Assembly (NCBI RefSeq): GCF_018070075.1
Contig: NZ_JAGPXE010000004.1
Location: 310,001-374,000, forward strand
From: Saccharopolyspora endophytica
Lineage (GTDB): Bacteria > Actinomycetota > Actinomycetes > Mycobacteriales > Pseudonocardiaceae
Direction of reading: 5' to 3'
DNA length: 64,000 bases
The position numbers and the translations under genes were made by a program. Below, in pieces: positions 1-64,000 of the stretch. Within the stretch, counting starts at the first letter, position 1. The number at the start of each line of letters is the position of its first letter. The notes below the pieces were generated by a model. The model had not been told where the DNA came from and did not search any database. It saw nothing but the letters and a program-made list of their open reading frames with translations.

Positions 1-884
1 TAGCGATCGCGGTACTGCTTCGCGGGCCGCTGCACGGCGGCAGCGATCTGCCCGGCCGTGCGATTCGGATCCTCTCGCTCTTCCCTGATCGCCACTTCCA
101 GGAAGTTGTGCGCCGCGTAGTTGACGTTCAACACTTGTTCAGGTGCGCCCCAATCCTGCGACGGGCGCTGCTGGAACACACCCAGCGAGTCGTGGTCACG
201 CGCACCATCGATGTTCGACATCCGGGATTCGACCAACCCGGTTTCGAAGGCTGCGAGCAGGAGCTTGTGGGAGACCTGCATCTCCTTGGCGACCAGGTAA
301 ACGGTCCGCATGACCTCGGGGTCGGGCGGTCCCGGCTTCCCCATTCGCGGGGGCGGACCGGGCGGTGCGGGAGGCAACGGGGCTGGACCAGGAGGAGGCG
401 GCGGGACGGGCTGTCCCTGCGGAGGCTGCCCCTGCGGAGGCTGCGGCGGCGGAGACTGCGGCGCTCCACCGAGACTCGGCAAAGCCCAAGGGCGCCGGTC
501 ATCGCACACCGGCGAATTCATCACCGAGATGTGGAAGTGCTTCGTGTGCGCGTTGCTACCGCTGTACTTGGTCCACTGCCACGGACTTTGCCCAGGTCGG
601 CTGTCCATGATCAGGCCGTTGGCGATCACGTACTTGATCCGCGGGTCACGACTGGCCGCGAGTTCGTCGGTGATCCGATTGATGTCGACACCGTTCTGCG
701 GATCGTGCGTGATGTCCACCGCTGTCACGATTCCCGGTCCGACCCACGGGTTGTGGTCGCTGTCCCGAGATTGGTGCGAGGCATCACCGATGGTGCCGTC
801 GCTGGCCCTGTTCCGCTGTGGGAACGCCGCGTCGAACTGGGCGAGCAGTGTTTCCAAACTGCCCGCAAGTCGCCAGTTGGCCAT
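1..884 (-). CDS. Two-domain peptidoglycan hydrolase, C-terminus beyond window
   Basis: ATG at 884 follows an AGGGGAG ribosome site; 294 codons are visible and the frame runs off the left edge. Residues about 30-120 look like an M15-type (VanY/phage-endolysin) zinc peptidase: SDHNPW with His44, Asp57 in TAVDI, and an HFH pair at 116-118. A proline/glycine-rich linker (about 135-185) follows. Residues about 190-294 match the actinobacterial lysozyme/transglycosylase-like domain with the DHDSLGVFQQRPSQDWG block. I see no signal peptide, so export is unclear. Likely role, by inference: cleavage of both peptide and glycan in the wall. The fold assignments rest on motif recognition. Confidence 0.75.
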   Translation of the reverse strand, partial: MANWRLAGSLETLLAQFDAAFPQRNRASDGTIGDASHQSRDSDHNPWVGPGIVTAVDITHDPQNGVDINRITDELAASRDPRIKYVIANGLIMDSRPGQSPWQWTKYSGSNAHTKHFHISVMNSPVCDDRRPWALPSLGGAPQSPPPQPPQGQPPQGQPVPPPPPGPAPLPPAPPGPPPRMGKPGPPDPEVMRTVYLVAKEMQVSHKLLLAAFETGLVESRMSNIDGARDHDSLGVFQQRPSQDWGAPEQVLNVNYAAHNFLEVAIREEREDPNRTAGQIAAAVQRPAKQYRDR

Positions 885-937
885 TTTTCTCCCCTTGTGT
901 TTCTGAGCCTGCTCGTCTGCGGGAGTTCAGGAACTGA

Positions 938-1594
938 TCAATCCGAGTAGAGGTGGGTTCGTTCGACGCGACGGTCGCCGCAGACCGTGCCGAAGTTCCA
1001 GTCCAGCGTGATCGGCTCGGTGTTGTCCGGCGGATAGATGCGCACCTTGGCCGGATCGTCGACGCAGTCACCTGTCTGATAGATCCAGTACAGATCCTGG
1101 GCCACGCCCTCACGGGTGCCGATGCTCATCCACTCCGCAGGCGGCGTTCCCGCCTTGTCCACGAAGGTCGCAGGCATGACGGTGCCGGCTCCGTCGACGA
1201 ACTCGACCCTCGCGTCACCGTGAACCGTGCACGCCTTGGCCCCGACGTTCGCCAGCCGCAGCTTCGTGCGTGATCCTCCGGCGGGCTGCGTGGGATCGTC
1301 GTGCAACCCGACGAGCGTGTCCGGGTAGAACCGAGCTCGGAGCTGCGATGTCTGACAGGGCTTCTGGGTCGGAATTTCCTCCGGATGACTGACTTTCGTC
1401 TCCGAGGAACCGCCCTGCTCCGAGGTTTCCTCCGAGGAACCCTGCGATTCGGTGGTCTCCTGCGGCACCGGCTGGGTCACCGTCACCACTGCCGGTGGTT
1501 GCTGCGCCTGCGGTGCTTGCTGGCCGCAGGACACGGTCACCGCCGCGGTCGCGGCGATCAACGCGCCGAGGCGCTGCGTTCTGGTTCGGAACAC
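938..1594 (-). CDS. Lipoprotein with DUF4232-like domain, paralogue A
   Basis: 218 aa. The N-terminus has basic residues, a hydrophobic stretch and a lipobox ending AVTVSC, so the Cys should be lipidated and the protein anchored outside the membrane. A Pro/Gln then Ser/Glu-rich spacer (about 25-75) leads to a beta-rich domain with conserved cysteines (about 80-215) resembling DUF4232, whose function is unknown. The next gene upstream on the same strand is a paralogue with a nearly identical signal peptide and Gln/Pro linker but a diverged C-terminal domain. The pair probably arose by tandem duplication and may be co-transcribed, with a gap of about 54 nt. Confidence 0.7.
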   Translation of the reverse strand: MFRTRTQRLGALIAATAAVTVSCGQQAPQAQQPPAVVTVTQPVPQETTESQGSSEETSEQGGSSETKVSHPEEIPTQKPCQTSQLRARFYPDTLVGLHDDPTQPAGGSRTKLRLANVGAKACTVHGDARVEFVDGAGTVMPATFVDKAGTPPAEWMSIGTREGVAQDLYWIYQTGDCVDDPAKVRIYPPDNTEPITLDWNFGTVCGDRRVERTHLYSD

Positions 1595-1648
1595 TGTCGG
1601 TCATTCCCCCTGAACTTCACTGTTTTTCTTGCTTCGCAGGTCGGTTGG

Positions 1649-2302
1649 TCAGCCGCCCCACACGTTGCGGAACGCGGTGGCATCGACGAGCCCGCCACGG
1701 CAGACCGCGCCACGTCCCCAGACCGACTTGATCGCCTGGTCATCACCGGGCGGCGTGAACTGCAGCGTCTCCGGCTCGACGCACGGTGACCGGTAGATGT
1801 CCCAGGTCAGGTCCAGCCCGGCGCTCTGGCTCTGCTCGATGGTGATCGTCGGCGGGTTCGCCTGCAGGCGGTTCAGCTCGGTGTCCACGGGCTTGCCGTT
1901 GAAGTCCACGAACTGCAATCCGCCATAACCGCGGATCTGGCACGGCCGACCACCGATGTTGGTGACCTTCAGGGTCATGTGCGAGCCATCGGCCTGCGGG
2001 TAGTTCGGATCGAGCTGCAACTGCAGTTCCCCGGCAGCGCAGGCGAGGCCGTCTTCGGCTTCGGGTTCCTTCGACTTCGACGACGCCTCCGAGGAATCCG
2101 AAGTGGACTCCGAGTCAGAGCTGTTCGTCGAGCTCCCCTCCGGCGCGGGCTGGGTCACCGTCACCACCGCCGGTGGTTGCTGTGCCTGCGGCGCTTGCTG
2201 GCCGCAGGACACCGTGACCGCCGCGGTCGCGGCGATCAACGCCCCCAGGCGCTTCCCCCTGATTTCCAGCACTTCGCGGACCTGTCCTCCCCTGTTGCGC
2301 AT
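1649..2302 (-). CDS. Lipoprotein with DUF4232-like domain, paralogue B
   Basis: 217 aa from the ATG at 2302. The frame stays open to a TTG at 2377, and a GTG at 2272 lies 12 nt after GGAGGA, so the true start is uncertain. Either of the shorter starts puts the signal peptide where the paralogue has it. The lipobox region is identical (AVTVSC), followed by a Ser/Glu/Asp-rich linker and a domain with paired cysteines (CQIRGYGG and the SPCVEP region). Expected to be a surface lipoprotein of unknown function, first in a two-gene unit with the 938-1594 gene. Confidence 0.65.
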   Translation of the reverse strand: MRNRGGQVREVLEIRGKRLGALIAATAAVTVSCGQQAPQAQQPPAVVTVTQPAPEGSSTNSSDSESTSDSSEASSKSKEPEAEDGLACAAGELQLQLDPNYPQADGSHMTLKVTNIGGRPCQIRGYGGLQFVDFNGKPVDTELNRLQANPPTITIEQSQSAGLDLTWDIYRSPCVEPETLQFTPPGDDQAIKSVWGRGAVCRGGLVDATAFRNVWGG

Positions 2303-2530
2303 CGGCCGAGCGTTCGGCCGGAACCCGGGGCGGGAGTCTTCCAAGCGGGTGATGTTCTCCAGGGCCATTTCCGTCAAAACGATAGGTAGATCACTGAATC
2401 AGCCGAGGCGGTGGCGATGAATGGCCAACAACGCAACCCGATCGGCGGTATCCCCATTTCGCGGACGATTGTTATTCGGGCGCGCGGAATGAGTATTTCT
2501 ACTTGTGCGACATGCTATTTCGGAATGCGA

Positions 2531-2571
2531 AAACGGCCGTTGCCGACCCCCGAGGTCGGCAACGGCCGTTT
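2531..2571. terminator. Bidirectional intrinsic terminator-like hairpin
   Basis: Perfect 18-bp inverted repeat (2531-2548 with 2554-2571) around a 5-nt loop. It lies just past the stop of the pyruvate dehydrogenase E2 gene and upstream of the lipoprotein pair. The arms end in AAA/TTT, giving a short U run on both strands. Confidence 0.85.
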
Positions 2572-2588
2572 CGATTGCGGAGAAAGGA

Positions 2589-3878
2589 TCAGGCGATGAT
2601 GCGGATCGGGTCCTCCAGCAGCGAGGTGAACTGCTGCAGGAACGCGGCACCGACCGCGCCGTCGACGGCGCGGTGGTCCGCCGAGAGCGTCACGCGCAGG
2701 ATCTTGCGCGCCACGAACTCGCCGTCGCGGACCTGGACCTCGTCGCGGGCCGCGCCGACCGCCAGGATCGCCGCCTCCGGCGGGTTGATCACCGCGCTGA
2801 ACTGCTCGATGCCGAACATGCCCAGGTTTGAGATGGAGAAGGTGCCACCGGACATCTCGTCGAGCTTCAGCTTGCCCTCGCGCGCCCGGCCTGCCAGCTC
2901 GCGGCTCTCGGTGGCGATCTCCGAGACGCTCTTGCGGTCGGCGTCCTTGACCACCGGCACCACCAGACCGCCCTCGATCGCCACCGCGACGCCGAGGTTG
3001 ATGCGCTTGTGCTGCAGCATCTTGTCGCCCGCGAAGGAGACGTTGACCGCCGGGTTGGCGCGCAGCGAGGTCGCCACGGCCTTGACGATCAGGTCGTTGA
3101 CGCTGATCTTCGGGCCACCGGCCGACTGCAGGCGCTCGTTGAGGCTCCCCCGGAACTCCAGCAGTTCGGTGACGTCGATGGCGCTCGTCAGGTAGAAGTG
3201 CGGCGCGTTCTGCTTGCTCTCCGTCAGGCGCTTGGCGGTCACCTTCCGGATGTTGGACAGCGGGATCTCCTCGACGTCGTCGTTGACGACGGCCGGAGCG
3301 CCGGCCTGCGCGGCCGGAGCCGGGGCGGGCTCGGCCGGAGCCGCCGAGGCCGCGGCCTCGATGTCGGCGCGGATGATCCGTCCACCGGGACCGGTGCCCT
3401 GCACGGTGCCCAGGTCGACGCCCTTCTCCTTGGCAACGGCCTTGGCCAGCGGCGAGGCCTTCGGCTTGCTCCCGGACTCGGCCGGAGCCGCGGTCTCGGC
3501 CGGAGCCGCGGTCTCGACCGGAGCCGCGGTCTCGACCGGAGCAGCGGCCGGGGCCGGAGCCGCGGGCGCTTCCTCGGCTGCGGGTTCGGCGGCGGCCGGA
3601 GCGGGGGTGGCGGGTGCCGGAGCCGCCTCGGCGGCGGAACCGGAACCGTCGCCGAGGACCGCGATCGGCTCGCCGATCGGAACGGTCGTGCCGGCCTCGA
3701 CCAGGATCTTCTCCAGCACCCCGTCGTCGTAGGCCTCCAGCTCCATGAGGGCCTTGTCGGTCTCGATCTCGGCCACCACTTCGCCGCGCGCGACCTTGTC
3801 ACCGACCTGCTTGTGCCAGTTCGCGATCACGCCCTCCTCCATGGTGTCGGAGAGCCTCGGCATCTGAATGTCAGTCAT
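2589..3878 (-). CDS. pdhC: Dihydrolipoamide acetyltransferase, E2 of pyruvate dehydrogenase
   Basis: 429 aa, last gene of the operon. The N-terminal lipoyl domain (1-78) carries the lipoyl lysine in ETDKALMEL (Lys42). A long Ala/Pro/Glu swinging linker with repeated VETAAP-type units follows (about 80-135). The peripheral subunit-binding domain is near ASPLAKAVAKEKGVDL and GTGPGGRI. The C-terminal acetyltransferase domain (about 200-429) ends with the catalytic DHRAVDG motif. It transfers acetyl groups from the E1 heterotetramer to CoA. A branched-chain E2 cannot be strictly excluded from sequence, but the neighbouring E1 subunits and Lpd fit pyruvate dehydrogenase. Confidence 0.9.
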   Translation of the reverse strand: MTDIQMPRLSDTMEEGVIANWHKQVGDKVARGEVVAEIETDKALMELEAYDDGVLEKILVEAGTTVPIGEPIAVLGDGSGSAAEAAPAPATPAPAAAEPAAEEAPAAPAPAAAPVETAAPVETAAPAETAAPAESGSKPKASPLAKAVAKEKGVDLGTVQGTGPGGRIIRADIEAAASAAPAEPAPAPAAQAGAPAVVNDDVEEIPLSNIRKVTAKRLTESKQNAPHFYLTSAIDVTELLEFRGSLNERLQSAGGPKISVNDLIVKAVATSLRANPAVNVSFAGDKMLQHKRINLGVAVAIEGGLVVPVVKDADRKSVSEIATESRELAGRAREGKLKLDEMSGGTFSISNLGMFGIEQFSAVINPPEAAILAVGAARDEVQVRDGEFVARKILRVTLSADHRAVDGAVGAAFLQQFTSLLEDPIRIIA

Positions 3879-3903
3879 CGTCTTCCTCGGGTGAGCACGG
3901 GAC

Positions 3904-4899
3904 TCAGCGGCGGCGGCCCACCGCGTCCAGGGTCTGGTGAACGGCGGTGGTCAGCGACTCCGCGGACGGCAGGGCGGCACGTTCCAGCGGCTTGGCGTAG
4001 GGCAGCGGCACCTCGGCCGCCGCGACTCGCCGCACCGGGGCGTCGAGGTAGTCGAAGGCACCGTCGGAGATCGAGGCCGCGATCTCCGCGCCGATGCCGT
4101 AGGTCAGCCAGTCGTCCTCGGCGACCACGGCGCAGCCGGTCTTGCGCACGGACTCCACCACGGTGTCGCGGTCCAGCGGGCGCAGGCTGCGCAGGTCGAT
4201 GACCTCGGCGTTGATGCCCTGCTCGTCGTGCAGCTTCTCGGCGACCTGCTGGGCGACCATGGCCATCCGCGAGTAACCGATGATCGTGATGTCGGTGCCC
4301 TCGCGGGTCACCTTCGCCTTGCCGATCTCGGCGGGCTCCACGACGTCCGGGACCTCGCCCTTGGTGTTGTAGAGCGCGAGGTTCTCCAGGAACAGCACCG
4401 GGTCGTCGTCCCGGATCGAGGCCAGCAGCAGCGCCTTGGCGTCGGCGGGCGTGCTCGGCGCGACGACCTTCAGGCCCGGCACGAACGCGTAGTAGAGCTC
4501 GATGTTCTGCGAGTGGGTGGCGCCCAGCTGCTGACCGCCGCCGCCGGGGGTGCGCAGCACCATCGGGACGCTGGTCTGGCCGCCGAACATGCCGTAGATC
4601 TTGGCGGCGTGGTTGACGATCTGGTCGAGCGCGACCAGCGAGAAGTTGATCGTCATCAGCTCGACCACCGGGCGCAGGCCCAGCATCGCGGCACCGACGG
4701 CGGCACCGACGAAGCCCTCTTCGGCGATCGGGGTGTCGCGCACGCGCTTCTCGCCGAACTCCTTGAGCAGGCCGGCGGTGATCTTGTAGGAGCCTTCGAA
4801 GACTCCGATCTCTTCGCCGATGAGGAGCACGTCCTCGTCGCGCCGCATCTCCTCCTGGAGAGTGTCGTGCAGCGCTTGGCGATAGGTCATGAGGGCCAA
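3904..4899 (-). CDS. pdhB: Pyruvate dehydrogenase E1 component, beta subunit
   Basis: 331 aa, TTG start at 4899 with AGGAG eight bases upstream; the first ATG (MTYRQAL) is only three codons in. Contains transketolase pyrimidine-type motifs (GEEIGVFEG, DTPIAEEGFVGAAVGAAM, the ELMTINFSLVALDQI helix) and a C-terminal transketolase domain. With the alpha subunit it forms the thiamine-diphosphate heterotetramer that decarboxylates pyruvate and reductively acetylates the E2 lipoyl arm. It lies 25 nt from the E2 gene and 140 nt from E1 alpha. Confidence 0.92.
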   Translation of the reverse strand: MALMTYRQALHDTLQEEMRRDEDVLLIGEEIGVFEGSYKITAGLLKEFGEKRVRDTPIAEEGFVGAAVGAAMLGLRPVVELMTINFSLVALDQIVNHAAKIYGMFGGQTSVPMVLRTPGGGGQQLGATHSQNIELYYAFVPGLKVVAPSTPADAKALLLASIRDDDPVLFLENLALYNTKGEVPDVVEPAEIGKAKVTREGTDITIIGYSRMAMVAQQVAEKLHDEQGINAEVIDLRSLRPLDRDTVVESVRKTGCAVVAEDDWLTYGIGAEIAASISDGAFDYLDAPVRRVAAAEVPLPYAKPLERAALPSAESLTTAVHQTLDAVGRRR

Positions 4900-4938
4900 G
4901 GGATTTCTCCTGGACAGCGGTCAAGAGCGGCCCGGGGG

Positions 4939-4972
4939 CCGGGGTTTCCCGTTTGGCGTCGGAAAACCCCGG
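4939..4972 (-). other. Intercistronic hairpin between pdhA and pdhB
   Basis: A 9-bp inverted repeat, CCGGGGTTT (4939-4947) with AAACCCCGG (4964-4972), in the 140-nt gap between the E1 alpha stop and the E1 beta start. It has no U-tract, so it may be a processing or partial-termination site tuning subunit ratios. Role is inferred only. Confidence 0.45.
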
Positions 4973-5039
4973 TCACCGGGTTGCGATACGTGTGGCGGGG
5001 TGTCGCAAAAACCGCAAGGGGACTTGAGGATTCGACCCG

Positions 5040-6155
5040 TCAGTTGTGCACGAACAGCGGGTCGGCGGGCAGCCGTCGCGAGTCGTTGGCGACCGGCGTG
5101 GCGTAGGTGTAGTCGAACAGCGTCTCGACGTCGGGGTGCGGGCTGTCGTCGGCGAAGGCCACGGCGGCGTCCGCCTCGGCCTGCGCCTTGGTCTCGATCT
5201 CGACCGCGGCGTCCTCGTCGAGGACACCGGCGTTGATCAGCTCCGCGCGGAAGTTGGCGACGGGGTCGGCCTGCTTGGCCTTCTCCATCGACTCCTCGTC
5301 GCGGTACTTGCCCGGGTCGACCACGGAGTGGCCCTTGAGCCGCTCGCTGACCAGCTCCAGCAGCGCCGGACGGCCGGTCTCGCGGGCCTGCTCGACCAGC
5401 CGGGAAGCCGCGTCGCGGACCGCGAGGACGTCGTTGCCGTCCACCCGCTCGCCGTGCATCCGGTAGGCCGAGGCCCGCTTGTGCAGCTCCGACTCCGCCG
5501 AGGACTTCTCCACGGTGGTGCCCATGCCGAGCTGGTTGTTGATCACCACGAAGATGACCGGCAGGTTCCACAGCGCGGCGATGTTCAGCGCCTCGTGGAA
5601 GGCGCCGATGTTGGTGGTGCCGTCGCCCATCTGGCACATGACGACCTGGTCGCCGGAGCGGTAGTCGATGGCCAGCGCGGCGCCGGTGGCCAGCGGGATC
5701 TGGCCGCCGACGATGCCGTACCCGCCGAGCAGACCGGCTTCGACGTCGAACATGTGCATCGAGCCGCCCCAGCCCTTGGAGGTGCCGGTGGTGCGGCCGT
5801 AGAGCTCGGCCATCACGCGGCCGGGCTCGATGCCCTTGGCGATGGCGTAGCCGTGCTCGCGGTAGTTGGTGAACAGCAGGTCGGTCTTGCGCAGCGAGCG
5901 CATCAGGCCGACGACCGAGGCCTCCTCACCGAGGTTGAGGTGGCAGTAGCCGCCGATCTTGGCCTGCGTGTAGCCCTGCGCGGCGCGCTCCTCGAAGCGG
6001 CGGATCAGGGTCATCTCGTAGAAGTAGTCGCGCAGCAGCTCCGGCGACTCCCCCGTGAAGCGGCCACGCTCAGCGGCCCGCGCCGAGGTGGAGCGCCGCG
6101 CCTTGGTCGCGCCGGTGCGCGTGGACGGCTTGCTGCGGGTGGCGGTCTGTGCCAT
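5040..6155 (-). CDS. pdhA: Pyruvate dehydrogenase E1 component, alpha subunit
   Basis: 371 aa from ATG at 6155 with an AGGGG ribosome site. After a basic, low-complexity N-terminus (about 1-35) comes the dehydrogenase E1 domain with the thiamine-diphosphate motif running from GDGTTNIGAFHEAL to VINN. The phosphorylation-loop region (TNYREHGYAIAKG) and the GSMHMFD motif are intact. Partner of the beta subunit encoded downstream. Most actinobacteria rely on the homodimeric AceE E1, so a heterotetrameric E1 encoded with its own E2 and Lpd is notable, but complete enzyme sets like this one are known. Confidence 0.92.
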   Translation of the reverse strand: MAQTATRSKPSTRTGATKARRSTSARAAERGRFTGESPELLRDYFYEMTLIRRFEERAAQGYTQAKIGGYCHLNLGEEASVVGLMRSLRKTDLLFTNYREHGYAIAKGIEPGRVMAELYGRTTGTSKGWGGSMHMFDVEAGLLGGYGIVGGQIPLATGAALAIDYRSGDQVVMCQMGDGTTNIGAFHEALNIAALWNLPVIFVVINNQLGMGTTVEKSSAESELHKRASAYRMHGERVDGNDVLAVRDAASRLVEQARETGRPALLELVSERLKGHSVVDPGKYRDEESMEKAKQADPVANFRAELINAGVLDEDAAVEIETKAQAEADAAVAFADDSPHPDVETLFDYTYATPVANDSRRLPADPLFVHN

Positions 6156-6179
6156 CGCGGATCCCCTTTTCTCTTGCCT

Positions 6180-7640
6180 CTAGCGCTTCTTGGGCGGTGC
6201 TACGTGGACCGGCAGGCCGAGGGCGTTCATCGCGGCCTCCATGCCGACCTCGCCGAGCGTCGGGTGCGCGTGGATGGTCTCGGCCAGCTCGTCGAGGGTG
6301 GCCTCCAGAGCCATGGCCAGCGCGCCTTCGGTGATCAGGTCGCTCGCGGCGTGGCCGATGATGTGCACGCCCAGGACCTCGCCGTACTTCTTGCCGGCGA
6401 CGATCTTCATGAAGCCCTCGGTGTCGCCGTAGCTCTGCGCGCGGCCGAGCGCGGCGAAGGGGAACTTCGCGGCGATGACGTCGTGCCCGGCGTCCTTGGC
6501 CTGCGCCTCGGTCAGACCGACGGAGGCGACCTCGGGGTGGGTGAAGGTGGCGGCCGGGATGACGTTGTAGTCGATCGCGGCGTGGTGCCCGGCGATGGTC
6601 TCGGCGGCGACGACGCCCTGGTGCGAGGCGACGTGCGCGAGCAGCGCCTTGCCGGTCACGTCGCCGATGGCGTAGACGTGCTCGACGTTGGTGCGCAGCG
6701 TGTCGTCGACGGTGATGAAGCCGCGCTCGCTGGTGGCGATGCCGGTCTTGTCGAGGTCGAGGCTGGCCGTGTTGGGCTTGCGGCCCACGCCCACCAGGAC
6801 GATGTCGGCGTCGATCTGCTGCGGCTTGGCGCCGTCCACGGTGACCTTCAGGCCGCCTTCGGCCTGGTCGACGCGGGAGACGGTGGCCTCGGTGAGGACC
6901 TTGATGCCGCGCTTGGTGAAGGAGCGACCCAGCGCCTTGCCGACCTCGGCGTCCTCGGCCGGGACGAGGGTCTTCTGCATCTCGATGATGCTGACCTCGC
7001 TGCCCAGGGTGGAGAACAGCGTCGCCCACTCGGCACCGACCGCGCTGCCGCCGATGACGGCGATGCGCTTGGGGACCTCGGTGAGGCCGAAGGCGCCGTC
7101 GGAGGTGATCACGCCGGGCAGGTCCGCGCCGGGCAGCGGCAGCTGCACGGGGACCGAGCCGGTCGCGATGATGACGTCGGTGGCCTTGACCTGGTCGATC
7201 GGCTTCGCGCCGGTCGGCTCGGCGGCGTAGCGGGGGCCGTCGGCGCCCAGCGGGGACTCACCGGTGGCGTAGACGTCCACGGTGGTCGGGCCGGTGAAGC
7301 GGGCGTGGCCGTTGATGACGGTGACGCCGTTGCCCTTGAGCAGGCCCGCGACGCCGTCGGTCAGACCCTTGACGACGCTGGCCTTGCGGCGGGTGATCGC
7401 GTCGTAGTCGACGCTGACGCCCTCGACGTTGACGCCGAAATCGGCGGCGTGCAGCACGGTTTCGTAGACCTCGGCGGACCGCAGCATGGCCTTGGTCGGG
7501 ATGCAGCCCCAGTTCAGGCACACACCCCCGGGCCGCTCCTTCTCCACCACGGCCACCGAGAGGCCGCGCTGCGCGGCCCGGATCGCGGCGACGTAGCCAC
7601 CGGGGCCGCCGCCCACCACCAGAAGGTCGAACTCCTGCAC
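6180..7640 (-). CDS. lpdA: Dihydrolipoamide dehydrogenase, E3
   Basis: 486 aa from GTG at 7640, chosen because AAAGGAG lies nine bases upstream and the FAD motif VVGGGPGGYVAA begins at once; the open frame extends about 100 codons further without family support. The redox-active disulfide is in GGVCLNWGCIPTKAML, the NAD motif is AVIGGSAVGAEWATLF, the second FAD segment is VYAIGDVTG, and the catalytic dyad is in HAHPTLGE. It reoxidises lipoyl groups of E2 with NAD+. It is first in the pdh operon, 24 nt before pdhA. Confidence 0.93.
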   Translation of the reverse strand: MQEFDLLVVGGGPGGYVAAIRAAQRGLSVAVVEKERPGGVCLNWGCIPTKAMLRSAEVYETVLHAADFGVNVEGVSVDYDAITRRKASVVKGLTDGVAGLLKGNGVTVINGHARFTGPTTVDVYATGESPLGADGPRYAAEPTGAKPIDQVKATDVIIATGSVPVQLPLPGADLPGVITSDGAFGLTEVPKRIAVIGGSAVGAEWATLFSTLGSEVSIIEMQKTLVPAEDAEVGKALGRSFTKRGIKVLTEATVSRVDQAEGGLKVTVDGAKPQQIDADIVLVGVGRKPNTASLDLDKTGIATSERGFITVDDTLRTNVEHVYAIGDVTGKALLAHVASHQGVVAAETIAGHHAAIDYNVIPAATFTHPEVASVGLTEAQAKDAGHDVIAAKFPFAALGRAQSYGDTEGFMKIVAGKKYGEVLGVHIIGHAASDLITEGALAMALEATLDELAETIHAHPTLGEVGMEAAMNALGLPVHVAPPKKR

Positions 7641-8194
7641 TTCGCTGTGCTCCTTTGAACGCACGCGCCGGTTACCGACGACCCGTCTTCGTGAGCGGGC
7701 CATCCTCACCCAGAGTGTCGTGAGCACGACCACTTGCGCGCTATGCCCAGCCGCCCAGACTTTAGGACGACCAACTGTGCACACCGCACATTCCATGCCG
7801 TGACGGGCACAACACGTGGCGCCGCGGTTACAGAAGGCAGCCGCGATCCCCGTCACAAACGGAACGCCGTCAGGCACAAAACCCCAGCACCTGCGGTTAC
7901 GCCCGCCACCTGCGAAAAGAACCCAAAATTTTCCAACTATGCCCACTGCACAATCGGCCCCTCCGAACCTTGGGCGCCGACCGGGCGAAGCGCGATCTCC
8001 AGCGATTCAACCTTCGAAGACCAAATCGGGCACGTCCCCGCGGCGGCCAACGACGGCCACCTGACCCGCACGTCGACCCTGGACGAAGATCGGCCCCCGA
8101 CGGACCGCAATGGTCACCTCAAGGCTCACCGAACCCCGGGGCGACGAAGCACCGCCGTGCTCCGGTCGCCCCGAGACCGAGCCGCGCCGTCGGA
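7641..8194. other. 554-bp gene-poor gap, presumed lpdA-pdh promoter region
   Basis: No protein with coding support is visible on either strand; open frames here lack ribosome sites and recognisable domains. The 9-mer CTATGCCCA occurs at 7741-7749 and 7937-7945, 196 bp apart, in similar A/T-richer surroundings. It could mark repeated regulator sites upstream of lpdA. The gap also holds the downstream flank of the PucR gene. Confidence 0.5.
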
Positions 8195-9403
8195 TCAGCC
8201 TCCGTGGTTGTTCCTCAGGTTCAAGGTGGACAGGGCGAGGGAGAGGGAGACGTAGGCGGTGCGGCCGTGGAGGGGTTGGCCGATGAGGGTGGTGATGCGG
8301 TGGAGTCGGTTGAGGACCGTGTTGCGGTGGCAGTGCAGGCGGACGGCCGCGTTGGCGGTGGAGCAGTTCTCCTCCAGCCAGGCGGTGAGGGTGTCCAGGA
8401 GCATGTCGCGCTCCTTGGGCGGCAGTTCCAGGACCGGGCCGAGCTGGGTCTCCAGCAGGCGGTGCGCCAGGTCCGGTGACTGCACCAGCAGGGCTTCGGG
8501 GAAGCGCTCCTCCAGGGTGACCAGTTCGGCGGTGCCGTGCGCCGAGGTGCCCAGCGTGGTCAGGGCCAGCTGGTGGGCGAGGCCGATCTCGGCGAGGCCC
8601 TGCACCTTCGGCGAGACCGCGACCCGGGCGCGGGCCAGCGGCCGGAGCGCGTCGATCGCCAGCGCCGCGGGGTGCTGCTCCAGGGCGACCAGCCCGACGA
8701 GGGAGTCCGCGCGGACCTGCCAGACCGAGCGGAAGTGCAGCGCGGCCAGGGCCTCGGAATGCCCGCGCAGCGCGAAACCGCCGTCGTCGGTCATCTCGGC
8801 GACCACCACCAGGTACGCGCCGCCGGTGGGCAGGTCGAGCTCCTTGGCGGTGCGCTGGGCGAAGGCGACGTCGCGGGCGCGGCCGGCCAGCAGGTCCTCC
8901 ACCAGGGCGTGCCTGCGCTGGTCGTCGCGGCGCAGCCGTTCCAGCTCGGTGTTGCGGTAGAAGGTCGACAGCGTCGAGGACAGGCCGTCGATGACCCGCC
9001 AGATCGACGTGGCCACGCCCAGCACCGAGTCCGGGTCGGCGCCGTCGCGGTGCGCCTGGTCGACCAGCGCCTCCCACACCACGCGCCCGCCCAGCCGGAA
9101 GGTCCGCAGCATGACCTCCAGCGGGACGCCCTGCTCGGCGCGGCGGCGGCCGATGGCGGCGGCGACGTCGTCGTCCCGATCGGAGATGTCGACCTCGCCG
9201 CTGAGGATCTGCAGGATCCGCTCCAGGTACTGCCGACAGCCCTCCCACAGGTCTTCCTTGGGCACCGGCCGGTAGTCGGTCCACTCGGGGTTGTCGGTGA
9301 AGATCGCGGACATCAGCCGCTCGGTCAGCACCGGGACGTCGTCCAGTCCGGCTTTGGCCAGCGCGCGGGTCACTTTCGGGAGATCGGCAGGATCGGCTAC
9401 CAC
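8195..9403 (-). CDS. PucR-family transcriptional regulator
   Basis: 402 aa. The N-terminal half resembles the GGDEF-like/RsbRD-type sensory region of actinobacterial PucR proteins (GRRRAEQGVPLEVMLRTFRLGG). A middle region with VVVAEMT and VALEQHPAAL follows. The C-terminus is the PucR-type helix-turn-helix: LLDTLTAWLEENCSTANAA, then LHCHRNTVLNRLHRI, at about 335-385. Expected to be a cytoplasmic DNA-binding regulator. Its regulon cannot be told from sequence; the upstream pdh promoter region or its own gene are candidates. Confidence 0.8.
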   Translation of the reverse strand: MVADPADLPKVTRALAKAGLDDVPVLTERLMSAIFTDNPEWTDYRPVPKEDLWEGCRQYLERILQILSGEVDISDRDDDVAAAIGRRRAEQGVPLEVMLRTFRLGGRVVWEALVDQAHRDGADPDSVLGVATSIWRVIDGLSSTLSTFYRNTELERLRRDDQRRHALVEDLLAGRARDVAFAQRTAKELDLPTGGAYLVVVAEMTDDGGFALRGHSEALAALHFRSVWQVRADSLVGLVALEQHPAALAIDALRPLARARVAVSPKVQGLAEIGLAHQLALTTLGTSAHGTAELVTLEERFPEALLVQSPDLAHRLLETQLGPVLELPPKERDMLLDTLTAWLEENCSTANAAVRLHCHRNTVLNRLHRITTLIGQPLHGRTAYVSLSLALSTLNLRNNHGG

Positions 9404-9700
9404 GCCCTGCGACGATACCGGTCACGGCGACGTGGCGAGGCCGAGAGCGCCGATCCCACCCCCGACGGCACGACGCCGCAGGGTCACTGATCCATCACCT
9501 AGAGCGAGCGGAATTCGACTCCGGTGAACCCGAAATCCGGTCGCCGCCAGAATGTTCCGCATCACACCAGAAAGTTGTGACGAAGGCGTTAACGTTCCCG
9601 CCTCTCGTGCCGACACCTGGTGTGGGACGACTTCTCCGGCACTCGCCGGGAGCCCCACCTCCACCACTCCGCACGACATTTTCTCCGGGAGAGCAGCGCG

Positions 9701-9853
9701 ATGCAGATCAACAGCCGCACGATCGTGTCGGTTGTAGCGACGGTTTCGATGGTCGTCATGACCGTTCTGCTCGCGGTGTTCAGTCCTCCGGCCGATACGG
9801 GCCAGGAGATCGAGCCGGCCGCCAACCAGGCGCCGATCGTCTCCGAGCGCTGA
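9701..9853 (+). CDS. Small single-pass membrane protein, 50 aa
   Basis: ATG at 9701 with GGGAGAG nine bases upstream. Residues about 8-29 (TIVSVVATVSMVVMTVLLAV) form one hydrophobic helix after a short polar start, followed by an acidic/Pro tail ending IVSER. It could be a small membrane protein or a secreted peptide precursor. It is convergent with the DNA ligase gene, with 6 nt between stops. No family recognised. Confidence 0.5.
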   Translation: MQINSRTIVSVVATVSMVVMTVLLAVFSPPADTGQEIEPAANQAPIVSER

Positions 9854-9859
9854 CGCGCG

Positions 9860-10888
9860 TCATTCGCGGCGCACGTCGCCGGCCGGTTTGTCGTTGCGCA
9901 GACCCGAAAACCTGGGGTGCCGGAGCTTCCCGTCGCCGGTCCACTCGCTGAAGCCGACCTCGGCGACCAGCTCCGGCTCCACCCAGTGCGTCCCGGGTTC
10001 CCGGATCGTGTCGCGGAACGGTGAGTCCGCGCGGACGAGCTCGTCCAGCTTCGCGGACAGCTCGCGCAGCGTCCGCTCGTCGTACCCGGTGCCGACCTTG
10101 CCCGCGTAGCGCAGGCCGTCGGAGTCGTAGTAGCCGACCAGCAGCGCGCCGAAACCGGACCGGGAGCCCTTGGGATCGGTGTAGCCGCCGATCACGAACT
10201 CCTGGCCGGAGACGCACTTGAACTTCAGCCAGTCCCGGCCGCGCCCGGACCGGTAGGGCTGATCGGCCCGCTTGGCGATCAGTCCTTCCCATCCGCGCGC
10301 GCACGCCTGCGCGAAGAACTCCTCGCCGTCGCCGCTGCGGTGCTGGCTCAACCGCAGCGGGTCGGTGAACTCGAAGCACTCGCGCAGCAGCCGCTTGCGG
10401 GTTCGCAGCGGCAGCCGGGTCAGGTCCACGCCGCCGAAGGCGATCAGGTCGAAGACGTAGTAGTGGACCGCGACGCCGGTGCGCCGGGCGGTCGCGGCGT
10501 CGGTGAGGTGCATCCGCCTCTGCAACCGGGCGAAGCTCGTCCGGTCGCCTTCGAAGGCCACGACTTCCCCGTCCACGACGAAGTTCGGCGCGTTCTGGGC
10601 CGCGAGCGCCTCGGCGATCTCCGGGTAGGAGGGGTCGACCCGCTTGCGGTTGCGCGACCACAGCTGCGGCTCGCCGCCGTCGGCCCCGGCGATCAGCCTG
10701 ACCCCGTCGAGCTTGCGCTCGTAGATCCAGTTCTCGTCGGAGAACTCGTGCCGGGTGAGGGTGGCCAGCGCGGGCGGGTACCACGTCCCGCCTGGCCAGG
10801 CCCGCAGCGCGGCGCGCGATTCCTCGTCGAGCAGGCCCGCCAGATCGGTCATGCGCGTCAGCATCACCCCTGGTCGGATCACCGACAA
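9860..10888 (-). CDS. ATP-dependent DNA ligase, LigD ligase-domain type
   Basis: 342 aa from the longest plausible start; MLTRMTDL at 10864 or MTDL at 10852 are alternatives with no decisive ribosome site. Adenylation motif I is YERKLDGVR with the nucleotidyl lysine. Downstream motifs include VVDGEVV, YYVFDLIAF, WEGLIAKR and WLKFKC, then an OB-fold with VGYYDSDGLRYAGKVGTG. It is a stand-alone ligase resembling the ligase part of LigD, which acts with Ku in bacterial end joining; no Ku or polymerase gene is in the window, so an NHEJ role is inferred. Confidence 0.85.
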   Translation of the reverse strand: MSVIRPGVMLTRMTDLAGLLDEESRAALRAWPGGTWYPPALATLTRHEFSDENWIYERKLDGVRLIAGADGGEPQLWSRNRKRVDPSYPEIAEALAAQNAPNFVVDGEVVAFEGDRTSFARLQRRMHLTDAATARRTGVAVHYYVFDLIAFGGVDLTRLPLRTRKRLLRECFEFTDPLRLSQHRSGDGEEFFAQACARGWEGLIAKRADQPYRSGRGRDWLKFKCVSGQEFVIGGYTDPKGSRSGFGALLVGYYDSDGLRYAGKVGTGYDERTLRELSAKLDELVRADSPFRDTIREPGTHWVEPELVAEVGFSEWTGDGKLRHPRFSGLRNDKPAGDVRRE

Positions 10889-10997
10889 GCTGAGAGCTCG
10901 CTGTGAAGGTGCTGTGAGAGCACCCCCGCAGAATTTCCCGACCGGGTGAATGCGCGAGACTGTTTTGGTCGGTTCCCCTCACAACCGCCGAAGGTGA

Positions 10998-11756
10998 ATG
11001 CGCACGATGCCGAAGAACCAGAACCCGGTGACCCAGAAGAGCGGGGTCTCCACGAACGTCATCCTCACCATCGCGGTGGTGGTCGTCGCAGTGCTGGTGA
11101 TCGGTGGTGTGCTGCTGTTCAACCGATCCGGCGACAGCGGCGCCGGCGGCGGCAGCGGCCAGCCCCCGGTCGCGGCGGAGGTGCTGCGCAAGCCCGACAG
11201 CAACGTGCTCACCGAGGCCCCCGACGGCAAGGTCACCGTCACCGAGTTCCTCGACTACCAGTGCTCGACCTGCTACGCGTACTACTCGCAGATGACGAAG
11301 AAGATCGAGAACGACTACGCGGGCCGGATCACGTTCGTCACGCGCAACTACCCGCTGGAGATGCACCCGCTGGGGCAGCACGCCGCGCGCGCCGCCGAGG
11401 CCGCCGCTCTGCAGGGCAAGTACAAGGAGATGTACCACGCCCTGTTCGACAACTGGACCGGCTGGGCGACCGCGAACGCGGAGGAGCTCAACAGCGACGA
11501 GGCCAAGGCCAACGCGGAGTTCGAGAAGTACGCGCAGCAGATCGGTTTGGACGTCAACCGCTTCAAGCAGGACATGGTCTCGCCCAACGTCCAGTCCAAG
11601 ATCGACCGCGACGTGGCCGACGGCAATACCGCCGGCGTCTCGGGCACCCCGACGCTGTTCATCAACGGCCGGCAGTTCGATCAGGGCAGCGCGCAGAACC
11701 TGCCCGAGATCGACCAGGCGTTCCGCAAGCAGCTGGACCAGGAGCTGGCGAAGTGA
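10998..11756 (+). CDS. Membrane-anchored DsbA-like thiol-disulfide oxidoreductase
   Basis: 252 aa. One N-terminal transmembrane helix (about 21-42, TNVILTIAVVVVAVLVIGGV) and a Gly/Ser spacer precede a thioredoxin-fold domain with the redox motif DYQCSTCYAYY and the cis-proline loop GVSGTPTLFING. The Cys-Ser-Thr-Cys pair should introduce disulfides in exported proteins. The next gene encodes VKOR and overlaps by four bases (GTGA), matching the actinobacterial pairing in which VKOR reoxidises DsbA. Confidence 0.88.
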   Translation: MRTMPKNQNPVTQKSGVSTNVILTIAVVVVAVLVIGGVLLFNRSGDSGAGGGSGQPPVAAEVLRKPDSNVLTEAPDGKVTVTEFLDYQCSTCYAYYSQMTKKIENDYAGRITFVTRNYPLEMHPLGQHAARAAEAAALQGKYKEMYHALFDNWTGWATANAEELNSDEAKANAEFEKYAQQIGLDVNRFKQDMVSPNVQSKIDRDVADGNTAGVSGTPTLFINGRQFDQGSAQNLPEIDQAFRKQLDQELAK

Positions 11757-12379
11757 CCACCGCCCACGCCGTCGAACAGGCCGCACCCGGCGCGCAGCGG
11801 CCCGCCGCCGGGCCGCGCGGCCTGGCCTGGCTCTACGTCGTGGGCGGCGCGATCGGGCTCGTCGCCTCGTTCGCGCTGATCGTCGAGAAGCTGGCCAAGC
11901 TGTCCAACCCGGGCTACGTGCCCTCGTGCAGCCTCAACCCGATCGTGTCCTGCGGTTCGGTGATGGACAGCTCGCAGGCCTCGCTCCTGGGATTCCCGAA
12001 CCCGCTGATCGGCGTCGCGGCGTTCCCGGTCGTGGTGACCGCGGGCGTCGCGGTGCTGGCCGGGTTCCGCGCGCCGCGCTGGTTCTGGGTGGGCATGCAG
12101 GCCGGGACCACGCTGGCCGTGGTGTTCATCCACTGGCTGATCGTGCAGAGCCTGTACTCCATCGGCGCGCTGTGCCCGTACTGCATGGTCGTCTGGGTCG
12201 TCACGATCCCGCTGTTCTGGTACACGACCCTGCACAACCTGCGCGAGGGGCACTTGGGCGGCGGCCGGTCCCTCGGCGTGGCGATGAGCCGGTTTCACAG
12301 CCTCGTGGTCGTAGTGTGGTACGTCGTGATCGTGGCTCTGATCCTGCAGGCCTTCTGGGATTACTGGACGGGTCGCTGA
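11753..12379 (+). CDS. Vitamin K epoxide reductase family protein (VKOR)
   Basis: 208 aa, GTG start at 11753 overlapping the preceding stop, so translationally coupled. Integral membrane protein with about five helices. The periplasmic-loop cysteines are in CSLNPIVSC and the active-site pair is ALCPYCMVVW. In actinobacteria this enzyme takes electrons from DsbA and passes them to the quinone pool, replacing DsbB. The adjacent DsbA-like gene supports that role. No fused thioredoxin domain is present. Confidence 0.9.
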   Translation: MTTAHAVEQAAPGAQRPAAGPRGLAWLYVVGGAIGLVASFALIVEKLAKLSNPGYVPSCSLNPIVSCGSVMDSSQASLLGFPNPLIGVAAFPVVVTAGVAVLAGFRAPRWFWVGMQAGTTLAVVFIHWLIVQSLYSIGALCPYCMVVWVVTIPLFWYTTLHNLREGHLGGGRSLGVAMSRFHSLVVVVWYVVIVALILQAFWDYWTGR

Positions 12380-12390
12380 TCGGGCGTGGA

Positions 12391-12416
12391 GTTTGCACGA
12401 CCGGGGTCACGGGTAC
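12391..12416 (+). promoter_or_regulatory. SigF-type promoter of the anti-sigma/sigF operon
   Basis: GTTT at 12391-12394, 16 bases, then GGGTAC at 12411-12416. This fits the mycobacterial SigF consensus GTTT-N15-17-GGGTAT. It lies about 64 bp upstream of the anti-sigma start, so the operon probably activates itself through its own sigma factor, as reported for usfX-sigF. Confidence 0.75.
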
Positions 12417-12479
12417 CAGGAAGCCGCAAGGGCAGGTCACCGTGAGTGAACGCCGCTCCGAGACGAGGTGGTCGTCGAA

Positions 12480-12920
12480 ATGAGCGTGGAACGCGAGGTC
12501 GCGCAGGTGGAGCCTGCGACTTCCGCTCCGAACCAGGTCGAGGTGCGGGTCCGGGCCGAGCCCGACCAGCTGTCGGTGATGCGGGCTGTCGTGGGCGACC
12601 TGGCGATGCGCGCCGACCACGACGTCGACTCGATCGCGGACCTGCGGTTGGCCGTCGACGAGGCGTGCTCGTCGCTGGTCCGGCTGGCCGCGCCGGAAGC
12701 CACCCTGGTCTGCCGGTTCCGGCTGTCCGGTGAGCAGTTGTCGATCACCGCAGAAGTGCTCAGCAAGAACGATTTCGGGCCCCGCAAGGACACTTTCAGC
12801 TGGCGCGTGCTCAGCGCGTTGGCCGACGCTGTGTCAACCTCGGTCGAGTCGGATCCCGCTGCCAACGGCAGCCACCTGGTGCGGATCGAGTTGACCAAGG
12901 GACGGACGGCTCAGGTGTGA
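12480..12920 (+). CDS. Anti-sigma factor, RsbW/UsfX-like ATPase fold
   Basis: 146 aa from ATG at 12480 (an in-frame GTG is 12 nt upstream). The GHKL-type N box DLRLAVDEACSSLVRLA is clear, while the G boxes are degenerate as in actinobacterial UsfX proteins. It should bind the sigma factor encoded by the next gene and hold it inactive until an anti-anti-sigma factor releases it; no such antagonist gene is nearby. Its stop overlaps the sigma factor GTG start by four bases, which suggests coupled, stoichiometric synthesis. Confidence 0.85.
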   Translation: MSVEREVAQVEPATSAPNQVEVRVRAEPDQLSVMRAVVGDLAMRADHDVDSIADLRLAVDEACSSLVRLAAPEATLVCRFRLSGEQLSITAEVLSKNDFGPRKDTFSWRVLSALADAVSTSVESDPAANGSHLVRIELTKGRTAQV

Positions 12921-13723
12921 AACGAGCGGATTCCACTCAGTCACGCAACGAGCGCTACGACAGGCTGGCGCCGCTGTTCGGCGAGCTCGCGAAGCTGGAC
13001 GAGAAGGATCCACGACGCTCCGAACTCCGCGATCAGCTGGTGACCGAGCACCTGCCGGTCGCCGAGCACATCGCCCGGCGCTTCAGCCACCGCGGCGAGT
13101 CCCAGGAGGACCTGACGCAGGTCGCGGTGCTGGGCCTGATCAACGCGGTCGACCGCTTCGACCCCGAGCGCGGGGTCGACTTCTTGTCCTACGCGGTCCC
13201 GACGATCATGGGCGAGGTCCGCAGGCACTTCCGCGACACCGGCTGGGCGGTGCGGATGCCGCGTCGCCTGCAGGAGCTCCACCTGTCGGTGTCGGCCGCG
13301 ATCGCGCGGCTCTCGCAGGAGCTGGGGCGCGCCCCCACCCCCAGCGAGCTGGCGAAGGACCTCGGCATCAGCACCAACGACGTCTACCACGGGCTGGAGG
13401 CGGGCAACGCCTACCGCAGCGCCTCGCTGGACGAGCTGCTCACCGACACCGACGAGATCCCGCTGGGCGACGCGATCGGGTCGGACGACGCCGAGCTGGC
13501 CGAGGTGGAGAACCGCGAGATGGTCCGGCCGCTGCTGGAGGAGCTGCCCGAGCGGGAGCGCCGCATCCTGGTGATGCGCTTCTTCCGCGGCATGACGCAG
13601 ACGCAGATCGCCGACCAGGTCGGCATCTCGCAGATGCACGTCTCGCGCCTGCTGTCGCGAACCCTGGTGTGGCTGCGCCAGCGCCTGGAGGACGACGCGC
13701 CCACCCCGCAGCCCACCGAGTGA
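12917..13723 (+). CDS. sigF: Alternative sigma factor, SigF/SigB family
   Basis: 268 aa, GTG start at 12917 overlapping the anti-sigma stop. Group 3 sigma-70 architecture: region 2 with LTQVAVLGLINAVDRFDPERG and SYAVPTIMGEVRRHFRD, region 3 with GRAPTPSELAKDLGIS, and region 4 with LPERERRILVMRFFRGMTQ and the helix-turn-helix IADQVGISQMHVSRLL. Controls stress, stationary-phase or developmental genes in relatives. Transcribed from the SigF-type promoter at 12391. A GC-rich stem-loop lies 250 bp downstream. Confidence 0.9.
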   Translation: MKRADSTQSRNERYDRLAPLFGELAKLDEKDPRRSELRDQLVTEHLPVAEHIARRFSHRGESQEDLTQVAVLGLINAVDRFDPERGVDFLSYAVPTIMGEVRRHFRDTGWAVRMPRRLQELHLSVSAAIARLSQELGRAPTPSELAKDLGISTNDVYHGLEAGNAYRSASLDELLTDTDEIPLGDAIGSDDAELAEVENREMVRPLLEELPERERRILVMRFFRGMTQTQIADQVGISQMHVSRLLSRTLVWLRQRLEDDAPTPQPTE

Positions 13724-13809
13724 GGAATTGAGTAGAAGAGCGGAGTTCCCGCCCCGTCCGGTCGGCTAGCGTTGTTCTTGATCGAGGCAGAGCAGCCGAG
13801 GGAGGACAC

Positions 13810-13962
13810 ATGGGTGTGCGGATCGACCTGGCAAGGCTCGCGGGAACCACGAACCACCCGGACCGATCGACCGACGAACCGGAGACCCGGCGCCGCCTGC
13901 TGCCCCTACCGCGCCTCCTGCGCCGCAGGCCCGAATCCACGACCAGGACGACGACGTCCTGA
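13810..13962 (+). CDS. Small arginine-rich hypothetical protein, 50 aa
   Basis: ATG at 13810 with GGAGG four bases upstream. The 50-residue product is very basic, with an RRRLLPLPRLLRRRP core and a Thr-rich end. No family recognised. The strong ribosome site and the stem-loop 10 bp after the stop favour a real gene; its short length and composition argue for caution. It could be a late addition to the sigF transcript. Confidence 0.4.
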   Translation: MGVRIDLARLAGTTNHPDRSTDEPETRRRLLPLPRLLRRRPESTTRTTTS

Positions 13963-13972
13963 ACTTGGTGAA

Positions 13973-14011
13973 CCGCCCGGGGTCTGTCGGGGGAATGCGG
14001 ACCCCGGGCGG
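13973..14011 (+). terminator. GC-rich stem-loop after sigF unit
   Basis: 12-bp perfect inverted repeat (13973-13984 with 14000-14011) with a 15-nt loop. It lies 10 bp past the small ORF stop. No long U-run, as is common for actinobacterial terminators. Confidence 0.65.
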
Positions 14012-14040
14012 CCGTTCTCGGTGCGCCTACAGGCGCTGTT

Positions 14041-14203
14041 CTGAAGCGGCGATAGCCGCTGCTCCAGGTGTGGGACTCAGCCCGCACCGCCGCGGGTTCT
14101 CAGCGGTTCTCTGGTGAGGACAGCCGAAGCGCCGTGTATCGGCATACATCAGCTTCGGCTCCCGGAGCCAGAGGGCCGCTGAGGTTCCGCCACCCGCACC
14201 GCT
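14041..14203 (-). repeat. Structured 3'-UTR repeat, copy 1
   Basis: Begins 22 nt after the stop of the M23 peptidase gene on the same strand. Direct repeats CCCGCACCGC flank the core (14081-14090 and 14193-14202). Main stem: 14099-14114 with 14168-14183 (16 bp with two G-U type pairs). Second stem: AGCCGAAG (14122-14129) with CTTCGGCT (14153-14160). Apical stem: GTGTAT (14134-14139) with ATACAT (14144-14149) around a 4-nt loop. An extra hairpin AGCGGC/GCCGCT lies at 14045-14060. No protein-coding signal. Confidence 0.85.
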
Positions 14204-14225
14204 GAGCAAAACAACCACCGACACC

Positions 14226-15011
14226 TCAAGCGACGTCGATGCCTCGTTCTCGGAGCCAGGGCAGCGGATTGATCTTCGTCCCGTCTTCGTGGACCTCGAA
14301 GTGCAGGTGAGGACCGGTCGACTGGCCGCGGTTGCCCATGGTCGCGATCTGCTCGCCTGCGCCGACGCGCTGACCCTCGTCGGCCACGATCGTGTTGACG
14401 TGGCCGTAGACGGTGACCGTGCCGTCGTCGTGCTGCACCCGGACCCACATGCCGAAGCCGCTGGCAGGGCCCGCGTCGATGACCTCACCGGGCGCCACCG
14501 AGTAGATCGGCGTGCCGATGCTGTTGGCGATGTCGATGCCCATGTGGCTGCTGCCCCAGCGGGAGCCGAAGCCGGAGGTGTACCGGCCTTCGGCGGGGCT
14601 GTGGAAGCCGGCGGCCTTGCGCGCCTTCTCCTCGGCGGCCCGCTTCGCCTCGGCCTCGGCCTGCGCGGCCTGGGCTGCCGCCTGGCGGGCGGCCTCCTCG
14701 CGGACGATGCGCTCGGCTTCGATGGCCTTGGCCTTGGCGAGCTCCTGCGCTTCGGGCTGCTGTTCGGGTACTTGGGCCTTGAGCAGCCGAACGGCTGCGG
14801 GGCTGTTCTGAGTGCCGGTGATCGCGGTGCTCAGGTTCTTGGTCCCGGCCAGGGGCCGGACGTCGCGCTGCTGGTCGGAGTTCGCGTTCGCGGCCAGGGG
14901 CTGACCCACTGCCGCGAACGCGCCTCCGGCCACCACCGCAGCCACAACTTTGTTGCGGAGCGGAAGGCCGGCTGTCGGGGGGAGCCGGTCTTCCTTGCGA
15001 TGCTTGCCCAT
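14226..15011 (-). CDS. Exported M23-family metallopeptidase
   Basis: 261 aa from ATG at 15011, preceded by GGAAGG; an upstream extension of the frame has no ribosome site. Signal peptide about 1-45 (basic start, VVAAVVAGGAFAAVG core, cleavage near ANA). An Ala/Glu-rich coiled-coil segment (about 80-140) precedes the LytM domain with zinc ligands in HMGIDIA and GPHLHFEVH. Likely a D,D-endopeptidase or a LytM-type activator acting in the wall; all expected ligands are present, so activity is plausible. Followed 22 nt later by structured repeat copy 1. Confidence 0.9.
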   Translation of the reverse strand: MGKHRKEDRLPPTAGLPLRNKVVAAVVAGGAFAAVGQPLAANANSDQQRDVRPLAGTKNLSTAITGTQNSPAAVRLLKAQVPEQQPEAQELAKAKAIEAERIVREEAARQAAAQAAQAEAEAKRAAEEKARKAAGFHSPAEGRYTSGFGSRWGSSHMGIDIANSIGTPIYSVAPGEVIDAGPASGFGMWVRVQHDDGTVTVYGHVNTIVADEGQRVGAGEQIATMGNRGQSTGPHLHFEVHEDGTKINPLPWLRERGIDVA

Positions 15012-15553
15012 CACTGCCTTCCGTCGGGGGTCGGTCCGGCCACTCCCGCGTTTCGGGGGTGCGGGCAAGAGCTCCTCGGGGAAAGAGATCTTGTCGTGAT
15101 CGAACCGTGACGTGCAGATCAGAACGTAGCTGACAGTCACGGCAGGCCGCAACCGATGGCTCACCCAGCAGATGGTTCACCCGACTGAGCCATACAAACC
15201 GTGACTTTCAGTGACTGACTGAGATCGCCGTTCGATAACATCAACAGCCGGACCAACCTGCGGAGGAACCGTTTTCGGCAACCGGTCCACATCACCGCCG
15301 GGGCCTTGATTCGAACAGTTCGCGCAGGTCACGCGGATGATCAAAGGTAGATCGCCAAGGCGCGCAACGGCTGTCAGATCAACTACCCGCAGGTCGATCG
15401 TCCACAATGGACACCGAGGGGCCGGGGCCGGGTCAAGATCAATTCGGCCAGATGGTGGCCTTCGACACAAGCCACCCTCGATCGGCCTAGAGATCCCTCC
15501 CGCACTCTGGGAGACGCTGCCACTCGAACGCGGGATCTGTTTGACTGTCCCCC
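15012..15553. other. 542-bp gap between divergent M23 peptidase and leader/TauE units
   Basis: Should hold the promoters for the peptidase (minus) and the leader-TauE transcript (plus). I find no supported gene. A c-di-AMP (ydaO) riboswitch was looked for upstream of the peptidase because such genes often carry one; only scattered short matches were seen, so it is not called. Confidence 0.5.
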
Positions 15554-15646
15554 ATGACGCCCGGTGATCAGTGGCGGCTGCTGTCGCAGCGCCTCCACGT
15601 CGACCTGCGCCGCGTCACCTCCGCACGGTGTCGGCGCTCGCGCTAG
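15554..15646 (+). CDS. Cysteine-responsive leader peptide, 30 aa
   Basis: A 30-codon ORF from ATG at 15554 to TAG at 15644-15646, ending in RLHVDLRRVTSARC plus a short basic tail. The HVDL-R-x(2)-S-A-x-C core is the hallmark of actinobacterial leader peptides found ahead of sulfur-assimilation and sulfur-transport genes, where a terminal Cys codon is thought to sense cysteine supply through translation. It lies 97 nt before the TauE/SafE carrier gene. The peptide is unlikely to function as a product; its translation is the signal. Confidence 0.85.
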   Translation: MTPGDQWRLLSQRLHVDLRRVTSARCRRSR

Positions 15647-15742
15647 TCCCTAGTCGCGCCCACCTGTCCGCAGCACCATCCCCGCCACGAGCGCTCGCGC
15701 CGCGAACTCGTCGCGTCTCGGATCTTCCCGTACGGAGACATC

Positions 15743-16648
15743 GTGCAAGCATTCCTGATCTTCGCGATCGGCGGTTTCATCGCGCAGCTGGTCGACGGCT
15801 CGCTCGGCATGGCCTACGGCGTCACCTCGACGACCATCCTGCTGACCGCCGGGCTCACGCCCGCGCTGGCCTCCGCCTCGGTGCACCTCGCCGAGATCGG
15901 AACCTCGGTCGCCTCCGGCCTCTCGCACTGGAGGTTCGGCAACGTCGACTGGAAGATCGTGCTCACCCTGGGCGTGCCGGGCGCGATCGGCGCCTTCCTC
16001 GGCGCGACCGCGCTGAGCAACGTCTCCACCGAGGCCGCCGAGCCCTGGATGTCGACCATCCTGCTCGCGCTGGGCGTCTACGTGCTGCTGCGCTTCGCCA
16101 TCCGGCCGCTGCGCCGCCGCCAGCTCACCGGCGTCAGCTCCAAGCTGCTGGCTCCGCTGGGCCTGGTCGCCGGGTTCGTGGACGCCACCGGCGGTGGCGG
16201 CTGGGGCCCGGTCGCCACGCCCACGCTGCTGAGCACCGGCAAGGTCGAGCCGCGCAAGGTCGTCGGCTCGGTCGACACCAGCGAGTTCCTGATCGCGGTG
16301 GCGGCGAGCCTCGGCTTCCTGTTCTCGCTGGCCGACCAGAAGCTGTCCTGGATGACCGTGGGCGCGCTGCTGCTGGGCGGTGTGCTCGCCGCGCCGCTGG
16401 CGGCCTACCTGGTTCGGGTCGTGCCGATGCGGCTGATCGGCGTCGGAGCCGGCGGCCTGATCGTGCTGACCAACGCGCGCACGCTGATCAAGGCGTTCGA
16501 TCTGCCCGCCCCGACCCCCGCGGTGGTCTACGGAGCGATCGTCGTGACCTGGGTGGCCGCGCTGGCTTACACCATTCGGGTGATCGTCAACGAGCGCCGC
16601 GAGATCGACGACTTCGAGGAGGAGGCCCCGGCCACGGCCCAGGGCTGA
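15743..16648 (+). CDS. TauE/SafE-family sulfite or sulfur-compound carrier
   Basis: 301 aa, GTG start at 15743 with CGGAG eight bases upstream. Eight or so transmembrane helices in two related halves, each with the family glycine/proline signature: GGFIAQLVDGSLGMAYGVTS near the N-terminus and GLVAGFVDATGGGGWGPVATP near residue 135-160. Family members move sulfite, sulfoacetate or related organosulfur anions. The upstream cysteine leader peptide supports a sulfur role. The direction of transport cannot be read from sequence. Confidence 0.85.
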   Translation: MQAFLIFAIGGFIAQLVDGSLGMAYGVTSTTILLTAGLTPALASASVHLAEIGTSVASGLSHWRFGNVDWKIVLTLGVPGAIGAFLGATALSNVSTEAAEPWMSTILLALGVYVLLRFAIRPLRRRQLTGVSSKLLAPLGLVAGFVDATGGGGWGPVATPTLLSTGKVEPRKVVGSVDTSEFLIAVAASLGFLFSLADQKLSWMTVGALLLGGVLAAPLAAYLVRVVPMRLIGVGAGGLIVLTNARTLIKAFDLPAPTPAVVYGAIVVTWVAALAYTIRVIVNERREIDDFEEEAPATAQG

Positions 16649-16840
16649 GCAGGCACGGGACGGTTCCCACCCCGGATCCGACTCCCGCGCGGGACGCGAC
16701 GGACCGCCTGGTTTGGGAGGAAAACCGTCCGTTTGACCGGATCCGGACGCCGGGTGATGCTCGTTAACCACCGTTCACGGCGGGTTCGAGATTTACCCAC
16801 GTGCCGTATCGCCGTGATCATCCGCGAGGGCTAATGTTCG

Positions 16841-16910
16841 AAGCTGCCGCGTGGAAGCCCCCCGACACGCGGTAAGGAGCCCCGGGCCGAACAGCCCGGG
16901 GCACCCTTCT
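16841..16910 (+). ncRNA. 6C small RNA
   Basis: Two hairpins separated by GGTAAGGAG. The first stem is CCGCGTG/CACGCGG with a loop containing CCCCCC. The second is GCCCCGGGC (16879-16887) with GCCCGGGGC (16894-16902), which also serves as a terminator. This matches the actinobacterial 6C RNA layout. A candidate -10, TAATGT, is at 16832-16837. The RNA is encoded between tauE and the converging sulfoquinovose-synthase-like gene; the second hairpin may terminate both. Confidence 0.75.
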
Positions 16911-16927
16911 GAATTCGCCGCTTCCGG

Positions 16928-18157
<1,230 letters not shown>

Positions 18158-18238
18158 TCAACAGTCCAAGAAGACCACGCACAGCGATCGGTATCGTTCC
18201 GCGCAGCACACTTGCGCATGAACTTCTCAGGAGGACAC

Positions 18239-18697
18239 GTGGCGCAGCCGATGATCACCGGCCGTGCTCGCTACTGGCGGTTGATCAGTCGGTTCGCGGC
18301 GGCCTCGGTCGTGGCCACCGGCATCAGCCAGCTCGTGTTCCTGCTGTCCTACTCGCTCGGAGCCACACCGGTCGTCTCGACCGTGCTGGCCTGGCTGGCC
18401 GGCGCGATCCCGAACTTCACCCTCAACCGTCGCACCTGGGGCGGCGGTGGGCGCGGTGCGCTGCGCGGCGAGCTCCTGCGCTACGGCGCGATCTCGGTCG
18501 GAACGGCGCTGCTCGCCGCGGGCGCCACCCACCTCGCCGAGATCGCGGCGACCTCGGCGTTCCCCGACACCCGGCCCGCTCAGGTGGCCGTGGTGTGGGG
18601 CGCCTTCATCGGGACCTACGCGGTGATGTTCGTGGTCAAGTTCGTCCTGATCGACAAGCTCGTGTTCACTCGCCGACCGCAGCAGGACGCTCGCTGA
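18239..18697 (+). CDS. GtrA-family membrane protein
   Basis: 152 aa from GTG at 18239 with AGGAGG five bases before; an upstream extension of the frame is unsupported. Four predicted transmembrane helices with the family hallmarks (RFAAASVVATGISQLVFLL, WLAGAIPNFTLNRRTWG, and VKFVLIDKLVF near the end). GtrA proteins are thought to flip lipid-linked sugars or assist membrane glycosyltransferases. It is divergent from the SQD1-like gene and convergent with the glycosyltransferase fusion gene, whose 3' end it overlaps by 32 bp. Confidence 0.85.
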   Translation: MAQPMITGRARYWRLISRFAAASVVATGISQLVFLLSYSLGATPVVSTVLAWLAGAIPNFTLNRRTWGGGGRGALRGELLRYGAISVGTALLAAGATHLAEIAATSAFPDTRPAQVAVVWGAFIGTYAVMFVVKFVLIDKLVFTRRPQQDAR

Positions 18698-20948
18698 CCC
18701 GCTCCACCGCCGGGGCGTCCGCGCGACCGGTGCCGCGGCGCTCGCGCCACCACGTGCCGAGCACGACCTTGGCGTAGCGGTAGCCGTAGCTGAAGCTGGA
18801 GCCCTTCTTGCTCTCCCCCGCCGTGCGCTGCAGCATCCGCATCGGCTGCTCCACCGCGCGGTAGCCGTGGCTGAGCAGGCCCACCAGCAGCTCGGAGGAC
18901 TGGTACTGCGGCTGCCGCAGGGTCACCGAGTTCGGCACCTCCACCCGCATGCCGCGGAAGCCGAACGAGGTGTCGGTGATCCGCTGCCGGGTCAGGGCGC
19001 TGACCACCCACGCGAACACGTAGGTGCCGATGCGGCGGATCAGCGCCGGGCGCTCGTTGCTGCCCAGCCGCCGCGAGCCGCTGACGAAGTCCGCGCGGCC
19101 CTCGATCAGCGGTTCCAGCAGCTTCGGCAGCTCGGAGATGTCGTACTGGCCGTCGGCGTCGGTGGTGATCACGTAGCGCGCGCCGCGCTGCGCGGCCAGC
19201 CGGTAGCCCAGCCGCAGCGCCGCGCCCTGGCCCCGGTTGTTCGGCGCCACGCAGGTGTGGGCACCGTGCTCCAGCGACACCTCGGCGGTGCGGTCCTTGG
19301 CACCGTCGACGACCACCAGGGTGTCGACGTCCAGGTCGCAGCTGCGGGACGGGACGGCGTCGAGCACCTCGCCGATCGACTCCTCCTCGTTGTAGGCGGC
19401 GATCAGCACGACCACCGGCGCGAACCGGTGCTCGCCGTAGCGCGACGCGTACTCCTCCAGCGCGTCCCGGTCCACCTCGTCGGGGAAGGTCGTCAACATC
19501 TGGCACTCCTCGGAGGGCGTCGATCGGGGTGTGGAACGGATGGCCTCGCGGCCGAAGATCGCGGTGGCGCCCAGCGCGCCGGCGAGCGGGATGAGCACGA
19601 GTCCGGGCAACTGGTAGCGCCAGGAGAATTCCATGACCGATGCGGTCAGCAGCGAGGTGGTCACCAGACCGGCCGGCAGCAGCGTCACCGCGCGCAGCCC
19701 GCTGCGCCTGGCCCGTCCCGCGCCCAGCACCGCCGCGCTCGCGAGCAGCAGCGCACCGCCGAGAAGCAGGCCCGGGGTGTAGCCGCCGCCGAGCTGGTAG
19801 CCGCGCAGGAACGAGGTGAGCTCCGGATCCGCGTGCAGCCCGACGCCGTCGTAGAGCTCGGCCCACTCCTGCGCGTACCACTCCGGCGCGTACATCGGGT
19901 GGTCGAGCTGGAACTGCCAGCGGTCCAGCGGCACGTCGCCGACCGCCTGGGTGCGGGTGGGGGCGAAGCCCTTGAGGAAGTCGCCGGCGATGCCGCCTGC
20001 GATGTCCAGCGGCTGGTTGAGCACGACCTTCCGGGTCAGCGACCGCTGCGCCGCGTTGACGTCCATGCCCTCGGGCAGCAGCTTGTCGACGTTGGCCTGG
20101 ACGTCCCAGAGGTGCAGGTAGAAGTCGATGCCGATCTTCTCGCGGTGCTCGCGCGGCTCGTCGGGGCACAGCAGCTGCTCTTCGCGCGTCAGGTCCAGCT
20201 CGTCGCAGTTCGCCACGACCGCCGCGCGCCCGAACAGCACTCCCCCGCCGCCGGAACCGCCGACGCCGAACTTCCCCGCGACCAGCGCGCCGTAGAGCGC
20301 GTAGACCAGCACGAGCCCGCCGAACCCGGCGACGAGCGCACCGGTGGCGATCAGCCGGGGCCGCCAGCCCCCGCGCGGGCGCAGACCGGCGGCCAGCAGC
20401 ACGAACACGGCCGCGGGCAGCACCAGCGTCAAGCCCACCGAGCGCACCATCACCGACAGCGCCAGGACGCCACCGGCCACGGCGGCGACCTTCGGCGTCG
20501 GCGGGCCCCACCAGCACAGCAGGTACACGGCGACCAGCAGCAGCACCTGGAACAGCAGGTCGGACATGATCAGCTGCTCGATCTGCAGCTGATAGGCGTC
20601 CAGCAGCACCGGCGCGGCGGCCAGCGCGGCCAGCCACTCGCGGACCCCGAAGCGGCGCAGCAGCACGTACACGCCGACGCCCAGGCCGATGCCGAGCAGG
20701 TGCTGCACGACCGCGACCCCGGCCAGCCCGCCCAGGCTCAGCAGCGGCCACAGGAACCACTCGTACCCGACCGGGTTGATGCCGCCGGGGTGGAACACGC
20801 CGACGTCGTCGAGGTAGCGGAACGAGTCGATGTAGAGCAGTGCGGGCCGGTAGGCGAGCTGCGTGATGATCCGCAGCACCAGTCCGGCCAGCACCAGCAG
20901 CGCCAGCAGCCAGTGCCGGCGCAGTGCGCGCGTGAGCGCGGCCGTCAC
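18666..20948 (-). CDS. Fused membrane glycosyltransferase (GT-C-like) and GT2 dolichyl-phosphate-type glycosyltransferase
   Basis: 760 aa from GTG at 20948, overlapping the upstream epimerase stop by four bases. Residues 1 to about 480 are a multi-spanning membrane domain with an N-terminal YIDSFRYLDD-type acidic motif as in GT-C enzymes. Residues about 500-740 are a GT2 domain like dolichol-phosphate mannosyl/glucosyltransferase: VVLIAAYNEEESIGEVLDAV, TLVVVDGAKD, ITTDADGQYD and DTSFGFRGMRVE. No stop separates the two, but an internal ATG at 19499 has GAGGAG seven bases upstream and would make a free 277-aa GT2 protein. Fusion, dual initiation or a lost stop are all possible. Confidence 0.75.
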   Translation of the reverse strand: MTAALTRALRRHWLLALLVLAGLVLRIITQLAYRPALLYIDSFRYLDDVGVFHPGGINPVGYEWFLWPLLSLGGLAGVAVVQHLLGIGLGVGVYVLLRRFGVREWLAALAAAPVLLDAYQLQIEQLIMSDLLFQVLLLVAVYLLCWWGPPTPKVAAVAGGVLALSVMVRSVGLTLVLPAAVFVLLAAGLRPRGGWRPRLIATGALVAGFGGLVLVYALYGALVAGKFGVGGSGGGGVLFGRAAVVANCDELDLTREEQLLCPDEPREHREKIGIDFYLHLWDVQANVDKLLPEGMDVNAAQRSLTRKVVLNQPLDIAGGIAGDFLKGFAPTRTQAVGDVPLDRWQFQLDHPMYAPEWYAQEWAELYDGVGLHADPELTSFLRGYQLGGGYTPGLLLGGALLLASAAVLGAGRARRSGLRAVTLLPAGLVTTSLLTASVMEFSWRYQLPGLVLIPLAGALGATAIFGREAIRSTPRSTPSEECQMLTTFPDEVDRDALEEYASRYGEHRFAPVVVLIAAYNEEESIGEVLDAVPSRSCDLDVDTLVVVDGAKDRTAEVSLEHGAHTCVAPNNRGQGAALRLGYRLAAQRGARYVITTDADGQYDISELPKLLEPLIEGRADFVSGSRRLGSNERPALIRRIGTYVFAWVVSALTRQRITDTSFGFRGMRVEVPNSVTLRQPQYQSSELLVGLLSHGYRAVEQPMRMLQRTAGESKKGSSFSYGYRYAKVVLGTWWRERRGTGRADAPAVERVSERPAAVGE

Positions 20949-21892
20949 CGCGCTCCGCTGGTGAAGTCCGCCCAGACGGTGCGCAGACCGTCGGTCAGCT
21001 CCACCCCCGGCTGGTAGCCGAGCTCGCGCTGCGCCTTGGAGACGTCGACGATCACCGCGGGCATCTCGCCGTTCTTGGCGGGCACGTGGGTGACCGGGAC
21101 GTCGATCTCGGTGGCGGCGCGGACGGCGTCGATGAGCTGCAGGACCGTGATCGACTCGCCGGAGCCGATCACCGCGGTGCCGGTGTACTGCTTGTCCCAC
21201 GCGGCCAGCACGCCCTGCACCACGTCGTCGAGGTGCACGAAGTCGCGCTGCTGCGCGCCGTCGCCGTAGACCTCGACGCCCTCACCGGCCAGCGCCGCGC
21301 GCATCAGGCGCGGCACGAAGCTGTCCTTGTGGCCCATGCCGGGGCCGTAGATGTTGGTGAACCGCAGCGCGCAGGTCGACATCCCGTAGGCGCCCGCGTA
21401 CCCGGACAGCAACATCTCGCAGGCGGCCTTGGTGGCCCCGTAGGGCGTGAGCGGGCGGACCGGCAGGGCCTCGGAGATGGTGCCGTGCCCGATGTCGCCG
21501 ACGACGGCGTTGGTGGAGGCGAGGATGAACTGCCCGACCTCGCGCTCGCGGGCCAGCTCCAGCAGGTGCTGGGTGACCTCCACGTTGTTGGCGTAGGTGG
21601 CGGCGGGCTGCTCGACCGACTTGAGCACCGAGGTGATCGCTGCCAGGTGGATGATGCCGGCGCTGCCGGGCGCGACGGCGCGGTCGCGCACGTCGGCGTC
21701 GCGCAGGTCGCCCTCCACGAAGCTCACCAGCGGGTCCCGGAGGGATTCGGGCGGAGCCTGGAGATCGACGATGGTGACCGGGGTGCCGCGCTCGATGAAC
21801 GCTCGGACGACGGCCCGGCCGACGAAGCCGGAGCCTCCGGTCACCACGACCCGGTCGGAGTGGGCGATGTCTGCGGGGGTAGGGCTTGGCAC
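20945..21892 (-). CDS. NAD-dependent sugar epimerase/dehydratase
   Basis: 315 aa. Extended short-chain dehydrogenase: NAD motif VTGGSGFVGRAVV, catalytic Ser/Thr region ILASTNAVVG, active site YGATKAACE (Tyr and Lys), and substrate-domain pieces LRFTNIYGPG and QQRDFVHLDDVVQG. Resembles UDP-glucose 4-epimerase or dTDP-glucose 4,6-dehydratase relatives; the substrate is unresolved. First gene of the two-gene unit with the glycosyltransferase fusion, translationally coupled, so it probably supplies its sugar donor. Confidence 0.82.
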   Translation of the reverse strand: MPSPTPADIAHSDRVVVTGGSGFVGRAVVRAFIERGTPVTIVDLQAPPESLRDPLVSFVEGDLRDADVRDRAVAPGSAGIIHLAAITSVLKSVEQPAATYANNVEVTQHLLELAREREVGQFILASTNAVVGDIGHGTISEALPVRPLTPYGATKAACEMLLSGYAGAYGMSTCALRFTNIYGPGMGHKDSFVPRLMRAALAGEGVEVYGDGAQQRDFVHLDDVVQGVLAAWDKQYTGTAVIGSGESITVLQLIDAVRAATEIDVPVTHVPAKNGEMPAVIVDVSKAQRELGYQPGVELTDGLRTVWADFTSGAR

Positions 21893-22012
21893 GGGCCCGA
21901 CTCTAACCGGGGCGTCGGATCACGATCCCCGAGCCCTTCGGTTTCGCCATCGCCCCAGGACGGGAAGTTTCAACCTCCCAGGAGGTGACGTTTCAGCGGC
22001 ACTTCCGCGCCG

Positions 22013-22045
22013 GTGGTGGCGGTTCCGGCGGACAACCGCCACCAC
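22013..22045 (-). terminator. Stem-loop after the SRPBCC gene
   Basis: 12-bp perfect inverted repeat GTGGTGGCGGTT/AACCGCCACCAC (22013-22024, 22034-22045) with a 9-nt loop, 7 bp past the SRPBCC stop. Confidence 0.65.
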
Positions 22046-22052
22046 GCGGAGC

Positions 22053-22487
22053 TCAACCCGCGACGTGCGCCGCGAGGCCCTTCAAGCCGGTGGCGTAGAC
22101 GCCCTGGGCGAAGGTCGTGTCCATCTCGGCTTCGACGTCGGCGTCGGAGTCGAAGTCGGCGAACCACTCGACGAAGCTGTGCCCGGACGCCGTGACCGGC
22201 AGGACGTGGATCGTGGAGCGGTAGCTGCGGACCGGGAACGGGCTGGTCACGAACTCGTAGGTGTAGCTGCGGGCGACGTCGTCGAGGGCCACCAGGCGCT
22301 CCCGCACCTCTCCCCCGTCGCCGAGCTTCAAGCGCCGCACGCAGCCGACGCTCGCGGCGTCGCGGCCGTCCTCGATCTCGCTGGAGGCGATAGCCGGGTG
22401 CCACACCGGCAGCGCGTCGAAGTCGCGCACCGCCTCCCACACCTTCTCGACGGGGGCTTCGATGACCGCACTCGCGAAACTGCGCAT
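22053..22487 (-). CDS. SRPBCC (Bet v 1-like) family protein
   Basis: 144 aa from ATG at 22487 with AGGAGG four bases upstream. Polyketide-cyclase/START-like fold: N-terminal IEAPVEKVWEAVRDF, central VGCVRRLKLGDGGEVRERL, and the long C-terminal amphipathic helix. Members bind hydrophobic ligands; the ligand here is unknown. It is the last gene of the UPF0261/TIM-barrel unit but separated from it by structured repeat copy 2, whose distal hairpin ends 24 nt before its start codon. Confidence 0.75.
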   Translation of the reverse strand: MRSFASAVIEAPVEKVWEAVRDFDALPVWHPAIASSEIEDGRDAASVGCVRRLKLGDGGEVRERLVALDDVARSYTYEFVTSPFPVRSYRSTIHVLPVTASGHSFVEWFADFDSDADVEAEMDTTFAQGVYATGLKGLAAHVAG

Positions 22488-22510
22488 GCTTCCTCCTGCG
22501 TTCGGTGTCG

Positions 22511-22678
22511 AAGTGGCGGAGCCACTTTCTCCTTCGGTGAGTTCCCCCGCAGCTGGCACCGCCGGGGGTTCTCCAGCGGCTTCGTGGCGAGCACGCCGCG
22601 ACGCCGTGTAGTGGACATACATCAGGAGCGGCGCGCGGAGTCCACGGAGCTGCTGGAGGTTCCCCCACCCGCACCGCC
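22511..22678 (-). repeat. Structured 3'-UTR repeat, copy 2
   Basis: Starts 25 nt after the TIM-barrel gene stop. Main stem 22571-22587 with 22642-22658, where CTCCAGC pairs with GCTGGAG instead of the CTGAGC/GCTCAG seen in other copies, a compensatory change. Apical stem GTGTAG (22606-22611) with ATACAT (22617-22622), 5-nt loop. GCACCGCC repeats at 22556-22563 and 22671-22678. Distal hairpin AAGTGGC/GCCACTT with a GGA loop at 22511-22527. Confidence 0.85.
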
Positions 22679-22703
22679 GAGCAAGATGAGCACAACACAC
22701 CTT

Positions 22704-23534
22704 CTAGAACTTGATGTTGGTGAACGCCTTCGTCTGCTCGGTCAGGGCTTCTTCGGTGGGGAGTCGTTCCATGCTGCTGGCGCCGTAGAAGCCGTGGCAG
22801 CGCTGGGTTTTCGACAGCACGTAGGAGGCGTCGGAGGGCGTCGCGATCGGCCCGCCGTGGCACAGCACCAGCACGTCCTCGCGGATCTCGGCCGCGGCCT
22901 GCGACCACTCGTCGATGAGCCGCACGCAGTCGTCGAGGCTCTTGGCGGTCTCCGCGCCGATCGCGCCGCCGGTGGTCAGCCCCATGTGGCAGACGATGAT
23001 GTCGGCGCCCGCCTCGGTCATCACCCGGGCGTCGTCGGCGGAGAACACGTAGGGCGTGGTGAGCAGGTCGGCCTCGCGGGCCGCGGCGACGAGCTCGACC
23101 TCCAGGCCGTAGCCCATCCCGGTCTCCTCCAGGTTGGCCCGGAAGGTGCCGTCGATGAGCCCCACGGTCGGGAAGTTCTGGATGCCCGCGAAACCGAGAT
23201 CGCGCAGCTCGCGCAGGAAGTGCTCGCGCAGCATGAACGGGTCGGTTCCGTTGACCCCGGCCAGCACGGGCGTGCGCTGCACGACCGGCAGGACCTCGCG
23301 GGCCATCTCGACCACGATCTCGTTGGCGTTGCCGTAGGCCAGCAGTCCGGCCAGCGAGCCGCGCCCGGCCATCCGGTAGCGACCGGAGTTGTAGATGACG
23401 ATCAGATCGATGCCACCGGCTTCCTCGCACTTGGCGGACAGCCCGGTGCCGGCGCCGCCGCCGACGATCGGTTCACCGCGCTGGGCCTTGGAGTGGAACT
23501 CGCGGAGCAGTTCCGCGCGGTCGAATCCGTTCAT
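22704..23534 (-). CDS. PEP hydrolase/TIM-barrel family protein (UPF0261 partner)
   Basis: 276 aa from ATG at 23534. A TIM-barrel of the phosphoenolpyruvate hydrolase-like family, near PEP mutase/isocitrate lyase: [81 protein letters not shown] and the C-terminal [11 protein letters not shown]. The reaction is not established for this family. In fungi and plants the domain is often fused to the Tm-1-like domain encoded by the gene just upstream (13-nt gap), so the two probably act together. Confidence 0.82.
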
Positions 23535-23547
23535 CGCCCCTCCAGTG

Positions 23548-24774
23548 TCAGTGCCGGGACGCCTCTCGGGTCCCGGGGTTCGCCTGCTCCTCCAGGATTT
23601 CACGGAACGAGGCCAGCAGCGCCGCGACGAATTCCTCGTCGTTGATGTTGTGGCCGACCCGCAGCACTCGGCGGTCCTCGGTCTGATCGACCTCGCGCTC
23701 GATGGTGTCGAACAGCGCGGCGTCGGCTTCGGGGTCGTGGAACGGCTGGCCAGGCGCGTCCAACATGGACACTCCGGCGGTCGGCAGCAGGAAGCGGACG
23801 GGGCCGCGGCAGGCGTTGAGCTTGCGCGCGATGAACGAGCCGATCTCCCGGCACTCCTGGGCGGTGGTGCGCATCAGGGTGACCTGCGGGTTGTGCACGT
23901 AGAGGTTGCGGTCCCGGTAGTGCTGCGGAACCGATTCCAGCGCACCGAAGTTCACCATGTCCAGCGCACCGCACGAACCGACGTAGGGGACCCCGGTGCG
24001 GGCGATGGCGTCGAGCCGCTGCTCGCCCGCGCTCATCACGCCACCGGCGATGAGGTCGCAGACCTCGGTGGTGGTGATGTCCAGGACCGCGCGCACCAGG
24101 CCGTCGTCGACGAGCTTCTCCATGGCCCGGCCGCCCGTGCCGGTCGCGTGGAAGACCAGCGGGTCGAACTCGGCGGCCAGCGCGTCGGCGGTGGCGGTCG
24201 CGCAGGGCGTGGTGACGCCGAACATCGACAGCGCCACCGCGGGCTTGTCCTCGACCTGCGGCATCGGGTGGCTGATCGCGCCGAGCAGCGCGTGCGCGGC
24301 GTTGGCGAGGATGCGGCGGGAGATCCGGTTCAGCCCCGCGACGTCGGTGACCGAGGGGAACATCGCGATGTCGGTGGCGTCGACGTAGCCGGACACGTCA
24401 CCGGAGGCCACAGTGGACACCATCACCTTCGGCACGCCCACCGGCAGCTCCCGCATCGCGGGGGTGATCAGCGCCGTCCCGCCGGAACCGCCGAGCCCGA
24501 TGACGCCGTCGACGTCGCGCTCCCGCAGGAAGTGCGCGAACGCGCGTGCCATCGCGGTCACGGCCGTGCCCCGGTCACCGGTGAACACCGCGTCCGCGCC
24601 GTCCGGGTGGTGCGCGGCCACCTCTGCGGGCTGGACGACAGCGCCGGACGAGCCCTCGCCGGTGGTCGACAGGTCGACGGTGACGACGGGATGCCCGTGG
24701 GCGATGAGTTCGGCGACGTAATCCAGTTCCGCGCCCTTGGTGTCGAACGTTCCAGCGACGTACGCGCTGCCCAT
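23548..24774 (-). CDS. UPF0261 / Tm-1-like ATP-binding domain protein
   Basis: 408 aa, ATG at 24774 with GGAGG six bases before. Hallmarks: [16 protein letters not shown] at the start, [23 protein letters not shown] (nucleotide-binding glycine loop), [34 protein letters not shown], and a C-terminal PTAGVSMLD segment. Related to the tomato Tm-1 resistance protein ATP-binding domain; the bacterial role is unknown. It heads the operon with the TIM-barrel partner. Confidence 0.88.
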
Positions 24775-24853
24775 CGAGACCTCCGTGCTGCTCGCCGTGG
24801 AGAACGACCCGGGACCGGACTCTACTGTCGATCGCCCGGCGGGCAACAACAAA

Positions 24854-24884
24854 AGCGGCCCCCGGCTTCACGCCGGGGACCGCT
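24854..24884 (-). terminator. Intrinsic terminator with U-tract
   Basis: 13-bp stem 24854-24866 with 24872-24884 (one G-U pair on the minus strand), followed on that strand by TTTTGTTGTTG. It lies 15 bp past the stop of the small 24900-25082 gene. Confidence 0.8.
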
Positions 24885-24899
24885 CTTCGGGTCTTCCGC

Positions 24900-25082
24900 T
24901 CAGTGGTGTCCGCCCTGGGAACCACCCTGGGAGCCGGATCCACCCTTGCCCGTGAACTTGTTCTTGACCTGGTCGATCTTTTCCTTGTTCTTCGGGTCGG
25001 AGGCGTACTTCTTGGCCTGGTCCATCACCTTCTTGCCCTGCGGGCTCTTGGCGAAGTCGGTGACCTTCTTGAACAGCGACAT
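24900..25082 (-). CDS. Small Lys-rich helical protein, 60 aa
   Basis: Starts at the ATG giving MSLFKKVTDFAKSPQGKK (GGGAG six bases upstream; two start codons just before it are alternatives). The core is a charged amphipathic helix; the tail is Gly/Ser/Gln with two final His. It resembles the short Rv0909-type antitoxin-like proteins common in actinobacteria, but no toxin gene adjoins it and the match is by composition only. A U-tailed terminator follows, so it is likely a monocistronic real gene. Confidence 0.6.
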   Translation of the reverse strand: MSLFKKVTDFAKSPQGKKVMDQAKKYASDPKNKEKIDQVKNKFTGKGGSGSQGGSQGGHH

Positions 25083-25202
25083 CATCACTCCCGATGCATC
25101 GAGGCCGTTGTCCCCCAGGGTACCGACAAATCACCCGCGACTCACGACTCACCACGTCGAACGGAGTGGCGACATTCCGGTGACGTTCCGGTTCCGCCAA
25201 GC

Positions 25203-25364
25203 ATGCGGCGGAGCCGCATCCTCTTTCGCCACCTGAGCAACAGGCACCGCCGCGGGTTCTGAGCGGCTTCGTGGCGAGCACGCCGCGACGCCGTGTATTG
25301 GACATACATCAGGAGTGGCGCGCGGAGACCACGGAGCCGCTCAGGTTCCGCTACCCGCACCGCC
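25203..25364 (-). repeat. Structured 3'-UTR repeat, copy 3
   Basis: Starts 24 nt after the acyl-CoA dehydrogenase stop. Main stem 25261-25274 with 25329-25342 (14 bp, one G-U type). Apical stem GTGTAT (25293-25298) with ATACAT (25304-25309), 5-nt loop. GCACCGCC repeats at 25244-25251 and 25357-25364. Distal hairpin ATGCGGC/GCCGCAT with a GGA loop at 25203-25219. Confidence 0.87.
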
Positions 25365-25388
25365 CAGCAGAACAGCCACGGACGACTA

Positions 25389-26567
25389 TCAGCCCAGGAC
25401 GCCGCTGACGCTGGCGTGGCCCTTGAGCACGTTGCGGGCGATGGTGCGGCGCTGGATCTCGTCGGTGCCCTCGAAGATCCGGAGGAGTCGCAGGTCGCGG
25501 TACCAGCGCTCGACCGGGAGCTCCTTGGTGTAGCCCATGCCGCCGTGGATCTGCAGGACCCGGTCGACGATCTGGTTGGCGTGCGTGGCGCCGAACAGCT
25601 TGGCGATGGACTGGGCGTGCCGGGAGTCCATGCCCTGGTCGACCTGCCACGCGGCCTGCAGGATCAGCCAGCGCAGCGCCTCGATCTCCACCGCCGAGTC
25701 GGCGATCATCCACTGGATGGCCTGCCGGTCGGCGATCGGAGCGCCGAAGGTCTCGCGCTGCTGGGCGTACTCCGAGCCCATCTCCACCAGCCGCTCGCAG
25801 GCGCCCAGCGCCGCCGCGGGCAGCAGGTAGCGGCCACGGCCGATCCACTGCATGGCCAGCCCGAACCCGTTGCCGACCTCGCCGAGCACGTTCTCGGCGG
25901 GCACCCGGACGTTGTCGAACACCAGCGCGGCCGGCTGGCGCTCGTCGGGGCCCATGATGTCGATCGGCTCGGACTTCCAGCCCATGTCGCGGTCGACGAG
26001 GAAGCACGTGACACCGCCGTTGGCGCCCTTCTCCCGGTCGGTGACGGCGAAGACCATGACGAAGTCGGCGTCGATGCCGCCGGTGATGAAGGTCTTCTCG
26101 CCGTTGATGACCCAGTCGTCGCCGTCGCGCACGGCGGTGGTGCGCAGGTTCTTGGCGTCCGATCCCGCGCCGGGCTCGGTGATGGCGAAGCAGGACTTGC
26201 GGGTGCCCTCGATGGTCGGCAGCAGGTAGCGCTGCTTCTGCTCCTCGTTGGCGTAGTAGAGGATGTTGTCGGCGTAGCCGCCGAAGCGGAACGGCACGTA
26301 GGTGCGGCCGAGCTCGACCTCGATCAGCGCCGTCATGACCGCCGAGAGGTTCATGCCGCCGTACTCCTCGGGCGTCTGCACGCCCCAGAATCCGGCCTCC
26401 TTGGCCTTGTCCTGCAGTTCCTTGAGCTCGTCCTTGGTGAGACCGCGCTGACCCGCCCGCTCTCTGCGCAGGACCTCCGGCTCCAGCGGCATGAGCTCCC
26501 GCTGGACGAAGTTGCGCACCCAGTCGCGGATGTCGCGCTCGGTCTCGGAGAGCGAGAAGTCGACCAT
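25389..26567 (-). CDS. Acyl-CoA dehydrogenase family protein
   Basis: 392 aa. Flavin-dependent fatty acyl-CoA or amino-acid acyl-CoA oxidation. Family motifs: CFAITEPGAGSDAKNLRT, WVINGEKTFITGG, the FDNVRVP loop, QIHGGMGYTKELPVERWYRD, and FEGTDEIQRR with the catalytic glutamate. The chain-length class is not resolvable by eye. Divergent from a TetR gene, with a perfect palindrome between them, so probably repressed by it and induced by an acyl-CoA ligand. Followed 24 nt later by structured repeat copy 3. Confidence 0.9.
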   Translation of the reverse strand: MVDFSLSETERDIRDWVRNFVQRELMPLEPEVLRRERAGQRGLTKDELKELQDKAKEAGFWGVQTPEEYGGMNLSAVMTALIEVELGRTYVPFRFGGYADNILYYANEEQKQRYLLPTIEGTRKSCFAITEPGAGSDAKNLRTTAVRDGDDWVINGEKTFITGGIDADFVMVFAVTDREKGANGGVTCFLVDRDMGWKSEPIDIMGPDERQPAALVFDNVRVPAENVLGEVGNGFGLAMQWIGRGRYLLPAAALGACERLVEMGSEYAQQRETFGAPIADRQAIQWMIADSAVEIEALRWLILQAAWQVDQGMDSRHAQSIAKLFGATHANQIVDRVLQIHGGMGYTKELPVERWYRDLRLLRIFEGTDEIQRRTIARNVLKGHASVSGVLG

Positions 26568-26595
26568 CGCGTCGTTCCTTTCCGTGCAGCCCGGT

Positions 26596-26612
26596 AACTA
26601 ACACCGTTAGTT
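26596..26612. promoter_or_regulatory. TetR-type operator palindrome
   Basis: AACTAAC-ACC-GTTAGTT, a perfect 17-bp inverted repeat 29 bp upstream of the acyl-CoA dehydrogenase ATG and 62 bp upstream of the TetR gene's start region. Resembles operators of fatty-acid TetR regulators in actinobacteria. Confidence 0.8.
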
Positions 26613-26673
26613 TTATGGCAGCCTAGAACCGTCCTGGCGCACGCCGCAAGGGATTCCGGTGAGGAGACAGACG

Positions 26674-27306
26674 TTGCCCAGACCCAGCACACCCCGGCTC
26701 TCCCCGGAACGCATCCGAAGGTCCGGGCTGGAGATCATCGACACCGAGGGCCTGGACGCGCTCTCGATGCGCAGGCTGGCCCAACGCCTCGACGTGCGCG
26801 CCGCGTCGCTGTACAACCACGTGGCCACCAAGGAAGACCTGCTGCACGAGATCGCCGACGAAGTGATGAGCGCGGTCGACGTCTCCGACTTCGACCGGGA
26901 CTGGGTCACCGGCCTGCGCACCTGGGCCCGCTCCTACCGCGCCGCCCTGGTCGACCACCCGAACCTGGTCCCGTTCATCGCCTACGGCCCGGCCCGGCGC
27001 GATTCGGCCCTGCGCGCCGCCGACGCCGTCCACGGCGGCCTCACCCGGGCGGGCTGGCCGCAGCGCTACGCCACGATGATCGGCGCCTCGACGAAGTACC
27101 TGGTCATCGGCTCGGCGATGGGCTCGTTCAGCCACGGTTTCCCCGCCGACGCCACGGTCTACGCCAACCGCTTCCCGCACCTCAGCAGGGCCCACCTGCT
27201 CCACCAGAAGGCGGCGGAGATAGACGCCGCCAGCTTCGAACTCGCCCTCACAGCCCTCATCGACGGCCTCAAAGCCCAACTCGACGACCTCGCCCGCGAA
27301 AGCTGA
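26674..27306 (+). CDS. TetR-family transcriptional repressor
   Basis: 210 aa from TTG at 26674, which has GAGGAG seven to eight bases upstream; a GTG at 26659 in the same frame is the alternative (215 aa). The N-terminal helix-turn-helix SMRRLAQRLDVRAASLYNHVATKEDLL is typical, with a TetR C-terminal ligand domain behind it. Likely binds the palindrome in the divergent promoter and controls the acyl-CoA dehydrogenase and itself. Confidence 0.87.
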   Translation: MPRPSTPRLSPERIRRSGLEIIDTEGLDALSMRRLAQRLDVRAASLYNHVATKEDLLHEIADEVMSAVDVSDFDRDWVTGLRTWARSYRAALVDHPNLVPFIAYGPARRDSALRAADAVHGGLTRAGWPQRYATMIGASTKYLVIGSAMGSFSHGFPADATVYANRFPHLSRAHLLHQKAAEIDAASFELALTALIDGLKAQLDDLARES

Positions 27307-27376
27307 ACCAAGAGGGACACCATCGAGCGAACCACTTTTGGTTCTCGATCCGGTTCACGCCGCGTACCATTGAGGC

Positions 27377-27610
27377 ATGTCCACCAGCTTCACCGTCCGT
27401 CTCGACGACGACGCAGAACGGAAACTGGCTGCCCTCATGAGCGATGGCAGCTCACGCAACAGCGCCATCCGCTACGCGCTGGACGTGTCGTATCGACACC
27501 TCGTCAACGAACAGATGCGAGAGGAATCCGCCATACTGCTTCAAGATCCAGAAGACCTCGCCGAGGTCAACGCAGCCCGCGAAGCGATGGGCGCGGGCGA
27601 TGCGTGGTGA
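27377..27610 (+). CDS. Antitoxin of a MazF/PemK-type module, ribbon-helix-helix
   Basis: 77 aa. Begins STSFTVRLDDDAERKLAALM, the MetJ/Arc strand-helix pattern, with an acidic C-terminal region (QDPEDLAEVNAAREAMG) suited to wrapping a toxin. The ATG at 27377 is preceded by a weak GAGG. It overlaps the toxin start by 11 bp, as in many type II modules, and should repress its own promoter as a toxin complex. Confidence 0.8.
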   Translation: MSTSFTVRLDDDAERKLAALMSDGSSRNSAIRYALDVSYRHLVNEQMREESAILLQDPEDLAEVNAAREAMGAGDAW

Positions 27611-27926
27611 CGTTTACCGATTGAAGGACAACCCGAACGCACGAGGTCACGAGCAGCGCGGTCCGCGCTTCGCCGTGATCTTGCAGTCGGACGCGCTCCT
27701 GACCTCGACGGTGATCGCCGCGCCGACGTCAAACAGCGCACGTCCTGCCGCGCACCGCCCCGAGATTCGCATCGGAGATCAACGAACGCGTGTCCTGGTG
27801 GAACAGGTCCAGGCTGTCGACCCCCTGCAGCGGTTCGGGCAACAAGCAGGCACTTTGACGAGAGACGAGGTCGAAGAGGTCGACGAGGCTTTGCGGCGCG
27901 TACTGGGGCTTTTCGCTCCTTGGTGA
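27600..27926 (+). CDS. MazF/PemK-type endoribonuclease toxin
   Basis: 108 aa from ATG at 27600 inside the antitoxin end. Hallmarks: MRGDVYRL at the N-terminus, RGPRFAVILQSD, STVIAAPTSNSARPAAHRPEI, and the VLVEQVQAVDP strand. The fold usually gives a sequence-specific mRNA interferase. The usual arginine in the RPxVV strand is kept (GPRFAVIL), so it may be active. Cytoplasmic; paired with the antitoxin just before. Confidence 0.85.
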   Translation: MRGDVYRLKDNPNARGHEQRGPRFAVILQSDALLTSTVIAAPTSNSARPAAHRPEIRIGDQRTRVLVEQVQAVDPLQRFGQQAGTLTRDEVEEVDEALRRVLGLFAPW

Positions 27927-28044
27927 GAACGCGCCGCTCAGCGCGGGAGCCCGGTGCGCAAGGGTTGAGATCACTCGGTCTTCCTGTTGACTGGGGGTGG
28001 GGCGGTTCGTAGCGTCTGTGAGCGGTACAACCGAATACCGCGCC

Positions 28045-28245
28045 GATGACGTCTCGCGGGAGAGACCTCGTCCTCGCCGGACGAGGCGCCGAAGGAGCAA
28101 TACTCCCCAGTAAACTCTCAGGCACCGTTACCGCAGGACACCAGGCGAATCACGGAGAAAAGCAGGAGCATCGCGCTTCTCGCCCACGGTGCAAACCACC
28201 CTGCCGGGTGGTGAAACTCTCAGGCCAATGACTCCGGGGAGACCC
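28045..28245 (+). promoter_or_regulatory. Tandem glycine riboswitch
   Basis: Two aptamer-like units upstream of gcvT. The first has GCGGGAGAGACC, GCGCCGAAGGAGCAA and AAACTCTCAGGCACC; the second has GGTGCAAACCACCC, GTGAAACTCTCAGGCC and CCGGGGAGACC. Two AAACTCTCAGGC cores, about 110 nt apart, are typical of cooperative glycine aptamers. A CCCGACC/GGTCGGG hairpin at 28248-28276 may be the expression platform. Likely turns on gcvT-glyA when glycine is abundant. Confidence 0.88.
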
Positions 28246-28363
28246 CGCCCGACCAGCGCAGACCGCGCCGGTCGGGGGTCGAGGCGCCCCGGATAAGGTT
28301 GGGCGCGTGAGCTGACCGGCCCTCGACTGCCGACCGGCACGCCCACCCAGGAGGAGTTTCACC

Positions 28364-29467
<1,104 letters not shown>

Positions 29468-29497
29468 CTGAAAGAAAGAAACAGGAGGCACACACTG

Positions 29498-30778
29498 ATG
29501 TCGAACCCGGATCTGTTCAACGATGCCCTGGCAGCGGTTGACCCGGAGGTGGCAGCGGCGGTCGGCGCCGAGCTGGGTCGCCAGCAGAACACCCTCGAGA
29601 TGATCGCCTCGGAGAACTTCGCGCCGCAGGCCGTGCTGCAGGCGCAGGGCTCGGTGCTGACCAACAAGTACGCCGAGGGCTACCCGGGCAAGCGCTACTA
29701 CGGCGGCTGCGAGCACGTCGACGTCGTCGAGCAGCTGGCCATCGACCGCATCAAGGACCTCTTCGGCGCCAGCTACGCCAACGTGCAGCCGCACTCGGGC
29801 GCGCAGGCCAACGCGGCGGCGATGTTCGCGCTGCTCAAGCCGGGCGACACCATCATGGGCCTGGACCTGGCCCACGGTGGTCACCTCACCCACGGCATGC
29901 GGATCAACTTCTCCGGCAAGCTCTACAACGTCGTGCCGTACCACGTCGCCGAGTCCGACCACCGGGTCGACATGGACGAGGTCGCGCGCCTGGCGCGGGA
30001 GAACAAGCCGCAGCTGATCGTCGCGGGCTGGTCGGCCTACCCGCGTCAGCTGGACTTCAAGCGGTTCCGGGAGATCGCCGACGAGGTCGGCGCCTACCTG
30101 ATGGTCGACATGGCGCACTTCGCCGGCCTGGTGGCCGCGGGTCTGCACCCGTCGCCGGTGCCGCACGCGCACGTGGTCACCACGACCACGCACAAGACGC
30201 TGGGCGGCCCGCGCGGTGGTGTGATCCTGTCCAACGACGAGGAGTTCACCAAGAAGTTCAACTCCGCGGTCTTCCCCGGTCAGCAGGGCGGCCCGCTGGA
30301 GCACGTGATCGCGGGCAAGGCGGTGGCCTTCAAGATCGCCGCCGGCGAGGAGTTCAAGGACCGCCAGCGCCGCACGGTCGAGGGCGCCCGGATCCTGGCC
30401 GAGCGCCTGCTGGCCTCCGACACCACCGAGGCCGGTGTCTCGCTGGTCTCCGGCGGCACCGACGTGCACCTGGTGCTGGTGGACCTGCGCAACTCCGAGC
30501 TGGACGGCAAGCAGGCCGAGGACCGTCTCCACGAGATCGGCATCACGGTCAACCGCAACGCCGTCCCGAACGACCCCCGCCCGCCGATGGTCACCTCGGG
30601 TCTGCGGATCGGCACCCCGGCGCTGGCCACCCGCGGCTTCGGCAAGGAGGAGTTCACCGAGGTCGCCGAGGTGATCGCGCAGGCCCTCAAGCCGAACTTC
30701 GACGAGTCGATCAGCGCCGAGCTGCGCGCCCGCGTGGAGGCCCTGGCCGCCAAGCACCCGCTCTACCCGAACCTCTGA
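29498..30778 (+). CDS. glyA: Serine hydroxymethyltransferase
   Basis: 426 aa, ATG at 29498 after AGGAGG. PLP enzyme interconverting serine and glycine with tetrahydrofolate. Signatures: [47 protein letters not shown] and the PLP lysine in [13 protein letters not shown]. With gcvT it forms a one-carbon unit under riboswitch control, and a strong U-tailed terminator closes the transcript. Confidence 0.96.
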
Positions 30779-30789
30779 TCACCTGAGAG

Positions 30790-30832
30790 AACGCCGCATT
30801 CCGGGACTTTCGTCCGGAATGCGGCGTTTTTT
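30790..30832 (+). terminator. Strong intrinsic terminator after glyA
   Basis: 15-bp perfect stem (30790-30804 with 30814-30828), 9-nt loop, then a run of T, directly after the glyA stop. Confidence 0.93.
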
Positions 30833-30991
30833 CATCGCGCTCCGATGTGGACCGAACGCGAACGGTGAAGCGGCTCTTTCAGAATCGTCCGCCCTCTTGC
30901 CGCAGCTCGATCACGGGTGGATCATCTCCGCGACACCACCGCCGAATTCGCCGAGGAAAGCGGCCTTCGTCCACAGAGGAGCACGACGTCC

Positions 30992-32359
30992 ATGAGCCAG
31001 CCAGTGGCCGAGTACAAGAGAGATCTCAGTACCCGGCACATCAACATGATCGCCATCGGTGGCGCGATCGGTGTCGGGTTGTTCCTCGGCTCCGGCAAAG
31101 CGCTCCACCAGGTGGGCCCCGGCCTGATCCTGATCTACGCGGTCGCCGGCGTGATGATCTTCTTCGTGATGCGGGCGCTCGGCGAACTGCTGATGTACCG
31201 CCCGGTCAGCGGTTCGTTCGCGGAGTACGCGGGCGAGTTCGTGGGCCCGTGGGCCCGGTTCGCGACCGGCTGGGGCTACTGGCTGGTGTGGATCGTGACC
31301 GGCATGGCCGAGATCACCGCCGTCGGCGAGTACTTCCAGTTCTGGTTCCCCGAAGTACCGCAGTGGATCCCCGCGCTCGGCGCGCTGATCGTGCTCAGCG
31401 GGGTCAACCTGATCGCGGTGAAGCTCTTCGGCGAGTTCGAGTTCTGGTTCGCGCTGATCAAGGTGCTGGCGATCGTCGGCCTGATCGTGCTGGCCGCGCT
31501 GATCCTGGTGTTCGGCTTCTCCAACGTCGGTGACACCGCCTCGCTGAGCAACATCTGGTCGCAGGGCGGGTGGTTCCCCAACGGCACCGCGTCCTCGCTG
31601 CTGGCCTTCCAGATCGTCATGTTCGCCTTCGTGGGCGTGGAGATGGTCGGCCAGACCGCCAGCGAGAGCGCCGACCCGCAGAAGGTGCTGCCGCGCGCGA
31701 TCAACTCGGTGATGCTGCGGATCCTGATCTTCTACGTGGGCGCCCTGGTGGCGCTGACCGCGCTGGTGCCGTGGCACCAGTTCCCGGCCAGCGGCAGCCC
31801 GTTCGTGCACGCGTTCACGCTGATCGGCATCCCCGCCGCTGCCGGGGTCATCAACTTCGTGGTCACCACGGCCGCGCTGTCGTCGTGCAACAGCGGCATC
31901 TACTCCACCGGCCGCATGCTGCGCACGCTGTCCGAGGACGGGCAGGCGCCGCGCAGGCTCGGACAGCTGTCCGGCAGGGCCGTTCCGGCGCGGGCGATCG
32001 GCGTGACGTTCTGCGCGATGCTGATCGGCGTGGCGCTGAACTACCTGGCGCCGGAGGAGGCGTTCACCTACATCACCAGCGCTAGCACGGCCGGGGCCAT
32101 CTTCACCTGGGGGATGATCCTCATCGCGCACCTGGGCTACCGCCGCAAGGTCTCGCGAGGTGAGCTGCCCGAGGGCCGGTTCCGGATGCCGCTGGCGCCG
32201 TACTCGAACTACGTGGTGCTGGCGTTCCTGGCGTTCGTCGTGGTGCTGCTGGCCTTCGACGCCGAGACCCGCATCGCCCTCTACATCACGCCGGTGCTGG
32301 CGATCGCGATCGTCGTCGGCTACCTCGTGAGCCGCACGAAGCAACCCGCCCGAGTCTGA
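30992..32359 (+). CDS. cycA: Amino-acid permease of the D-serine/D-alanine/glycine (CycA) type
   Basis: 455 aa from ATG at 30992 (AGAGGAG about 11 bases upstream). Twelve-helix APC-family carrier. Blocks matching CycA: RHINMIAIGGAIGVGLFLGSG, FVMRALGELL, GWGYWLVWIVTGMAEI, GGWFPNG, FAFVGVEMVGQTASESADP and GVINFVVTTAALSSCNSGI. Expected to import glycine and small D-amino acids by proton symport. It follows the glyA terminator, so it has its own promoter, but the clustering with glycine cleavage genes fits glycine uptake and use. Confidence 0.8.
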   Translation: MSQPVAEYKRDLSTRHINMIAIGGAIGVGLFLGSGKALHQVGPGLILIYAVAGVMIFFVMRALGELLMYRPVSGSFAEYAGEFVGPWARFATGWGYWLVWIVTGMAEITAVGEYFQFWFPEVPQWIPALGALIVLSGVNLIAVKLFGEFEFWFALIKVLAIVGLIVLAALILVFGFSNVGDTASLSNIWSQGGWFPNGTASSLLAFQIVMFAFVGVEMVGQTASESADPQKVLPRAINSVMLRILIFYVGALVALTALVPWHQFPASGSPFVHAFTLIGIPAAAGVINFVVTTAALSSCNSGIYSTGRMLRTLSEDGQAPRRLGQLSGRAVPARAIGVTFCAMLIGVALNYLAPEEAFTYITSASTAGAIFTWGMILIAHLGYRRKVSRGELPEGRFRMPLAPYSNYVVLAFLAFVVVLLAFDAETRIALYITPVLAIAIVVGYLVSRTKQPARV

Positions 32360-32374
32360 ACGTCGAAGCGAGAG

Positions 32375-32404
32375 CGGGCCCCGGTCCTCATCGGCCGGGG
32401 CCCG
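32375..32404. terminator. Convergent-gene stem-loop
   Basis: 10-bp CGGGCCCCGG/CCGGGGCCCG stem (32375-32384, 32395-32404) between the permease stop and the convergent 32408 gene stop; likely serves both. Confidence 0.75.
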
Positions 32405-32407
32405 TTC

Positions 32408-32836
32408 TCATGCGCCTTCGGCGGTGTCGGCGAGGTCCTGGAGGGCCCGGGCGAGCTGGCGGGCTTCGGAGCGGCTGAGCTCGCTGGGCTCGTAGCCGGC
32501 TTCGCAGGCGGTGCGGCCGAGCCAGGTGACCAGGTAGGTCTCCGCCCCCGCGGCCTCGATCGCGAGGTTGAGCCGCTGACCGGTGCGCGACATGTCGAAG
32601 GCGACCTGCCCGGCCTCGGCGTCGAGCAGGCCGAGCACCGCTCTGGCCAGCTCGCGGGCCTCGTCCGGGGACAGCTCGCAGGGCTCGCAACCGCCGTCGC
32701 GGGCGCTGTCGACGAACGCGATCAGGTAGGTCTCCCCGACCGAGGTCTCGACGGCCACGTGCAGTCGCTCGCCCGTGCGAGGAGCCGGGATGGCGGCCGC
32801 TGTGGCCGGAGCGCTCACGGTGCCGGTGTGGCTCAT
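32408..32836 (-). CDS. Hypothetical protein with internal duplication, 142 aa
   Basis: ATG at 32836 after GAGGTG. After a Ala/Pro-rich lead (about 1-20), two tandem units of about 55 residues repeat: RTGERLHVAVETSVGETYLI with CELSPDEARELARAVLGLLD, and RTGQRLNLAIEAAGAETYLV with SELSRSEARQLARALQDLAD. Each looks like a beta-rich strand set followed by a helix. No family recognised. It is upstream of, and convergent to, the permease, and downstream of the XRE regulator on the same strand, so the two may be one unit (gap 114 nt). Confidence 0.7.
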   Translation of the reverse strand: MSHTGTVSAPATAAAIPAPRTGERLHVAVETSVGETYLIAFVDSARDGGCEPCELSPDEARELARAVLGLLDAEAGQVAFDMSRTGQRLNLAIEAAGAETYLVTWLGRTACEAGYEPSELSRSEARQLARALQDLADTAEGA

Positions 32837-32950
32837 GCTGTCACCTCTCATCCGTTCTCAGGCAGCAGTCCACTCCGCTTCCGGCCGGATGTCACCCCGT
32901 GAACGTTCGCGGAGGACCAACCGTTTCCGAATTTCAACAAGGCCCGGCAC

Positions 32951-33337
32951 CTACACGCCGGCTTCCGCGTGGTCGGCGGTGGAGCGTTCCAGCTTCTCCA
33001 CGCGCGCGCTGACCTCGCGCAGCAGGACCTGGGTGGGCACCGAGTCGAGCTCGGGAACGATGCGGACCTCGGCTCCCGCCTCGTCCGCGCTCAGCCGACC
33101 AGCCTTGACCAGCACTTCCAGCAGCGGGACACCGAGGGCGCGGGCCATGATCCGCGCGTTGCCGATGTCGGGCCGGTAGCCCTTGCGCCAGCGGAAGACC
33201 ACGCTCGGTCTCAAACCGCTGTGCTCGCAGAAGTCGTGAACGGTCCATCCGCGTTCGGCCAGGTGCCGTTCGAGGTATTCGACGAAGTCGCTGTCCCCCG
33301 CAGTCGCGGTCACGTCGCTCGCGCCAGCGTGTGCCAT
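32951..33337 (-). CDS. XRE-family DNA-binding regulator
   Basis: 128 aa from ATG at 33337. N-terminal helix-turn-helix: VEYLERHLAERGWTVHDFCE, SGLRPSVVFRWRKGYRPD and a third helix IMARALGVPLLEVLVKAG. The C-terminal half has a coiled helical segment (LLREVSARVEKLE). Resembles single-domain actinobacterial XRE proteins that act with a small partner; the adjacent duplicated-domain protein could be that partner, but this is only from position. Confidence 0.75.
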   Translation of the reverse strand: MAHAGASDVTATAGDSDFVEYLERHLAERGWTVHDFCEHSGLRPSVVFRWRKGYRPDIGNARIMARALGVPLLEVLVKAGRLSADEAGAEVRIVPELDSVPTQVLLREVSARVEKLERSTADHAEAGV

Positions 33338-33582
33338 GCGTTCGAGTCTAGTCCCACCCGTGCGACTCACCGCACTCCGCTTAACGGGTGGATGCGCACG
33401 CCTGCCATCGGCGGCCAGCGCTTTCACCACTGGTTTCGCGCTGATGCATCCATTAGAGTCCAGACACATGAATGAGACTCACGTGTGCGCCAGGCCGCCA
33501 ACCCCCGGCCGCGGAGTCCGAATCTCGTTGCACCACCAGGCTCACTAGGGGTGGTTGGTGTTTCAGGTGTGGGACTCAGCCC

Positions 33583-33702
33583 GCACCGCCGCAGGTTCGT
33601 CAGCGGTTTCGTGGCGAGTACGCCGCGACGCCGTGTATTGGCATCCATCAGGAGCAGCGCACGGAGACCACGAACCGCTCAGGTTCTGCCACCCGCACCG
33701 CC
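33583..33702 (-). repeat. Structured 3'-UTR repeat, copy 4
   Basis: Starts 25 nt after the DedA stop. Main stem 33601-33614 with 33668-33680: CAGCGGTT-T-CGTGG with CCACG-AACCGCTC, where GGTT/AACC replaces GGCT/AGCC of other copies (compensatory) with one bulge. Apical GTGTAT (33633-33638) faces ATCCAT (33643-33648), one mismatch. GCACCGCC repeats at 33583-33590 and 33695-33702. Left flank shares GTGTGGGACTCAGCCC with copy 1. Confidence 0.85.
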
Positions 33703-33727
33703 ACGCAAAGTGGTCCCCCAACAGTTC

Positions 33728-34390
33728 TCAGGCCGCGGTCTCGACGTCCTCTGCTTGCGTCTCGGCGGTCACGACCTGGCTGCGCGGGCGACGGCGCTTC
33801 CACGCCCAGACACCCACACCGACCAGCACGACCGCGATCGCCAGCACCCAGCTCGCGCGGCCGAGCATCGACTCGACGTACTTCGCCGACGCTCCCGCGG
33901 CCCAGCCGATGCCGACGTGGGTGGCCGACCAGGCCACGGCACCGATCACCGACGAGACGAAGAACCGCGGGTAGGACATGCCGCTGGTACCCGCCGCGGC
34001 GGGCAGCAGCGTCCGCACCACCGGCAGGAACCTGCCCACCAGCACCGCGCCGATCCCCCAGCGCCGCAGCAGCGTGCCCGCGCGGTCCCAGTGGTGCTGG
34101 CCGAGCTTGCGCACCACCTTCGTCTCGCGCATCTTCAGCCGGTACCGGCGGCCGAGCCAGAACCCGATGTTGTCGCCGATCGCCGCGCACACCGCCACGG
34201 TTCCGGCCAGCGTCAGGAAGAACCCGAGGTCGTTCACCGCTGCCGAGGCCACCAGCAGACCCGCCTCGCCGGGGACCAGGAACCCCAGGCCGATGGTGCA
34301 CTCACCGAGCACCAGAGCTCCGGTGGCCAGCACGAGCAGCGGCCGGGGCAGACCGGCGATCATGGCCAGGGCGTCGCTGATGAACGTCAC
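33728..34390 (-). CDS. DedA-family membrane protein
   Basis: 220 aa from GTG at 34390, selected because GAGGAG lies nine bases upstream and the hydrophobic domain starts there; the frame stays open to 34543. Signature blocks: FLVPGEAGLLVASAAVNDLG, GDNIGFWLGRRYRLKM, GRFLPVVRTLLPAAAGTSGMSYPRFF. DedA proteins are implicated in lipid-carrier (undecaprenyl phosphate) transport and membrane homeostasis. The last 20 residues are charged. Followed 25 nt later by structured repeat copy 4. Confidence 0.82.
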   Translation of the reverse strand: MTFISDALAMIAGLPRPLLVLATGALVLGECTIGLGFLVPGEAGLLVASAAVNDLGFFLTLAGTVAVCAAIGDNIGFWLGRRYRLKMRETKVVRKLGQHHWDRAGTLLRRWGIGAVLVGRFLPVVRTLLPAAAGTSGMSYPRFFVSSVIGAVAWSATHVGIGWAAGASAKYVESMLGRASWVLAIAVVLVGVGVWAWKRRRPRSQVVTAETQAEDVETAA

Positions 34391-34518
34391 GGGATCGGGC
34401 TCCTCGGCTGCGGTAGCTCGGACGGCGGTCACGCTACCGGGGAGCAGATGAGCTGTTCTCAGGTATGGCACCGATACGCCAACCGAAGCCGAAAGCGTTG
34501 TCCCTAGGGGGAACCGGA

Positions 34519-36090
34519 TCAGCAGGACTTGGTCCAGGCGCACTCCAGGGCACTTTCGTCGCGCGGGGTGCTCGGGTCGTCGGGCTCCGTGCGCAGCTGC
34601 GGCACCCGCGGGCGCCCGCGCGGCTGGTCGGCGGCGCCGTTGTGCTCGGCGAGCCGGACCGCGATCGCGTCCTCCAGGTCCTGCGGGGTGTCGGAGAGGA
34701 AGTCGTTGAACACCACCGAGAACACCAGCCTGCGACCGTCAGCAGCGGTGACGTAGCCCGACAGCGAGGTGACACCGGTCAGCGAACCGGTTTTGGCGTG
34801 CACGTTGCCGGCCGCGGCGGTGTCGGCCATCCGGTTGCGCAGGGTGCCGCCGACCATCCTGTCCGGTGCTCCGGCGACGGGCAGGGCGTCGTAGAAGGTC
34901 TGGGCCCACGGGCGTTGCGAGGCGTTGTCCAGCAGCAGGGCGAGCTGATCCGGGGTGACGCCGTCCATCCGGGACAGCCCTGATCCGTCCACCAGGCGCA
35001 GCGCATCGGCGTCCACGCCGAGCCCGCGCAGCTTCTCGGTGAGCACGCCCGTCCCGGCCGCCCAGCTCCCCTCCCCGGCCTGCTCGCGGCCCATGGCCTT
35101 GACCAGGACCTCGGCGTGGCCGTTGTTGCTGAGCTTGAGGAACGGCACCAGCAACTCGCGCAGCGGCATCGACTCGCGCGCGGCCAGCTCGCGGGCGCCC
35201 GGTGGGGCGGCGGCCTTGCCGGTCCCGGTGACGGTGATGCCTCGCGCGGCCAGGGCGCGGGCGAAGACGTCGGTGGCGTAGGCGGTCGCGTCGGGCACGG
35301 CCACCCACTCCTCGACCGGCGCGGCACCGACCGGGACGGTCCCGGTCACCACGACCCGGCCGCTGTGGTGGTCGCGGGTGATGGCGAGGTCGGGTTCGCC
35401 CTCGGCGGCGGTGGTGGCGCGGTTGTCGACGCTCAGCGCACCGGTTCCCGGGTCGAGCGCGACCTCCGGTGCCTGGCCCGGCGCGGTGGGCGTGACCCGC
35501 ACGATCGCGCTGCCGGCGTCGTAGTCGGTGTCCGGCGCCGCGCTCAGCGCCGAGACCGGCGCCGAGTAGTAGTAGGGCTCGTCGTCCCAGGCCCAGCCGG
35601 TGCCCAGCGGGACGTCGTCGAACCAGGTGTCGTCGGCCAGCAGCCGGCCGCGCACCTCGCGAACGCCCTGCTCGGCGATCTGGGCGGCGAGCCGGTCGTA
35701 GTCGGCGGCCAGCATCGTCGGGTCGCCCGTTCCGCGCAGGTGGAGATCGCCCAGCAACGTCGGGCCCTGCTGCGCGGCGTCGCTGAGCACCTGCGTGCGG
35801 AACCGGTAGTCGGGCCCGAGGGATTCCAGCGCTGCCGCCGCGGTGAACAGCTTCGCGTTGGAGGCCGGCGTGGCGCGGTCGGTGGCCTGCCTGCTGTAGA
35901 GGATCTCGTCGGTGGCCGGGTCGCGGACCACGACCCCGGCCTGCGCTCCGCCGAGCCTGGGGTCGGCCAGGATGTCGTCGAGGTCGACCTTCAGCGCGTC
36001 CACCCCGGTCGGCGCCGCACCCGTGGAGGGCACCGCCACCAGCGGGAACGCCACCGCCAACCCGACCACGAACGCCCACCGTCTGCACAT
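34519..36090 (-). CDS. dacB: D-alanyl-D-alanine carboxypeptidase/endopeptidase, PBP4 type
   Basis: 523 aa, ATG at 36090 behind GAGGAG. Signal peptide about 1-26 (VVGLAVAFPLVAVPSTGA). Peptidase family S13: catalytic Ser-X-X-Lys in ASNAKLFTAA, the SNN motif in FLKLSNNGHAEV, and the third motif HAKTGSLTG. It also has the inserted beta-rich domain typical of class C low-molecular-weight penicillin-binding proteins. Acts outside the membrane, trimming or cleaving peptidoglycan peptides. Downstream of LysE across the 36.2-36.5 kb repeat array. Confidence 0.9.
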   Translation of the reverse strand: MCRRWAFVVGLAVAFPLVAVPSTGAAPTGVDALKVDLDDILADPRLGGAQAGVVVRDPATDEILYSRQATDRATPASNAKLFTAAAALESLGPDYRFRTQVLSDAAQQGPTLLGDLHLRGTGDPTMLAADYDRLAAQIAEQGVREVRGRLLADDTWFDDVPLGTGWAWDDEPYYYSAPVSALSAAPDTDYDAGSAIVRVTPTAPGQAPEVALDPGTGALSVDNRATTAAEGEPDLAITRDHHSGRVVVTGTVPVGAAPVEEWVAVPDATAYATDVFARALAARGITVTGTGKAAAPPGARELAARESMPLRELLVPFLKLSNNGHAEVLVKAMGREQAGEGSWAAGTGVLTEKLRGLGVDADALRLVDGSGLSRMDGVTPDQLALLLDNASQRPWAQTFYDALPVAGAPDRMVGGTLRNRMADTAAAGNVHAKTGSLTGVTSLSGYVTAADGRRLVFSVVFNDFLSDTPQDLEDAIAVRLAEHNGAADQPRGRPRVPQLRTEPDDPSTPRDESALECAWTKSC

Positions 36091-36218
36091 GCCCGCTCCT
36101 CTCCGAGATCACGGAGACTAGGCACCCCAGATGTGAAAGGTCAACAAAACCAACCCAAAAGCCGCAAAAGAAAAACCACCCCACCCCCGCACCCGGAACC
36201 CCGCAGCGATCAGGCCCC

Positions 36219-36545
36219 GGAATACCGCAGTAATCCGGGACCTGAATACGGCAGTAATCCGGACCCGGACCCAGAACCGAAGTTAGCCGACTGCGACCGA
36301 AGTGACCGCAGCCAGCGGACGCGGCTGCCGCGAGGACGGAATACCGCAGTAATCCGGGACCTGAATACGGCGGTAATCCGGGTGCGAACCCGGAACCGAA
36401 GTCGGCCGACTGCGACCAGAGGGACCGCAGCCAGGGAACGCGGCTGCCTGGGGACGGAATACCGCAGTAATCGGGGGTCTGAATACTGCGGTATTCCGGG
36501 TGGAGTGAGGTTCGGGGTCAGCCGACTGCGATTGAGGTGGCCATG
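36219..36545. repeat. Tandem repeat of about 119 bp with palindromic submotifs, reaching into lysE
   Basis: Units begin at about 36219, 36338 and 36456 (periods 119 and 118 bp). Each has GGAATACCGCAGTAAT, then GAATACGGCAGTAATCC (or a close relative), then a GAACCGAAG-AGCCGACTGCGA segment and a GCGGCTGCC spacer. The third unit is partial and runs into the 3' end of the LysE gene, where the same AGCCGACTGCGA stretch encodes the last residues and stop. Two full units plus this partial one. Confidence 0.85.
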
Positions 36546-37126
36546 GCCAGGAGGGCGCCGCCGCAGCAGCGCTCGAAGACCGCGCGGCGCTTGGGGCTCG
36601 CCAGGAACGCGGCCAGTCGACCGACGGACGGGACGACGACCAGCCACCACGCGGCGAAGGCCATCACCGCGACGCCGCTGAGCAGCGCGGCCTGCGGCAT
36701 CGGTGCCGCGCTCGGGTCCATCGCCTGCGGCAGCAGCGTCAGGAACGTCAGCATCACCTTCGGGTTGAGCACGTCGGTGAGCAGCCCGCGCAGGAACACC
36801 CCGCGGCCGGAACGCGGCTGCTCGACCGCGGTCTCGGCCGGGTGGGAACCGGCGTGGCGCAGCATCTGCAGCGCCATCCACCCCAGGTAGGCCACACCCA
36901 GCCCCTTGACCACGAACAGCGCCGCCGGCACGGCCGCGACCAGCGCCGACAAGCCGAGGGTGGCGGCAGTGGCGTGCAGCAGCAGCCCGCAGTTCACGCC
37001 CGCCGCGGCCAGCCATCCGTACCTGCGACCGCTGGCCGCGTTGCGGGTCACCAGGACGAAGTCGGGACCGGGGACCAGCACGATGACCAGCAGCGCCAGC
37101 AGGAACGACCCCCAGGCGATGTGCAC
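36518..37126 (-). CDS. LysE/RhtB-family amino-acid exporter
   Basis: 202 aa, GTG at 37126 with AAGGAG seven bases upstream. Six membrane helices; family signature VLVPGPDFVLVTRNAASGRRYG at the N-terminus and LLTDVLNPKVMLTFLTLLPQ in the middle. Exports amino acids or derivatives. Divergent from an Lrp/AsnC gene, the classic LysG-LysE-like arrangement, so it is likely induced by its substrate through that regulator. Its 3' end lies in the tandem repeat array. Confidence 0.85.
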   Translation of the reverse strand: MHIAWGSFLLALLVIVLVPGPDFVLVTRNAASGRRYGWLAAAGVNCGLLLHATAATLGLSALVAAVPAALFVVKGLGVAYLGWMALQMLRHAGSHPAETAVEQPRSGRGVFLRGLLTDVLNPKVMLTFLTLLPQAMDPSAAPMPQAALLSGVAVMAFAAWWLVVVPSVGRLAAFLASPKRRAVFERCCGGALLAMATSIAVG

Positions 37127-37218
37127 GACGAACTCCTTCGAAATTTCGGGGAAGCAGATGCGAAGATTCTCCGACGATGGTTCGCCTGCTTTCGAGCTCC
37201 CACGTAGGATGTTCGGTT

Positions 37219-37722
37219 ATGAGTGAATCCGTAGAACTGGATTCGGTTGACTGGTGGATTCTGGAGGAGTTGCAGAACGACGCGACCCTGCCGAACCGCA
37301 CCCTCGCCGAACGGATCGGGCTGGCACCGTCCAGCTGCCTGCAACGCGTCCGCAGGCTGCGAGAACAGGGAGTGATCACCGGGTCGCACATCGACGTCGA
37401 CCCGGCCTCGACGGGACTGGCGCTGGAGGCGGTGGTGGCGGTCAACGTCCGCCCGCACACCCGCCAGATCGTGGATCAGTTCCGCGAGTTCGTCATGGCC
37501 CAGCCGGAGACCCGCTCACTGCTGCACGTGAGCGGCCAAGCCGACTTCCTGCTGCACGTCGCGGTGGCCGACACCAAGCACCTGCAGGAGTTCCTCGTCG
37601 ACAAGCTCGCGTCCCGAACCGAGGTCCGCAACTTCACCAGCTCGATCGTCCTGGAACAACTCCGCACCAGAGCCCTCACAGCCCCCAAGCACCTGCGCCC
37701 CAAACGCCGCAGACGCACGTGA
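37219..37722 (+). CDS. Lrp/AsnC-family transcriptional regulator
   Basis: 167 aa from ATG at 37219. Winged helix at the N-terminus (DSVDWWILEELQNDATLPNR, IGLAPSSCLQRVRRLREQGVI) and a C-terminal RAM ligand domain (VVAVNVRPHT, VSGQADFLLHVAVAD). Basic tail RPKRRRRT. Regulates the divergent exporter most likely; amino-acid sensing is inferred. Confidence 0.87.
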   Translation: MSESVELDSVDWWILEELQNDATLPNRTLAERIGLAPSSCLQRVRRLREQGVITGSHIDVDPASTGLALEAVVAVNVRPHTRQIVDQFREFVMAQPETRSLLHVSGQADFLLHVAVADTKHLQEFLVDKLASRTEVRNFTSSIVLEQLRTRALTAPKHLRPKRRRRT

Positions 37723-37740
37723 GCACCGAAGGCACTTCGT

Positions 37741-37775
37741 CAAGTGCGGGACTCAGCTCGCACCGCCGCCACCCC
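37741..37775. repeat. Solo flank of the structured repeat (possible empty site)
   Basis: AAGTGCGGGACTCAG followed by CTCGCACCGCC matches the left flank of copies 1 and 4 (GTGTGGGACTCAGCCCGCACCGCC, written here in parts), but the stem-loop core is missing and GCCACCCC follows. Either a remnant or an uninserted target site. Confidence 0.6.
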
Positions 37776-37826
37776 AGGCATCAGACCCACCGACACCACC
37801 ACGACCCGGCCCCCGCAGGTGATCAC

Positions 37827-37945
37827 CCGAACTTCAGTGGAACTCGGACACCCGATTTCAGTGGAAACCCGGAACCTGACTTCAGTGGAACTCGAGAACC
37901 CGATTTCAGTGGAAGTCCGGGATCTGATTTCACTGAAATCGGGGG
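37827..37945. repeat. Five units of the TTTCAGTGGAA repeat
   Basis: Units of 22-25 bp (starts near 37827, 37852, 37875, 37899, 37922), each CCGA-TTCAGTGGAA-TCGG-like. The last is in the inverse sense. Each is an imperfect palindrome. Convergent gap between the Lrp and TesB genes. Confidence 0.85.
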
Positions 37946-37989
37946 GCTGCACGGGAGTGGGCGCGTGGCGGAGGCGGGACGACGTCAGG

Positions 37990-38934
37990 TCAGTCGTTGA
38001 CGCGGAGGAGGCCCTCTTGGACGACCGTGGCGACCAGCTGGCCGTCCTGGGAGAAGAAGCGGCCGGTGGCCAGACCGCGACCGCCGGAGGCGCTCGGCGA
38101 GGCGCAGTCGTAGAGGAACCACTCATCAGCGCGGAAGCGGCGGTGGAACCACATCGCGTGGTCCAGGCTCGCGCCGACCACGTTGTCCAGGCCCCAGTAG
38201 ACGCCGTGCCGCGCGAGGGGCGCGTCCAGCAGCGTCATGTCGGAGGCGAAGGCGGCGATGCAGACGTGCAGCAGGTGGTCGTCCGGCACGGCCAGGGCGC
38301 CGTCGGCGCGCATCCACACCTGGTTGCGGGCCTCGCGCGGGCCGTTCTCGCGGCTCACCCACGGCGGCTCGGTGACGTAGCGGACGTCGATCGGGCGGGG
38401 CTGCGGCGGGCCGAGCTTCGACAGCGACTCGCCGAGCCGCTCGCCGAACGTCGGCAGCGATTCGGGGTCGGGGACCTCGGGCATCGGCTCGGCGTGGTCG
38501 ATGCCGTCCTCGTCGAGCTGGAACGACGCCGAGAGGGAGAAGATCGTCTTGCCGCGCTGCAGCGCGACCACGCGGCGCGTGGTGAACGAACGACCGTCAC
38601 GGGTGCGGTCGACCTCGTAGACGATCGGGATGCTCGGGTCGCCGGGCCGGATGAAGTACGCGTGCAGCGAGTGCACCCGTCGCTCCTCCGGCACCGTGCG
38701 ACCGGCGGCGACCAGCGCCTGTCCGGCGACCTGGCCGCCGAAGACGCGAATGGTCGAGGAAGCGGGGCTGACACCGCGGAAGATGTTCTCCTCGATGCGC
38801 TCCAGGTCCAGCAGCGCGACCAGGCTGTCCAGCACGGGTTGGCCGTGCGGCACGCCGTTGACGTCCACCGGAACCTCGCCCTGCAGGTGGGTTCCGGCCG
38901 GGTCGGCTGCTGCGGCCCTGGCCGCTTCGGTCAC
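37990..38934 (-). CDS. tesB: Acyl-CoA thioesterase II
   Basis: 314 aa, GTG at 38934 after GAGGAG. Double hot-dog fold: N-terminal ENIFRGVSPASSTIRVFGGQVAGQALVAA, then SLHAYFIRPGDPSIPIVYEVD, and C-terminal GASLDHAMWFHRRFRADEWFLYDC, where Asp/Gln/Thr catalytic positions are expected. Hydrolyses medium and long acyl-CoA. Next to pyruvate kinase (66 nt), same strand; no obvious shared pathway. Confidence 0.9.
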   Translation of the reverse strand: MTEAARAAAADPAGTHLQGEVPVDVNGVPHGQPVLDSLVALLDLERIEENIFRGVSPASSTIRVFGGQVAGQALVAAGRTVPEERRVHSLHAYFIRPGDPSIPIVYEVDRTRDGRSFTTRRVVALQRGKTIFSLSASFQLDEDGIDHAEPMPEVPDPESLPTFGERLGESLSKLGPPQPRPIDVRYVTEPPWVSRENGPREARNQVWMRADGALAVPDDHLLHVCIAAFASDMTLLDAPLARHGVYWGLDNVVGASLDHAMWFHRRFRADEWFLYDCASPSASGGRGLATGRFFSQDGQLVATVVQEGLLRVND

Positions 38935-39000
38935 TGCGTGCTCCTCGGGTAGTGCGCCCGACCGGCCGGACGGGAGCTGGTGCTCCCGTCCGAAGGCCGA

Positions 39001-40422
39001 TCAGACGTGGTCTTCTTCGCCCAGCCGGTGCACGCGGATGAGGTTGGTCGAACCGACCGTGCCCGGCGGCGAACCGGCGACGACCACGACCATGTCGCCG
39101 CGCTGCGACCGGCCCAGCGACAACATCGCCTGGTCGACCTGCCGCACCATCTGGTCCGTTGTGTCCACCTTAGGCACCAAGAACGTTTCCGTCCCCCAAG
39201 TGAGAGCGAGCTGACTCCGCACGGACTCCTCGGGGGTGAACGCCAGCAGCGGCAGGCGGGTGTGCAGTCGCGCGAGCCGGCGCACGGTGTCGCCGGACTG
39301 CGTGAAGGCCACCAGAGCCTTGGCGTTGAGGCGCTCGCCGATGTCGCGCGCCGCGTAGGAGATCACGCCGCGCTTGGTGCGCGGGACGTGGCTCAGCGGC
39401 GGCGGCGTGGGCGAACCGGATTCCACGGCCTCGACGATGCGGGCCATGGTCTGCACGGTCTCGATCGGGTAGCGGCCGACGCTGGTCTCGCCGGACAGCA
39501 TCACCGCGTCGGCGCCGTCGAGGACCGCGTTGGCGACGTCGGAGGTCTCGGCCCGGGTCGGGCGCGAGTTCTGGATCATCGAGTCCAGCATCTGGGTGGC
39601 CACGATGACCGGCTTGGCGTTCTCCCGCGCGATGCGGATCGCCTTCTTCTGGACCAGCGGGACGTGCTCGAGCGGGAGCTCCACGCCGAGGTCACCGCGG
39701 GCGACCATGACACCGTCGAAGGCCAGCACGATGGCTTCGAGGTTGTCCACCGCCTCCGGCTTCTCCAGCTTCGCGATGACCGGTGCGCGGCGGCCGACGC
39801 GGTCCATGACCTGGTGGACCAGGTCGATGTCGGCGGGGCTGCGCACGAACGACAGCGCGATGAAGTCCACGCCCAGCTCGAGCGCGAACTCCAGGTCCTC
39901 GATGTCCTTCTCGGACAGGGCCGGCACGGAGACGTCCATGCCCGGCAGGGAGATTCCCTTGTTGTCGGAGACGGGACCGCCCTCGGTCACCTCGCACACG
40001 ACATCGTTGTCCTCGACGGAGGTCACGACCATCGCGACCTTGCCGTCGTCGACCAGGAGCCGGTCGCCCTTCTTGGCGTCCTCGGCCAGGCCCTTGTAGG
40101 TGGTGGACACCCGGTCATGCGTGCCCTGCACGTCATCGACCGTGATGCGCACGACGTCGCCGGTTCGCCACTCGACCGGTCCGGCTGCGAACTTCCCGAG
40201 CCGGATCTTCGGTCCCTGCAGGTCTCCTAGGATGCCCACGGCGCGGCCGGATTCCTTCGCCGCGGCCCGGACCATGTCGTAGACCTGCTGGTGGTCGGCG
40301 TGGCTGCCGTGGCTGAAGTTCAGCCGGGCGACGTCCATTCCGCTGCTGACGAGCTCGGCCACCTTCTCCGGATTGGCGGTGGCGGGGCCCATGGTACAAA
40401 CGATCTTGGCTCGTCGACTCAC
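39001..40422 (-). CDS. pyk: Pyruvate kinase
   Basis: 473 aa, GTG at 40422. No good ribosome site; TACGCT ends nine bases before the start, so a leaderless mRNA is possible. Begins RRAKIVCTMGPAT; active-site motifs RLNFSHGSHADH, VIAKLEKPEAVDNL (catalytic Lys), GVMVARGDLGVELPLE and QMLDSMIQNSRPTRAETSDVANAVLDG. C-terminal allosteric domain complete. Last step of glycolysis. Confidence 0.95.
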   Translation of the reverse strand: MSRRAKIVCTMGPATANPEKVAELVSSGMDVARLNFSHGSHADHQQVYDMVRAAAKESGRAVGILGDLQGPKIRLGKFAAGPVEWRTGDVVRITVDDVQGTHDRVSTTYKGLAEDAKKGDRLLVDDGKVAMVVTSVEDNDVVCEVTEGGPVSDNKGISLPGMDVSVPALSEKDIEDLEFALELGVDFIALSFVRSPADIDLVHQVMDRVGRRAPVIAKLEKPEAVDNLEAIVLAFDGVMVARGDLGVELPLEHVPLVQKKAIRIARENAKPVIVATQMLDSMIQNSRPTRAETSDVANAVLDGADAVMLSGETSVGRYPIETVQTMARIVEAVESGSPTPPPLSHVPRTKRGVISYAARDIGERLNAKALVAFTQSGDTVRRLARLHTRLPLLAFTPEESVRSQLALTWGTETFLVPKVDTTDQMVRQVDQAMLSLGRSQRGDMVVVVAGSPPGTVGSTNLIRVHRLGEEDHV

Positions 40423-40487
40423 ATCACGTCAGCGTAGTCTCTCGCCGCCCGGGTGCAGCACTCAGCCACGCCCCAAGAAGCTGATCG

Positions 40488-40844
40488 GTGATTTCGTTGC
40501 TGGATCATTACAGAAACCAGCTCAAACGGCTTCCGCTCCTGATCGTGCTCCTGATCAGCGTGATCGTGCTGTTCACCCCGGAATCGGGCGTGCCCACGGC
40601 TCCGCCGGGGACCGACAAGGTGGTGCATTTCACCCTTTTCGCCGCGCTGGCGATCACCGGTCGCCTCGCCGGGTGGCGCACCTCGTCGCTGCTGCCCGCG
40701 CTCGTCGCCTACGCAGCCCTCTCGGAGGTGCTGCAGGGCGTGCTGCCGCTGGGGCGCAGCTGCGAACTCCTCGACGGCCTCGTGGACGTCGCGGGCGCCC
40801 TGGCCGGCTGGGCGGCGTTCGCCCTGAGGTCCAAGGCCCGTTGA
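40488..40844 (+). CDS. VanZ-like membrane protein
   Basis: 118 aa from GTG at 40488; no strong ribosome site. Three to four membrane helices. VanZ-type motif pieces: DKVVHFTLFAALAITGRL, then YAALSEVLQGVLPLGRSCE and DGLVDVAGALAGW. VanZ relatives are small membrane proteins linked to teicoplanin resistance in enterococci, but most have unknown roles. It is convergent with the DUF2461 gene across repeat copy 5. Confidence 0.75.
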   Translation: MISLLDHYRNQLKRLPLLIVLLISVIVLFTPESGVPTAPPGTDKVVHFTLFAALAITGRLAGWRTSSLLPALVAYAALSEVLQGVLPLGRSCELLDGLVDVAGALAGWAAFALRSKAR

Positions 40845-40849
40845 GGCAC

Positions 40850-41014
40850 GCGGCGGCGCCGCATCCTCTTTTCACCACCCTGGCAGCTGGCACCGCCGCG
40901 GGTTCTGAGCGGCTCTCTGGGGAGGACAGCCGAAGCGCCGTGTATTTGGCTGGCATACATCAGTCTCGGATCCCGGAGCCAGAGAGCCGCTCAGGTTCCG
41001 CCACCCGCACCGCC
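40850..41014 (-). repeat. Structured 3'-UTR repeat, copy 5
   Basis: Starts 30 nt after the DUF2461 stop. Main stem GAGCGGCTCTCTGG (40907-40920) with CCAGAGAGCCGCTC (40979-40992), perfect. Apical GTGTAT (40940-40945) with ATACAT (40955-40960) around a 9-nt loop. GCACCGCC repeats at 40890-40897 and 41007-41014. Distal hairpin GCGGC/GCCGC at 40850-40862 followed by CATCCTCTTTT. Confidence 0.87.
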
Positions 41015-41044
41015 CAGCAACCCAACCCAAGCAGCGACAAGCCC

Positions 41045-41710
41045 TCAGCGCCGCTTCTTCTCGGTGATGCCGACGTGGTCGGCGCACCACTGGTTGAGCT
41101 CGCGCACGGCCTCCCACGACTCGCGCACCCGTTGCAGGCAGTCGCGCTCGTGGAGCACGTCGTCGGGTTCCCAGGTGCGGGCCGCGTAGAGCGTCTTGTG
41201 CCGCAGCAGGTCCAGCCTCGGGTGATCGGGGGCGAAGCCGCGCGGGCGCGTCTGCAGCGTGCTCCCGGCGATCTCCCAGCCCTGCTCGGCGAGCGCGTCG
41301 AGCAGCCTTCGCAGCTCCTCGCCGTGGATCTCGGTGTCGACCGCCGCCCGGAACCGGGCCAGCTGGTCGGACTCGGTGTGGTAGCAGCCGCCCGCCACCA
41401 TCATCCCCTCCGGGCCGACCTCGACGTAGTAGGCGCCGCCGCCGCGCCCCTGCTCGATGACGGCTCCGCAGTGGGTCTTGTACGGCGACTTGTCGCGGCT
41501 GAACCGCACGTCGCGGAAGGGCCGGAACACCTTGCCCTTGCCGAACCCGGGCGCGAACTCGGGTTCCAGCTCGGCCAGCAGCGCCTCCATCGGCGCCCGC
41601 ACGTGCTCGGAGTAGAGCCGCTGGTTGTCCGCCCAGTAGGCCTTCGAGTTGTCCGCCAGGAGCCCTTCGTAGAACTCCACAACCCCGTCGCCGAAACCCT
41701 CGAACCTCAC
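41045..41710 (-). CDS. DUF2461 domain protein
   Basis: 221 aa. Full-length DUF2461 (TIGR02453-like): FYEGLLADNSKAYWADNQRLY, RPFRDVRFSRDKSPYKTHCGA, GAYYVEVGPEGMMVAGGCYH. Function unknown in the family, though the conserved charged motifs suggest an enzyme. Convergent with the VanZ-like gene. Followed 30 nt later by structured repeat copy 5. Confidence 0.88.
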   Translation of the reverse strand: MRFEGFGDGVVEFYEGLLADNSKAYWADNQRLYSEHVRAPMEALLAELEPEFAPGFGKGKVFRPFRDVRFSRDKSPYKTHCGAVIEQGRGGGAYYVEVGPEGMMVAGGCYHTESDQLARFRAAVDTEIHGEELRRLLDALAEQGWEIAGSTLQTRPRGFAPDHPRLDLLRHKTLYAARTWEPDDVLHERDCLQRVRESWEAVRELNQWCADHVGITEKKRR

Positions 41711-41908
41711 GCCTCGACCTTAGAGGGGCGATCAGACGCGCCGGTGCGGGTAGCCGACCTCCTCGTGGAAGGGAGCCGCGGAACCCCCGGCCGGGTGGAT
41801 TCCACGACTACTGCGGGGCGGCTGGTCTCCGAAGTCCCCTCGAAGGGATTACAGCGGCCGGGCGGATCAAGATCCCAGGTCAGCGGCCGATTCGCGAGCT
41901 AAGCTCGA

Positions 41909-44278
41909 ATGGTGGTCTCCACTGCCAACGCCCGCATGCGCGAATCAGCGGGCAACCTCCCGGCCGACGTGACGAGCTTCGTCGGCCGTCGTCGTGAGAT
42001 CACCCTGACCAAACGCCTCTTCTCCGAGGCCCGCGTGGTCACCCTCACCGGTCCGGGCGGTGTCGGCAAGACGCGGCTGGCCGTGCGCGTGGCCTCGAAC
42101 ATGCGCCGCTCCTTCCGCGACAAGGCGTGGTTCGTCGAGCTGGAGAACCTCGACGACGGTGCGCTGGTGCTCGACGCCGTCATCGAGCAGCTGGGTCTCG
42201 GCGGGCCGTCGTCGGCCGCGGGCCTGGAGACGATCGTCGACCAGCTCAAGAACCGCGAGATGCTGCTGGTCCTGGACAACTGCGAGCACGTGATCGAGGA
42301 CGTCGCCATGCTCGTCGACGCGATCATGCGCTGGTGCCCGGGCGTGCGCGTGCTGGCCACCAGCAGGCAGTCGCTCGGCGTGGCCGGCGAGTCCACGGTC
42401 GTCGTGCCGCCGATGCAGGTGCCCGATCCCGGCCACCTCCCGCCCGCCGAGGCCTACGAGCAGTTCGCCTCGGTCCGGCTGTTCGTCGACCGGGCCAAGG
42501 CCGCGGTCCCGGAGTTCGAGGTCACCGCCGACAACGCCGACGCGCTGATGCGGCTGTGCCACCACCTCGACGGGAACCCGCTGGCCATAGAGCTGGCGGC
42601 GGTCCGGCTCCGGTCGCTGTCGCTGCAGCAGCTCGAGGAGCGCCTCGCCGACCGCTACGACCTGCTCACCGAGGGCCGCCGAGGCGCGCCTCCCCGCCAG
42701 CAGACGCTGCGCGCGCTGATCGACTGGAGCTACGAGCTCCTCGACGAGCGCGACCGGCGGGCGTGGGCGCGGATGTCGGCCTTCTCCGGCAGCTTCGACC
42801 TCTCCGCCGCCGAGCACGTGGCCGGCGACGGCAAGGGCGTCGACATCCTCACCGCGGTGCACTCGCTGGTCGACAAGTCCGTGCTGATGCGCGAGGAGGA
42901 CGGCGGCGAGGTCCGCTACCGGCTGCCGCACACGCTGCGCGAGTACGGCCTGGACAAGCTCGGCGAGTACGGCGAGACGAACCTGGTGCGCGACCGGCAC
43001 TGCACCTTCTTCGCCGAGCTCAGCGCGCGGTTCGCCGCCGAGTGGATCGGTCCCGACCAGGCCGCGTGGGTGCAGCGGCTGCGCAACGAGCAGGACAACC
43101 TGCGCATGGCGCTGCGGCACGCCGCCGAGGGCTCCGAGACGGGCGGGACCGCGCTGCGGCTGGTCACCGACCTGTGGCCGTACTGGGGAATCCGCGGTCT
43201 GAACGCCGAAGCGCGCCACTGGCTGGACGAGGTCCTCGACAACACCCGGAGCGACCTGCCCGAACGCGCCAAGGCGCTGCGGGTCAGCGCCTGGTTCGCG
43301 CTGCTGCAGGGCGATCTCGACCGGGTGCAGCCGACCCTCGAACGCGCCACCGCGCTGGCCACCCGGCGCGGTGACGAGATCGAGCGCGCCTACCTGGCGC
43401 TGCTGCACGGGCTGATCGCGTTCTTCAACAACGACCAGCGGCGCGGCACCGAACTGGCCGACGGGGCGCTGGAGCAGTTCCGCAAGCACCGGGAGCTGGC
43501 CGGTGAGCTGTGGTCGCTGCACGCGCTGGGCCTGATCAAGGGCATGGGCGACGACCCCGACGCCGGGCTGCGGATGCTCGCCGAGTGCATCCAGCTGTCG
43601 ACCGAGCACAGCGAGCTGTACTGGCGCTCCTACGCGCAGTGGGCGACCGCGCAGGTGCAGATGCGCCGGGACCGCGCCGACCGGGCGGAGAACTCGGTGA
43701 AGGAAGCGCTGCGGTTGCAGCGCAAGCTCGACAACCGGCTGGGCATCGCCTTCAGCATGGACACGCTCGCCTGGATCGCGCACCGCCAGCAGCGCTTCGA
43801 ACGCGCGGCCCGGCTGCTGGGCGCGTCCTCGACGCTGTGGGACGCGGTGCGCTCGGCGCCGGGGTTCTGGGCGCGGTTCGCCGGCGACCACGATCAGCAC
43901 CTGATGCAGATCCGGACGGCGCTGGGACCGGAGGCGTTCGACGAGCAGTACGAGCGCGGGCGGGAGATGTCGCTGACGCACGCCGCGGACTACGCGCTGG
44001 AGCTCAAGCGCACCACCAGGCGGTCGTCGTCGGGATCGGAGTCCGAGGACAACGTGCACCCGATGCCGCTGACCCGCCGCGAGCGGCAGATCGCCGATCT
44101 GGTCGCGCAGGGGCGCACCAACAAGGACATCGCGGAGAACCTGGTGATCGCCCAGCGCACGGTCGAGGGGCACGTGCAGAACATCCTGACCAAGCTCGAC
44201 TTCACCTCCCGCGCGCAGATCGCGGGATGGGTCGCGGGGCAGCGAACGGGTGACGCAGCCGACACCGAAGCCCGGTAA
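41909..44278 (+). CDS. NB-ARC-type ATPase with C-terminal LuxR DNA-binding domain
   Basis: 789 aa from ATG at 41909 (an ATG at 41936 is a possible start). Walker A TLTGPGGVGKTRLAV and Walker B MLLVLDNCEHV define an AAA/NB-ARC STAND-class ATPase; GNPLAIELAAVRLR and TLRALIDWSYELLDERDR are the following conserved modules. Helical TPR-like repeats fill about 400-690. C-terminal LuxR helix-turn-helix LTRRERQIADLVAQGRTNKD, then RTVEGHVQNILTKLDFTSRAQ. A large signal-integrating regulator; target unknown. No secondary-metabolite cluster is next to it. Confidence 0.85.
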   Translation: MVVSTANARMRESAGNLPADVTSFVGRRREITLTKRLFSEARVVTLTGPGGVGKTRLAVRVASNMRRSFRDKAWFVELENLDDGALVLDAVIEQLGLGGPSSAAGLETIVDQLKNREMLLVLDNCEHVIEDVAMLVDAIMRWCPGVRVLATSRQSLGVAGESTVVVPPMQVPDPGHLPPAEAYEQFASVRLFVDRAKAAVPEFEVTADNADALMRLCHHLDGNPLAIELAAVRLRSLSLQQLEERLADRYDLLTEGRRGAPPRQQTLRALIDWSYELLDERDRRAWARMSAFSGSFDLSAAEHVAGDGKGVDILTAVHSLVDKSVLMREEDGGEVRYRLPHTLREYGLDKLGEYGETNLVRDRHCTFFAELSARFAAEWIGPDQAAWVQRLRNEQDNLRMALRHAAEGSETGGTALRLVTDLWPYWGIRGLNAEARHWLDEVLDNTRSDLPERAKALRVSAWFALLQGDLDRVQPTLERATALATRRGDEIERAYLALLHGLIAFFNNDQRRGTELADGALEQFRKHRELAGELWSLHALGLIKGMGDDPDAGLRMLAECIQLSTEHSELYWRSYAQWATAQVQMRRDRADRAENSVKEALRLQRKLDNRLGIAFSMDTLAWIAHRQQRFERAARLLGASSTLWDAVRSAPGFWARFAGDHDQHLMQIRTALGPEAFDEQYERGREMSLTHAADYALELKRTTRRSSSGSESEDNVHPMPLTRRERQIADLVAQGRTNKDIAENLVIAQRTVEGHVQNILTKLDFTSRAQIAGWVAGQRTGDAADTEAR

Positions 44279-44407
44279 CGTTCTTGCCCACTATCACAAC
44301 GGGTAGTCAAAAACGTTCATCGATTGCCCCGAATGGCTCAATCTAGGTAGTCGACCCCGTAGAAACCACCATGCAGGGTGACTCTCCGTTCCGGAGTCTG
44401 GTTCCTC

Positions 44408-45226
44408 GTGACCCCCGACGAGACGAACACCCCCGACCAGATCACCCCCGACACCCCGCAGGATCGCACGACCGGCCGGCGCCGTTGGGAGAGGACGGCG
44501 CCCTTCGGCGGCCGACTGCGCGCGAGCTTCCTCGGCGAACCCGCCGACCGCGCTCACCGCGTCGCCCCCAAGGTGCGGTCGCTGCAGGTCGGCGCCGCAG
44601 TCGCGGCGTTCGGCGTGCTCGGTGTGTTCACCGCCGCCGCGGGCGGCGACAACGCCGAGACCCGCACCGAGTCCGCTCCGGTGCACCAGGCCGCCGAGGT
44701 GGCCCCGCTGGCCGCCCCCGCGCCGCAGCTGCCCGCGCCGGTCCCCGCCCCGGTTCCGGCTCCGGTCATCCAGCCCCAGGCCGCGCCCGCCCCCGTCGCG
44801 CAGCCCGCTCCGGCAGCCCAGCCCGCCCCCGAGGCCGCGCCGGAGCGCAAGGAAGCCCCGAAGCCCAAGGACCAGATCGACGCCTGGATCCAGGAGGCCA
44901 TCCAGGTCATGGAGAAGAGCGGCATCCCGCGCGACCAGATCGATGCCGAGGCCATCCGGACGATCATCATGCACGAGTCCAACGGTGACCCGAGCGCCAC
45001 GAACAACTGGGACTCCAACGCCGCGGCCGGCACCCCGTCGATCGGTCTGATGCAGACCATCGCGCCGACCTTCGAGTCCTTCGCGCTGCCCGGCCACCAG
45101 AACATCTACGACCCCGTCGACAACATCATCGCCGCCACCCGCTACTCGATCGAGCGCTACGGCTCCGTCGCCGACGTCCCCGGCGTCTCGGGCCTGCGTT
45201 CCGGCGGCAGCTACCAGGGTTACTGA
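44408..45226 (+). CDS. Membrane-anchored lytic transglycosylase (SLT fold)
   Basis: 272 aa from GTG at 44408 (GTG at 44378 is an alternative). One transmembrane helix around residues 60-80 (VGAAVAAFGVLGVFTAAAG), then an Ala/Pro-rich wall-spanning linker of about 75 residues, then an SLT domain: catalytic Glu in IIMHESNGDPSATNNWDSNA and GLMQTIAPTFE. Cleaves peptidoglycan glycan strands with anhydro-sugar formation. A 15-bp perfect terminator follows. Confidence 0.85.
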   Translation: MTPDETNTPDQITPDTPQDRTTGRRRWERTAPFGGRLRASFLGEPADRAHRVAPKVRSLQVGAAVAAFGVLGVFTAAAGGDNAETRTESAPVHQAAEVAPLAAPAPQLPAPVPAPVPAPVIQPQAAPAPVAQPAPAAQPAPEAAPERKEAPKPKDQIDAWIQEAIQVMEKSGIPRDQIDAEAIRTIIMHESNGDPSATNNWDSNAAAGTPSIGLMQTIAPTFESFALPGHQNIYDPVDNIIAATRYSIERYGSVADVPGVSGLRSGGSYQGY

Positions 45227-45235
45227 TCCCGGGCC

Positions 45236-45275
45236 GAATCCCTCGCGACCACTCCCCCGAGGTCGCGAGGGATTC
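45236..45275 (+). terminator. 15-bp perfect stem terminator
   Basis: 45236-45250 pairs with 45261-45275 around a 10-nt loop, directly after the transglycosylase stop and before the convergent regulator stop. Confidence 0.85.
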
Positions 45276-45292
45276 GTGCGTCCGGGGGCGGT

Positions 45293-45985
45293 TCAGGGCT
45301 CCAGGCCTTCGAGGGTTCCTTCGAGGGCTTCGGCCACCAGCTCCCGCATGGCCCACTCGGCGCGGACCCGGTCGCCCGCCCGGATGCACTCGGCGATCTC
45401 GCAGTGCAGCCGGACCGCGACCGGACGCGGATGCACCGGCATCAGGCCGTGGCCCGCGCGCCACCGCAGCAGCTCCTCGACGACCTCGTGGAGCTGGGCG
45501 AACATCTCGTTGCCGGAGGCGGTGAGGATCAGCCGGTGGAACTCGACGTCGGCGTCCATGAACGCCTCCAGGTCACCGGCGCGCGAGGTGGCCACCATCC
45601 GCTCGGAGAGCGCGACCAGCCGGGCCGCGTGGTCGTCCTCCGCGCGGTCGGCGGCCGCCGCGGCGGCCACGGGTTCGACGGCGGTGCGCAGTTCGGCGAG
45701 GGTCTTGAGCTCGGCCGAGCGGTCGGCGGCCAGCCGCCAGCGGATGAGCATCGGGTCGAAGCTGTTCCACTCCTCGCGCGGGCGCACCACGATGCCGACC
45801 CGCTTGCGGCCCAGGACCAGCCGGATGGAGGCGAGGGTGCGCACGACCTCGCGAGCGACGCTGCGGGAGATGCCGAAGCGCTCCTCCAGCTGCTCGATGC
45901 GCAGCACGCTGCCGGGAGCGTGGATGCCCGCGGCGATCTCCCCGCCGAGGACTTCCAGCACCTTGCCGTGCAGCCCGCCGCTCAT
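45293..45985 (-). CDS. FadR-type GntR regulator (FCD domain)
   Basis: 230 aa. Winged helix at the N-terminus (LHGKVLEVLGGEIAAGIHAPGS, ISRSVAREVVRTLASIRLVL) and an FCD ligand domain of about 130 residues with metal-type residues (DVEFHRLILTASGN, RLHCEIAECIRAGD). Divergent from the gluconate permease, so probably the gluconate-responsive repressor of that gene; the two operator-like direct repeats between them support this. Confidence 0.87.
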   Translation of the reverse strand: MSGGLHGKVLEVLGGEIAAGIHAPGSVLRIEQLEERFGISRSVAREVVRTLASIRLVLGRKRVGIVVRPREEWNSFDPMLIRWRLAADRSAELKTLAELRTAVEPVAAAAAADRAEDDHAARLVALSERMVATSRAGDLEAFMDADVEFHRLILTASGNEMFAQLHEVVEELLRWRAGHGLMPVHPRPVAVRLHCEIAECIRAGDRVRAEWAMRELVAEALEGTLEGLEP

Positions 45986-46065
45986 CCGCCACGCTCCTTC
46001 ACCGGTGAAAAACGCGTTCGACCAGTGCCCGAGAGTAGGCGGCGAACCCGGGTGACCGGCGTAAC

Positions 46066-46109
46066 AGTAATACTTAATCGGTCATGAAAAGCTAAAAGTC
46101 ATACTTATT
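46066..46109. promoter_or_regulatory. Direct-repeat operator of the gluconate regulator
   Basis: AGTAATACTTAAT (46066-46078) and AGTCATACTTATT (46097-46109), 31 bp apart, about three helical turns. Each core is a near-palindrome of AGTAnTACT type. Lies in an A/T-rich island unlike the rest of the window, 45-80 bp upstream of the permease start and 80-125 bp from the regulator start. Confidence 0.65.
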
Positions 46110-46153
46110 GCTTAGGCTGTGGCGCGCACCAGCTGCTCAACGAGGAGCCCTCC

Positions 46154-47542
46154 ATGCTTTCCAGCCTTTCCGCCCCGCTCGCCCAGGCAGCGTCCTGGAC
46201 GGCGCACGACACCCGTCTGCTGAGCGCCGCGGTCGCCGGCATCGCGGTGATCGTGCTGCTGATCAGCTGGGCGAAGCTCCACCCCTTCCTCTCCCTCGCG
46301 CTCGGCGCGACCACGCTCGGCGTGGTGGCCGGGATGCCCTTCGGGGACCTCGTGGACACCTTCACCGAGGGCCTCGGCAAGACCGTCGGCGACGTCGGCC
46401 TGCTCGTCGCGCTCGGCGCCATGCTCGGCAAGCTGCTCACCGACAGCGGCGGCGCCGACCAGGTCGTCGAGACGGTCATGCGCCGCACCACCAGCAAGAC
46501 GCTGCCGTGGGCGATGGTGTTCATCGCCGCGCTGCTCGGCCTGCCGATGTTCTTCGAGGTCGGCGTCGTGCTGCTGGTCCCGGTCGTGGTCATGGTCGCC
46601 GCCCGGACCGAGCAGCCGATGCTGCGGATCGGCATCCCGGCGCTGGCCGGTCTGTCGATCCTGCACGGTCTCGTCCCGCCGCACCCCGGTCCGCTCGCCG
46701 CCGTCGACGCGCTCCACGTCGACCTCGGTCTGACGCTGGCGCTGGGCATCGTGGTGGCCATCCCGACCGCGATCGTCGCCGGTCCGCTGTTCGGCTCCTA
46801 CATCGCCAAGCGCGTCGACCTGCCGCCGGCCACCCAGCTGCTGGGCAAGGCCCCCGAGCGGGAGGAGCACCCGCACCGGCCGAGCTTCTTCGCCGCCGTG
46901 GCGATGCTGCTGCTGCCGGTCGTGCTGATGCTGTGCAAGTCGGTCGCCGACCTGGCGCTGGCCGAGGACACGCTCGGCTACACGATCCTGGACACGATCG
47001 GCACGCCGGTCGTGGCGATGATGCTGACCGTCCTGATCGCGATCGTGGTGCTGGGCCGCGGCGCCCGGTTCTCCCGCTCCCAGCTGTCCGACGTCATCGG
47101 CGGTTCGCTGCCCGCCATCGCCGGGATCATCCTGATCGTCGGTGCCGGTGGTGGTTTCAAGCAGACCCTGGTCGACTCCGGCGTGAACAACACGATCACC
47201 GACCTGGCCGCCGGGGCGAACCTGTCACCGCTGGTGCTGGGCTGGCTGATCGCGGTCGGCATCCGCGTCGCGACGGGTTCGGCGACGGTCGCCACGATCT
47301 CGGCCGCGGGCATGGTCGCACCGCTGGTCATCGGCCTGCCGCCCGCGCAGGGCGCGCTGGTCGCGCTGGCGATCGGATCCGGCTCGCTGTTCCTCTCGCA
47401 CGTCAACGACGCCGGGTTCTGGCTGGTCAAGGAGTACTTCGGCATGACCGTCGGCCAGACCCTCAAGACCTGGTCGGCCATGGAGACCCTCCTGTCCGTC
47501 GTCTCCTTCGTCGTCATCCTCGGCATCTCCGCCGTCGTCTAG
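46154..47542 (+). CDS. gntP: Gluconate:H+ symporter, GntP family
   Basis: 462 aa, ATG at 46154 after GAGGAG. About 12 membrane helices. Family motifs: LAGLSILHGLVPPHPGPLAA, GLPMFFEVGVVLLVPVV, IILIVGAGGGFKQTLVDSGV, ATGSATVATISAAGM and GSGSLFLSHVNDAGFWLVKEYF. Imports gluconate with protons. No gluconokinase gene is adjacent. Transcription probably controlled by the divergent FCD regulator and ends at the stem-loop at 47566. Confidence 0.92.
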   Translation: MLSSLSAPLAQAASWTAHDTRLLSAAVAGIAVIVLLISWAKLHPFLSLALGATTLGVVAGMPFGDLVDTFTEGLGKTVGDVGLLVALGAMLGKLLTDSGGADQVVETVMRRTTSKTLPWAMVFIAALLGLPMFFEVGVVLLVPVVVMVAARTEQPMLRIGIPALAGLSILHGLVPPHPGPLAAVDALHVDLGLTLALGIVVAIPTAIVAGPLFGSYIAKRVDLPPATQLLGKAPEREEHPHRPSFFAAVAMLLLPVVLMLCKSVADLALAEDTLGYTILDTIGTPVVAMMLTVLIAIVVLGRGARFSRSQLSDVIGGSLPAIAGIILIVGAGGGFKQTLVDSGVNNTITDLAAGANLSPLVLGWLIAVGIRVATGSATVATISAAGMVAPLVIGLPPAQGALVALAIGSGSLFLSHVNDAGFWLVKEYFGMTVGQTLKTWSAMETLLSVVSFVVILGISAVV

Positions 47543-47565
47543 GAGGACACCCGAAACCCCCGAAG

Positions 47566-47597
47566 AACCCCTGGAATCCCACCGGAATCCAGGGGTT
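47566..47597 (+). terminator. Terminator after gntP
   Basis: AACCCCTGGA (47566-47575) with TCCAGGGGTT (47588-47597), followed by CTTCC, 23 bp past the stop. Confidence 0.75.
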
Positions 47598-47676
47598 CTT
47601 CCGTCCCGCCCCCACCAACTCCTCCGTCCCCCACCCCCATCAACCGGTCACCCGGGACCTCCCCAGACCTGGATGA

Positions 47677-47746
47677 CCGGATTTCAGTGGAAACCGGAAA
47701 CCTTGTTCCAGTGGAATTCGGGTTCCTGATTCCCACTGAGATCCCG
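47677..47746. repeat. Three units of the TTTCAGTGGAA repeat
   Basis: CCGGATTTCAGTGGAAACCGG at 47677 (21 bases, quoted as CCGGATTTCAGTGG plus AAACCGG), then related units near 47701 and 47724, the last in inverse sense. Lies between gntP and helD. Confidence 0.8.
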
Positions 47747-47818
47747 CGCGGGACCGGCACCGCGGGGTGGGAGCGCGACCGGGGACCCCGGGCCGGGAGA
47801 GGCGGTATATTGGCAGGT

Positions 47819-47834
47819 CGGGCCTTGCGGCCCG
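47819..47834 (+). promoter_or_regulatory. CGGGCC-TTGC-GGCCCG palindrome upstream of HelD, RAE-like
   Basis: Perfect 6-bp arms around TTGC, 35 bp before the helD start and containing CTTGCGGC. Resembles the rifamycin-associated element found upstream of helicase-like and rifamycin-inactivating genes in actinomycetes. The match to that consensus is from memory and partial. Confidence 0.5.
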
Positions 47835-47868
47835 GTTGTCTTGTCCGCGCCTGGCATGAGGTGGCGAA

Positions 47869-50163
47869 TTGTCCGACGCCCGAGTTGATCGGGAAACCGT
47901 CCGCACCGATGAGATCGCGGCCGAGCAGCGCTACCTGAACGTGCTGTACGGCAAGCTCGACGACCTCAGGGCGGAGACGACCCAGCGGCTCAAGGCCACG
48001 CTGCGCGACAGCGGCGGTCCGCCCCAGGCCCGCACGGAGCGCGACATCTCCACCCGGATGTACACCGACAAGCTCACCCAGCTCAGCGCGGTGGAGCACG
48101 GGATGTGCTTCGGGCGCCTGGATCTCGACGGCGGCGAGACCTTCCACGTCGGCAGGATCGGCCTGTTCGACGAGGACAACGAGTACGAGCCGCTGCTGCT
48201 GGACTGGCGCGCACCGGCCGCCCGCCCGTTCTACCTGGCCACGGCCGCCGCGCGCGACGGCGTGCAGCGCCGCAGGCACCTCAAGACCAGCTGGCGCAAG
48301 GTCCTCGACTACGAGGACGAGATCCTCGATCTCGACGCCGCCGAGCAGGGAAGCGATCTGGGCCTGGCGGGCGAGGCGACGCTGCTGGCGCGGCTGGACG
48401 CCCGGCGCACCGGCCAGATGCAGGACATCGTCTCCACGATCCAGGCCGAGCAGGACCGCGTCATCCGCGCGGGCATGAACGGCGTGCTGGTCGTGCAGGG
48501 CGGGCCGGGCACCGGCAAGACCGCCGTCGCGCTGCACCGCGCCGCCTACCTGCTGTACACGTTCCGCGAGCAGCTGTCCAAGCGCGGTGTGCTCGTCGTC
48601 GGGCCGAACCCGACGTTCCTGCACTACATCGGCCAGGTGCTGCCCTCGCTGGGCGAGACCGGTGTGCTGCTGTCCACTGTGGGCGGTCTGTACCCCGGGA
48701 TCACCGCCACCGGAACCGAATCCGCGCAGGTCGCCGAGATCAAGGGGCGGCTGAGCATGACCGACGTGCTCAACGCGGCGGTCCGCGACCGGCAGCAGGT
48801 CCCGCGCGACCGCGTCGAGGTCACCTTCGACCGCGAGCCGCTCCACCTGCACCGCAAGGACGCCACCGCCGCGCGCTCCCGCGCCCGCCGGACCCGGCGC
48901 CCGCACAACCTGGCGCGCAGGGTGTTCCGCGACGAGATGTACCGCGCGCTGACGATGCAGGTCGCCGACCGGCTCGGCCGGGAGCTGCTGGACCGGCGCG
49001 ACCTCGACGAGATCAACGTGGAGCTGCGCGCCGATCCCGAGGTGGCCCGCGCGCTCGACGAGCTGTGGCCGGAGCTGACCCCGCAGCTGCTGCTCGACGA
49101 GTTGCTGAGCTCCCCGCAACGCCTGGCCACCGCCACCGCGAAGGTGCTCGACGACGCCGAGCGCGACGCCCTGTCCCGCCCGGCGGGCGCGCCGTGGACC
49201 CCGGCCGACGTCCCGCTGCTCGACGAGATCGCCGAACTGCTCGGCGAGGACGACGCGCAGGAGCGCGCCGACCGCGAACGCGCGGAGCGCGAGGAACTCG
49301 CCTACGCGCAAGGCGTTCTGCACATCATGGAGCAGGACGAGGAGATCGCCGACGAGGAGCGGCTGCGCGTCTCCGACGTGCTCGACGCGGAGCTGCTGGC
49401 CGAGCGGTTCCGCACCCGCAGCGATCTGACCGCCGCCGAGCGCGCCGCCGAGGACCGCACGTGGACCTTCGGTCACGTCATCGTCGACGAGGCCCAGGAG
49501 CTCTCGGAGATGGCCTGGCGGGTGCTGATGCGCCGCTGCCCGAGCCGGTCGATGACGCTGGTGGGCGACGTGGCCCAGACCGGCGCCCTGGGCGGAACCC
49601 AGTCCTGGGACGACGTCCTCTCACCGTACGTCCAGGACCGCTGGAAGCTGGCGGAGCTGACGGTCAACTACCGGACCCCGGCGGAGATCATGGACGTCGC
49701 CGCAGAAGTTCTGTCCGATATGGACACCGACCTGGAGCCGCCGAACTCGGTCCGCACCAGCGGGAACCTGCCGTGGGCGCAGCACATCCGGCGCGACGAC
49801 CTGCTCTCCGAGCTGCCCCAGCTGGTGTCGGCCGAGCTGTCCGAGGTCACCGACGGGCGGTTGGCGGTGCTGATGCCGCCGAACCTTCTCGCCGAGATCG
49901 GGCCCGAGCTGGCCCGGTCGCTACCGGAGGCGGTCGTCGGCACCCGCCCCGACGACCTCGAATCCCCGGCTGTGCTGCTGACCGTCGACGAGGCCAAGGG
50001 GCTGGAGTTCGACGCGGTGCTGCTGGTGGAACCGGAGGCGATCGCCGAGGCGTCCGAGCGCGGCATCAACGACCTCTACGTCGCCCTGACCCGGGCCACC
50101 CAGCGCCTCGGCATCGTCCACTCCGACGACCTGCCACCCGCCCTGGCACGTTCATTCGCCTGA
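47869..50163 (+). CDS. helD: HelD-like SF1 helicase, RNA polymerase recycling factor
   Basis: 764 aa, TTG start at 47869 with GAGGTG five bases upstream. N-terminal coiled coil (EQRYLNVLYGKLDDLRAETT) for the RNA polymerase secondary channel. Walker A VVQGGPGTGKTAVALHRAAYLLY, the ISTRMYTDKL/GRIGLFDED/LLLDWRAPAARPFY block, motif II VIVDEAQELSEMAW, motif III TLVGDVAQTG, and C-terminal TVDEAKGLEFDAVLLVEPEA and LYVALTRATQRL. HelD proteins strip RNA polymerase from DNA, and HelR variants give rifamycin tolerance. No other resistance gene nearby. Confidence 0.9.
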   Translation: MSDARVDRETVRTDEIAAEQRYLNVLYGKLDDLRAETTQRLKATLRDSGGPPQARTERDISTRMYTDKLTQLSAVEHGMCFGRLDLDGGETFHVGRIGLFDEDNEYEPLLLDWRAPAARPFYLATAAARDGVQRRRHLKTSWRKVLDYEDEILDLDAAEQGSDLGLAGEATLLARLDARRTGQMQDIVSTIQAEQDRVIRAGMNGVLVVQGGPGTGKTAVALHRAAYLLYTFREQLSKRGVLVVGPNPTFLHYIGQVLPSLGETGVLLSTVGGLYPGITATGTESAQVAEIKGRLSMTDVLNAAVRDRQQVPRDRVEVTFDREPLHLHRKDATAARSRARRTRRPHNLARRVFRDEMYRALTMQVADRLGRELLDRRDLDEINVELRADPEVARALDELWPELTPQLLLDELLSSPQRLATATAKVLDDAERDALSRPAGAPWTPADVPLLDEIAELLGEDDAQERADRERAEREELAYAQGVLHIMEQDEEIADEERLRVSDVLDAELLAERFRTRSDLTAAERAAEDRTWTFGHVIVDEAQELSEMAWRVLMRRCPSRSMTLVGDVAQTGALGGTQSWDDVLSPYVQDRWKLAELTVNYRTPAEIMDVAAEVLSDMDTDLEPPNSVRTSGNLPWAQHIRRDDLLSELPQLVSAELSEVTDGRLAVLMPPNLLAEIGPELARSLPEAVVGTRPDDLESPAVLLTVDEAKGLEFDAVLLVEPEAIAEASERGINDLYVALTRATQRLGIVHSDDLPPALARSFA

Positions 50164-50206
50164 ACCACCGCACGCACTGGCACGCGGCTCCGGCCACGCT
50201 GCCCGA

Positions 50207-50268
50207 TTCGAATTTCGCGCGAAATTTGAACGCCCGGCTCAGCGTTCGAATTTCGCGCGAAATTCGAA
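50207..50268. repeat. Two copies of a 24-bp A/T-rich palindrome
   Basis: Centred on TTTCGCGCGAAA; each copy is TTCGAA-TTTCGCGCGAAA-TTCGAA (50245-50268 perfect; 50207-50230 with one mismatch). 38 bp apart, between the helD stop and the gltD terminator. Confidence 0.85.
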
Positions 50269-50309
50269 TCCACCCCGCCGAGCGGCGACGCACTGAGGCC
50301 GGGTCGGGG

Positions 50310-50355
50310 GTTCCGCGAGGAATTGCCTGCGTGGTCAGGCAACTCCTCGCGGAAC
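50310..50355. terminator. Long bidirectional terminator hairpin
   Basis: 20-bp stem with one mismatch (50310-50329 with 50336-50355), 6-nt loop, just past the gltD stop and facing helD. Confidence 0.85.
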
Positions 50356-50360
50356 TGAGA

Positions 50361-51855
<1,495 letters not shown>

Positions 51856-51863
<8 letters not shown>

Positions 51864-54800
51864 GGGAAGCCTCCATGATCACCTCGTTGACGTCCCGGCC
51901 CTCGATCTTGGCCATCCGCATGGCGTCCAGGACCCGCTGGAAATCGCGCGGCATCACCTTCGTGAACGCCGCCGACCGCCGCGGCCAGTCGCCCAGCAGC
52001 GATGCGGCCACCGCCGAGGAGGTCAGCTCGTGGTGCTGCCGCACGACCTCGTGCAGCCACTTCAGCTCCTTGGTGCTCAACGGCTTGAGGTCGACCATCG
52101 CGGTGTTCACCCGCACCGGGTCCAGGTCCAGCACGTAGGCGATGCCGCCGGACATGCCCGCGCCGACGTTGCGGCCGGTGCCGCCGAGCACGATCGCCCG
52201 GCCGCCGGTCATGTACTCGAAGGCGTGGTCGCCGACGCCCTCGCAGACCAGCTGCGCACCGGAGTTGCGGACGGCGAAGCGCTCGCCGACCTGGCCGCGC
52301 AGGAAGATCTCACCGCTGGTCGCGCCGTAGCCGATCACGTTGCCCGCGATGACCTGGTCCTCGGCGCGGAACGCCGAGTTCGGGTCGGGGCGGACCACGA
52401 TCCGCCCGCCGGAGAGGCCCTTGCCGACGTAGTCGTTGGCGTCACCGACCATGTCCAGCGTGATGCCGGCGGGCAGGAACGCGCCCAGCGACTGGCCGGC
52501 CGACCCCTCCAGCTCGACGTGGATGGTGTCCTCCGGCAGGCCGTCGCCGCCGAAGCGGCGGGACACCTCCGCGCCCAGCAGGGTCCCGACGGTGCGGTTG
52601 ACGTTGCGCACCGGCAGCTGCAACCGCACCGGGCGGGCGTCCTCCAACGCCGCCTCGGCGAGCTGGATCAGCGTGCGGTCCAGCGCCTCGTCGAGGCCGT
52701 GGTCCTGCTCGCGGACCCTCCGGCGCACCGACGAGTACGGGGTCCGCGGCTCGGCGAACACCGGCTCCAGGTCCAGGCCCCGGGACTTCCAGTGCTGCAC
52801 GGCGTTGTCGCGCCGCAGCGCCGAGACCTGGCCGATGGCCTCGTCCAGCGTCCGGAAACCCAGCTGCGCCAGGTGTTCCCGCACTTCCTGGGCGATGAAC
52901 TCGAAGAAGTTCACCACGTGCTCGACCTGACCGGTGAACCTCTTGCGCAGGTCCGGGTTCTGGGTCGCGACACCGACCGGGCAGGTGTCGAGGTGGCAGA
53001 CGCGCATCATGATGCAGCCCTCGACGACCAGCGGCGCGGTCGCGAACCCGTACTCCTCGGCACCCAGCAGCGCGGCGACCACGACGTCGCGGCCGGTCTT
53101 GAAACCGCCGTCGCACTGCACCGTGATCCGGTCCCGCAGGCCGTTGAGCAGCAGCGTCTGCTGCGTCTCGGCCAGCCCGACCTCCCACGGCGTGCCCGCG
53201 TGCTTGAGCGAGGTCAGCGGCGCGGCACCGGTGCCGCCGTCGTGACCGGAGATCAGCACCACGTCGGCGTGCGCCTTCGACACACCGGCCGCGACCGTGC
53301 CGACGCCGACCTCGCTGACCAGCTTGACGTGCACGCGGGCCTGCTCGTTGGCGTTCTTGAGGTCGTGGATCAGCTGCGCCAGGTCCTCGATCGAGTAGAT
53401 GTCGTGGTGCGGCGGCGGCGAGATCAGCCCGACGCCCGGCGTGGAGTGCCGCGTCTTGGCGATCCACGGGTACACCTTGTGCGCGGGCAGCTGACCGCCC
53501 TCGCCGGGCTTGGCGCCCTGGGCCATCTTGATCTGGATGTCGCTGGCGTTGACCAGGTATTCGCTGGTCACGCCGAAGCGGCCGGAGGCGACCTGCTTGA
53601 CCGCCGAGCGCCGCTCGGGGTCGTAGAGCCGGTCGACGTCCTCGCCGCCCTCACCGGAGTTGGACTTGCCGCCGATGCGGTTCATCGCGATCGCCAGCAC
53701 CTCGTGGGCCTCGGCGGAGATCGCGCCGTAGCTCATCGCGCCGGTGGAGAACCGCTGCATGATCGCCGAGGCCGGTTCGACCTCGTCGATGTCGATCGGG
53801 TCGCGCGCGCTGTCGAACTCGAAGAGCCCGCGCAGGGTGCCGCCCTCGGCCGCCAGCCGGTCGCACTCCGCGGTGTACTCGCGGAACTTGTCGTACCGGC
53901 CGGTCTTGGTCGAATGCTGCAGCAGGAACACCGTTTCCGGCGTGAACAGGTGCAGTTCGCCCTCGCGGCGGTAGGAGTAGTCGCCGCCGGTCTCCAGCTT
54001 GCGGTGCACGCGCTCGGTCGGGTTGTCCGGGTAGGCGCGGCGGTGCCGCTGCGCGACCTCCTCGGCCAGCTCGTCGAGTCCGACGCCGCCGAGCTTGGAG
54101 GTGGTGCCCAGGAAGTAGGACTCCACGACCTCCTGCGACAGGCCGACGGCCTCGAAGACCTGCGCGGCCGTGTAGGCGCCGACGGTCGAGATGCCCATCT
54201 TGGACATCACCTTCAGCACGCCCTTGACCAGCGCCTGCACGTAGTTGCGGAGGGCGACCTTGGAGCGCACCCCGGAGATCTGACCGGTCGAGATCATGTC
54301 CTCGATGGCCTCGAACGCCAGGTACGGGTTGACCGCCGCCGCGCCGTAGCCCAGCAGGGCGGCCACGTGGTGCACCTCGCGGGCGTCACCGGTTTCCACG
54401 ACCAGCGCGACGCGCAGCCGCTCCTTGGTCTGGATCAGGTACTGGTGCACCGCCGACACCAGCAGCAGCGACGGGATCGGCGCCCGCTGGTGGTCGGAGT
54501 CCCGGTCGGAGAGCACCAGCACGCGCGCCCCGGCGGCGATCGCCTCGGAAGCCTCGGCGCGGACCCGCTCGATGGCTTCTGCCAGCGCCGCACCGCCACC
54601 GTCCACTTCGTACAGACCGGAGAGCACCGCCGAGGAGAACCCCGGCAGGTCGCCGTCGTCGTTGATGTGGATGAGCTTGGCCAGCTCGTCGTTGTCGATG
54701 ACCGGGTTGGGCAGCACGATGTGCCTGCAGGACGCCGACGACGGGTTCAGCAGGCTCTGCTCCGGGCCCATGATCCGCGCCACCGAGGTCACGATCTCCT

Positions 54801-56406
54801 CGCGGATCGCGTCCAGCGGCGGGTTCGTGACCTGCGCGAACTGCTGCACGAAGTAGTCGTAGAGCATCCGCGAGCGCTGCGACAGCGGAGCGGGCGGGGT
54901 GTCGGCGCCCATCGATCCCAGCGGCTCGGCGCCTGCGGTGGCCATCGGGGCGAGCAGCAGCGCCAGCTCCTCCTCGGTGTAGCCGAAGGACAGCTGGCGG
55001 CGCACCACCGACTCGTGGGTGCTGACCACGTGCTCGCGGTCGGCGAGCTCGTCGAGGTTGAGCAGACCGGCGTGCAGCCACTCGTCGTAGGCGTGCTCGG
55101 AGGCCAGCTCGGTCTTGAACTCCTCGTCGTCGACGATGCGGCCCTGCTCGGTGTCGATCAGGAACATCCGGCCCGGCTGCAGGCGGCCCTTGGCGACCAC
55201 CTCGGACGGGTCGAGGCCCAGGACACCGGTCTCGCTGGCCAGGACCACGCGGTCGTCGGCGGTCCGCCACCAGCGCGCCGGGCGCAGGCCGTTGCGGTCG
55301 AGCACCGCCCCGACCAGCGAACCGTCGGTGAAGGTGACGCACGCCGGGCCGTCCCACGGCTCCATCAGGCTCGCGTGGAACTGGTAGAACGCCTTGCGCT
55401 TGGGGTCCATCTCGGCGTGGTTCTCCCACGCCTCCGGGATCATCATCAGCACCGCGTGCGGCAGCGACCGGCCACCCAGGTGCAGCAGCTCCAGCACCTC
55501 GTCGAAGGACGCCGAGTCGGAGGCGTCATCCGAGCAGATCGGGTACAGCCGGGACAGCTCGCCCGGGATCAGGTCGGAGGACAGCAGCGCCTCGCGAGCC
55601 CGCATCCGGTTGCGGTTGCCGCGGATGGTGTTGATCTCGCCGTTGTGCGCCACGTAGCGGAACGGGTGCGCCAGCGGCCACGACGGGAACGTGTTCGTGG
55701 AGAACCGGCTGTGCACCAGCGCGATGGCGCTGGCCAGCCGCTCGTCGGTCAGGTCCGGGAAGAAGCCGGGAAGCTGCTGGGTGGTGAGCATGCCCTTGTA
55801 GACGAACGTGCGCGCCGACAGCGACGGGAAGTACAGCTCGAGGCCCTGCCGCGCCGCCTCGCGCTCGGCGCGCTTGCGCAGGCAGAACGCCAGCCGGTCC
55901 AGCTGCAGACCGGACTCGCCGCCGTTGCCGGCGACCATCAGGGTCGCGAAGTGCGGCATGCAGTCGCGGGCCGTGGTGCCCACGTCCGCGCGGTCCGGCG
56001 TGGTGGGCACCTCGCGCCAGCCCAGGACGGTCAGGTTCTCCTCGGCCGCGATCTCCCCGACCAGCGCCACGACGCGCTCGCGCTGCTCGGCGTCGGCCGG
56101 CAGGAAGCCCATTCCGGCCGCGTAGCGGCTCTCGCCGTTCTCGGCGGGCTCGGGCAGGGGCACGCCCGCCGTATCGCGCAGGAGCTCGTCAGGCAGCTGG
56201 AGCAGGATGCCCGCGCCGTCGCCGCTGGTGGGCTCGGCGCCCGCGGCACCGCGGTGCTCCAGGTTCGCCAGGGCGGTCAGGGCGTCCGCGACGATTCCAT
56301 GGGAACGCCGACCGCGAATGTCGGCGACCATGGCCACGCCGCAGGAATCCTGCTCCGCAGCCGGGTCGTACAGGCCCTGGGCCGCTGGGATCGCAGAGAA
56401 GACCAC
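51856..56406 (-). CDS. gltB: Glutamate synthase large subunit
   Basis: 1516 aa from GTG at 56406, preferred over the ATG at 56427 because GGGAGG lies eight bases before the GTG, inside the longer frame. The nucleophile Cys of the class II amidotransferase domain is in [11 protein letters not shown] (Cys22) after a propeptide; KGMLTTQQL and [18 protein letters not shown] follow. Then the central domain, the FMN/synthase domain ([41 protein letters not shown], [13 protein letters not shown] cluster) and the C-terminal GXGXG glutamate-synthase domain. First gene of gltB-gltD. Confidence 0.95.
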
Positions 56407-56939
56407 TGCGCAGACCTCCCTCGTCATGCTCGTGCTTGAAAGTCGGCGGTCGGCCGTTGACCTGACTTCTTCGACTTCTGGGCACGGGACGGCACTGGCC
56501 CGCAGCTAGGATGTTCCGGTTCTGCCGTAGATGATTTCGGGAGCGAGATTTCGGGCGCGCTCGCCCGCTCGCTGTAACCGGAGCGTTTAGCAGACTTTAA
56601 CAGCCAGGATACCCGGAAGCAGCACCTTGAAAGTGATGCTGAACATCTTGTTGTCACGCCCGTCGCTGGTTACACGCCCAGGACTCGGCTGCTCAGGATC
56701 GGCGCGGTCACGTCGTGACCGGAACGCGGCCTGAACACGTCACACAGCCCGTCGGCGGCTCGCCCGAGCGAACCGCACGCCGGCGGACACGGTCCGTCGT
56801 CGAATTTACCCGCAGCGTCGCCGCCTGGGTAGCGCTCGCCCTCCGGCAGGTTCCCCGAGCGATCTTTGCTGATATCTTTCCAGCTCAGGGCACCCACCGC
56901 GTGGGTGTTCGTTTCGCCAGCTCCGACCCGAGGGAAGAC
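56407..56939. other. 533-bp gap between divergent gltB and BtuF-like genes, with a 17-bp palindrome
   Basis: CGGTCACG-T-CGTGACCG at 56705-56721 is a perfect 17-bp palindrome, a good operator candidate, about 220 bp from the BtuF-like start and 300 bp from gltB. No cobalamin riboswitch (B12 box) could be recognised. An open frame from 56715 to the BtuF start is an unsupported extension. No other gene seen. Confidence 0.55.
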
Positions 56940-57881
56940 ATGACCGGGTTCCGCCGTCTCGCCGCCCTGATGATGGCCGCATTCGCCCTGTTCACCATGG
57001 TCACGGCGTGCGCGACCCGCCAGCACTCCCCGGTGCCGGTGGTGCCCGACGATCCCGCGTCGTCCTTCCCCGCGAAGGTCTCGCTGCCCGGCGGCCAGCC
57101 GGTGACCCTGCTCCAGCAGCCCAAGCGGATCGTGTCGCTGTCGCCGTCGGCGACCGAGACCCTCTTCGCGCTCGGCGCGGGCGATCAGGTCATCGCCGTC
57201 GACCAGCACTCCACGTACCCGGAGAACGCGCCGCGCACCGAGCTGTCCGGCTTCACCGCCGACGCCGCCGCCGTGGCGAGCAAGAATCCGGACCTGGTCA
57301 TCGCCCCGGACAACGCCACCCAGCTCGCCGAGGGCCTGAAGGTGGTCGACGTGCCCGTGCTGCTGACGCCCGCGGCCGCCAGCCTGGACGACGCCTACCA
57401 GCAGATCCAGGCGATCGGCCGCGCCACCGGGCACGGCAACCAGGCGAACGCGATGGTGCAGAAGATGCGCACCGACATCGCCGACATCGTGGCCTCCACG
57501 CCCAAGCCCCCGCAGCCGATGACCTACTTCCACGAGGTCAGCCCCGATCTCTACACGGCGACCTCGCAGAGCTTCGTGGGCAACGTGTACTCGCTGTTCG
57601 GGATGGTCAACATCGCCGATCCCGCCGGTGGGCCGTTCCCGCAGCTGTCGCAGGAGCACGTGGTCCAGGCCAACCCGAACCTGATCTTCGCCGCCGACAC
57701 CAAGTGCTGCGGCGTCAACGCCGCCGCGATCGCCGCGCGTCCCGGCTGGCACACCATCGACGCCGTCCAGCGCAATCAGGTCGTGGAGCTCGACGACGAC
57801 CTGGCCAGCCGCTGGGGACCGCGCGTGGTGGAGCTGGTGCGCTCCATCAGCCAGGCCGTGGGCAAGGCACAGCAGGGTTGA
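56940..57881 (+). CDS. ABC transporter substrate-binding lipoprotein, BtuF/FecB type
   Basis: 313 aa from ATG at 56940 with GAGGGAAG three bases upstream. Lipobox ATACATRQ-like (TMVTAC) at about residue 24. Periplasmic-binding domain: PKRIVSLSPSATETLFALGAGDQ, the VDQHSTYPENAP loop, MTYFHEVSPDLYTATSQSFVGN, and LSQEHVVQANPNLIFAADT. Cluster with permease and ATPase suggests cobalamin or another corrinoid; haem or siderophore uptake cannot be ruled out. Coupled to the permease gene by a TTGA overlap. Confidence 0.85.
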   Translation: MTGFRRLAALMMAAFALFTMVTACATRQHSPVPVVPDDPASSFPAKVSLPGGQPVTLLQQPKRIVSLSPSATETLFALGAGDQVIAVDQHSTYPENAPRTELSGFTADAAAVASKNPDLVIAPDNATQLAEGLKVVDVPVLLTPAAASLDDAYQQIQAIGRATGHGNQANAMVQKMRTDIADIVASTPKPPQPMTYFHEVSPDLYTATSQSFVGNVYSLFGMVNIADPAGGPFPQLSQEHVVQANPNLIFAADTKCCGVNAAAIAARPGWHTIDAVQRNQVVELDDDLASRWGPRVVELVRSISQAVGKAQQG

Positions 57882-58891
57882 TCTCACCGACCCGACTCCG
57901 CCCGTGGCATCTCGTCGTCGGCGTTTTGGTGCTGGTGGGGAGCGTGTTGCTGTCGGTGCTGGTGGGCGCCGCGGAACTCGGACGGGACCGGGTGCTGGCC
58001 GAGATCGTCGCGCAGCTGACCGGCGGGGTCTCCCCGCTGTCCGAGCGCGAGGCGGCGATCCTGTGGGACCTGCGGGTCCCCCGCACCGTGCTCGGCGTGC
58101 TCGTCGGCGCTGCGCTCGCAGTGTCCGGTGCCGCCTTCCAGGGCGTGTTCCGCAACCCCCTCGCCGACCCCTACCTGCTGGGATCGGCCGCCGGAGCGGG
58201 CCTGGCCGTCACCCTCGTGATCACCACCGCGCCGCAGTCCGGGCTGTCGATCCCGGTGCAGGCGGCGGCGTTCGCCGGAGCGCTGGGCGGGGTCGGGCTG
58301 ACCTGGCTGGTCGGGCGTTCGGCGGGCCCCGACACGGCGACGCTGGTGCTGGCCGGCGTGGCGGTGGGCGCCTTCCTCACAGCCGGGCAGACGTTCCTGC
58401 AGCAGCTGCGGGTGGAGTCGCTGCAGCAGGTCTACCTGTGGATCCTCGGGCGGTTGAGCACCACCGGATGGCGCGAGGTGCTGATCGTGCTGCCGCACCT
58501 GGTGGTCTCGGCCGTCGTGCTGTGCCTGTGCGCGCGGCTGCTGGACGTGCTGGGAACCGGTGACGAGGAAGCCACGTCGCTGGGCGTGCACCCCGGCCGG
58601 GTGCGGATGCTGGTGCTGATCGCGGCATCGCTGGCCACCGCCGCCGCGGTGTCGGTGGCGGGGCTGATCGGGTTCGTCGGGCTCGCGGTGCCGCACCTGG
58701 TGCGGCTGGCGCTCGGCGGCGGTTTCCGCATCATCCTGCCGATGTCGCTGCTGTTCGGCGGGGTGTTCCTGGTGCTCGCCGACGTGCTCGCGCGGACCCT
58801 GCTCGCGCCCGCCGAGATCCCGATCGGCGTGATCACCGCGTTCACCGGTGCCCCGTTCTTCGCCGTGCTGCTGCACCGGAGGCGGGCGTGA
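57878..58891 (+). CDS. ABC transporter permease, FecCD/BtuC type
   Basis: 337 aa, TTG start at 57878. Nine or ten helices; FecCD motifs WDLRVPRTVLGVLVGAALAVSGAAFQGVFRNPLADPYLLG and the coupling region. GLVGFVGLAVPHLVRL-like segment (AGLIGFVGLAVPHLVRLALG) and GVFLVLADVLARTLLAPAEIPIGVITAFTGAPFF at the C-terminus. Membrane channel of the importer, between the binding lipoprotein and the ATPase. Confidence 0.9.
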   Translation: MISPTRLRPWHLVVGVLVLVGSVLLSVLVGAAELGRDRVLAEIVAQLTGGVSPLSEREAAILWDLRVPRTVLGVLVGAALAVSGAAFQGVFRNPLADPYLLGSAAGAGLAVTLVITTAPQSGLSIPVQAAAFAGALGGVGLTWLVGRSAGPDTATLVLAGVAVGAFLTAGQTFLQQLRVESLQQVYLWILGRLSTTGWREVLIVLPHLVVSAVVLCLCARLLDVLGTGDEEATSLGVHPGRVRMLVLIAASLATAAAVSVAGLIGFVGLAVPHLVRLALGGGFRIILPMSLLFGGVFLVLADVLARTLLAPAEIPIGVITAFTGAPFFAVLLHRRRA

Positions 58892-59664
58892 GCCGACTGG
58901 AGATCCGCGACCTCGCGGCCGGATACCGCCGCCGCCCGGTCGTTTCCGGGGTGTCGACCACAGTGGACACCGGCGGCTGGCTCGGCATCATCGGACCCAA
59001 CGGCGCGGGCAAGTCCACGCTGCTCAAAGCCGTCGCCGGGTTGCTCGGACACACCGGGGACGTGCTGGTCGACGGCCGGCGGACGGCATCGCTGCGCCGC
59101 CGCGAGCGCGCCCGCACCCTCGCCTACGCGCCGCAGATCCCGCAGCTGCCGCTGGGACTCACGGTCACCGACTACGTCCTGCTCGGGCGCACGCCCCACC
59201 TCGGTCCGCTCGGGCGCGAAGGCCGCAGCGACCTCGACGTCGTCGGCGAACTCCTCACCCGCCTGGACCTGAGCCACCTCGCCGGGCGCTCGCTGCACAC
59301 CCTCTCCGGCGGCGAGCGGCAGCGCACGGTCCTCGCCCGCGCCCTGGCTCAACGAGCCGGAGTCCTGCTGCTCGACGAACCCACCACCGGGCTCGACATC
59401 GGCCACGCCCAATCACTCCTGGACCTCGTCGACGAACTCCGCACCGAACTGGGCACCACGGTCATCACCACGCTCCACGACCTCACCCTCGCCGCCCAGT
59501 ACGCCGACGACCTCCTGCTGCTGTCCCACGGCACCCCCGCGGCCCACGGCACACCGGCCGAAGTCCTCACCCCCGAAACCCTCAACACCCACTACGCGGC
59601 CAGGACCACCGTCCTCCACACCCCCAACGGCACCCCCGTCATCACCCCCACCCGCCTCACCTGA
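58888..59664 (+). CDS. ABC transporter ATP-binding protein, BtuD/FecE type
   Basis: 258 aa, GTG at 58888 overlapping the permease stop by four bases. Walker A GIIGPNGAGKSTLLKAVAG, Q-loop APQIPQLPLGLTV, signature TLSGGERQRTVLARALAQ, Walker B GVLLLDEPTTGLDIGH, and switch His in TTLHDLTLA. Powers the importer. Its stop runs directly into the first unit of the TTTCAGTGGAA repeat array. Confidence 0.92.
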   Translation: MSRLEIRDLAAGYRRRPVVSGVSTTVDTGGWLGIIGPNGAGKSTLLKAVAGLLGHTGDVLVDGRRTASLRRRERARTLAYAPQIPQLPLGLTVTDYVLLGRTPHLGPLGREGRSDLDVVGELLTRLDLSHLAGRSLHTLSGGERQRTVLARALAQRAGVLLLDEPTTGLDIGHAQSLLDLVDELRTELGTTVITTLHDLTLAAQYADDLLLLSHGTPAAHGTPAEVLTPETLNTHYAARTTVLHTPNGTPVITPTRLT

Positions 59665-59895
59665 CCGGATTTCAGTGGAAATCCGATCCCCGATCTCCAC
59701 TGAAATCCGGTGCCCGCGACCAGGGACCGGACCTCCGCTGAACCCCAGCACCCGCGACCCGAGGCCCGATTTCCACCGAAACCGGGTGCCTGATTTCCAC
59801 TGAAACCCGAGACCTGGCACCGGGACCGGATTTCCACTGAAGTCCGGTGCCTGATTTCCACGGAGATCTTGGATCGGACTTCCACTGAAATCCGG
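59665..59895. repeat. Eight units of the TTTCAGTGGAA repeat
   Basis: Forward unit at 59665, then seven inverse units (59690, about 59729, 59765, 59789, 59826, 59850, 59874), each about 21-22 bp of the form CCGGATTTCCACTGAAATCC. First unit abuts the ATPase stop codon. Convergent gap before lgt. Confidence 0.87.
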
Positions 59896-59970
59896 TTTGG
59901 GGTGTGAAGAAGCCGAGGCCGCGGCTCCGGAGTGGAGTCGCGGCCTCGGCTCGGCGTTCTGCGCTGGGTG

Positions 59971-61197
59971 TCAGGACTGGGTCTTGGCGTCCTTGGTGTC
60001 CGTCTCGGACTTCGTGGCCTTGCCGTCGTCCTGCTTCGAGGCGGTGGCCGGTTCCGCGGGCTCCTCGTCGGAGTCCTTCGTGTCCGCGTCGGAACCCTTC
60101 GACTCAGCCTCGTCCTCGTCGGCGTTCTTCGGCTCGTCCTCGTGGGAGTTCTCGGACTTGTCCCCGTCGCCGTTGGAGCGCTTCGGTTCGGGATCGTCGT
60201 CGTCAGCGGTGCGGTCCCGGGATTCCTCGTCGGAGTCCTCGGTCTTGTCGGAGTCCTCGGTCCCGCTCGACTCGCCGGGGGCCGTGGTGGACGGGATGTC
60301 GTCCGGGTAGGGCTTGCCCGCCAGGAGGGCCGGGTCCTCCCGCTTGCCGCGGACGACGAGGAGGTAGATGACCGCGCCGAGGAAGACCACCAGCGAGGTG
60401 AAGACGTTGATGCGGATGCCCAGGATGTGGGTGGCCTCGTCGCTGCGCATCATCTCGATCCACACGCGACCGGCCGTGTAGCCGGCGACGTAGAGCGCGA
60501 ACACGCGGCCGTGGCCCATCCGGAACTTGCGGTCGGCCCACAGCACCAGCAGGAAGACGCCGACGTTCCACAGCAGCTCGTACAGGAACGTCGGGTGCAC
60601 GACGGTGATCGGCGTCGGGTCGACCGCCACGCCCGCGATCGGGTCGGCGAGCCCGGTGTCCGGGTCGATGCGCCGGTAGATCTCCAGGCCCCACGGCACG
60701 GTCGTCGGACCGCCGTAGAGCTCCTGGTTGAACCAGTTGCCCAAGCGGCCGACGGCCTGCGCGAGCACCAGACCGGGCGCGACGGTGTCGGCGAACGCGG
60801 GCAGCGGCACGCCTCGCTGGCGGCAGCCGATCCAGGCGCCCACGGCACCGAGCGCGACCGCGCCCCAGATGCCGAGGCCGCCCTCCCAGACCTTCAACGC
60901 GTCCAGCGGGTTCCGGTCCGGGCCGAAGTACTTGTACCAGTCGGTGGCCACGTGGTACAGCCGCCCGCCGATGAGGCCGAACGGCACCGCCCACACGGCG
61001 ACGTCGACGACCGTGCCCTCGCGACCGCCGCGGGCGATCCAGCGACGGCTGCTGATCCACACCGCGAGCACGATGCCGGCGATGATGCACAGCGCGTACG
61101 CGCGCAGCGGGATCGGTCCGATGTACCAAACCCCCTGCGGAGGGCTCGGAATGTTGGCCAGGAGCGGACTAGCCGAAGCGGCAACCGTGGCATTCAC
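59971..61197 (-). CDS. lgt: Prolipoprotein diacylglyceryl transferase with long acidic C-terminal tail
   Basis: 408 aa from GTG at 61197; no ribosome site, but GATACCGT seven bases upstream suggests a leaderless start. Seven membrane helices with GIWGAVALGAVGAWIG, the Lgt signature QAVGRLGNWFNQELYGGPT and HPTFLYELLWN. Residues about 290-408 are a low-complexity Asp/Glu/Ser/Lys tail (repeats of EDSDK type) unlike the short tail of most enzymes. Lipidates the Cys of prolipoproteins such as those at 1-2.3 kb and 57 kb. Upstream of trpA. Confidence 0.93.
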   Translation of the reverse strand: MNATVAASASPLLANIPSPPQGVWYIGPIPLRAYALCIIAGIVLAVWISSRRWIARGGREGTVVDVAVWAVPFGLIGGRLYHVATDWYKYFGPDRNPLDALKVWEGGLGIWGAVALGAVGAWIGCRQRGVPLPAFADTVAPGLVLAQAVGRLGNWFNQELYGGPTTVPWGLEIYRRIDPDTGLADPIAGVAVDPTPITVVHPTFLYELLWNVGVFLLVLWADRKFRMGHGRVFALYVAGYTAGRVWIEMMRSDEATHILGIRINVFTSLVVFLGAVIYLLVVRGKREDPALLAGKPYPDDIPSTTAPGESSGTEDSDKTEDSDEESRDRTADDDDPEPKRSNGDGDKSENSHEDEPKNADEDEAESKGSDADTKDSDEEPAEPATASKQDDGKATKSETDTKDAKTQS

Positions 61198-61326
61198 GAC
61201 GCTTACGGTATCGGGCGCCCCACCACAGGTGAGCACCCCCCGTGCAGCATCACGGCAGGACAACGAACCCGTGACCCGTTGGCGAAGAACGTTTCGGTAT
61301 CACGCCCAGTCACCGCTCAGGTGGGG

Positions 61327-61351
61327 GGCGAGGAGGAAGCACCTCCTCGCC
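61327..61351 (-). terminator. Stem-loop after trpA
   Basis: GGCGAGGAGG (61327-61336) with CCTCCTCGCC (61342-61351), 5-nt loop, 6 bp past the trpA stop. Confidence 0.75.
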
Positions 61352-61357
61352 TGGCGT

Positions 61358-62137
61358 TCATTCTCCGCGCACGCCCGATGCGAGGTCCGCGGCCAAGGCG
61401 CGAACGCCCTCCGGGCCGTCCTGCTCCGCCCTGGTCACGAACGCCGAGCCGACGATCACGCCATCGGCGAAGCGCGCCACCTCGGCGGCCTGCTCGCGGG
61501 AGCGCACGCCCAGACCGACGCCGATCGGCAGGTCGGTGTGCGCGCGGGTGCGCTCCACCAGGCCGGATGCGGCGGAGCCGACGGAGTCGCGGGCACCGGT
61601 CACGCCCATCACGGAGGTGGCGTAGACGAAGCCGCTGCTGGCCTTGGCGGTCAGCGCGAGCCGCTCCTCGGTGGACGACGGCGCGACCAGGAAGATCCGG
61701 TCCAGCTCGTGCTCGTCGGTGGCGGCGATCCAGTCCTCACCCTCGTCGGGGATGAGGTCCGGGGTGATCACGCCGAGCCCGCCCGCCGCCTTGAGGTCGC
61801 GGGCGAAGGCGTCCACCCCGTAGCGGTGCACGGGGTTCCAGTAGGTCATGACCACCGCGTTGCCACCGGCCTCGGCGATGGTGGAGACGATGTCGAACAC
61901 CTGCCGGACGCGGAAGCCTGCGCGCAGCGAGGTCTCGCTGGCGGCCTGGATGGTCGGCCCGTCCATCACCGGGTCGGAGAACGGCAGCCCGACCTCGACG
62001 AGGTCGCAACCACCGTCGATCATCGCCTTGAACAGCTCCTTGCTGTCCTCGACGGTCGGGTAACCGGCGGGCAGGTACCCGATCAGAGCCGCCCGAGATT
62101 CGTTGCGGCACGCCTGGAAAACCTCACGCAGGCTCAT
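61358..62137 (-). CDS. trpA: Tryptophan synthase alpha subunit
   Basis: 259 aa from ATG at 62137, overlapping the trpB stop as TGATG; GTG at 62140 is the adjacent alternative. TIM-barrel with the catalytic Glu/Asp segments LIGYLPAGYPT, CDLVEVGLPFSDPVMDGPTIQ, and GVTGARDSV plus GVGLGVRSREQ. Cleaves indole-glycerol phosphate to indole and glyceraldehyde 3-phosphate, passed to TrpB. Confidence 0.95.
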   Translation of the reverse strand: MSLREVFQACRNESRAALIGYLPAGYPTVEDSKELFKAMIDGGCDLVEVGLPFSDPVMDGPTIQAASETSLRAGFRVRQVFDIVSTIAEAGGNAVVMTYWNPVHRYGVDAFARDLKAAGGLGVITPDLIPDEGEDWIAATDEHELDRIFLVAPSSTEERLALTAKASSGFVYATSVMGVTGARDSVGSAASGLVERTRAHTDLPIGVGLGVRSREQAAEVARFADGVIVGSAFVTRAEQDGPEGVRALAADLASGVRGE

Positions 62138-63393
62138 CACGCCTCCTCGTCGACGAGCCCGAAGTACTTCGCCGCAGTGTCCATGTCCTTGTCGCCCCGG
62201 CCCGAGAGGCTGACCACGATGAGCCCGTCCGGTCCCAGCTCCTGGCCGAGCTTGATCGCCCCGGCCAGGGCGTGCGCGGACTCGATCGCCGGGATGATGC
62301 CCTCGGTGCGCGACAGCAGCTGGAACGCCTGCATCGCCTCGTCGTCGGTCACCGAGCGGTACTCGGCCCGGCCGGTGTCCTTGAGGTAGGAGTGCTCCGG
62401 GCCGACGCCCGGGTAGTCCAGCCCGGCGGAGATCGAGTAGGCCTCGATGACCTGCCCGTCCTCGTCCTGCAGCAGGTAGGAGCGGGCGCCGTGCAGCGTG
62501 CCCGGGGTTCCCTCGCCGAGGGTCACGCCGTGCTCGCCGGACTCGATGCCGTGACCGGCGGGCTCGTAGCCGACCAGCCGCACGTCGGCGTCGTCGATGA
62601 AGCCGTGGAAGATGCCGATCGCGTTCGATCCACCGCCGACGCAGGCCACGACCGCGTCGGGCAGCCGACCGGCCATCGCCAGCGTCTGCTCGCGGGCCTC
62701 GTCACCGATGACGCGGTGGAAGTTGCGCACCATCATCGGGAACGGGTGCGCCCCGGCGGCGGTGCCCAGCAGGTAGTGGGTGTGGTCGACGTTGGCGACC
62801 CAGTCGCGCAGCGCCTCGTTGATGGCGTCCTTGAGCGTGGCCGAGCCGTTGGCGACCGGGATGACCTCGGCGCCCAGCAGCCGCATCCGGGCGACGTTGA
62901 GCGCCTGCCGCTCGGTGTCGACCTTGCCCATGTAGATCACGCACTCCAGGCCCAGCAGCGCGCAGGCGGTCGCCGTCGCCACGCCGTGCTGACCGGCACC
63001 GGTCTCGGCGATGACGCGGCGCTTGCCCATCCGCTTGACCAGCAGCGCCTGACCCAGCACGTTGTTGATCTTGTGCGAGCCGGTGTGGTTGAGGTCCTCG
63101 CGCTTGAGCAGGACGCGGGCGCCGCCCGCGTGCTCGGCGAAGCGCTTGGCCTCGGTCAGCAGCGACGGGCGACCGGCGTAGTTGCGCAGCAGGTCGTCGA
63201 GCTCGGCGAGGAACTCCGGGTCCTGCTGGGCCTTGGCGTACTCGGCGGCGAGCTCGTCCTGAGCCGCGATGAGCGCCTCCGGCATGAACCGGCCGCCGTA
63301 CTCGCCGAAGTGCCCGCGCTCGTCCGGATCGTGCCCCTCGGGCACGGGCGTGCCCTGGCGGTGGGCGCGCGCGGCGTCAGCCCCGACGGTCAT
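62137..63393 (-). CDS. trpB: Tryptophan synthase beta subunit
   Basis: 418 aa from ATG at 63393, with AGGAGGT six bases upstream; an upstream extension is unsupported. PLP lysine in [19 protein letters not shown], the glycine loop [12 protein letters not shown], and [11 protein letters not shown] near the phosphate site. Condenses indole and serine to tryptophan. Middle gene of the trpCBA run. Confidence 0.97.
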
Positions 63394-63433
63394 TGCCTTA
63401 CCTCCTGTGCTTCGCACGCCGCGCCGTCGAGCC

Positions 63434-64000
63434 TCAGCGGCTCGGACGCGGACATGCCGGGTGCGACCCGGCCGTCACCAGCTGGTTGACCGCCGATTTC
63501 GGGTTGTCGCTGGTCACCAGGCCCTCGCCGACCAGAACGGCGTCGGCGCCCGAACCCGCGTAGGCCATCAGGTCGCTGGGGCCGCGCACGCCGGACTCGG
63601 CGACCTTGAGGATGTCCTGCGGCAGCCCCGGAGCGATCCGGCCGAACACGTCGCGGTCGACTTCGAGGGTATGCAGGTTGCGCGCGTTGATGCCAATGAT
63701 TTTCGCCCCGGCCTCCAACGCGCGGTCGGACTCCTCGGCGGTGTGCACCTCCACCAGCGCGGCCATGCCCAGCGACTCCACCCGATCGAGCAGCGCCTCC
63801 AGCACGTTCTGCTCCAGGGCGGCCACGATCAGCAGCACCATGTCGGCGCCGTGCGCGCGGGCCTCGTGCACCTGGTACGGGCTGACCACGAAGTCCTTGC
63901 GCAGGACCGGCGTGGCCGGAACCCGCTTGCGCACCGCGTCCAGGTCGGCCAGCGAACCGCCGAAGCGGCGCTGCTCGGTGAGCACGCTGATCACGCGGGC
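63434..64000 (-). CDS. trpC: Indole-3-glycerol phosphate synthase, 5' end beyond window
   Basis: 189 codons visible; the N-terminus lies past the right edge. TIM-barrel motifs: [68 protein letters not shown], and [12 protein letters not shown]. Catalyses ring closure to indole-glycerol phosphate. Gap to trpB is 40 nt. Upstream trp genes are probably just outside. Confidence 0.95.

Follow-up and report, generated by a model that had tools for sequence, protein, structure and literature searches.

The 64,000-nt stretch of DNA analysed here (the window) comes from Saccharopolyspora endophytica, a member of the genus that makes erythromycin and spinosyn, and holds five copies of a sequence that folds into a long hairpin. 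The question raised by this locus is what maintains the fold, which could be kept either for the recognition of multiplying copies or for a service rendered at each site. The original prediction read the five copies as the product of selection on structure, and this reading stood; what it missed is that they belong to a high-copy, apparently mobile element whose presence varies at the same sites and which lies beside the stop codons of unrelated genes. The explanation we favour, with a probability of about 0.62, is a family of non-autonomous mobile hairpin elements, similar to REP and ERIC sequences and mobilised in trans by a putative enzyme.

Five copies of the element in the window

When re-read from the sequence, all five copies were found at the places originally given, each with its flanking GCACCGCC repeats, a long main stem and an apical stem; as an exception among the flanking repeats, the 3' end of copy 1 carries GCACCGCT instead of GCACCGCC. 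The paired main-stem changes that had been quoted are likewise visible in the aligned window copies. The limits first drawn were right in position but too narrow on the 3' side, where the element extends further, with conservation fading about 15-20 nt past the core, which we define as the segment from the first GCACCGCC through the last AGCA-like end.

All five copies lie on the + strand. Copy 1 (14043..14225, 145.5 bits) comprises a 5' hairpin at 14045-14060, a core at 14084-14208 and a 3' tail reaching up to an antisense stop codon at 14226. Within its core, the GGTTC at 14095..14099 (+ strand) forms the 5' side of a near-invariant GGTTC/GGTTC motif with its partner at 14183-14187, and the apical stem GTGTAT/ATACAT is read from the sequence at 14134..14149 (+ strand). 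Copy 2 (22510..22703, core 22556-22683), copy 3 (25198..25388, core 25244-25369), copy 4 (33552..33727, core 33583-33707) and copy 5 (40842..41044, core 40890-41019) are followed by antisense stop codons at 22704, 25389, 33728 and 41045, respectively. The corresponding genes, all on the - strand, encode an M23 peptidase (14226..14936, stop 17 nt from the core of copy 1), a PEP-hydrolase-like protein (22704..23534, 20 nt from that of copy 2), an acyl-CoA dehydrogenase (25389..26567, 19 nt from that of copy 3), a VTT domain protein (33728..34390, 20 nt from that of copy 4) and a DUF2461 protein (41045..41710, 25 nt from that of copy 5), and the antisense stop is thereby located 17-25 nt from the core in five of five window copies. 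Copy 5 also adjoins a sense stop codon, that of a VanZ-like gene on the + strand ending at 40844. The 5' hairpin attributed to four of the copies is present in them; copy 4 is without the usual one, yet an alternative GGTGTGGG/CCCGCACC hairpin is possible there. A possible truncated sixth copy, consisting of the 5' end only and scoring a weak 18.3 bits, lies at 37721..37769 (+ strand) and adjoins the stop codon of a + strand gene ending at 37722.

A dispersed family within and beyond the genus

A profile built from the five copies gave 57 matches in the own-genome sequence searched first, 54 of them above 60 bits and the five included, which places the likeness of the five copies far beyond chance. 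A covariance-model search beyond the window, as suggested along with the original prediction, was run and uncovered a dispersed family of which the five window copies are only a sample: in the genome of S. endophytica itself (G000, 7.17 Mb), no more than 150 candidates were scored and 148 of these are matches, a lower bound, with E-values between 5.4e-28 and 2.4e-6. The own-genome copies studied below number 134, in 804 kb (139 hits, less five that scored 60 bits or lower; roughly 14 of the 148 lie outside this set).

Searches with covariance model R1 at E 0.001 gave matches in 21 of 22 genus genomes, and 15 of 21 same-genus relatives each have at least 81-85 matches, with no more than 85 scored. 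Few or none were found in four genus genomes, even at E up to 1 (G019 with 0, G018 with 9, G020 with 7 and G010 with 10). A scan of named genomes returned at least 109 loci, and all 80 of those listed belong to Saccharopolyspora. A distribution confined to the genus, suggested by the lack of matches in 19 genomes outside it, was overturned when 58 of 275 genomes of the same taxonomic family outside the genus were found to match. Under strict filters, matches occur in 79 of the 297 genomes and 15 of the 46 genera of this family sample, and several of the matching genomes hold one strong copy only. A foreign fragment of 22.3 bits (L282, 18786-18820) was left out of the foreign-copy count. No match was found in viral contigs searched with one exact pattern, nor in plasmids and phages with copy 5 as the query.

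The fold is conserved on one strand

The element is about 190 nt long. Its core, 126 model positions with a GCACCGCC repeat at each end, is a long imperfect hairpin, which from the outside to the tip consists of a lower stem, an upper main stem, a purine-rich internal loop, a short stem and the apical stem GTGTAT/ATACAT. The lower stem contains the GGTTC/GGTTC motif, which in copy 1 can be read as G-C, G-U, U-U, U-G, C-G and whose G-U and U-G pairs are found in 44 of 44 alignment rows as well as in 262 and 264 of 275 copies, respectively; the purine-rich loop holds a two-pair helix, one pair of which covaries. In most copies the core is preceded by a 5' hairpin, and beyond the core comes a tail of about 15-20 nt. 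A 5' hairpin whose stem pairs perfectly over 6 bp is present in 68 of the 134 own-genome copies (mean after shuffling 0.65), and seven stem variants each occur at least five times. Two types of 5' end can be told apart in the same set, CARGYGYGGGAC in 32 copies and a second type in 68, with both in none and neither in 34.

Selection on the folded structure is strongly supported by shuffles, by the ranking of column pairs and by an asymmetry between G-U and A-C. In an alignment of 45 own-genome copies (44 distinct; 9 of 54, divergent or with inserts, were omitted), both sides have changed at 16 of the 35 pairs, pairing is kept in 96.6% of cells, and none of 500 shuffles reaches any of five covariation measures. 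We also aligned 27 copies across genera, namely the five of the window, six from the low-copy genus genomes G010 and G020, and a further 16 contributed by six other genera (11 genomes). In this alignment, which was fitted to the covariance model and is hence biased towards the model's fold, 23 of 35 pairs change on both sides, and across genera the same holds for four of the six pairs of the apical helix. Its covariation score is 0.456, compared with 0.130 for shuffled alignments and at most 0.084 for slid partners, and again 0 of 500 shuffles reach any measure; the shuffles ignore the relatedness of the copies, and the slid-partner control is also far lower. Among 277 distinct copies (from a set of 283, that is, 298 aligned hits minus 15 with at least 25 gaps), 13 structural pairs rank higher than any column pair that lies more than three columns from a structural one. 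A lack of supported covariation in larger alignments had been named in advance as the outcome that would speak against structure; the 44-, 27- and 277-copy sets all display strong covariation.

Read on the folded strand, 1211 of 9547 cells are G-U and 99 are A-C, a 12-fold difference, which becomes 7-fold (685 against 99) without the two near-invariant G-U pairs. Pair by pair, G-U is in excess at 17 and A-C at 10, the latter with small numbers. As G-U outnumbers A-C, the strand given in the original prediction is the folded strand. The covarying fold is thus conserved on one strand, the + strand of the window copies, and the data fit either a transcribed RNA or a folded single strand of DNA.

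Paired changes might also be written into both arms by mutation, through correction of DNA quasi-palindromes (template switching within the hairpin), without any selection. Block changes on both arms point in this direction, as does a derivative in L059 (6293-6470) whose right half has been replaced by a long perfect palindrome. Mismatches of the G-T and T-T kind would, however, be erased by such correction, whereas the GGTTC/GGTTC motif has been kept and, at one position, U-G occurs more often than any other pair (24 of 44); many pairs also switch between Watson-Crick states. We consider this origin of the covariation very improbable. Template switching could yield some of the paired changes, but not the persisting G-U and U-U.

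Copies adjoin the 3' ends of genes

The position of the window copies next to stop codons is shared by most own-genome copies. Among the 133 own-genome copies with two called neighbours (one of the 134 is without a called neighbour on one side), 131 adjoin a gene 3' end: 44 are in convergent gaps, 58 in tandem gaps in antisense orientation, 29 in tandem gaps in sense orientation and 2 in divergent gaps. In total, the stretches examined contain 112 convergent, 440 tandem and 106 divergent gaps. In 102 of the 133, the folded strand is antisense to the gene on the 3' side. These context counts rest on a home-made gene caller that starts from codon-position GC content, and its calls are supported by Pfam matches on the called strand for 8 of 8 window neighbours and 9 of 9 tested genes from other genera. 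A caller trained on the longest ORFs, which assigned the 133 copies to 52 sense tandem, 38 divergent, 30 antisense tandem and 13 convergent contexts, was judged to pick antisense frames and was rejected.

The spacing is tight on both sides. Of 103 antisense stops, 79 are no more than 30 nt from the core 3' end and 24 are further away; of 73 sense stops, 51 are no more than 70 nt from the core 5' end. We also took the element to extend from 45 nt upstream to 16 nt downstream of the core and considered tandem gaps that leave 150 nt or more unfilled: 24 of 44 copies come within 15 nt of the stop, and none comes that close to the start of the following gene; those close to the stop are 18 of 30 antisense copies (1.8 expected) and 6 of 14 sense copies (0.7 expected). 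The hugged stops are TGA in 50 cases, TAG in 23 and TAA in 6, against 474, 102 and 42 among all genes. TAG is over-represented (23/79 vs 102/618), and a single stop sequence is not required for placement. The rule extends to other genera, where all 16 full copies (14 distinct sites in six genera, taken from the best-scoring listed places of the family search) have an antisense stop at the core 3' end or within 32 nt of it, in one of them on the last bases of the core. Seventeen genes beside or near copies belong to unrelated families, with no transposase among them. Spacing of this kind makes it a testable question whether repeats are targeted to stop codons or selection leaves them nowhere else.

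Placement after stops, with many copies in convergent gaps and hardly any in divergent ones, is also what would be seen if the element served its host at gene 3' ends, as a bidirectional terminator or an mRNA 3' barrier whose fold is selected site by site. Against this stand the antisense orientation of the folded strand towards most of the 3'-side genes and the lack of kinship among the neighbours, and a plain terminator would have no need of the near-invariant GGTTC/GGTTC. An effect as terminator or mRNA 3' barrier between genes is plausible as a side effect of the insertions.

In that a single strand folds and its 3' end borders an antisense gene at the stop codon, the element further recalls the attC recombination sites of integrons, in which an R box pair of consensus GTTRRRY / RYYYAAC is located at the ends. 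This pair occurs in 0 of 134 copies, in both orders and on both strands, and the neighbours in the window region are ordinary genes in conserved order; the probability that the copies are attC-like sites appears negligible.

Occupancy differs between relatives

We compared the syntenic regions of the five window sites in ten genus genomes, in some of which not all flanks were found. Site 1 is occupied in the window and in G007, and site 2 in the window, G009 and G011, while G007 retains at site 2 a remnant of the 5' hairpin only. Site 3 is occupied in the window, G009, G016 and, by a decayed copy, G007; site 4 in the window and G009; and site 5 in the window but in none of the nine relatives where both flanks could be located. 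Each of the five sites is without the element in some relatives, and therefore the elements are mobile; to judge by this patchy presence, the family has apparently been mobile recently. In G012, a copy lies about 0.3 kb from site 4, whose left flank was not found there. A crisp target duplication was sought at the sites viewed: one has CTAG on both sides, and at the others duplications are weak or absent.

Turnover also seems to occur where two genomes are occupied at the same site. For 27 of 31 same-site pairs (33 minus two identical pairs with flanks more than 99.5% identical), the same-site copy is more distant than ten or more copies located elsewhere, the flanks of such pairs often being about 88-95% identical. 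Sites seem to have been re-occupied, or resident elements replaced.

Some same-site changes follow the fold. A copy shared by G082 and G114, with flanks 98.8% identical, has undergone a compensating T-A to G-C change in its apical stem and one further change, in the unpaired 3' linker; a second copy common to these two genomes differs by one substitution and a 2-nt indel, with no compensation. Across eight close same-site comparisons, pairing survives in 24 altered base pairs and is lost in 11. The compensating change and the ratio of 24 to 11 suggest that the fold can matter after insertion too, and both speak for a service to the host. The decay of the site 3 copy in G007 counts against constraint after insertion, and a host function further has to contend with a presence that varies among close relatives, down to the zero matches of G019. 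Taken with the evidence from placement, a host-serving element seems unlikely to us, if well worth keeping in view.

Candidate mobilising enzymes

We tested 13 genus genomes, eight of them copy-rich (at least 64 matches), for a shared mobiliser. The Y1 transposase family PF01797 is present in 2 of the 13 and missing in 6 of the 8 copy-rich genomes; the reverse transcriptase family PF00078 is likewise present in 2 of 13 (G000 and G021) and missing in 7 of 8. Both were rejected as the shared enzyme. The Y2 transposase family PF04986, which would mark an IS91 derivative, gave 0 of 15 genomes in a search whose controls were also silent. No autonomous copy with matching ends was found in about 1.2 Mb scanned for split copies. 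A candidate composite element in L059, with 5' and 3' parts 3 kb apart, proved to be two separate partial copies with seemingly unrelated ORFs between them. Solo ends number 17; the 14 viewed all seem to be truncated, short or decayed copies, and the other three are weak.

We infer that the family of non-autonomous elements is mobilised in trans. The putative enzyme would recognise the folded + strand, as RNA or as single-stranded DNA, in a manner that probably includes the near-invariant non-Watson-Crick motif GGTTC/GGTTC, and, coupled to replication, would write a DNA copy of the element close to a stop codon. Copies that multiply would then keep their fold through selection for being recognised. 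The choice of sites might even depend on gene expression: the element would target gene 3' ends, for instance by way of mRNA ends bordering a terminating ribosome, its folded RNA or single strand being copied next to stops in step with replication without a common reverse transcriptase or Y1 transposase. We regard this specific proposal as decidedly unlikely.

Mobility by way of RNA would take a different form, with the transcribed element being copied into DNA from a primer strand that ends just past the stop, leaving a fixed 3' junction and a variable 5' side. The G-U asymmetry is RNA-like, and the 3' junction does keep a fairly constant distance from antisense stops, the 5' ends being more variable. 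Sense insertions, however, hug stops too, by their 5' end, and apart from G000 none of the seven other copy-rich genomes has PF00078, which makes this route improbable. A comparison of copy-rich genomes with close relatives holding between zero and some ten copies offers a way to look for the enzyme that would act in trans.

Relation to known repeats

The statement in the original prediction that the element fits no named family agrees with Rfam and with the literature searched, which comprised open-licence papers only. At the Rfam gathering score, there was no match over the window copies, copy 1 giving three chance-level matches of up to E 5. No description of the element was found in the open-licence literature on Saccharopolyspora or Amycolatopsis repeats; one elsewhere is possible. 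The element belongs to the short palindromic mobile repeats, to which it adds a large, strongly structured, apparently recently mobile and apparently unnamed family.

REP elements are palindromes of 20-40 bp and high copy number, mostly downstream of coding regions including convergent gaps, and CGTC-tagged REP families likewise have no known transposase (PMC3733652). Many E. coli REPs lie 1-20 nt from the end of an ORF according to a study cited in PMC12306157, whose own count is 446 of 4,072 within 15 nt. High copy number, palindromic form and downstream-of-gene placement are what our element has in common with REP/REPIN systems (RAYT, TnpA-REP). It differs in size, having about 190 nt as against the 20-40 bp of REPs, and contains two hairpins as well as conserved internal motifs. 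REPs have an unpaired GTAG or CGTC at the foot of the stem; in our element, GTAG is found near the 5' stem in 3 of 134 copies, and CGTCAGGC in 44 of 134, separated from the stem. Finally, GTAG REPs have the Y1 enzyme RAYT, whereas PF01797 has the sparse distribution described above. Placement is thus shared with REPs, but size, tag and transposase are not.

ERIC (RU-1) and RU-2, of 127 and 168 bp, are small mobile sequences in many enterobacterial intergenic regions, according to PMC2759123. Similar size and intergenic mobility link them to our element. We know of no mobiliser for ERIC or RU-2. In IS200/IS605-type elements, the transposase recognises secondary structures at the ends and insertion is coupled to replication, as summarised in PMC6006769; the Y1 transposase that this scheme uses is missing from most of the copy-rich genomes here. 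DDE-type MITEs have terminal inverted repeats and target duplications. The obvious outer repeats of the window copies are direct, not inverted, and the CTAG duplication was seen at one site. Derivation from a retroelement, a retron or a group II intron is at odds with the rarity of PF00078 in copy-rich genomes.

Orientation relative to the replication fork

Between contigs of the own genome, the copies differ in strand (p 0.0002). With fork direction inferred from the majority gene strand on eight contigs, which covers 29 of 44 convergent and 68 of 87 tandem copies, 22 copies in convergent gaps are oriented against the fork and 7 with it (p 0.008). The corresponding numbers in tandem gaps are 44 and 13 for co-directional genes and, in a small sample, 7 and 4 for head-on genes. 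Relative to dnaA and with approximate chromosome lengths, 64 of 97 copies in G014 and 69 of 106 in G006 are oriented against the fork (p 0.002 in each); the lower-scoring part of G006 (34 of 56) and G003 (24 of 42) show no significant bias. The positions listed, on which these tests were run, are 97 of 150 in G014 and 42 of 115 in G003. Orientation is mostly against the fork in three of the four genomes tested. Gomez et al. (2014) reportedly claim replication-linked orientation for bacterial transposable elements generally, and fork bias alone is therefore no proof of a single-strand mechanism. The bias places the complement of the folded strand in the lagging-strand template, a fork polarity opposite to that of a simple IS200-like scheme in which the folded strand is the active one.

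Derivatives and remnants of the element

At positions 140-230, 3000-3340 and 10350-10650 of locus L044 we find short derivatives of the mobile hairpin element in which the 5' part alone is retained, and in the same-genus relative G007 the location corresponding to the second copy of the window (locus L056, near 15100) carries as its sole trace a remnant resembling the 5' hairpin of the element, which is probably the leftover of a deleted copy. A derivative of another kind lies at 6293-6470 of locus L059, where a long perfect palindrome takes the place of the right half, while the 3' tail is retained and resembles the tails of other copies; this arrangement could be the product of a template switch.

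In G021, also of this genus, 14 reverse-transcriptase matches were detected, some clustered near one another, and the element matches number only 33.

Other repeats and a riboswitch in the window

Directly past the possible truncated copy of the element, 24-bp repeats containing TTTCAGTGGAA occupy 37831-37950. Across the searched sequence there are 20 instances of this 11-mer, 14 of which lie in nine other loci of the same genome, and the repeats perhaps represent a second dispersed family. Imperfect repeats of about 118 bp, composed of GAATACCGCAGTAATCCGG-like units, are located at 36191-36550; the 19-mer itself is found once each in two other loci of this genome (L098 and L041).

A tandem glycine riboswitch with two aptamers (61.2 and 43.2 bits) was identified at 28047-28244, upstream of a gene called on the forward strand (28397-29467), presumably a glycine-cleavage gene.
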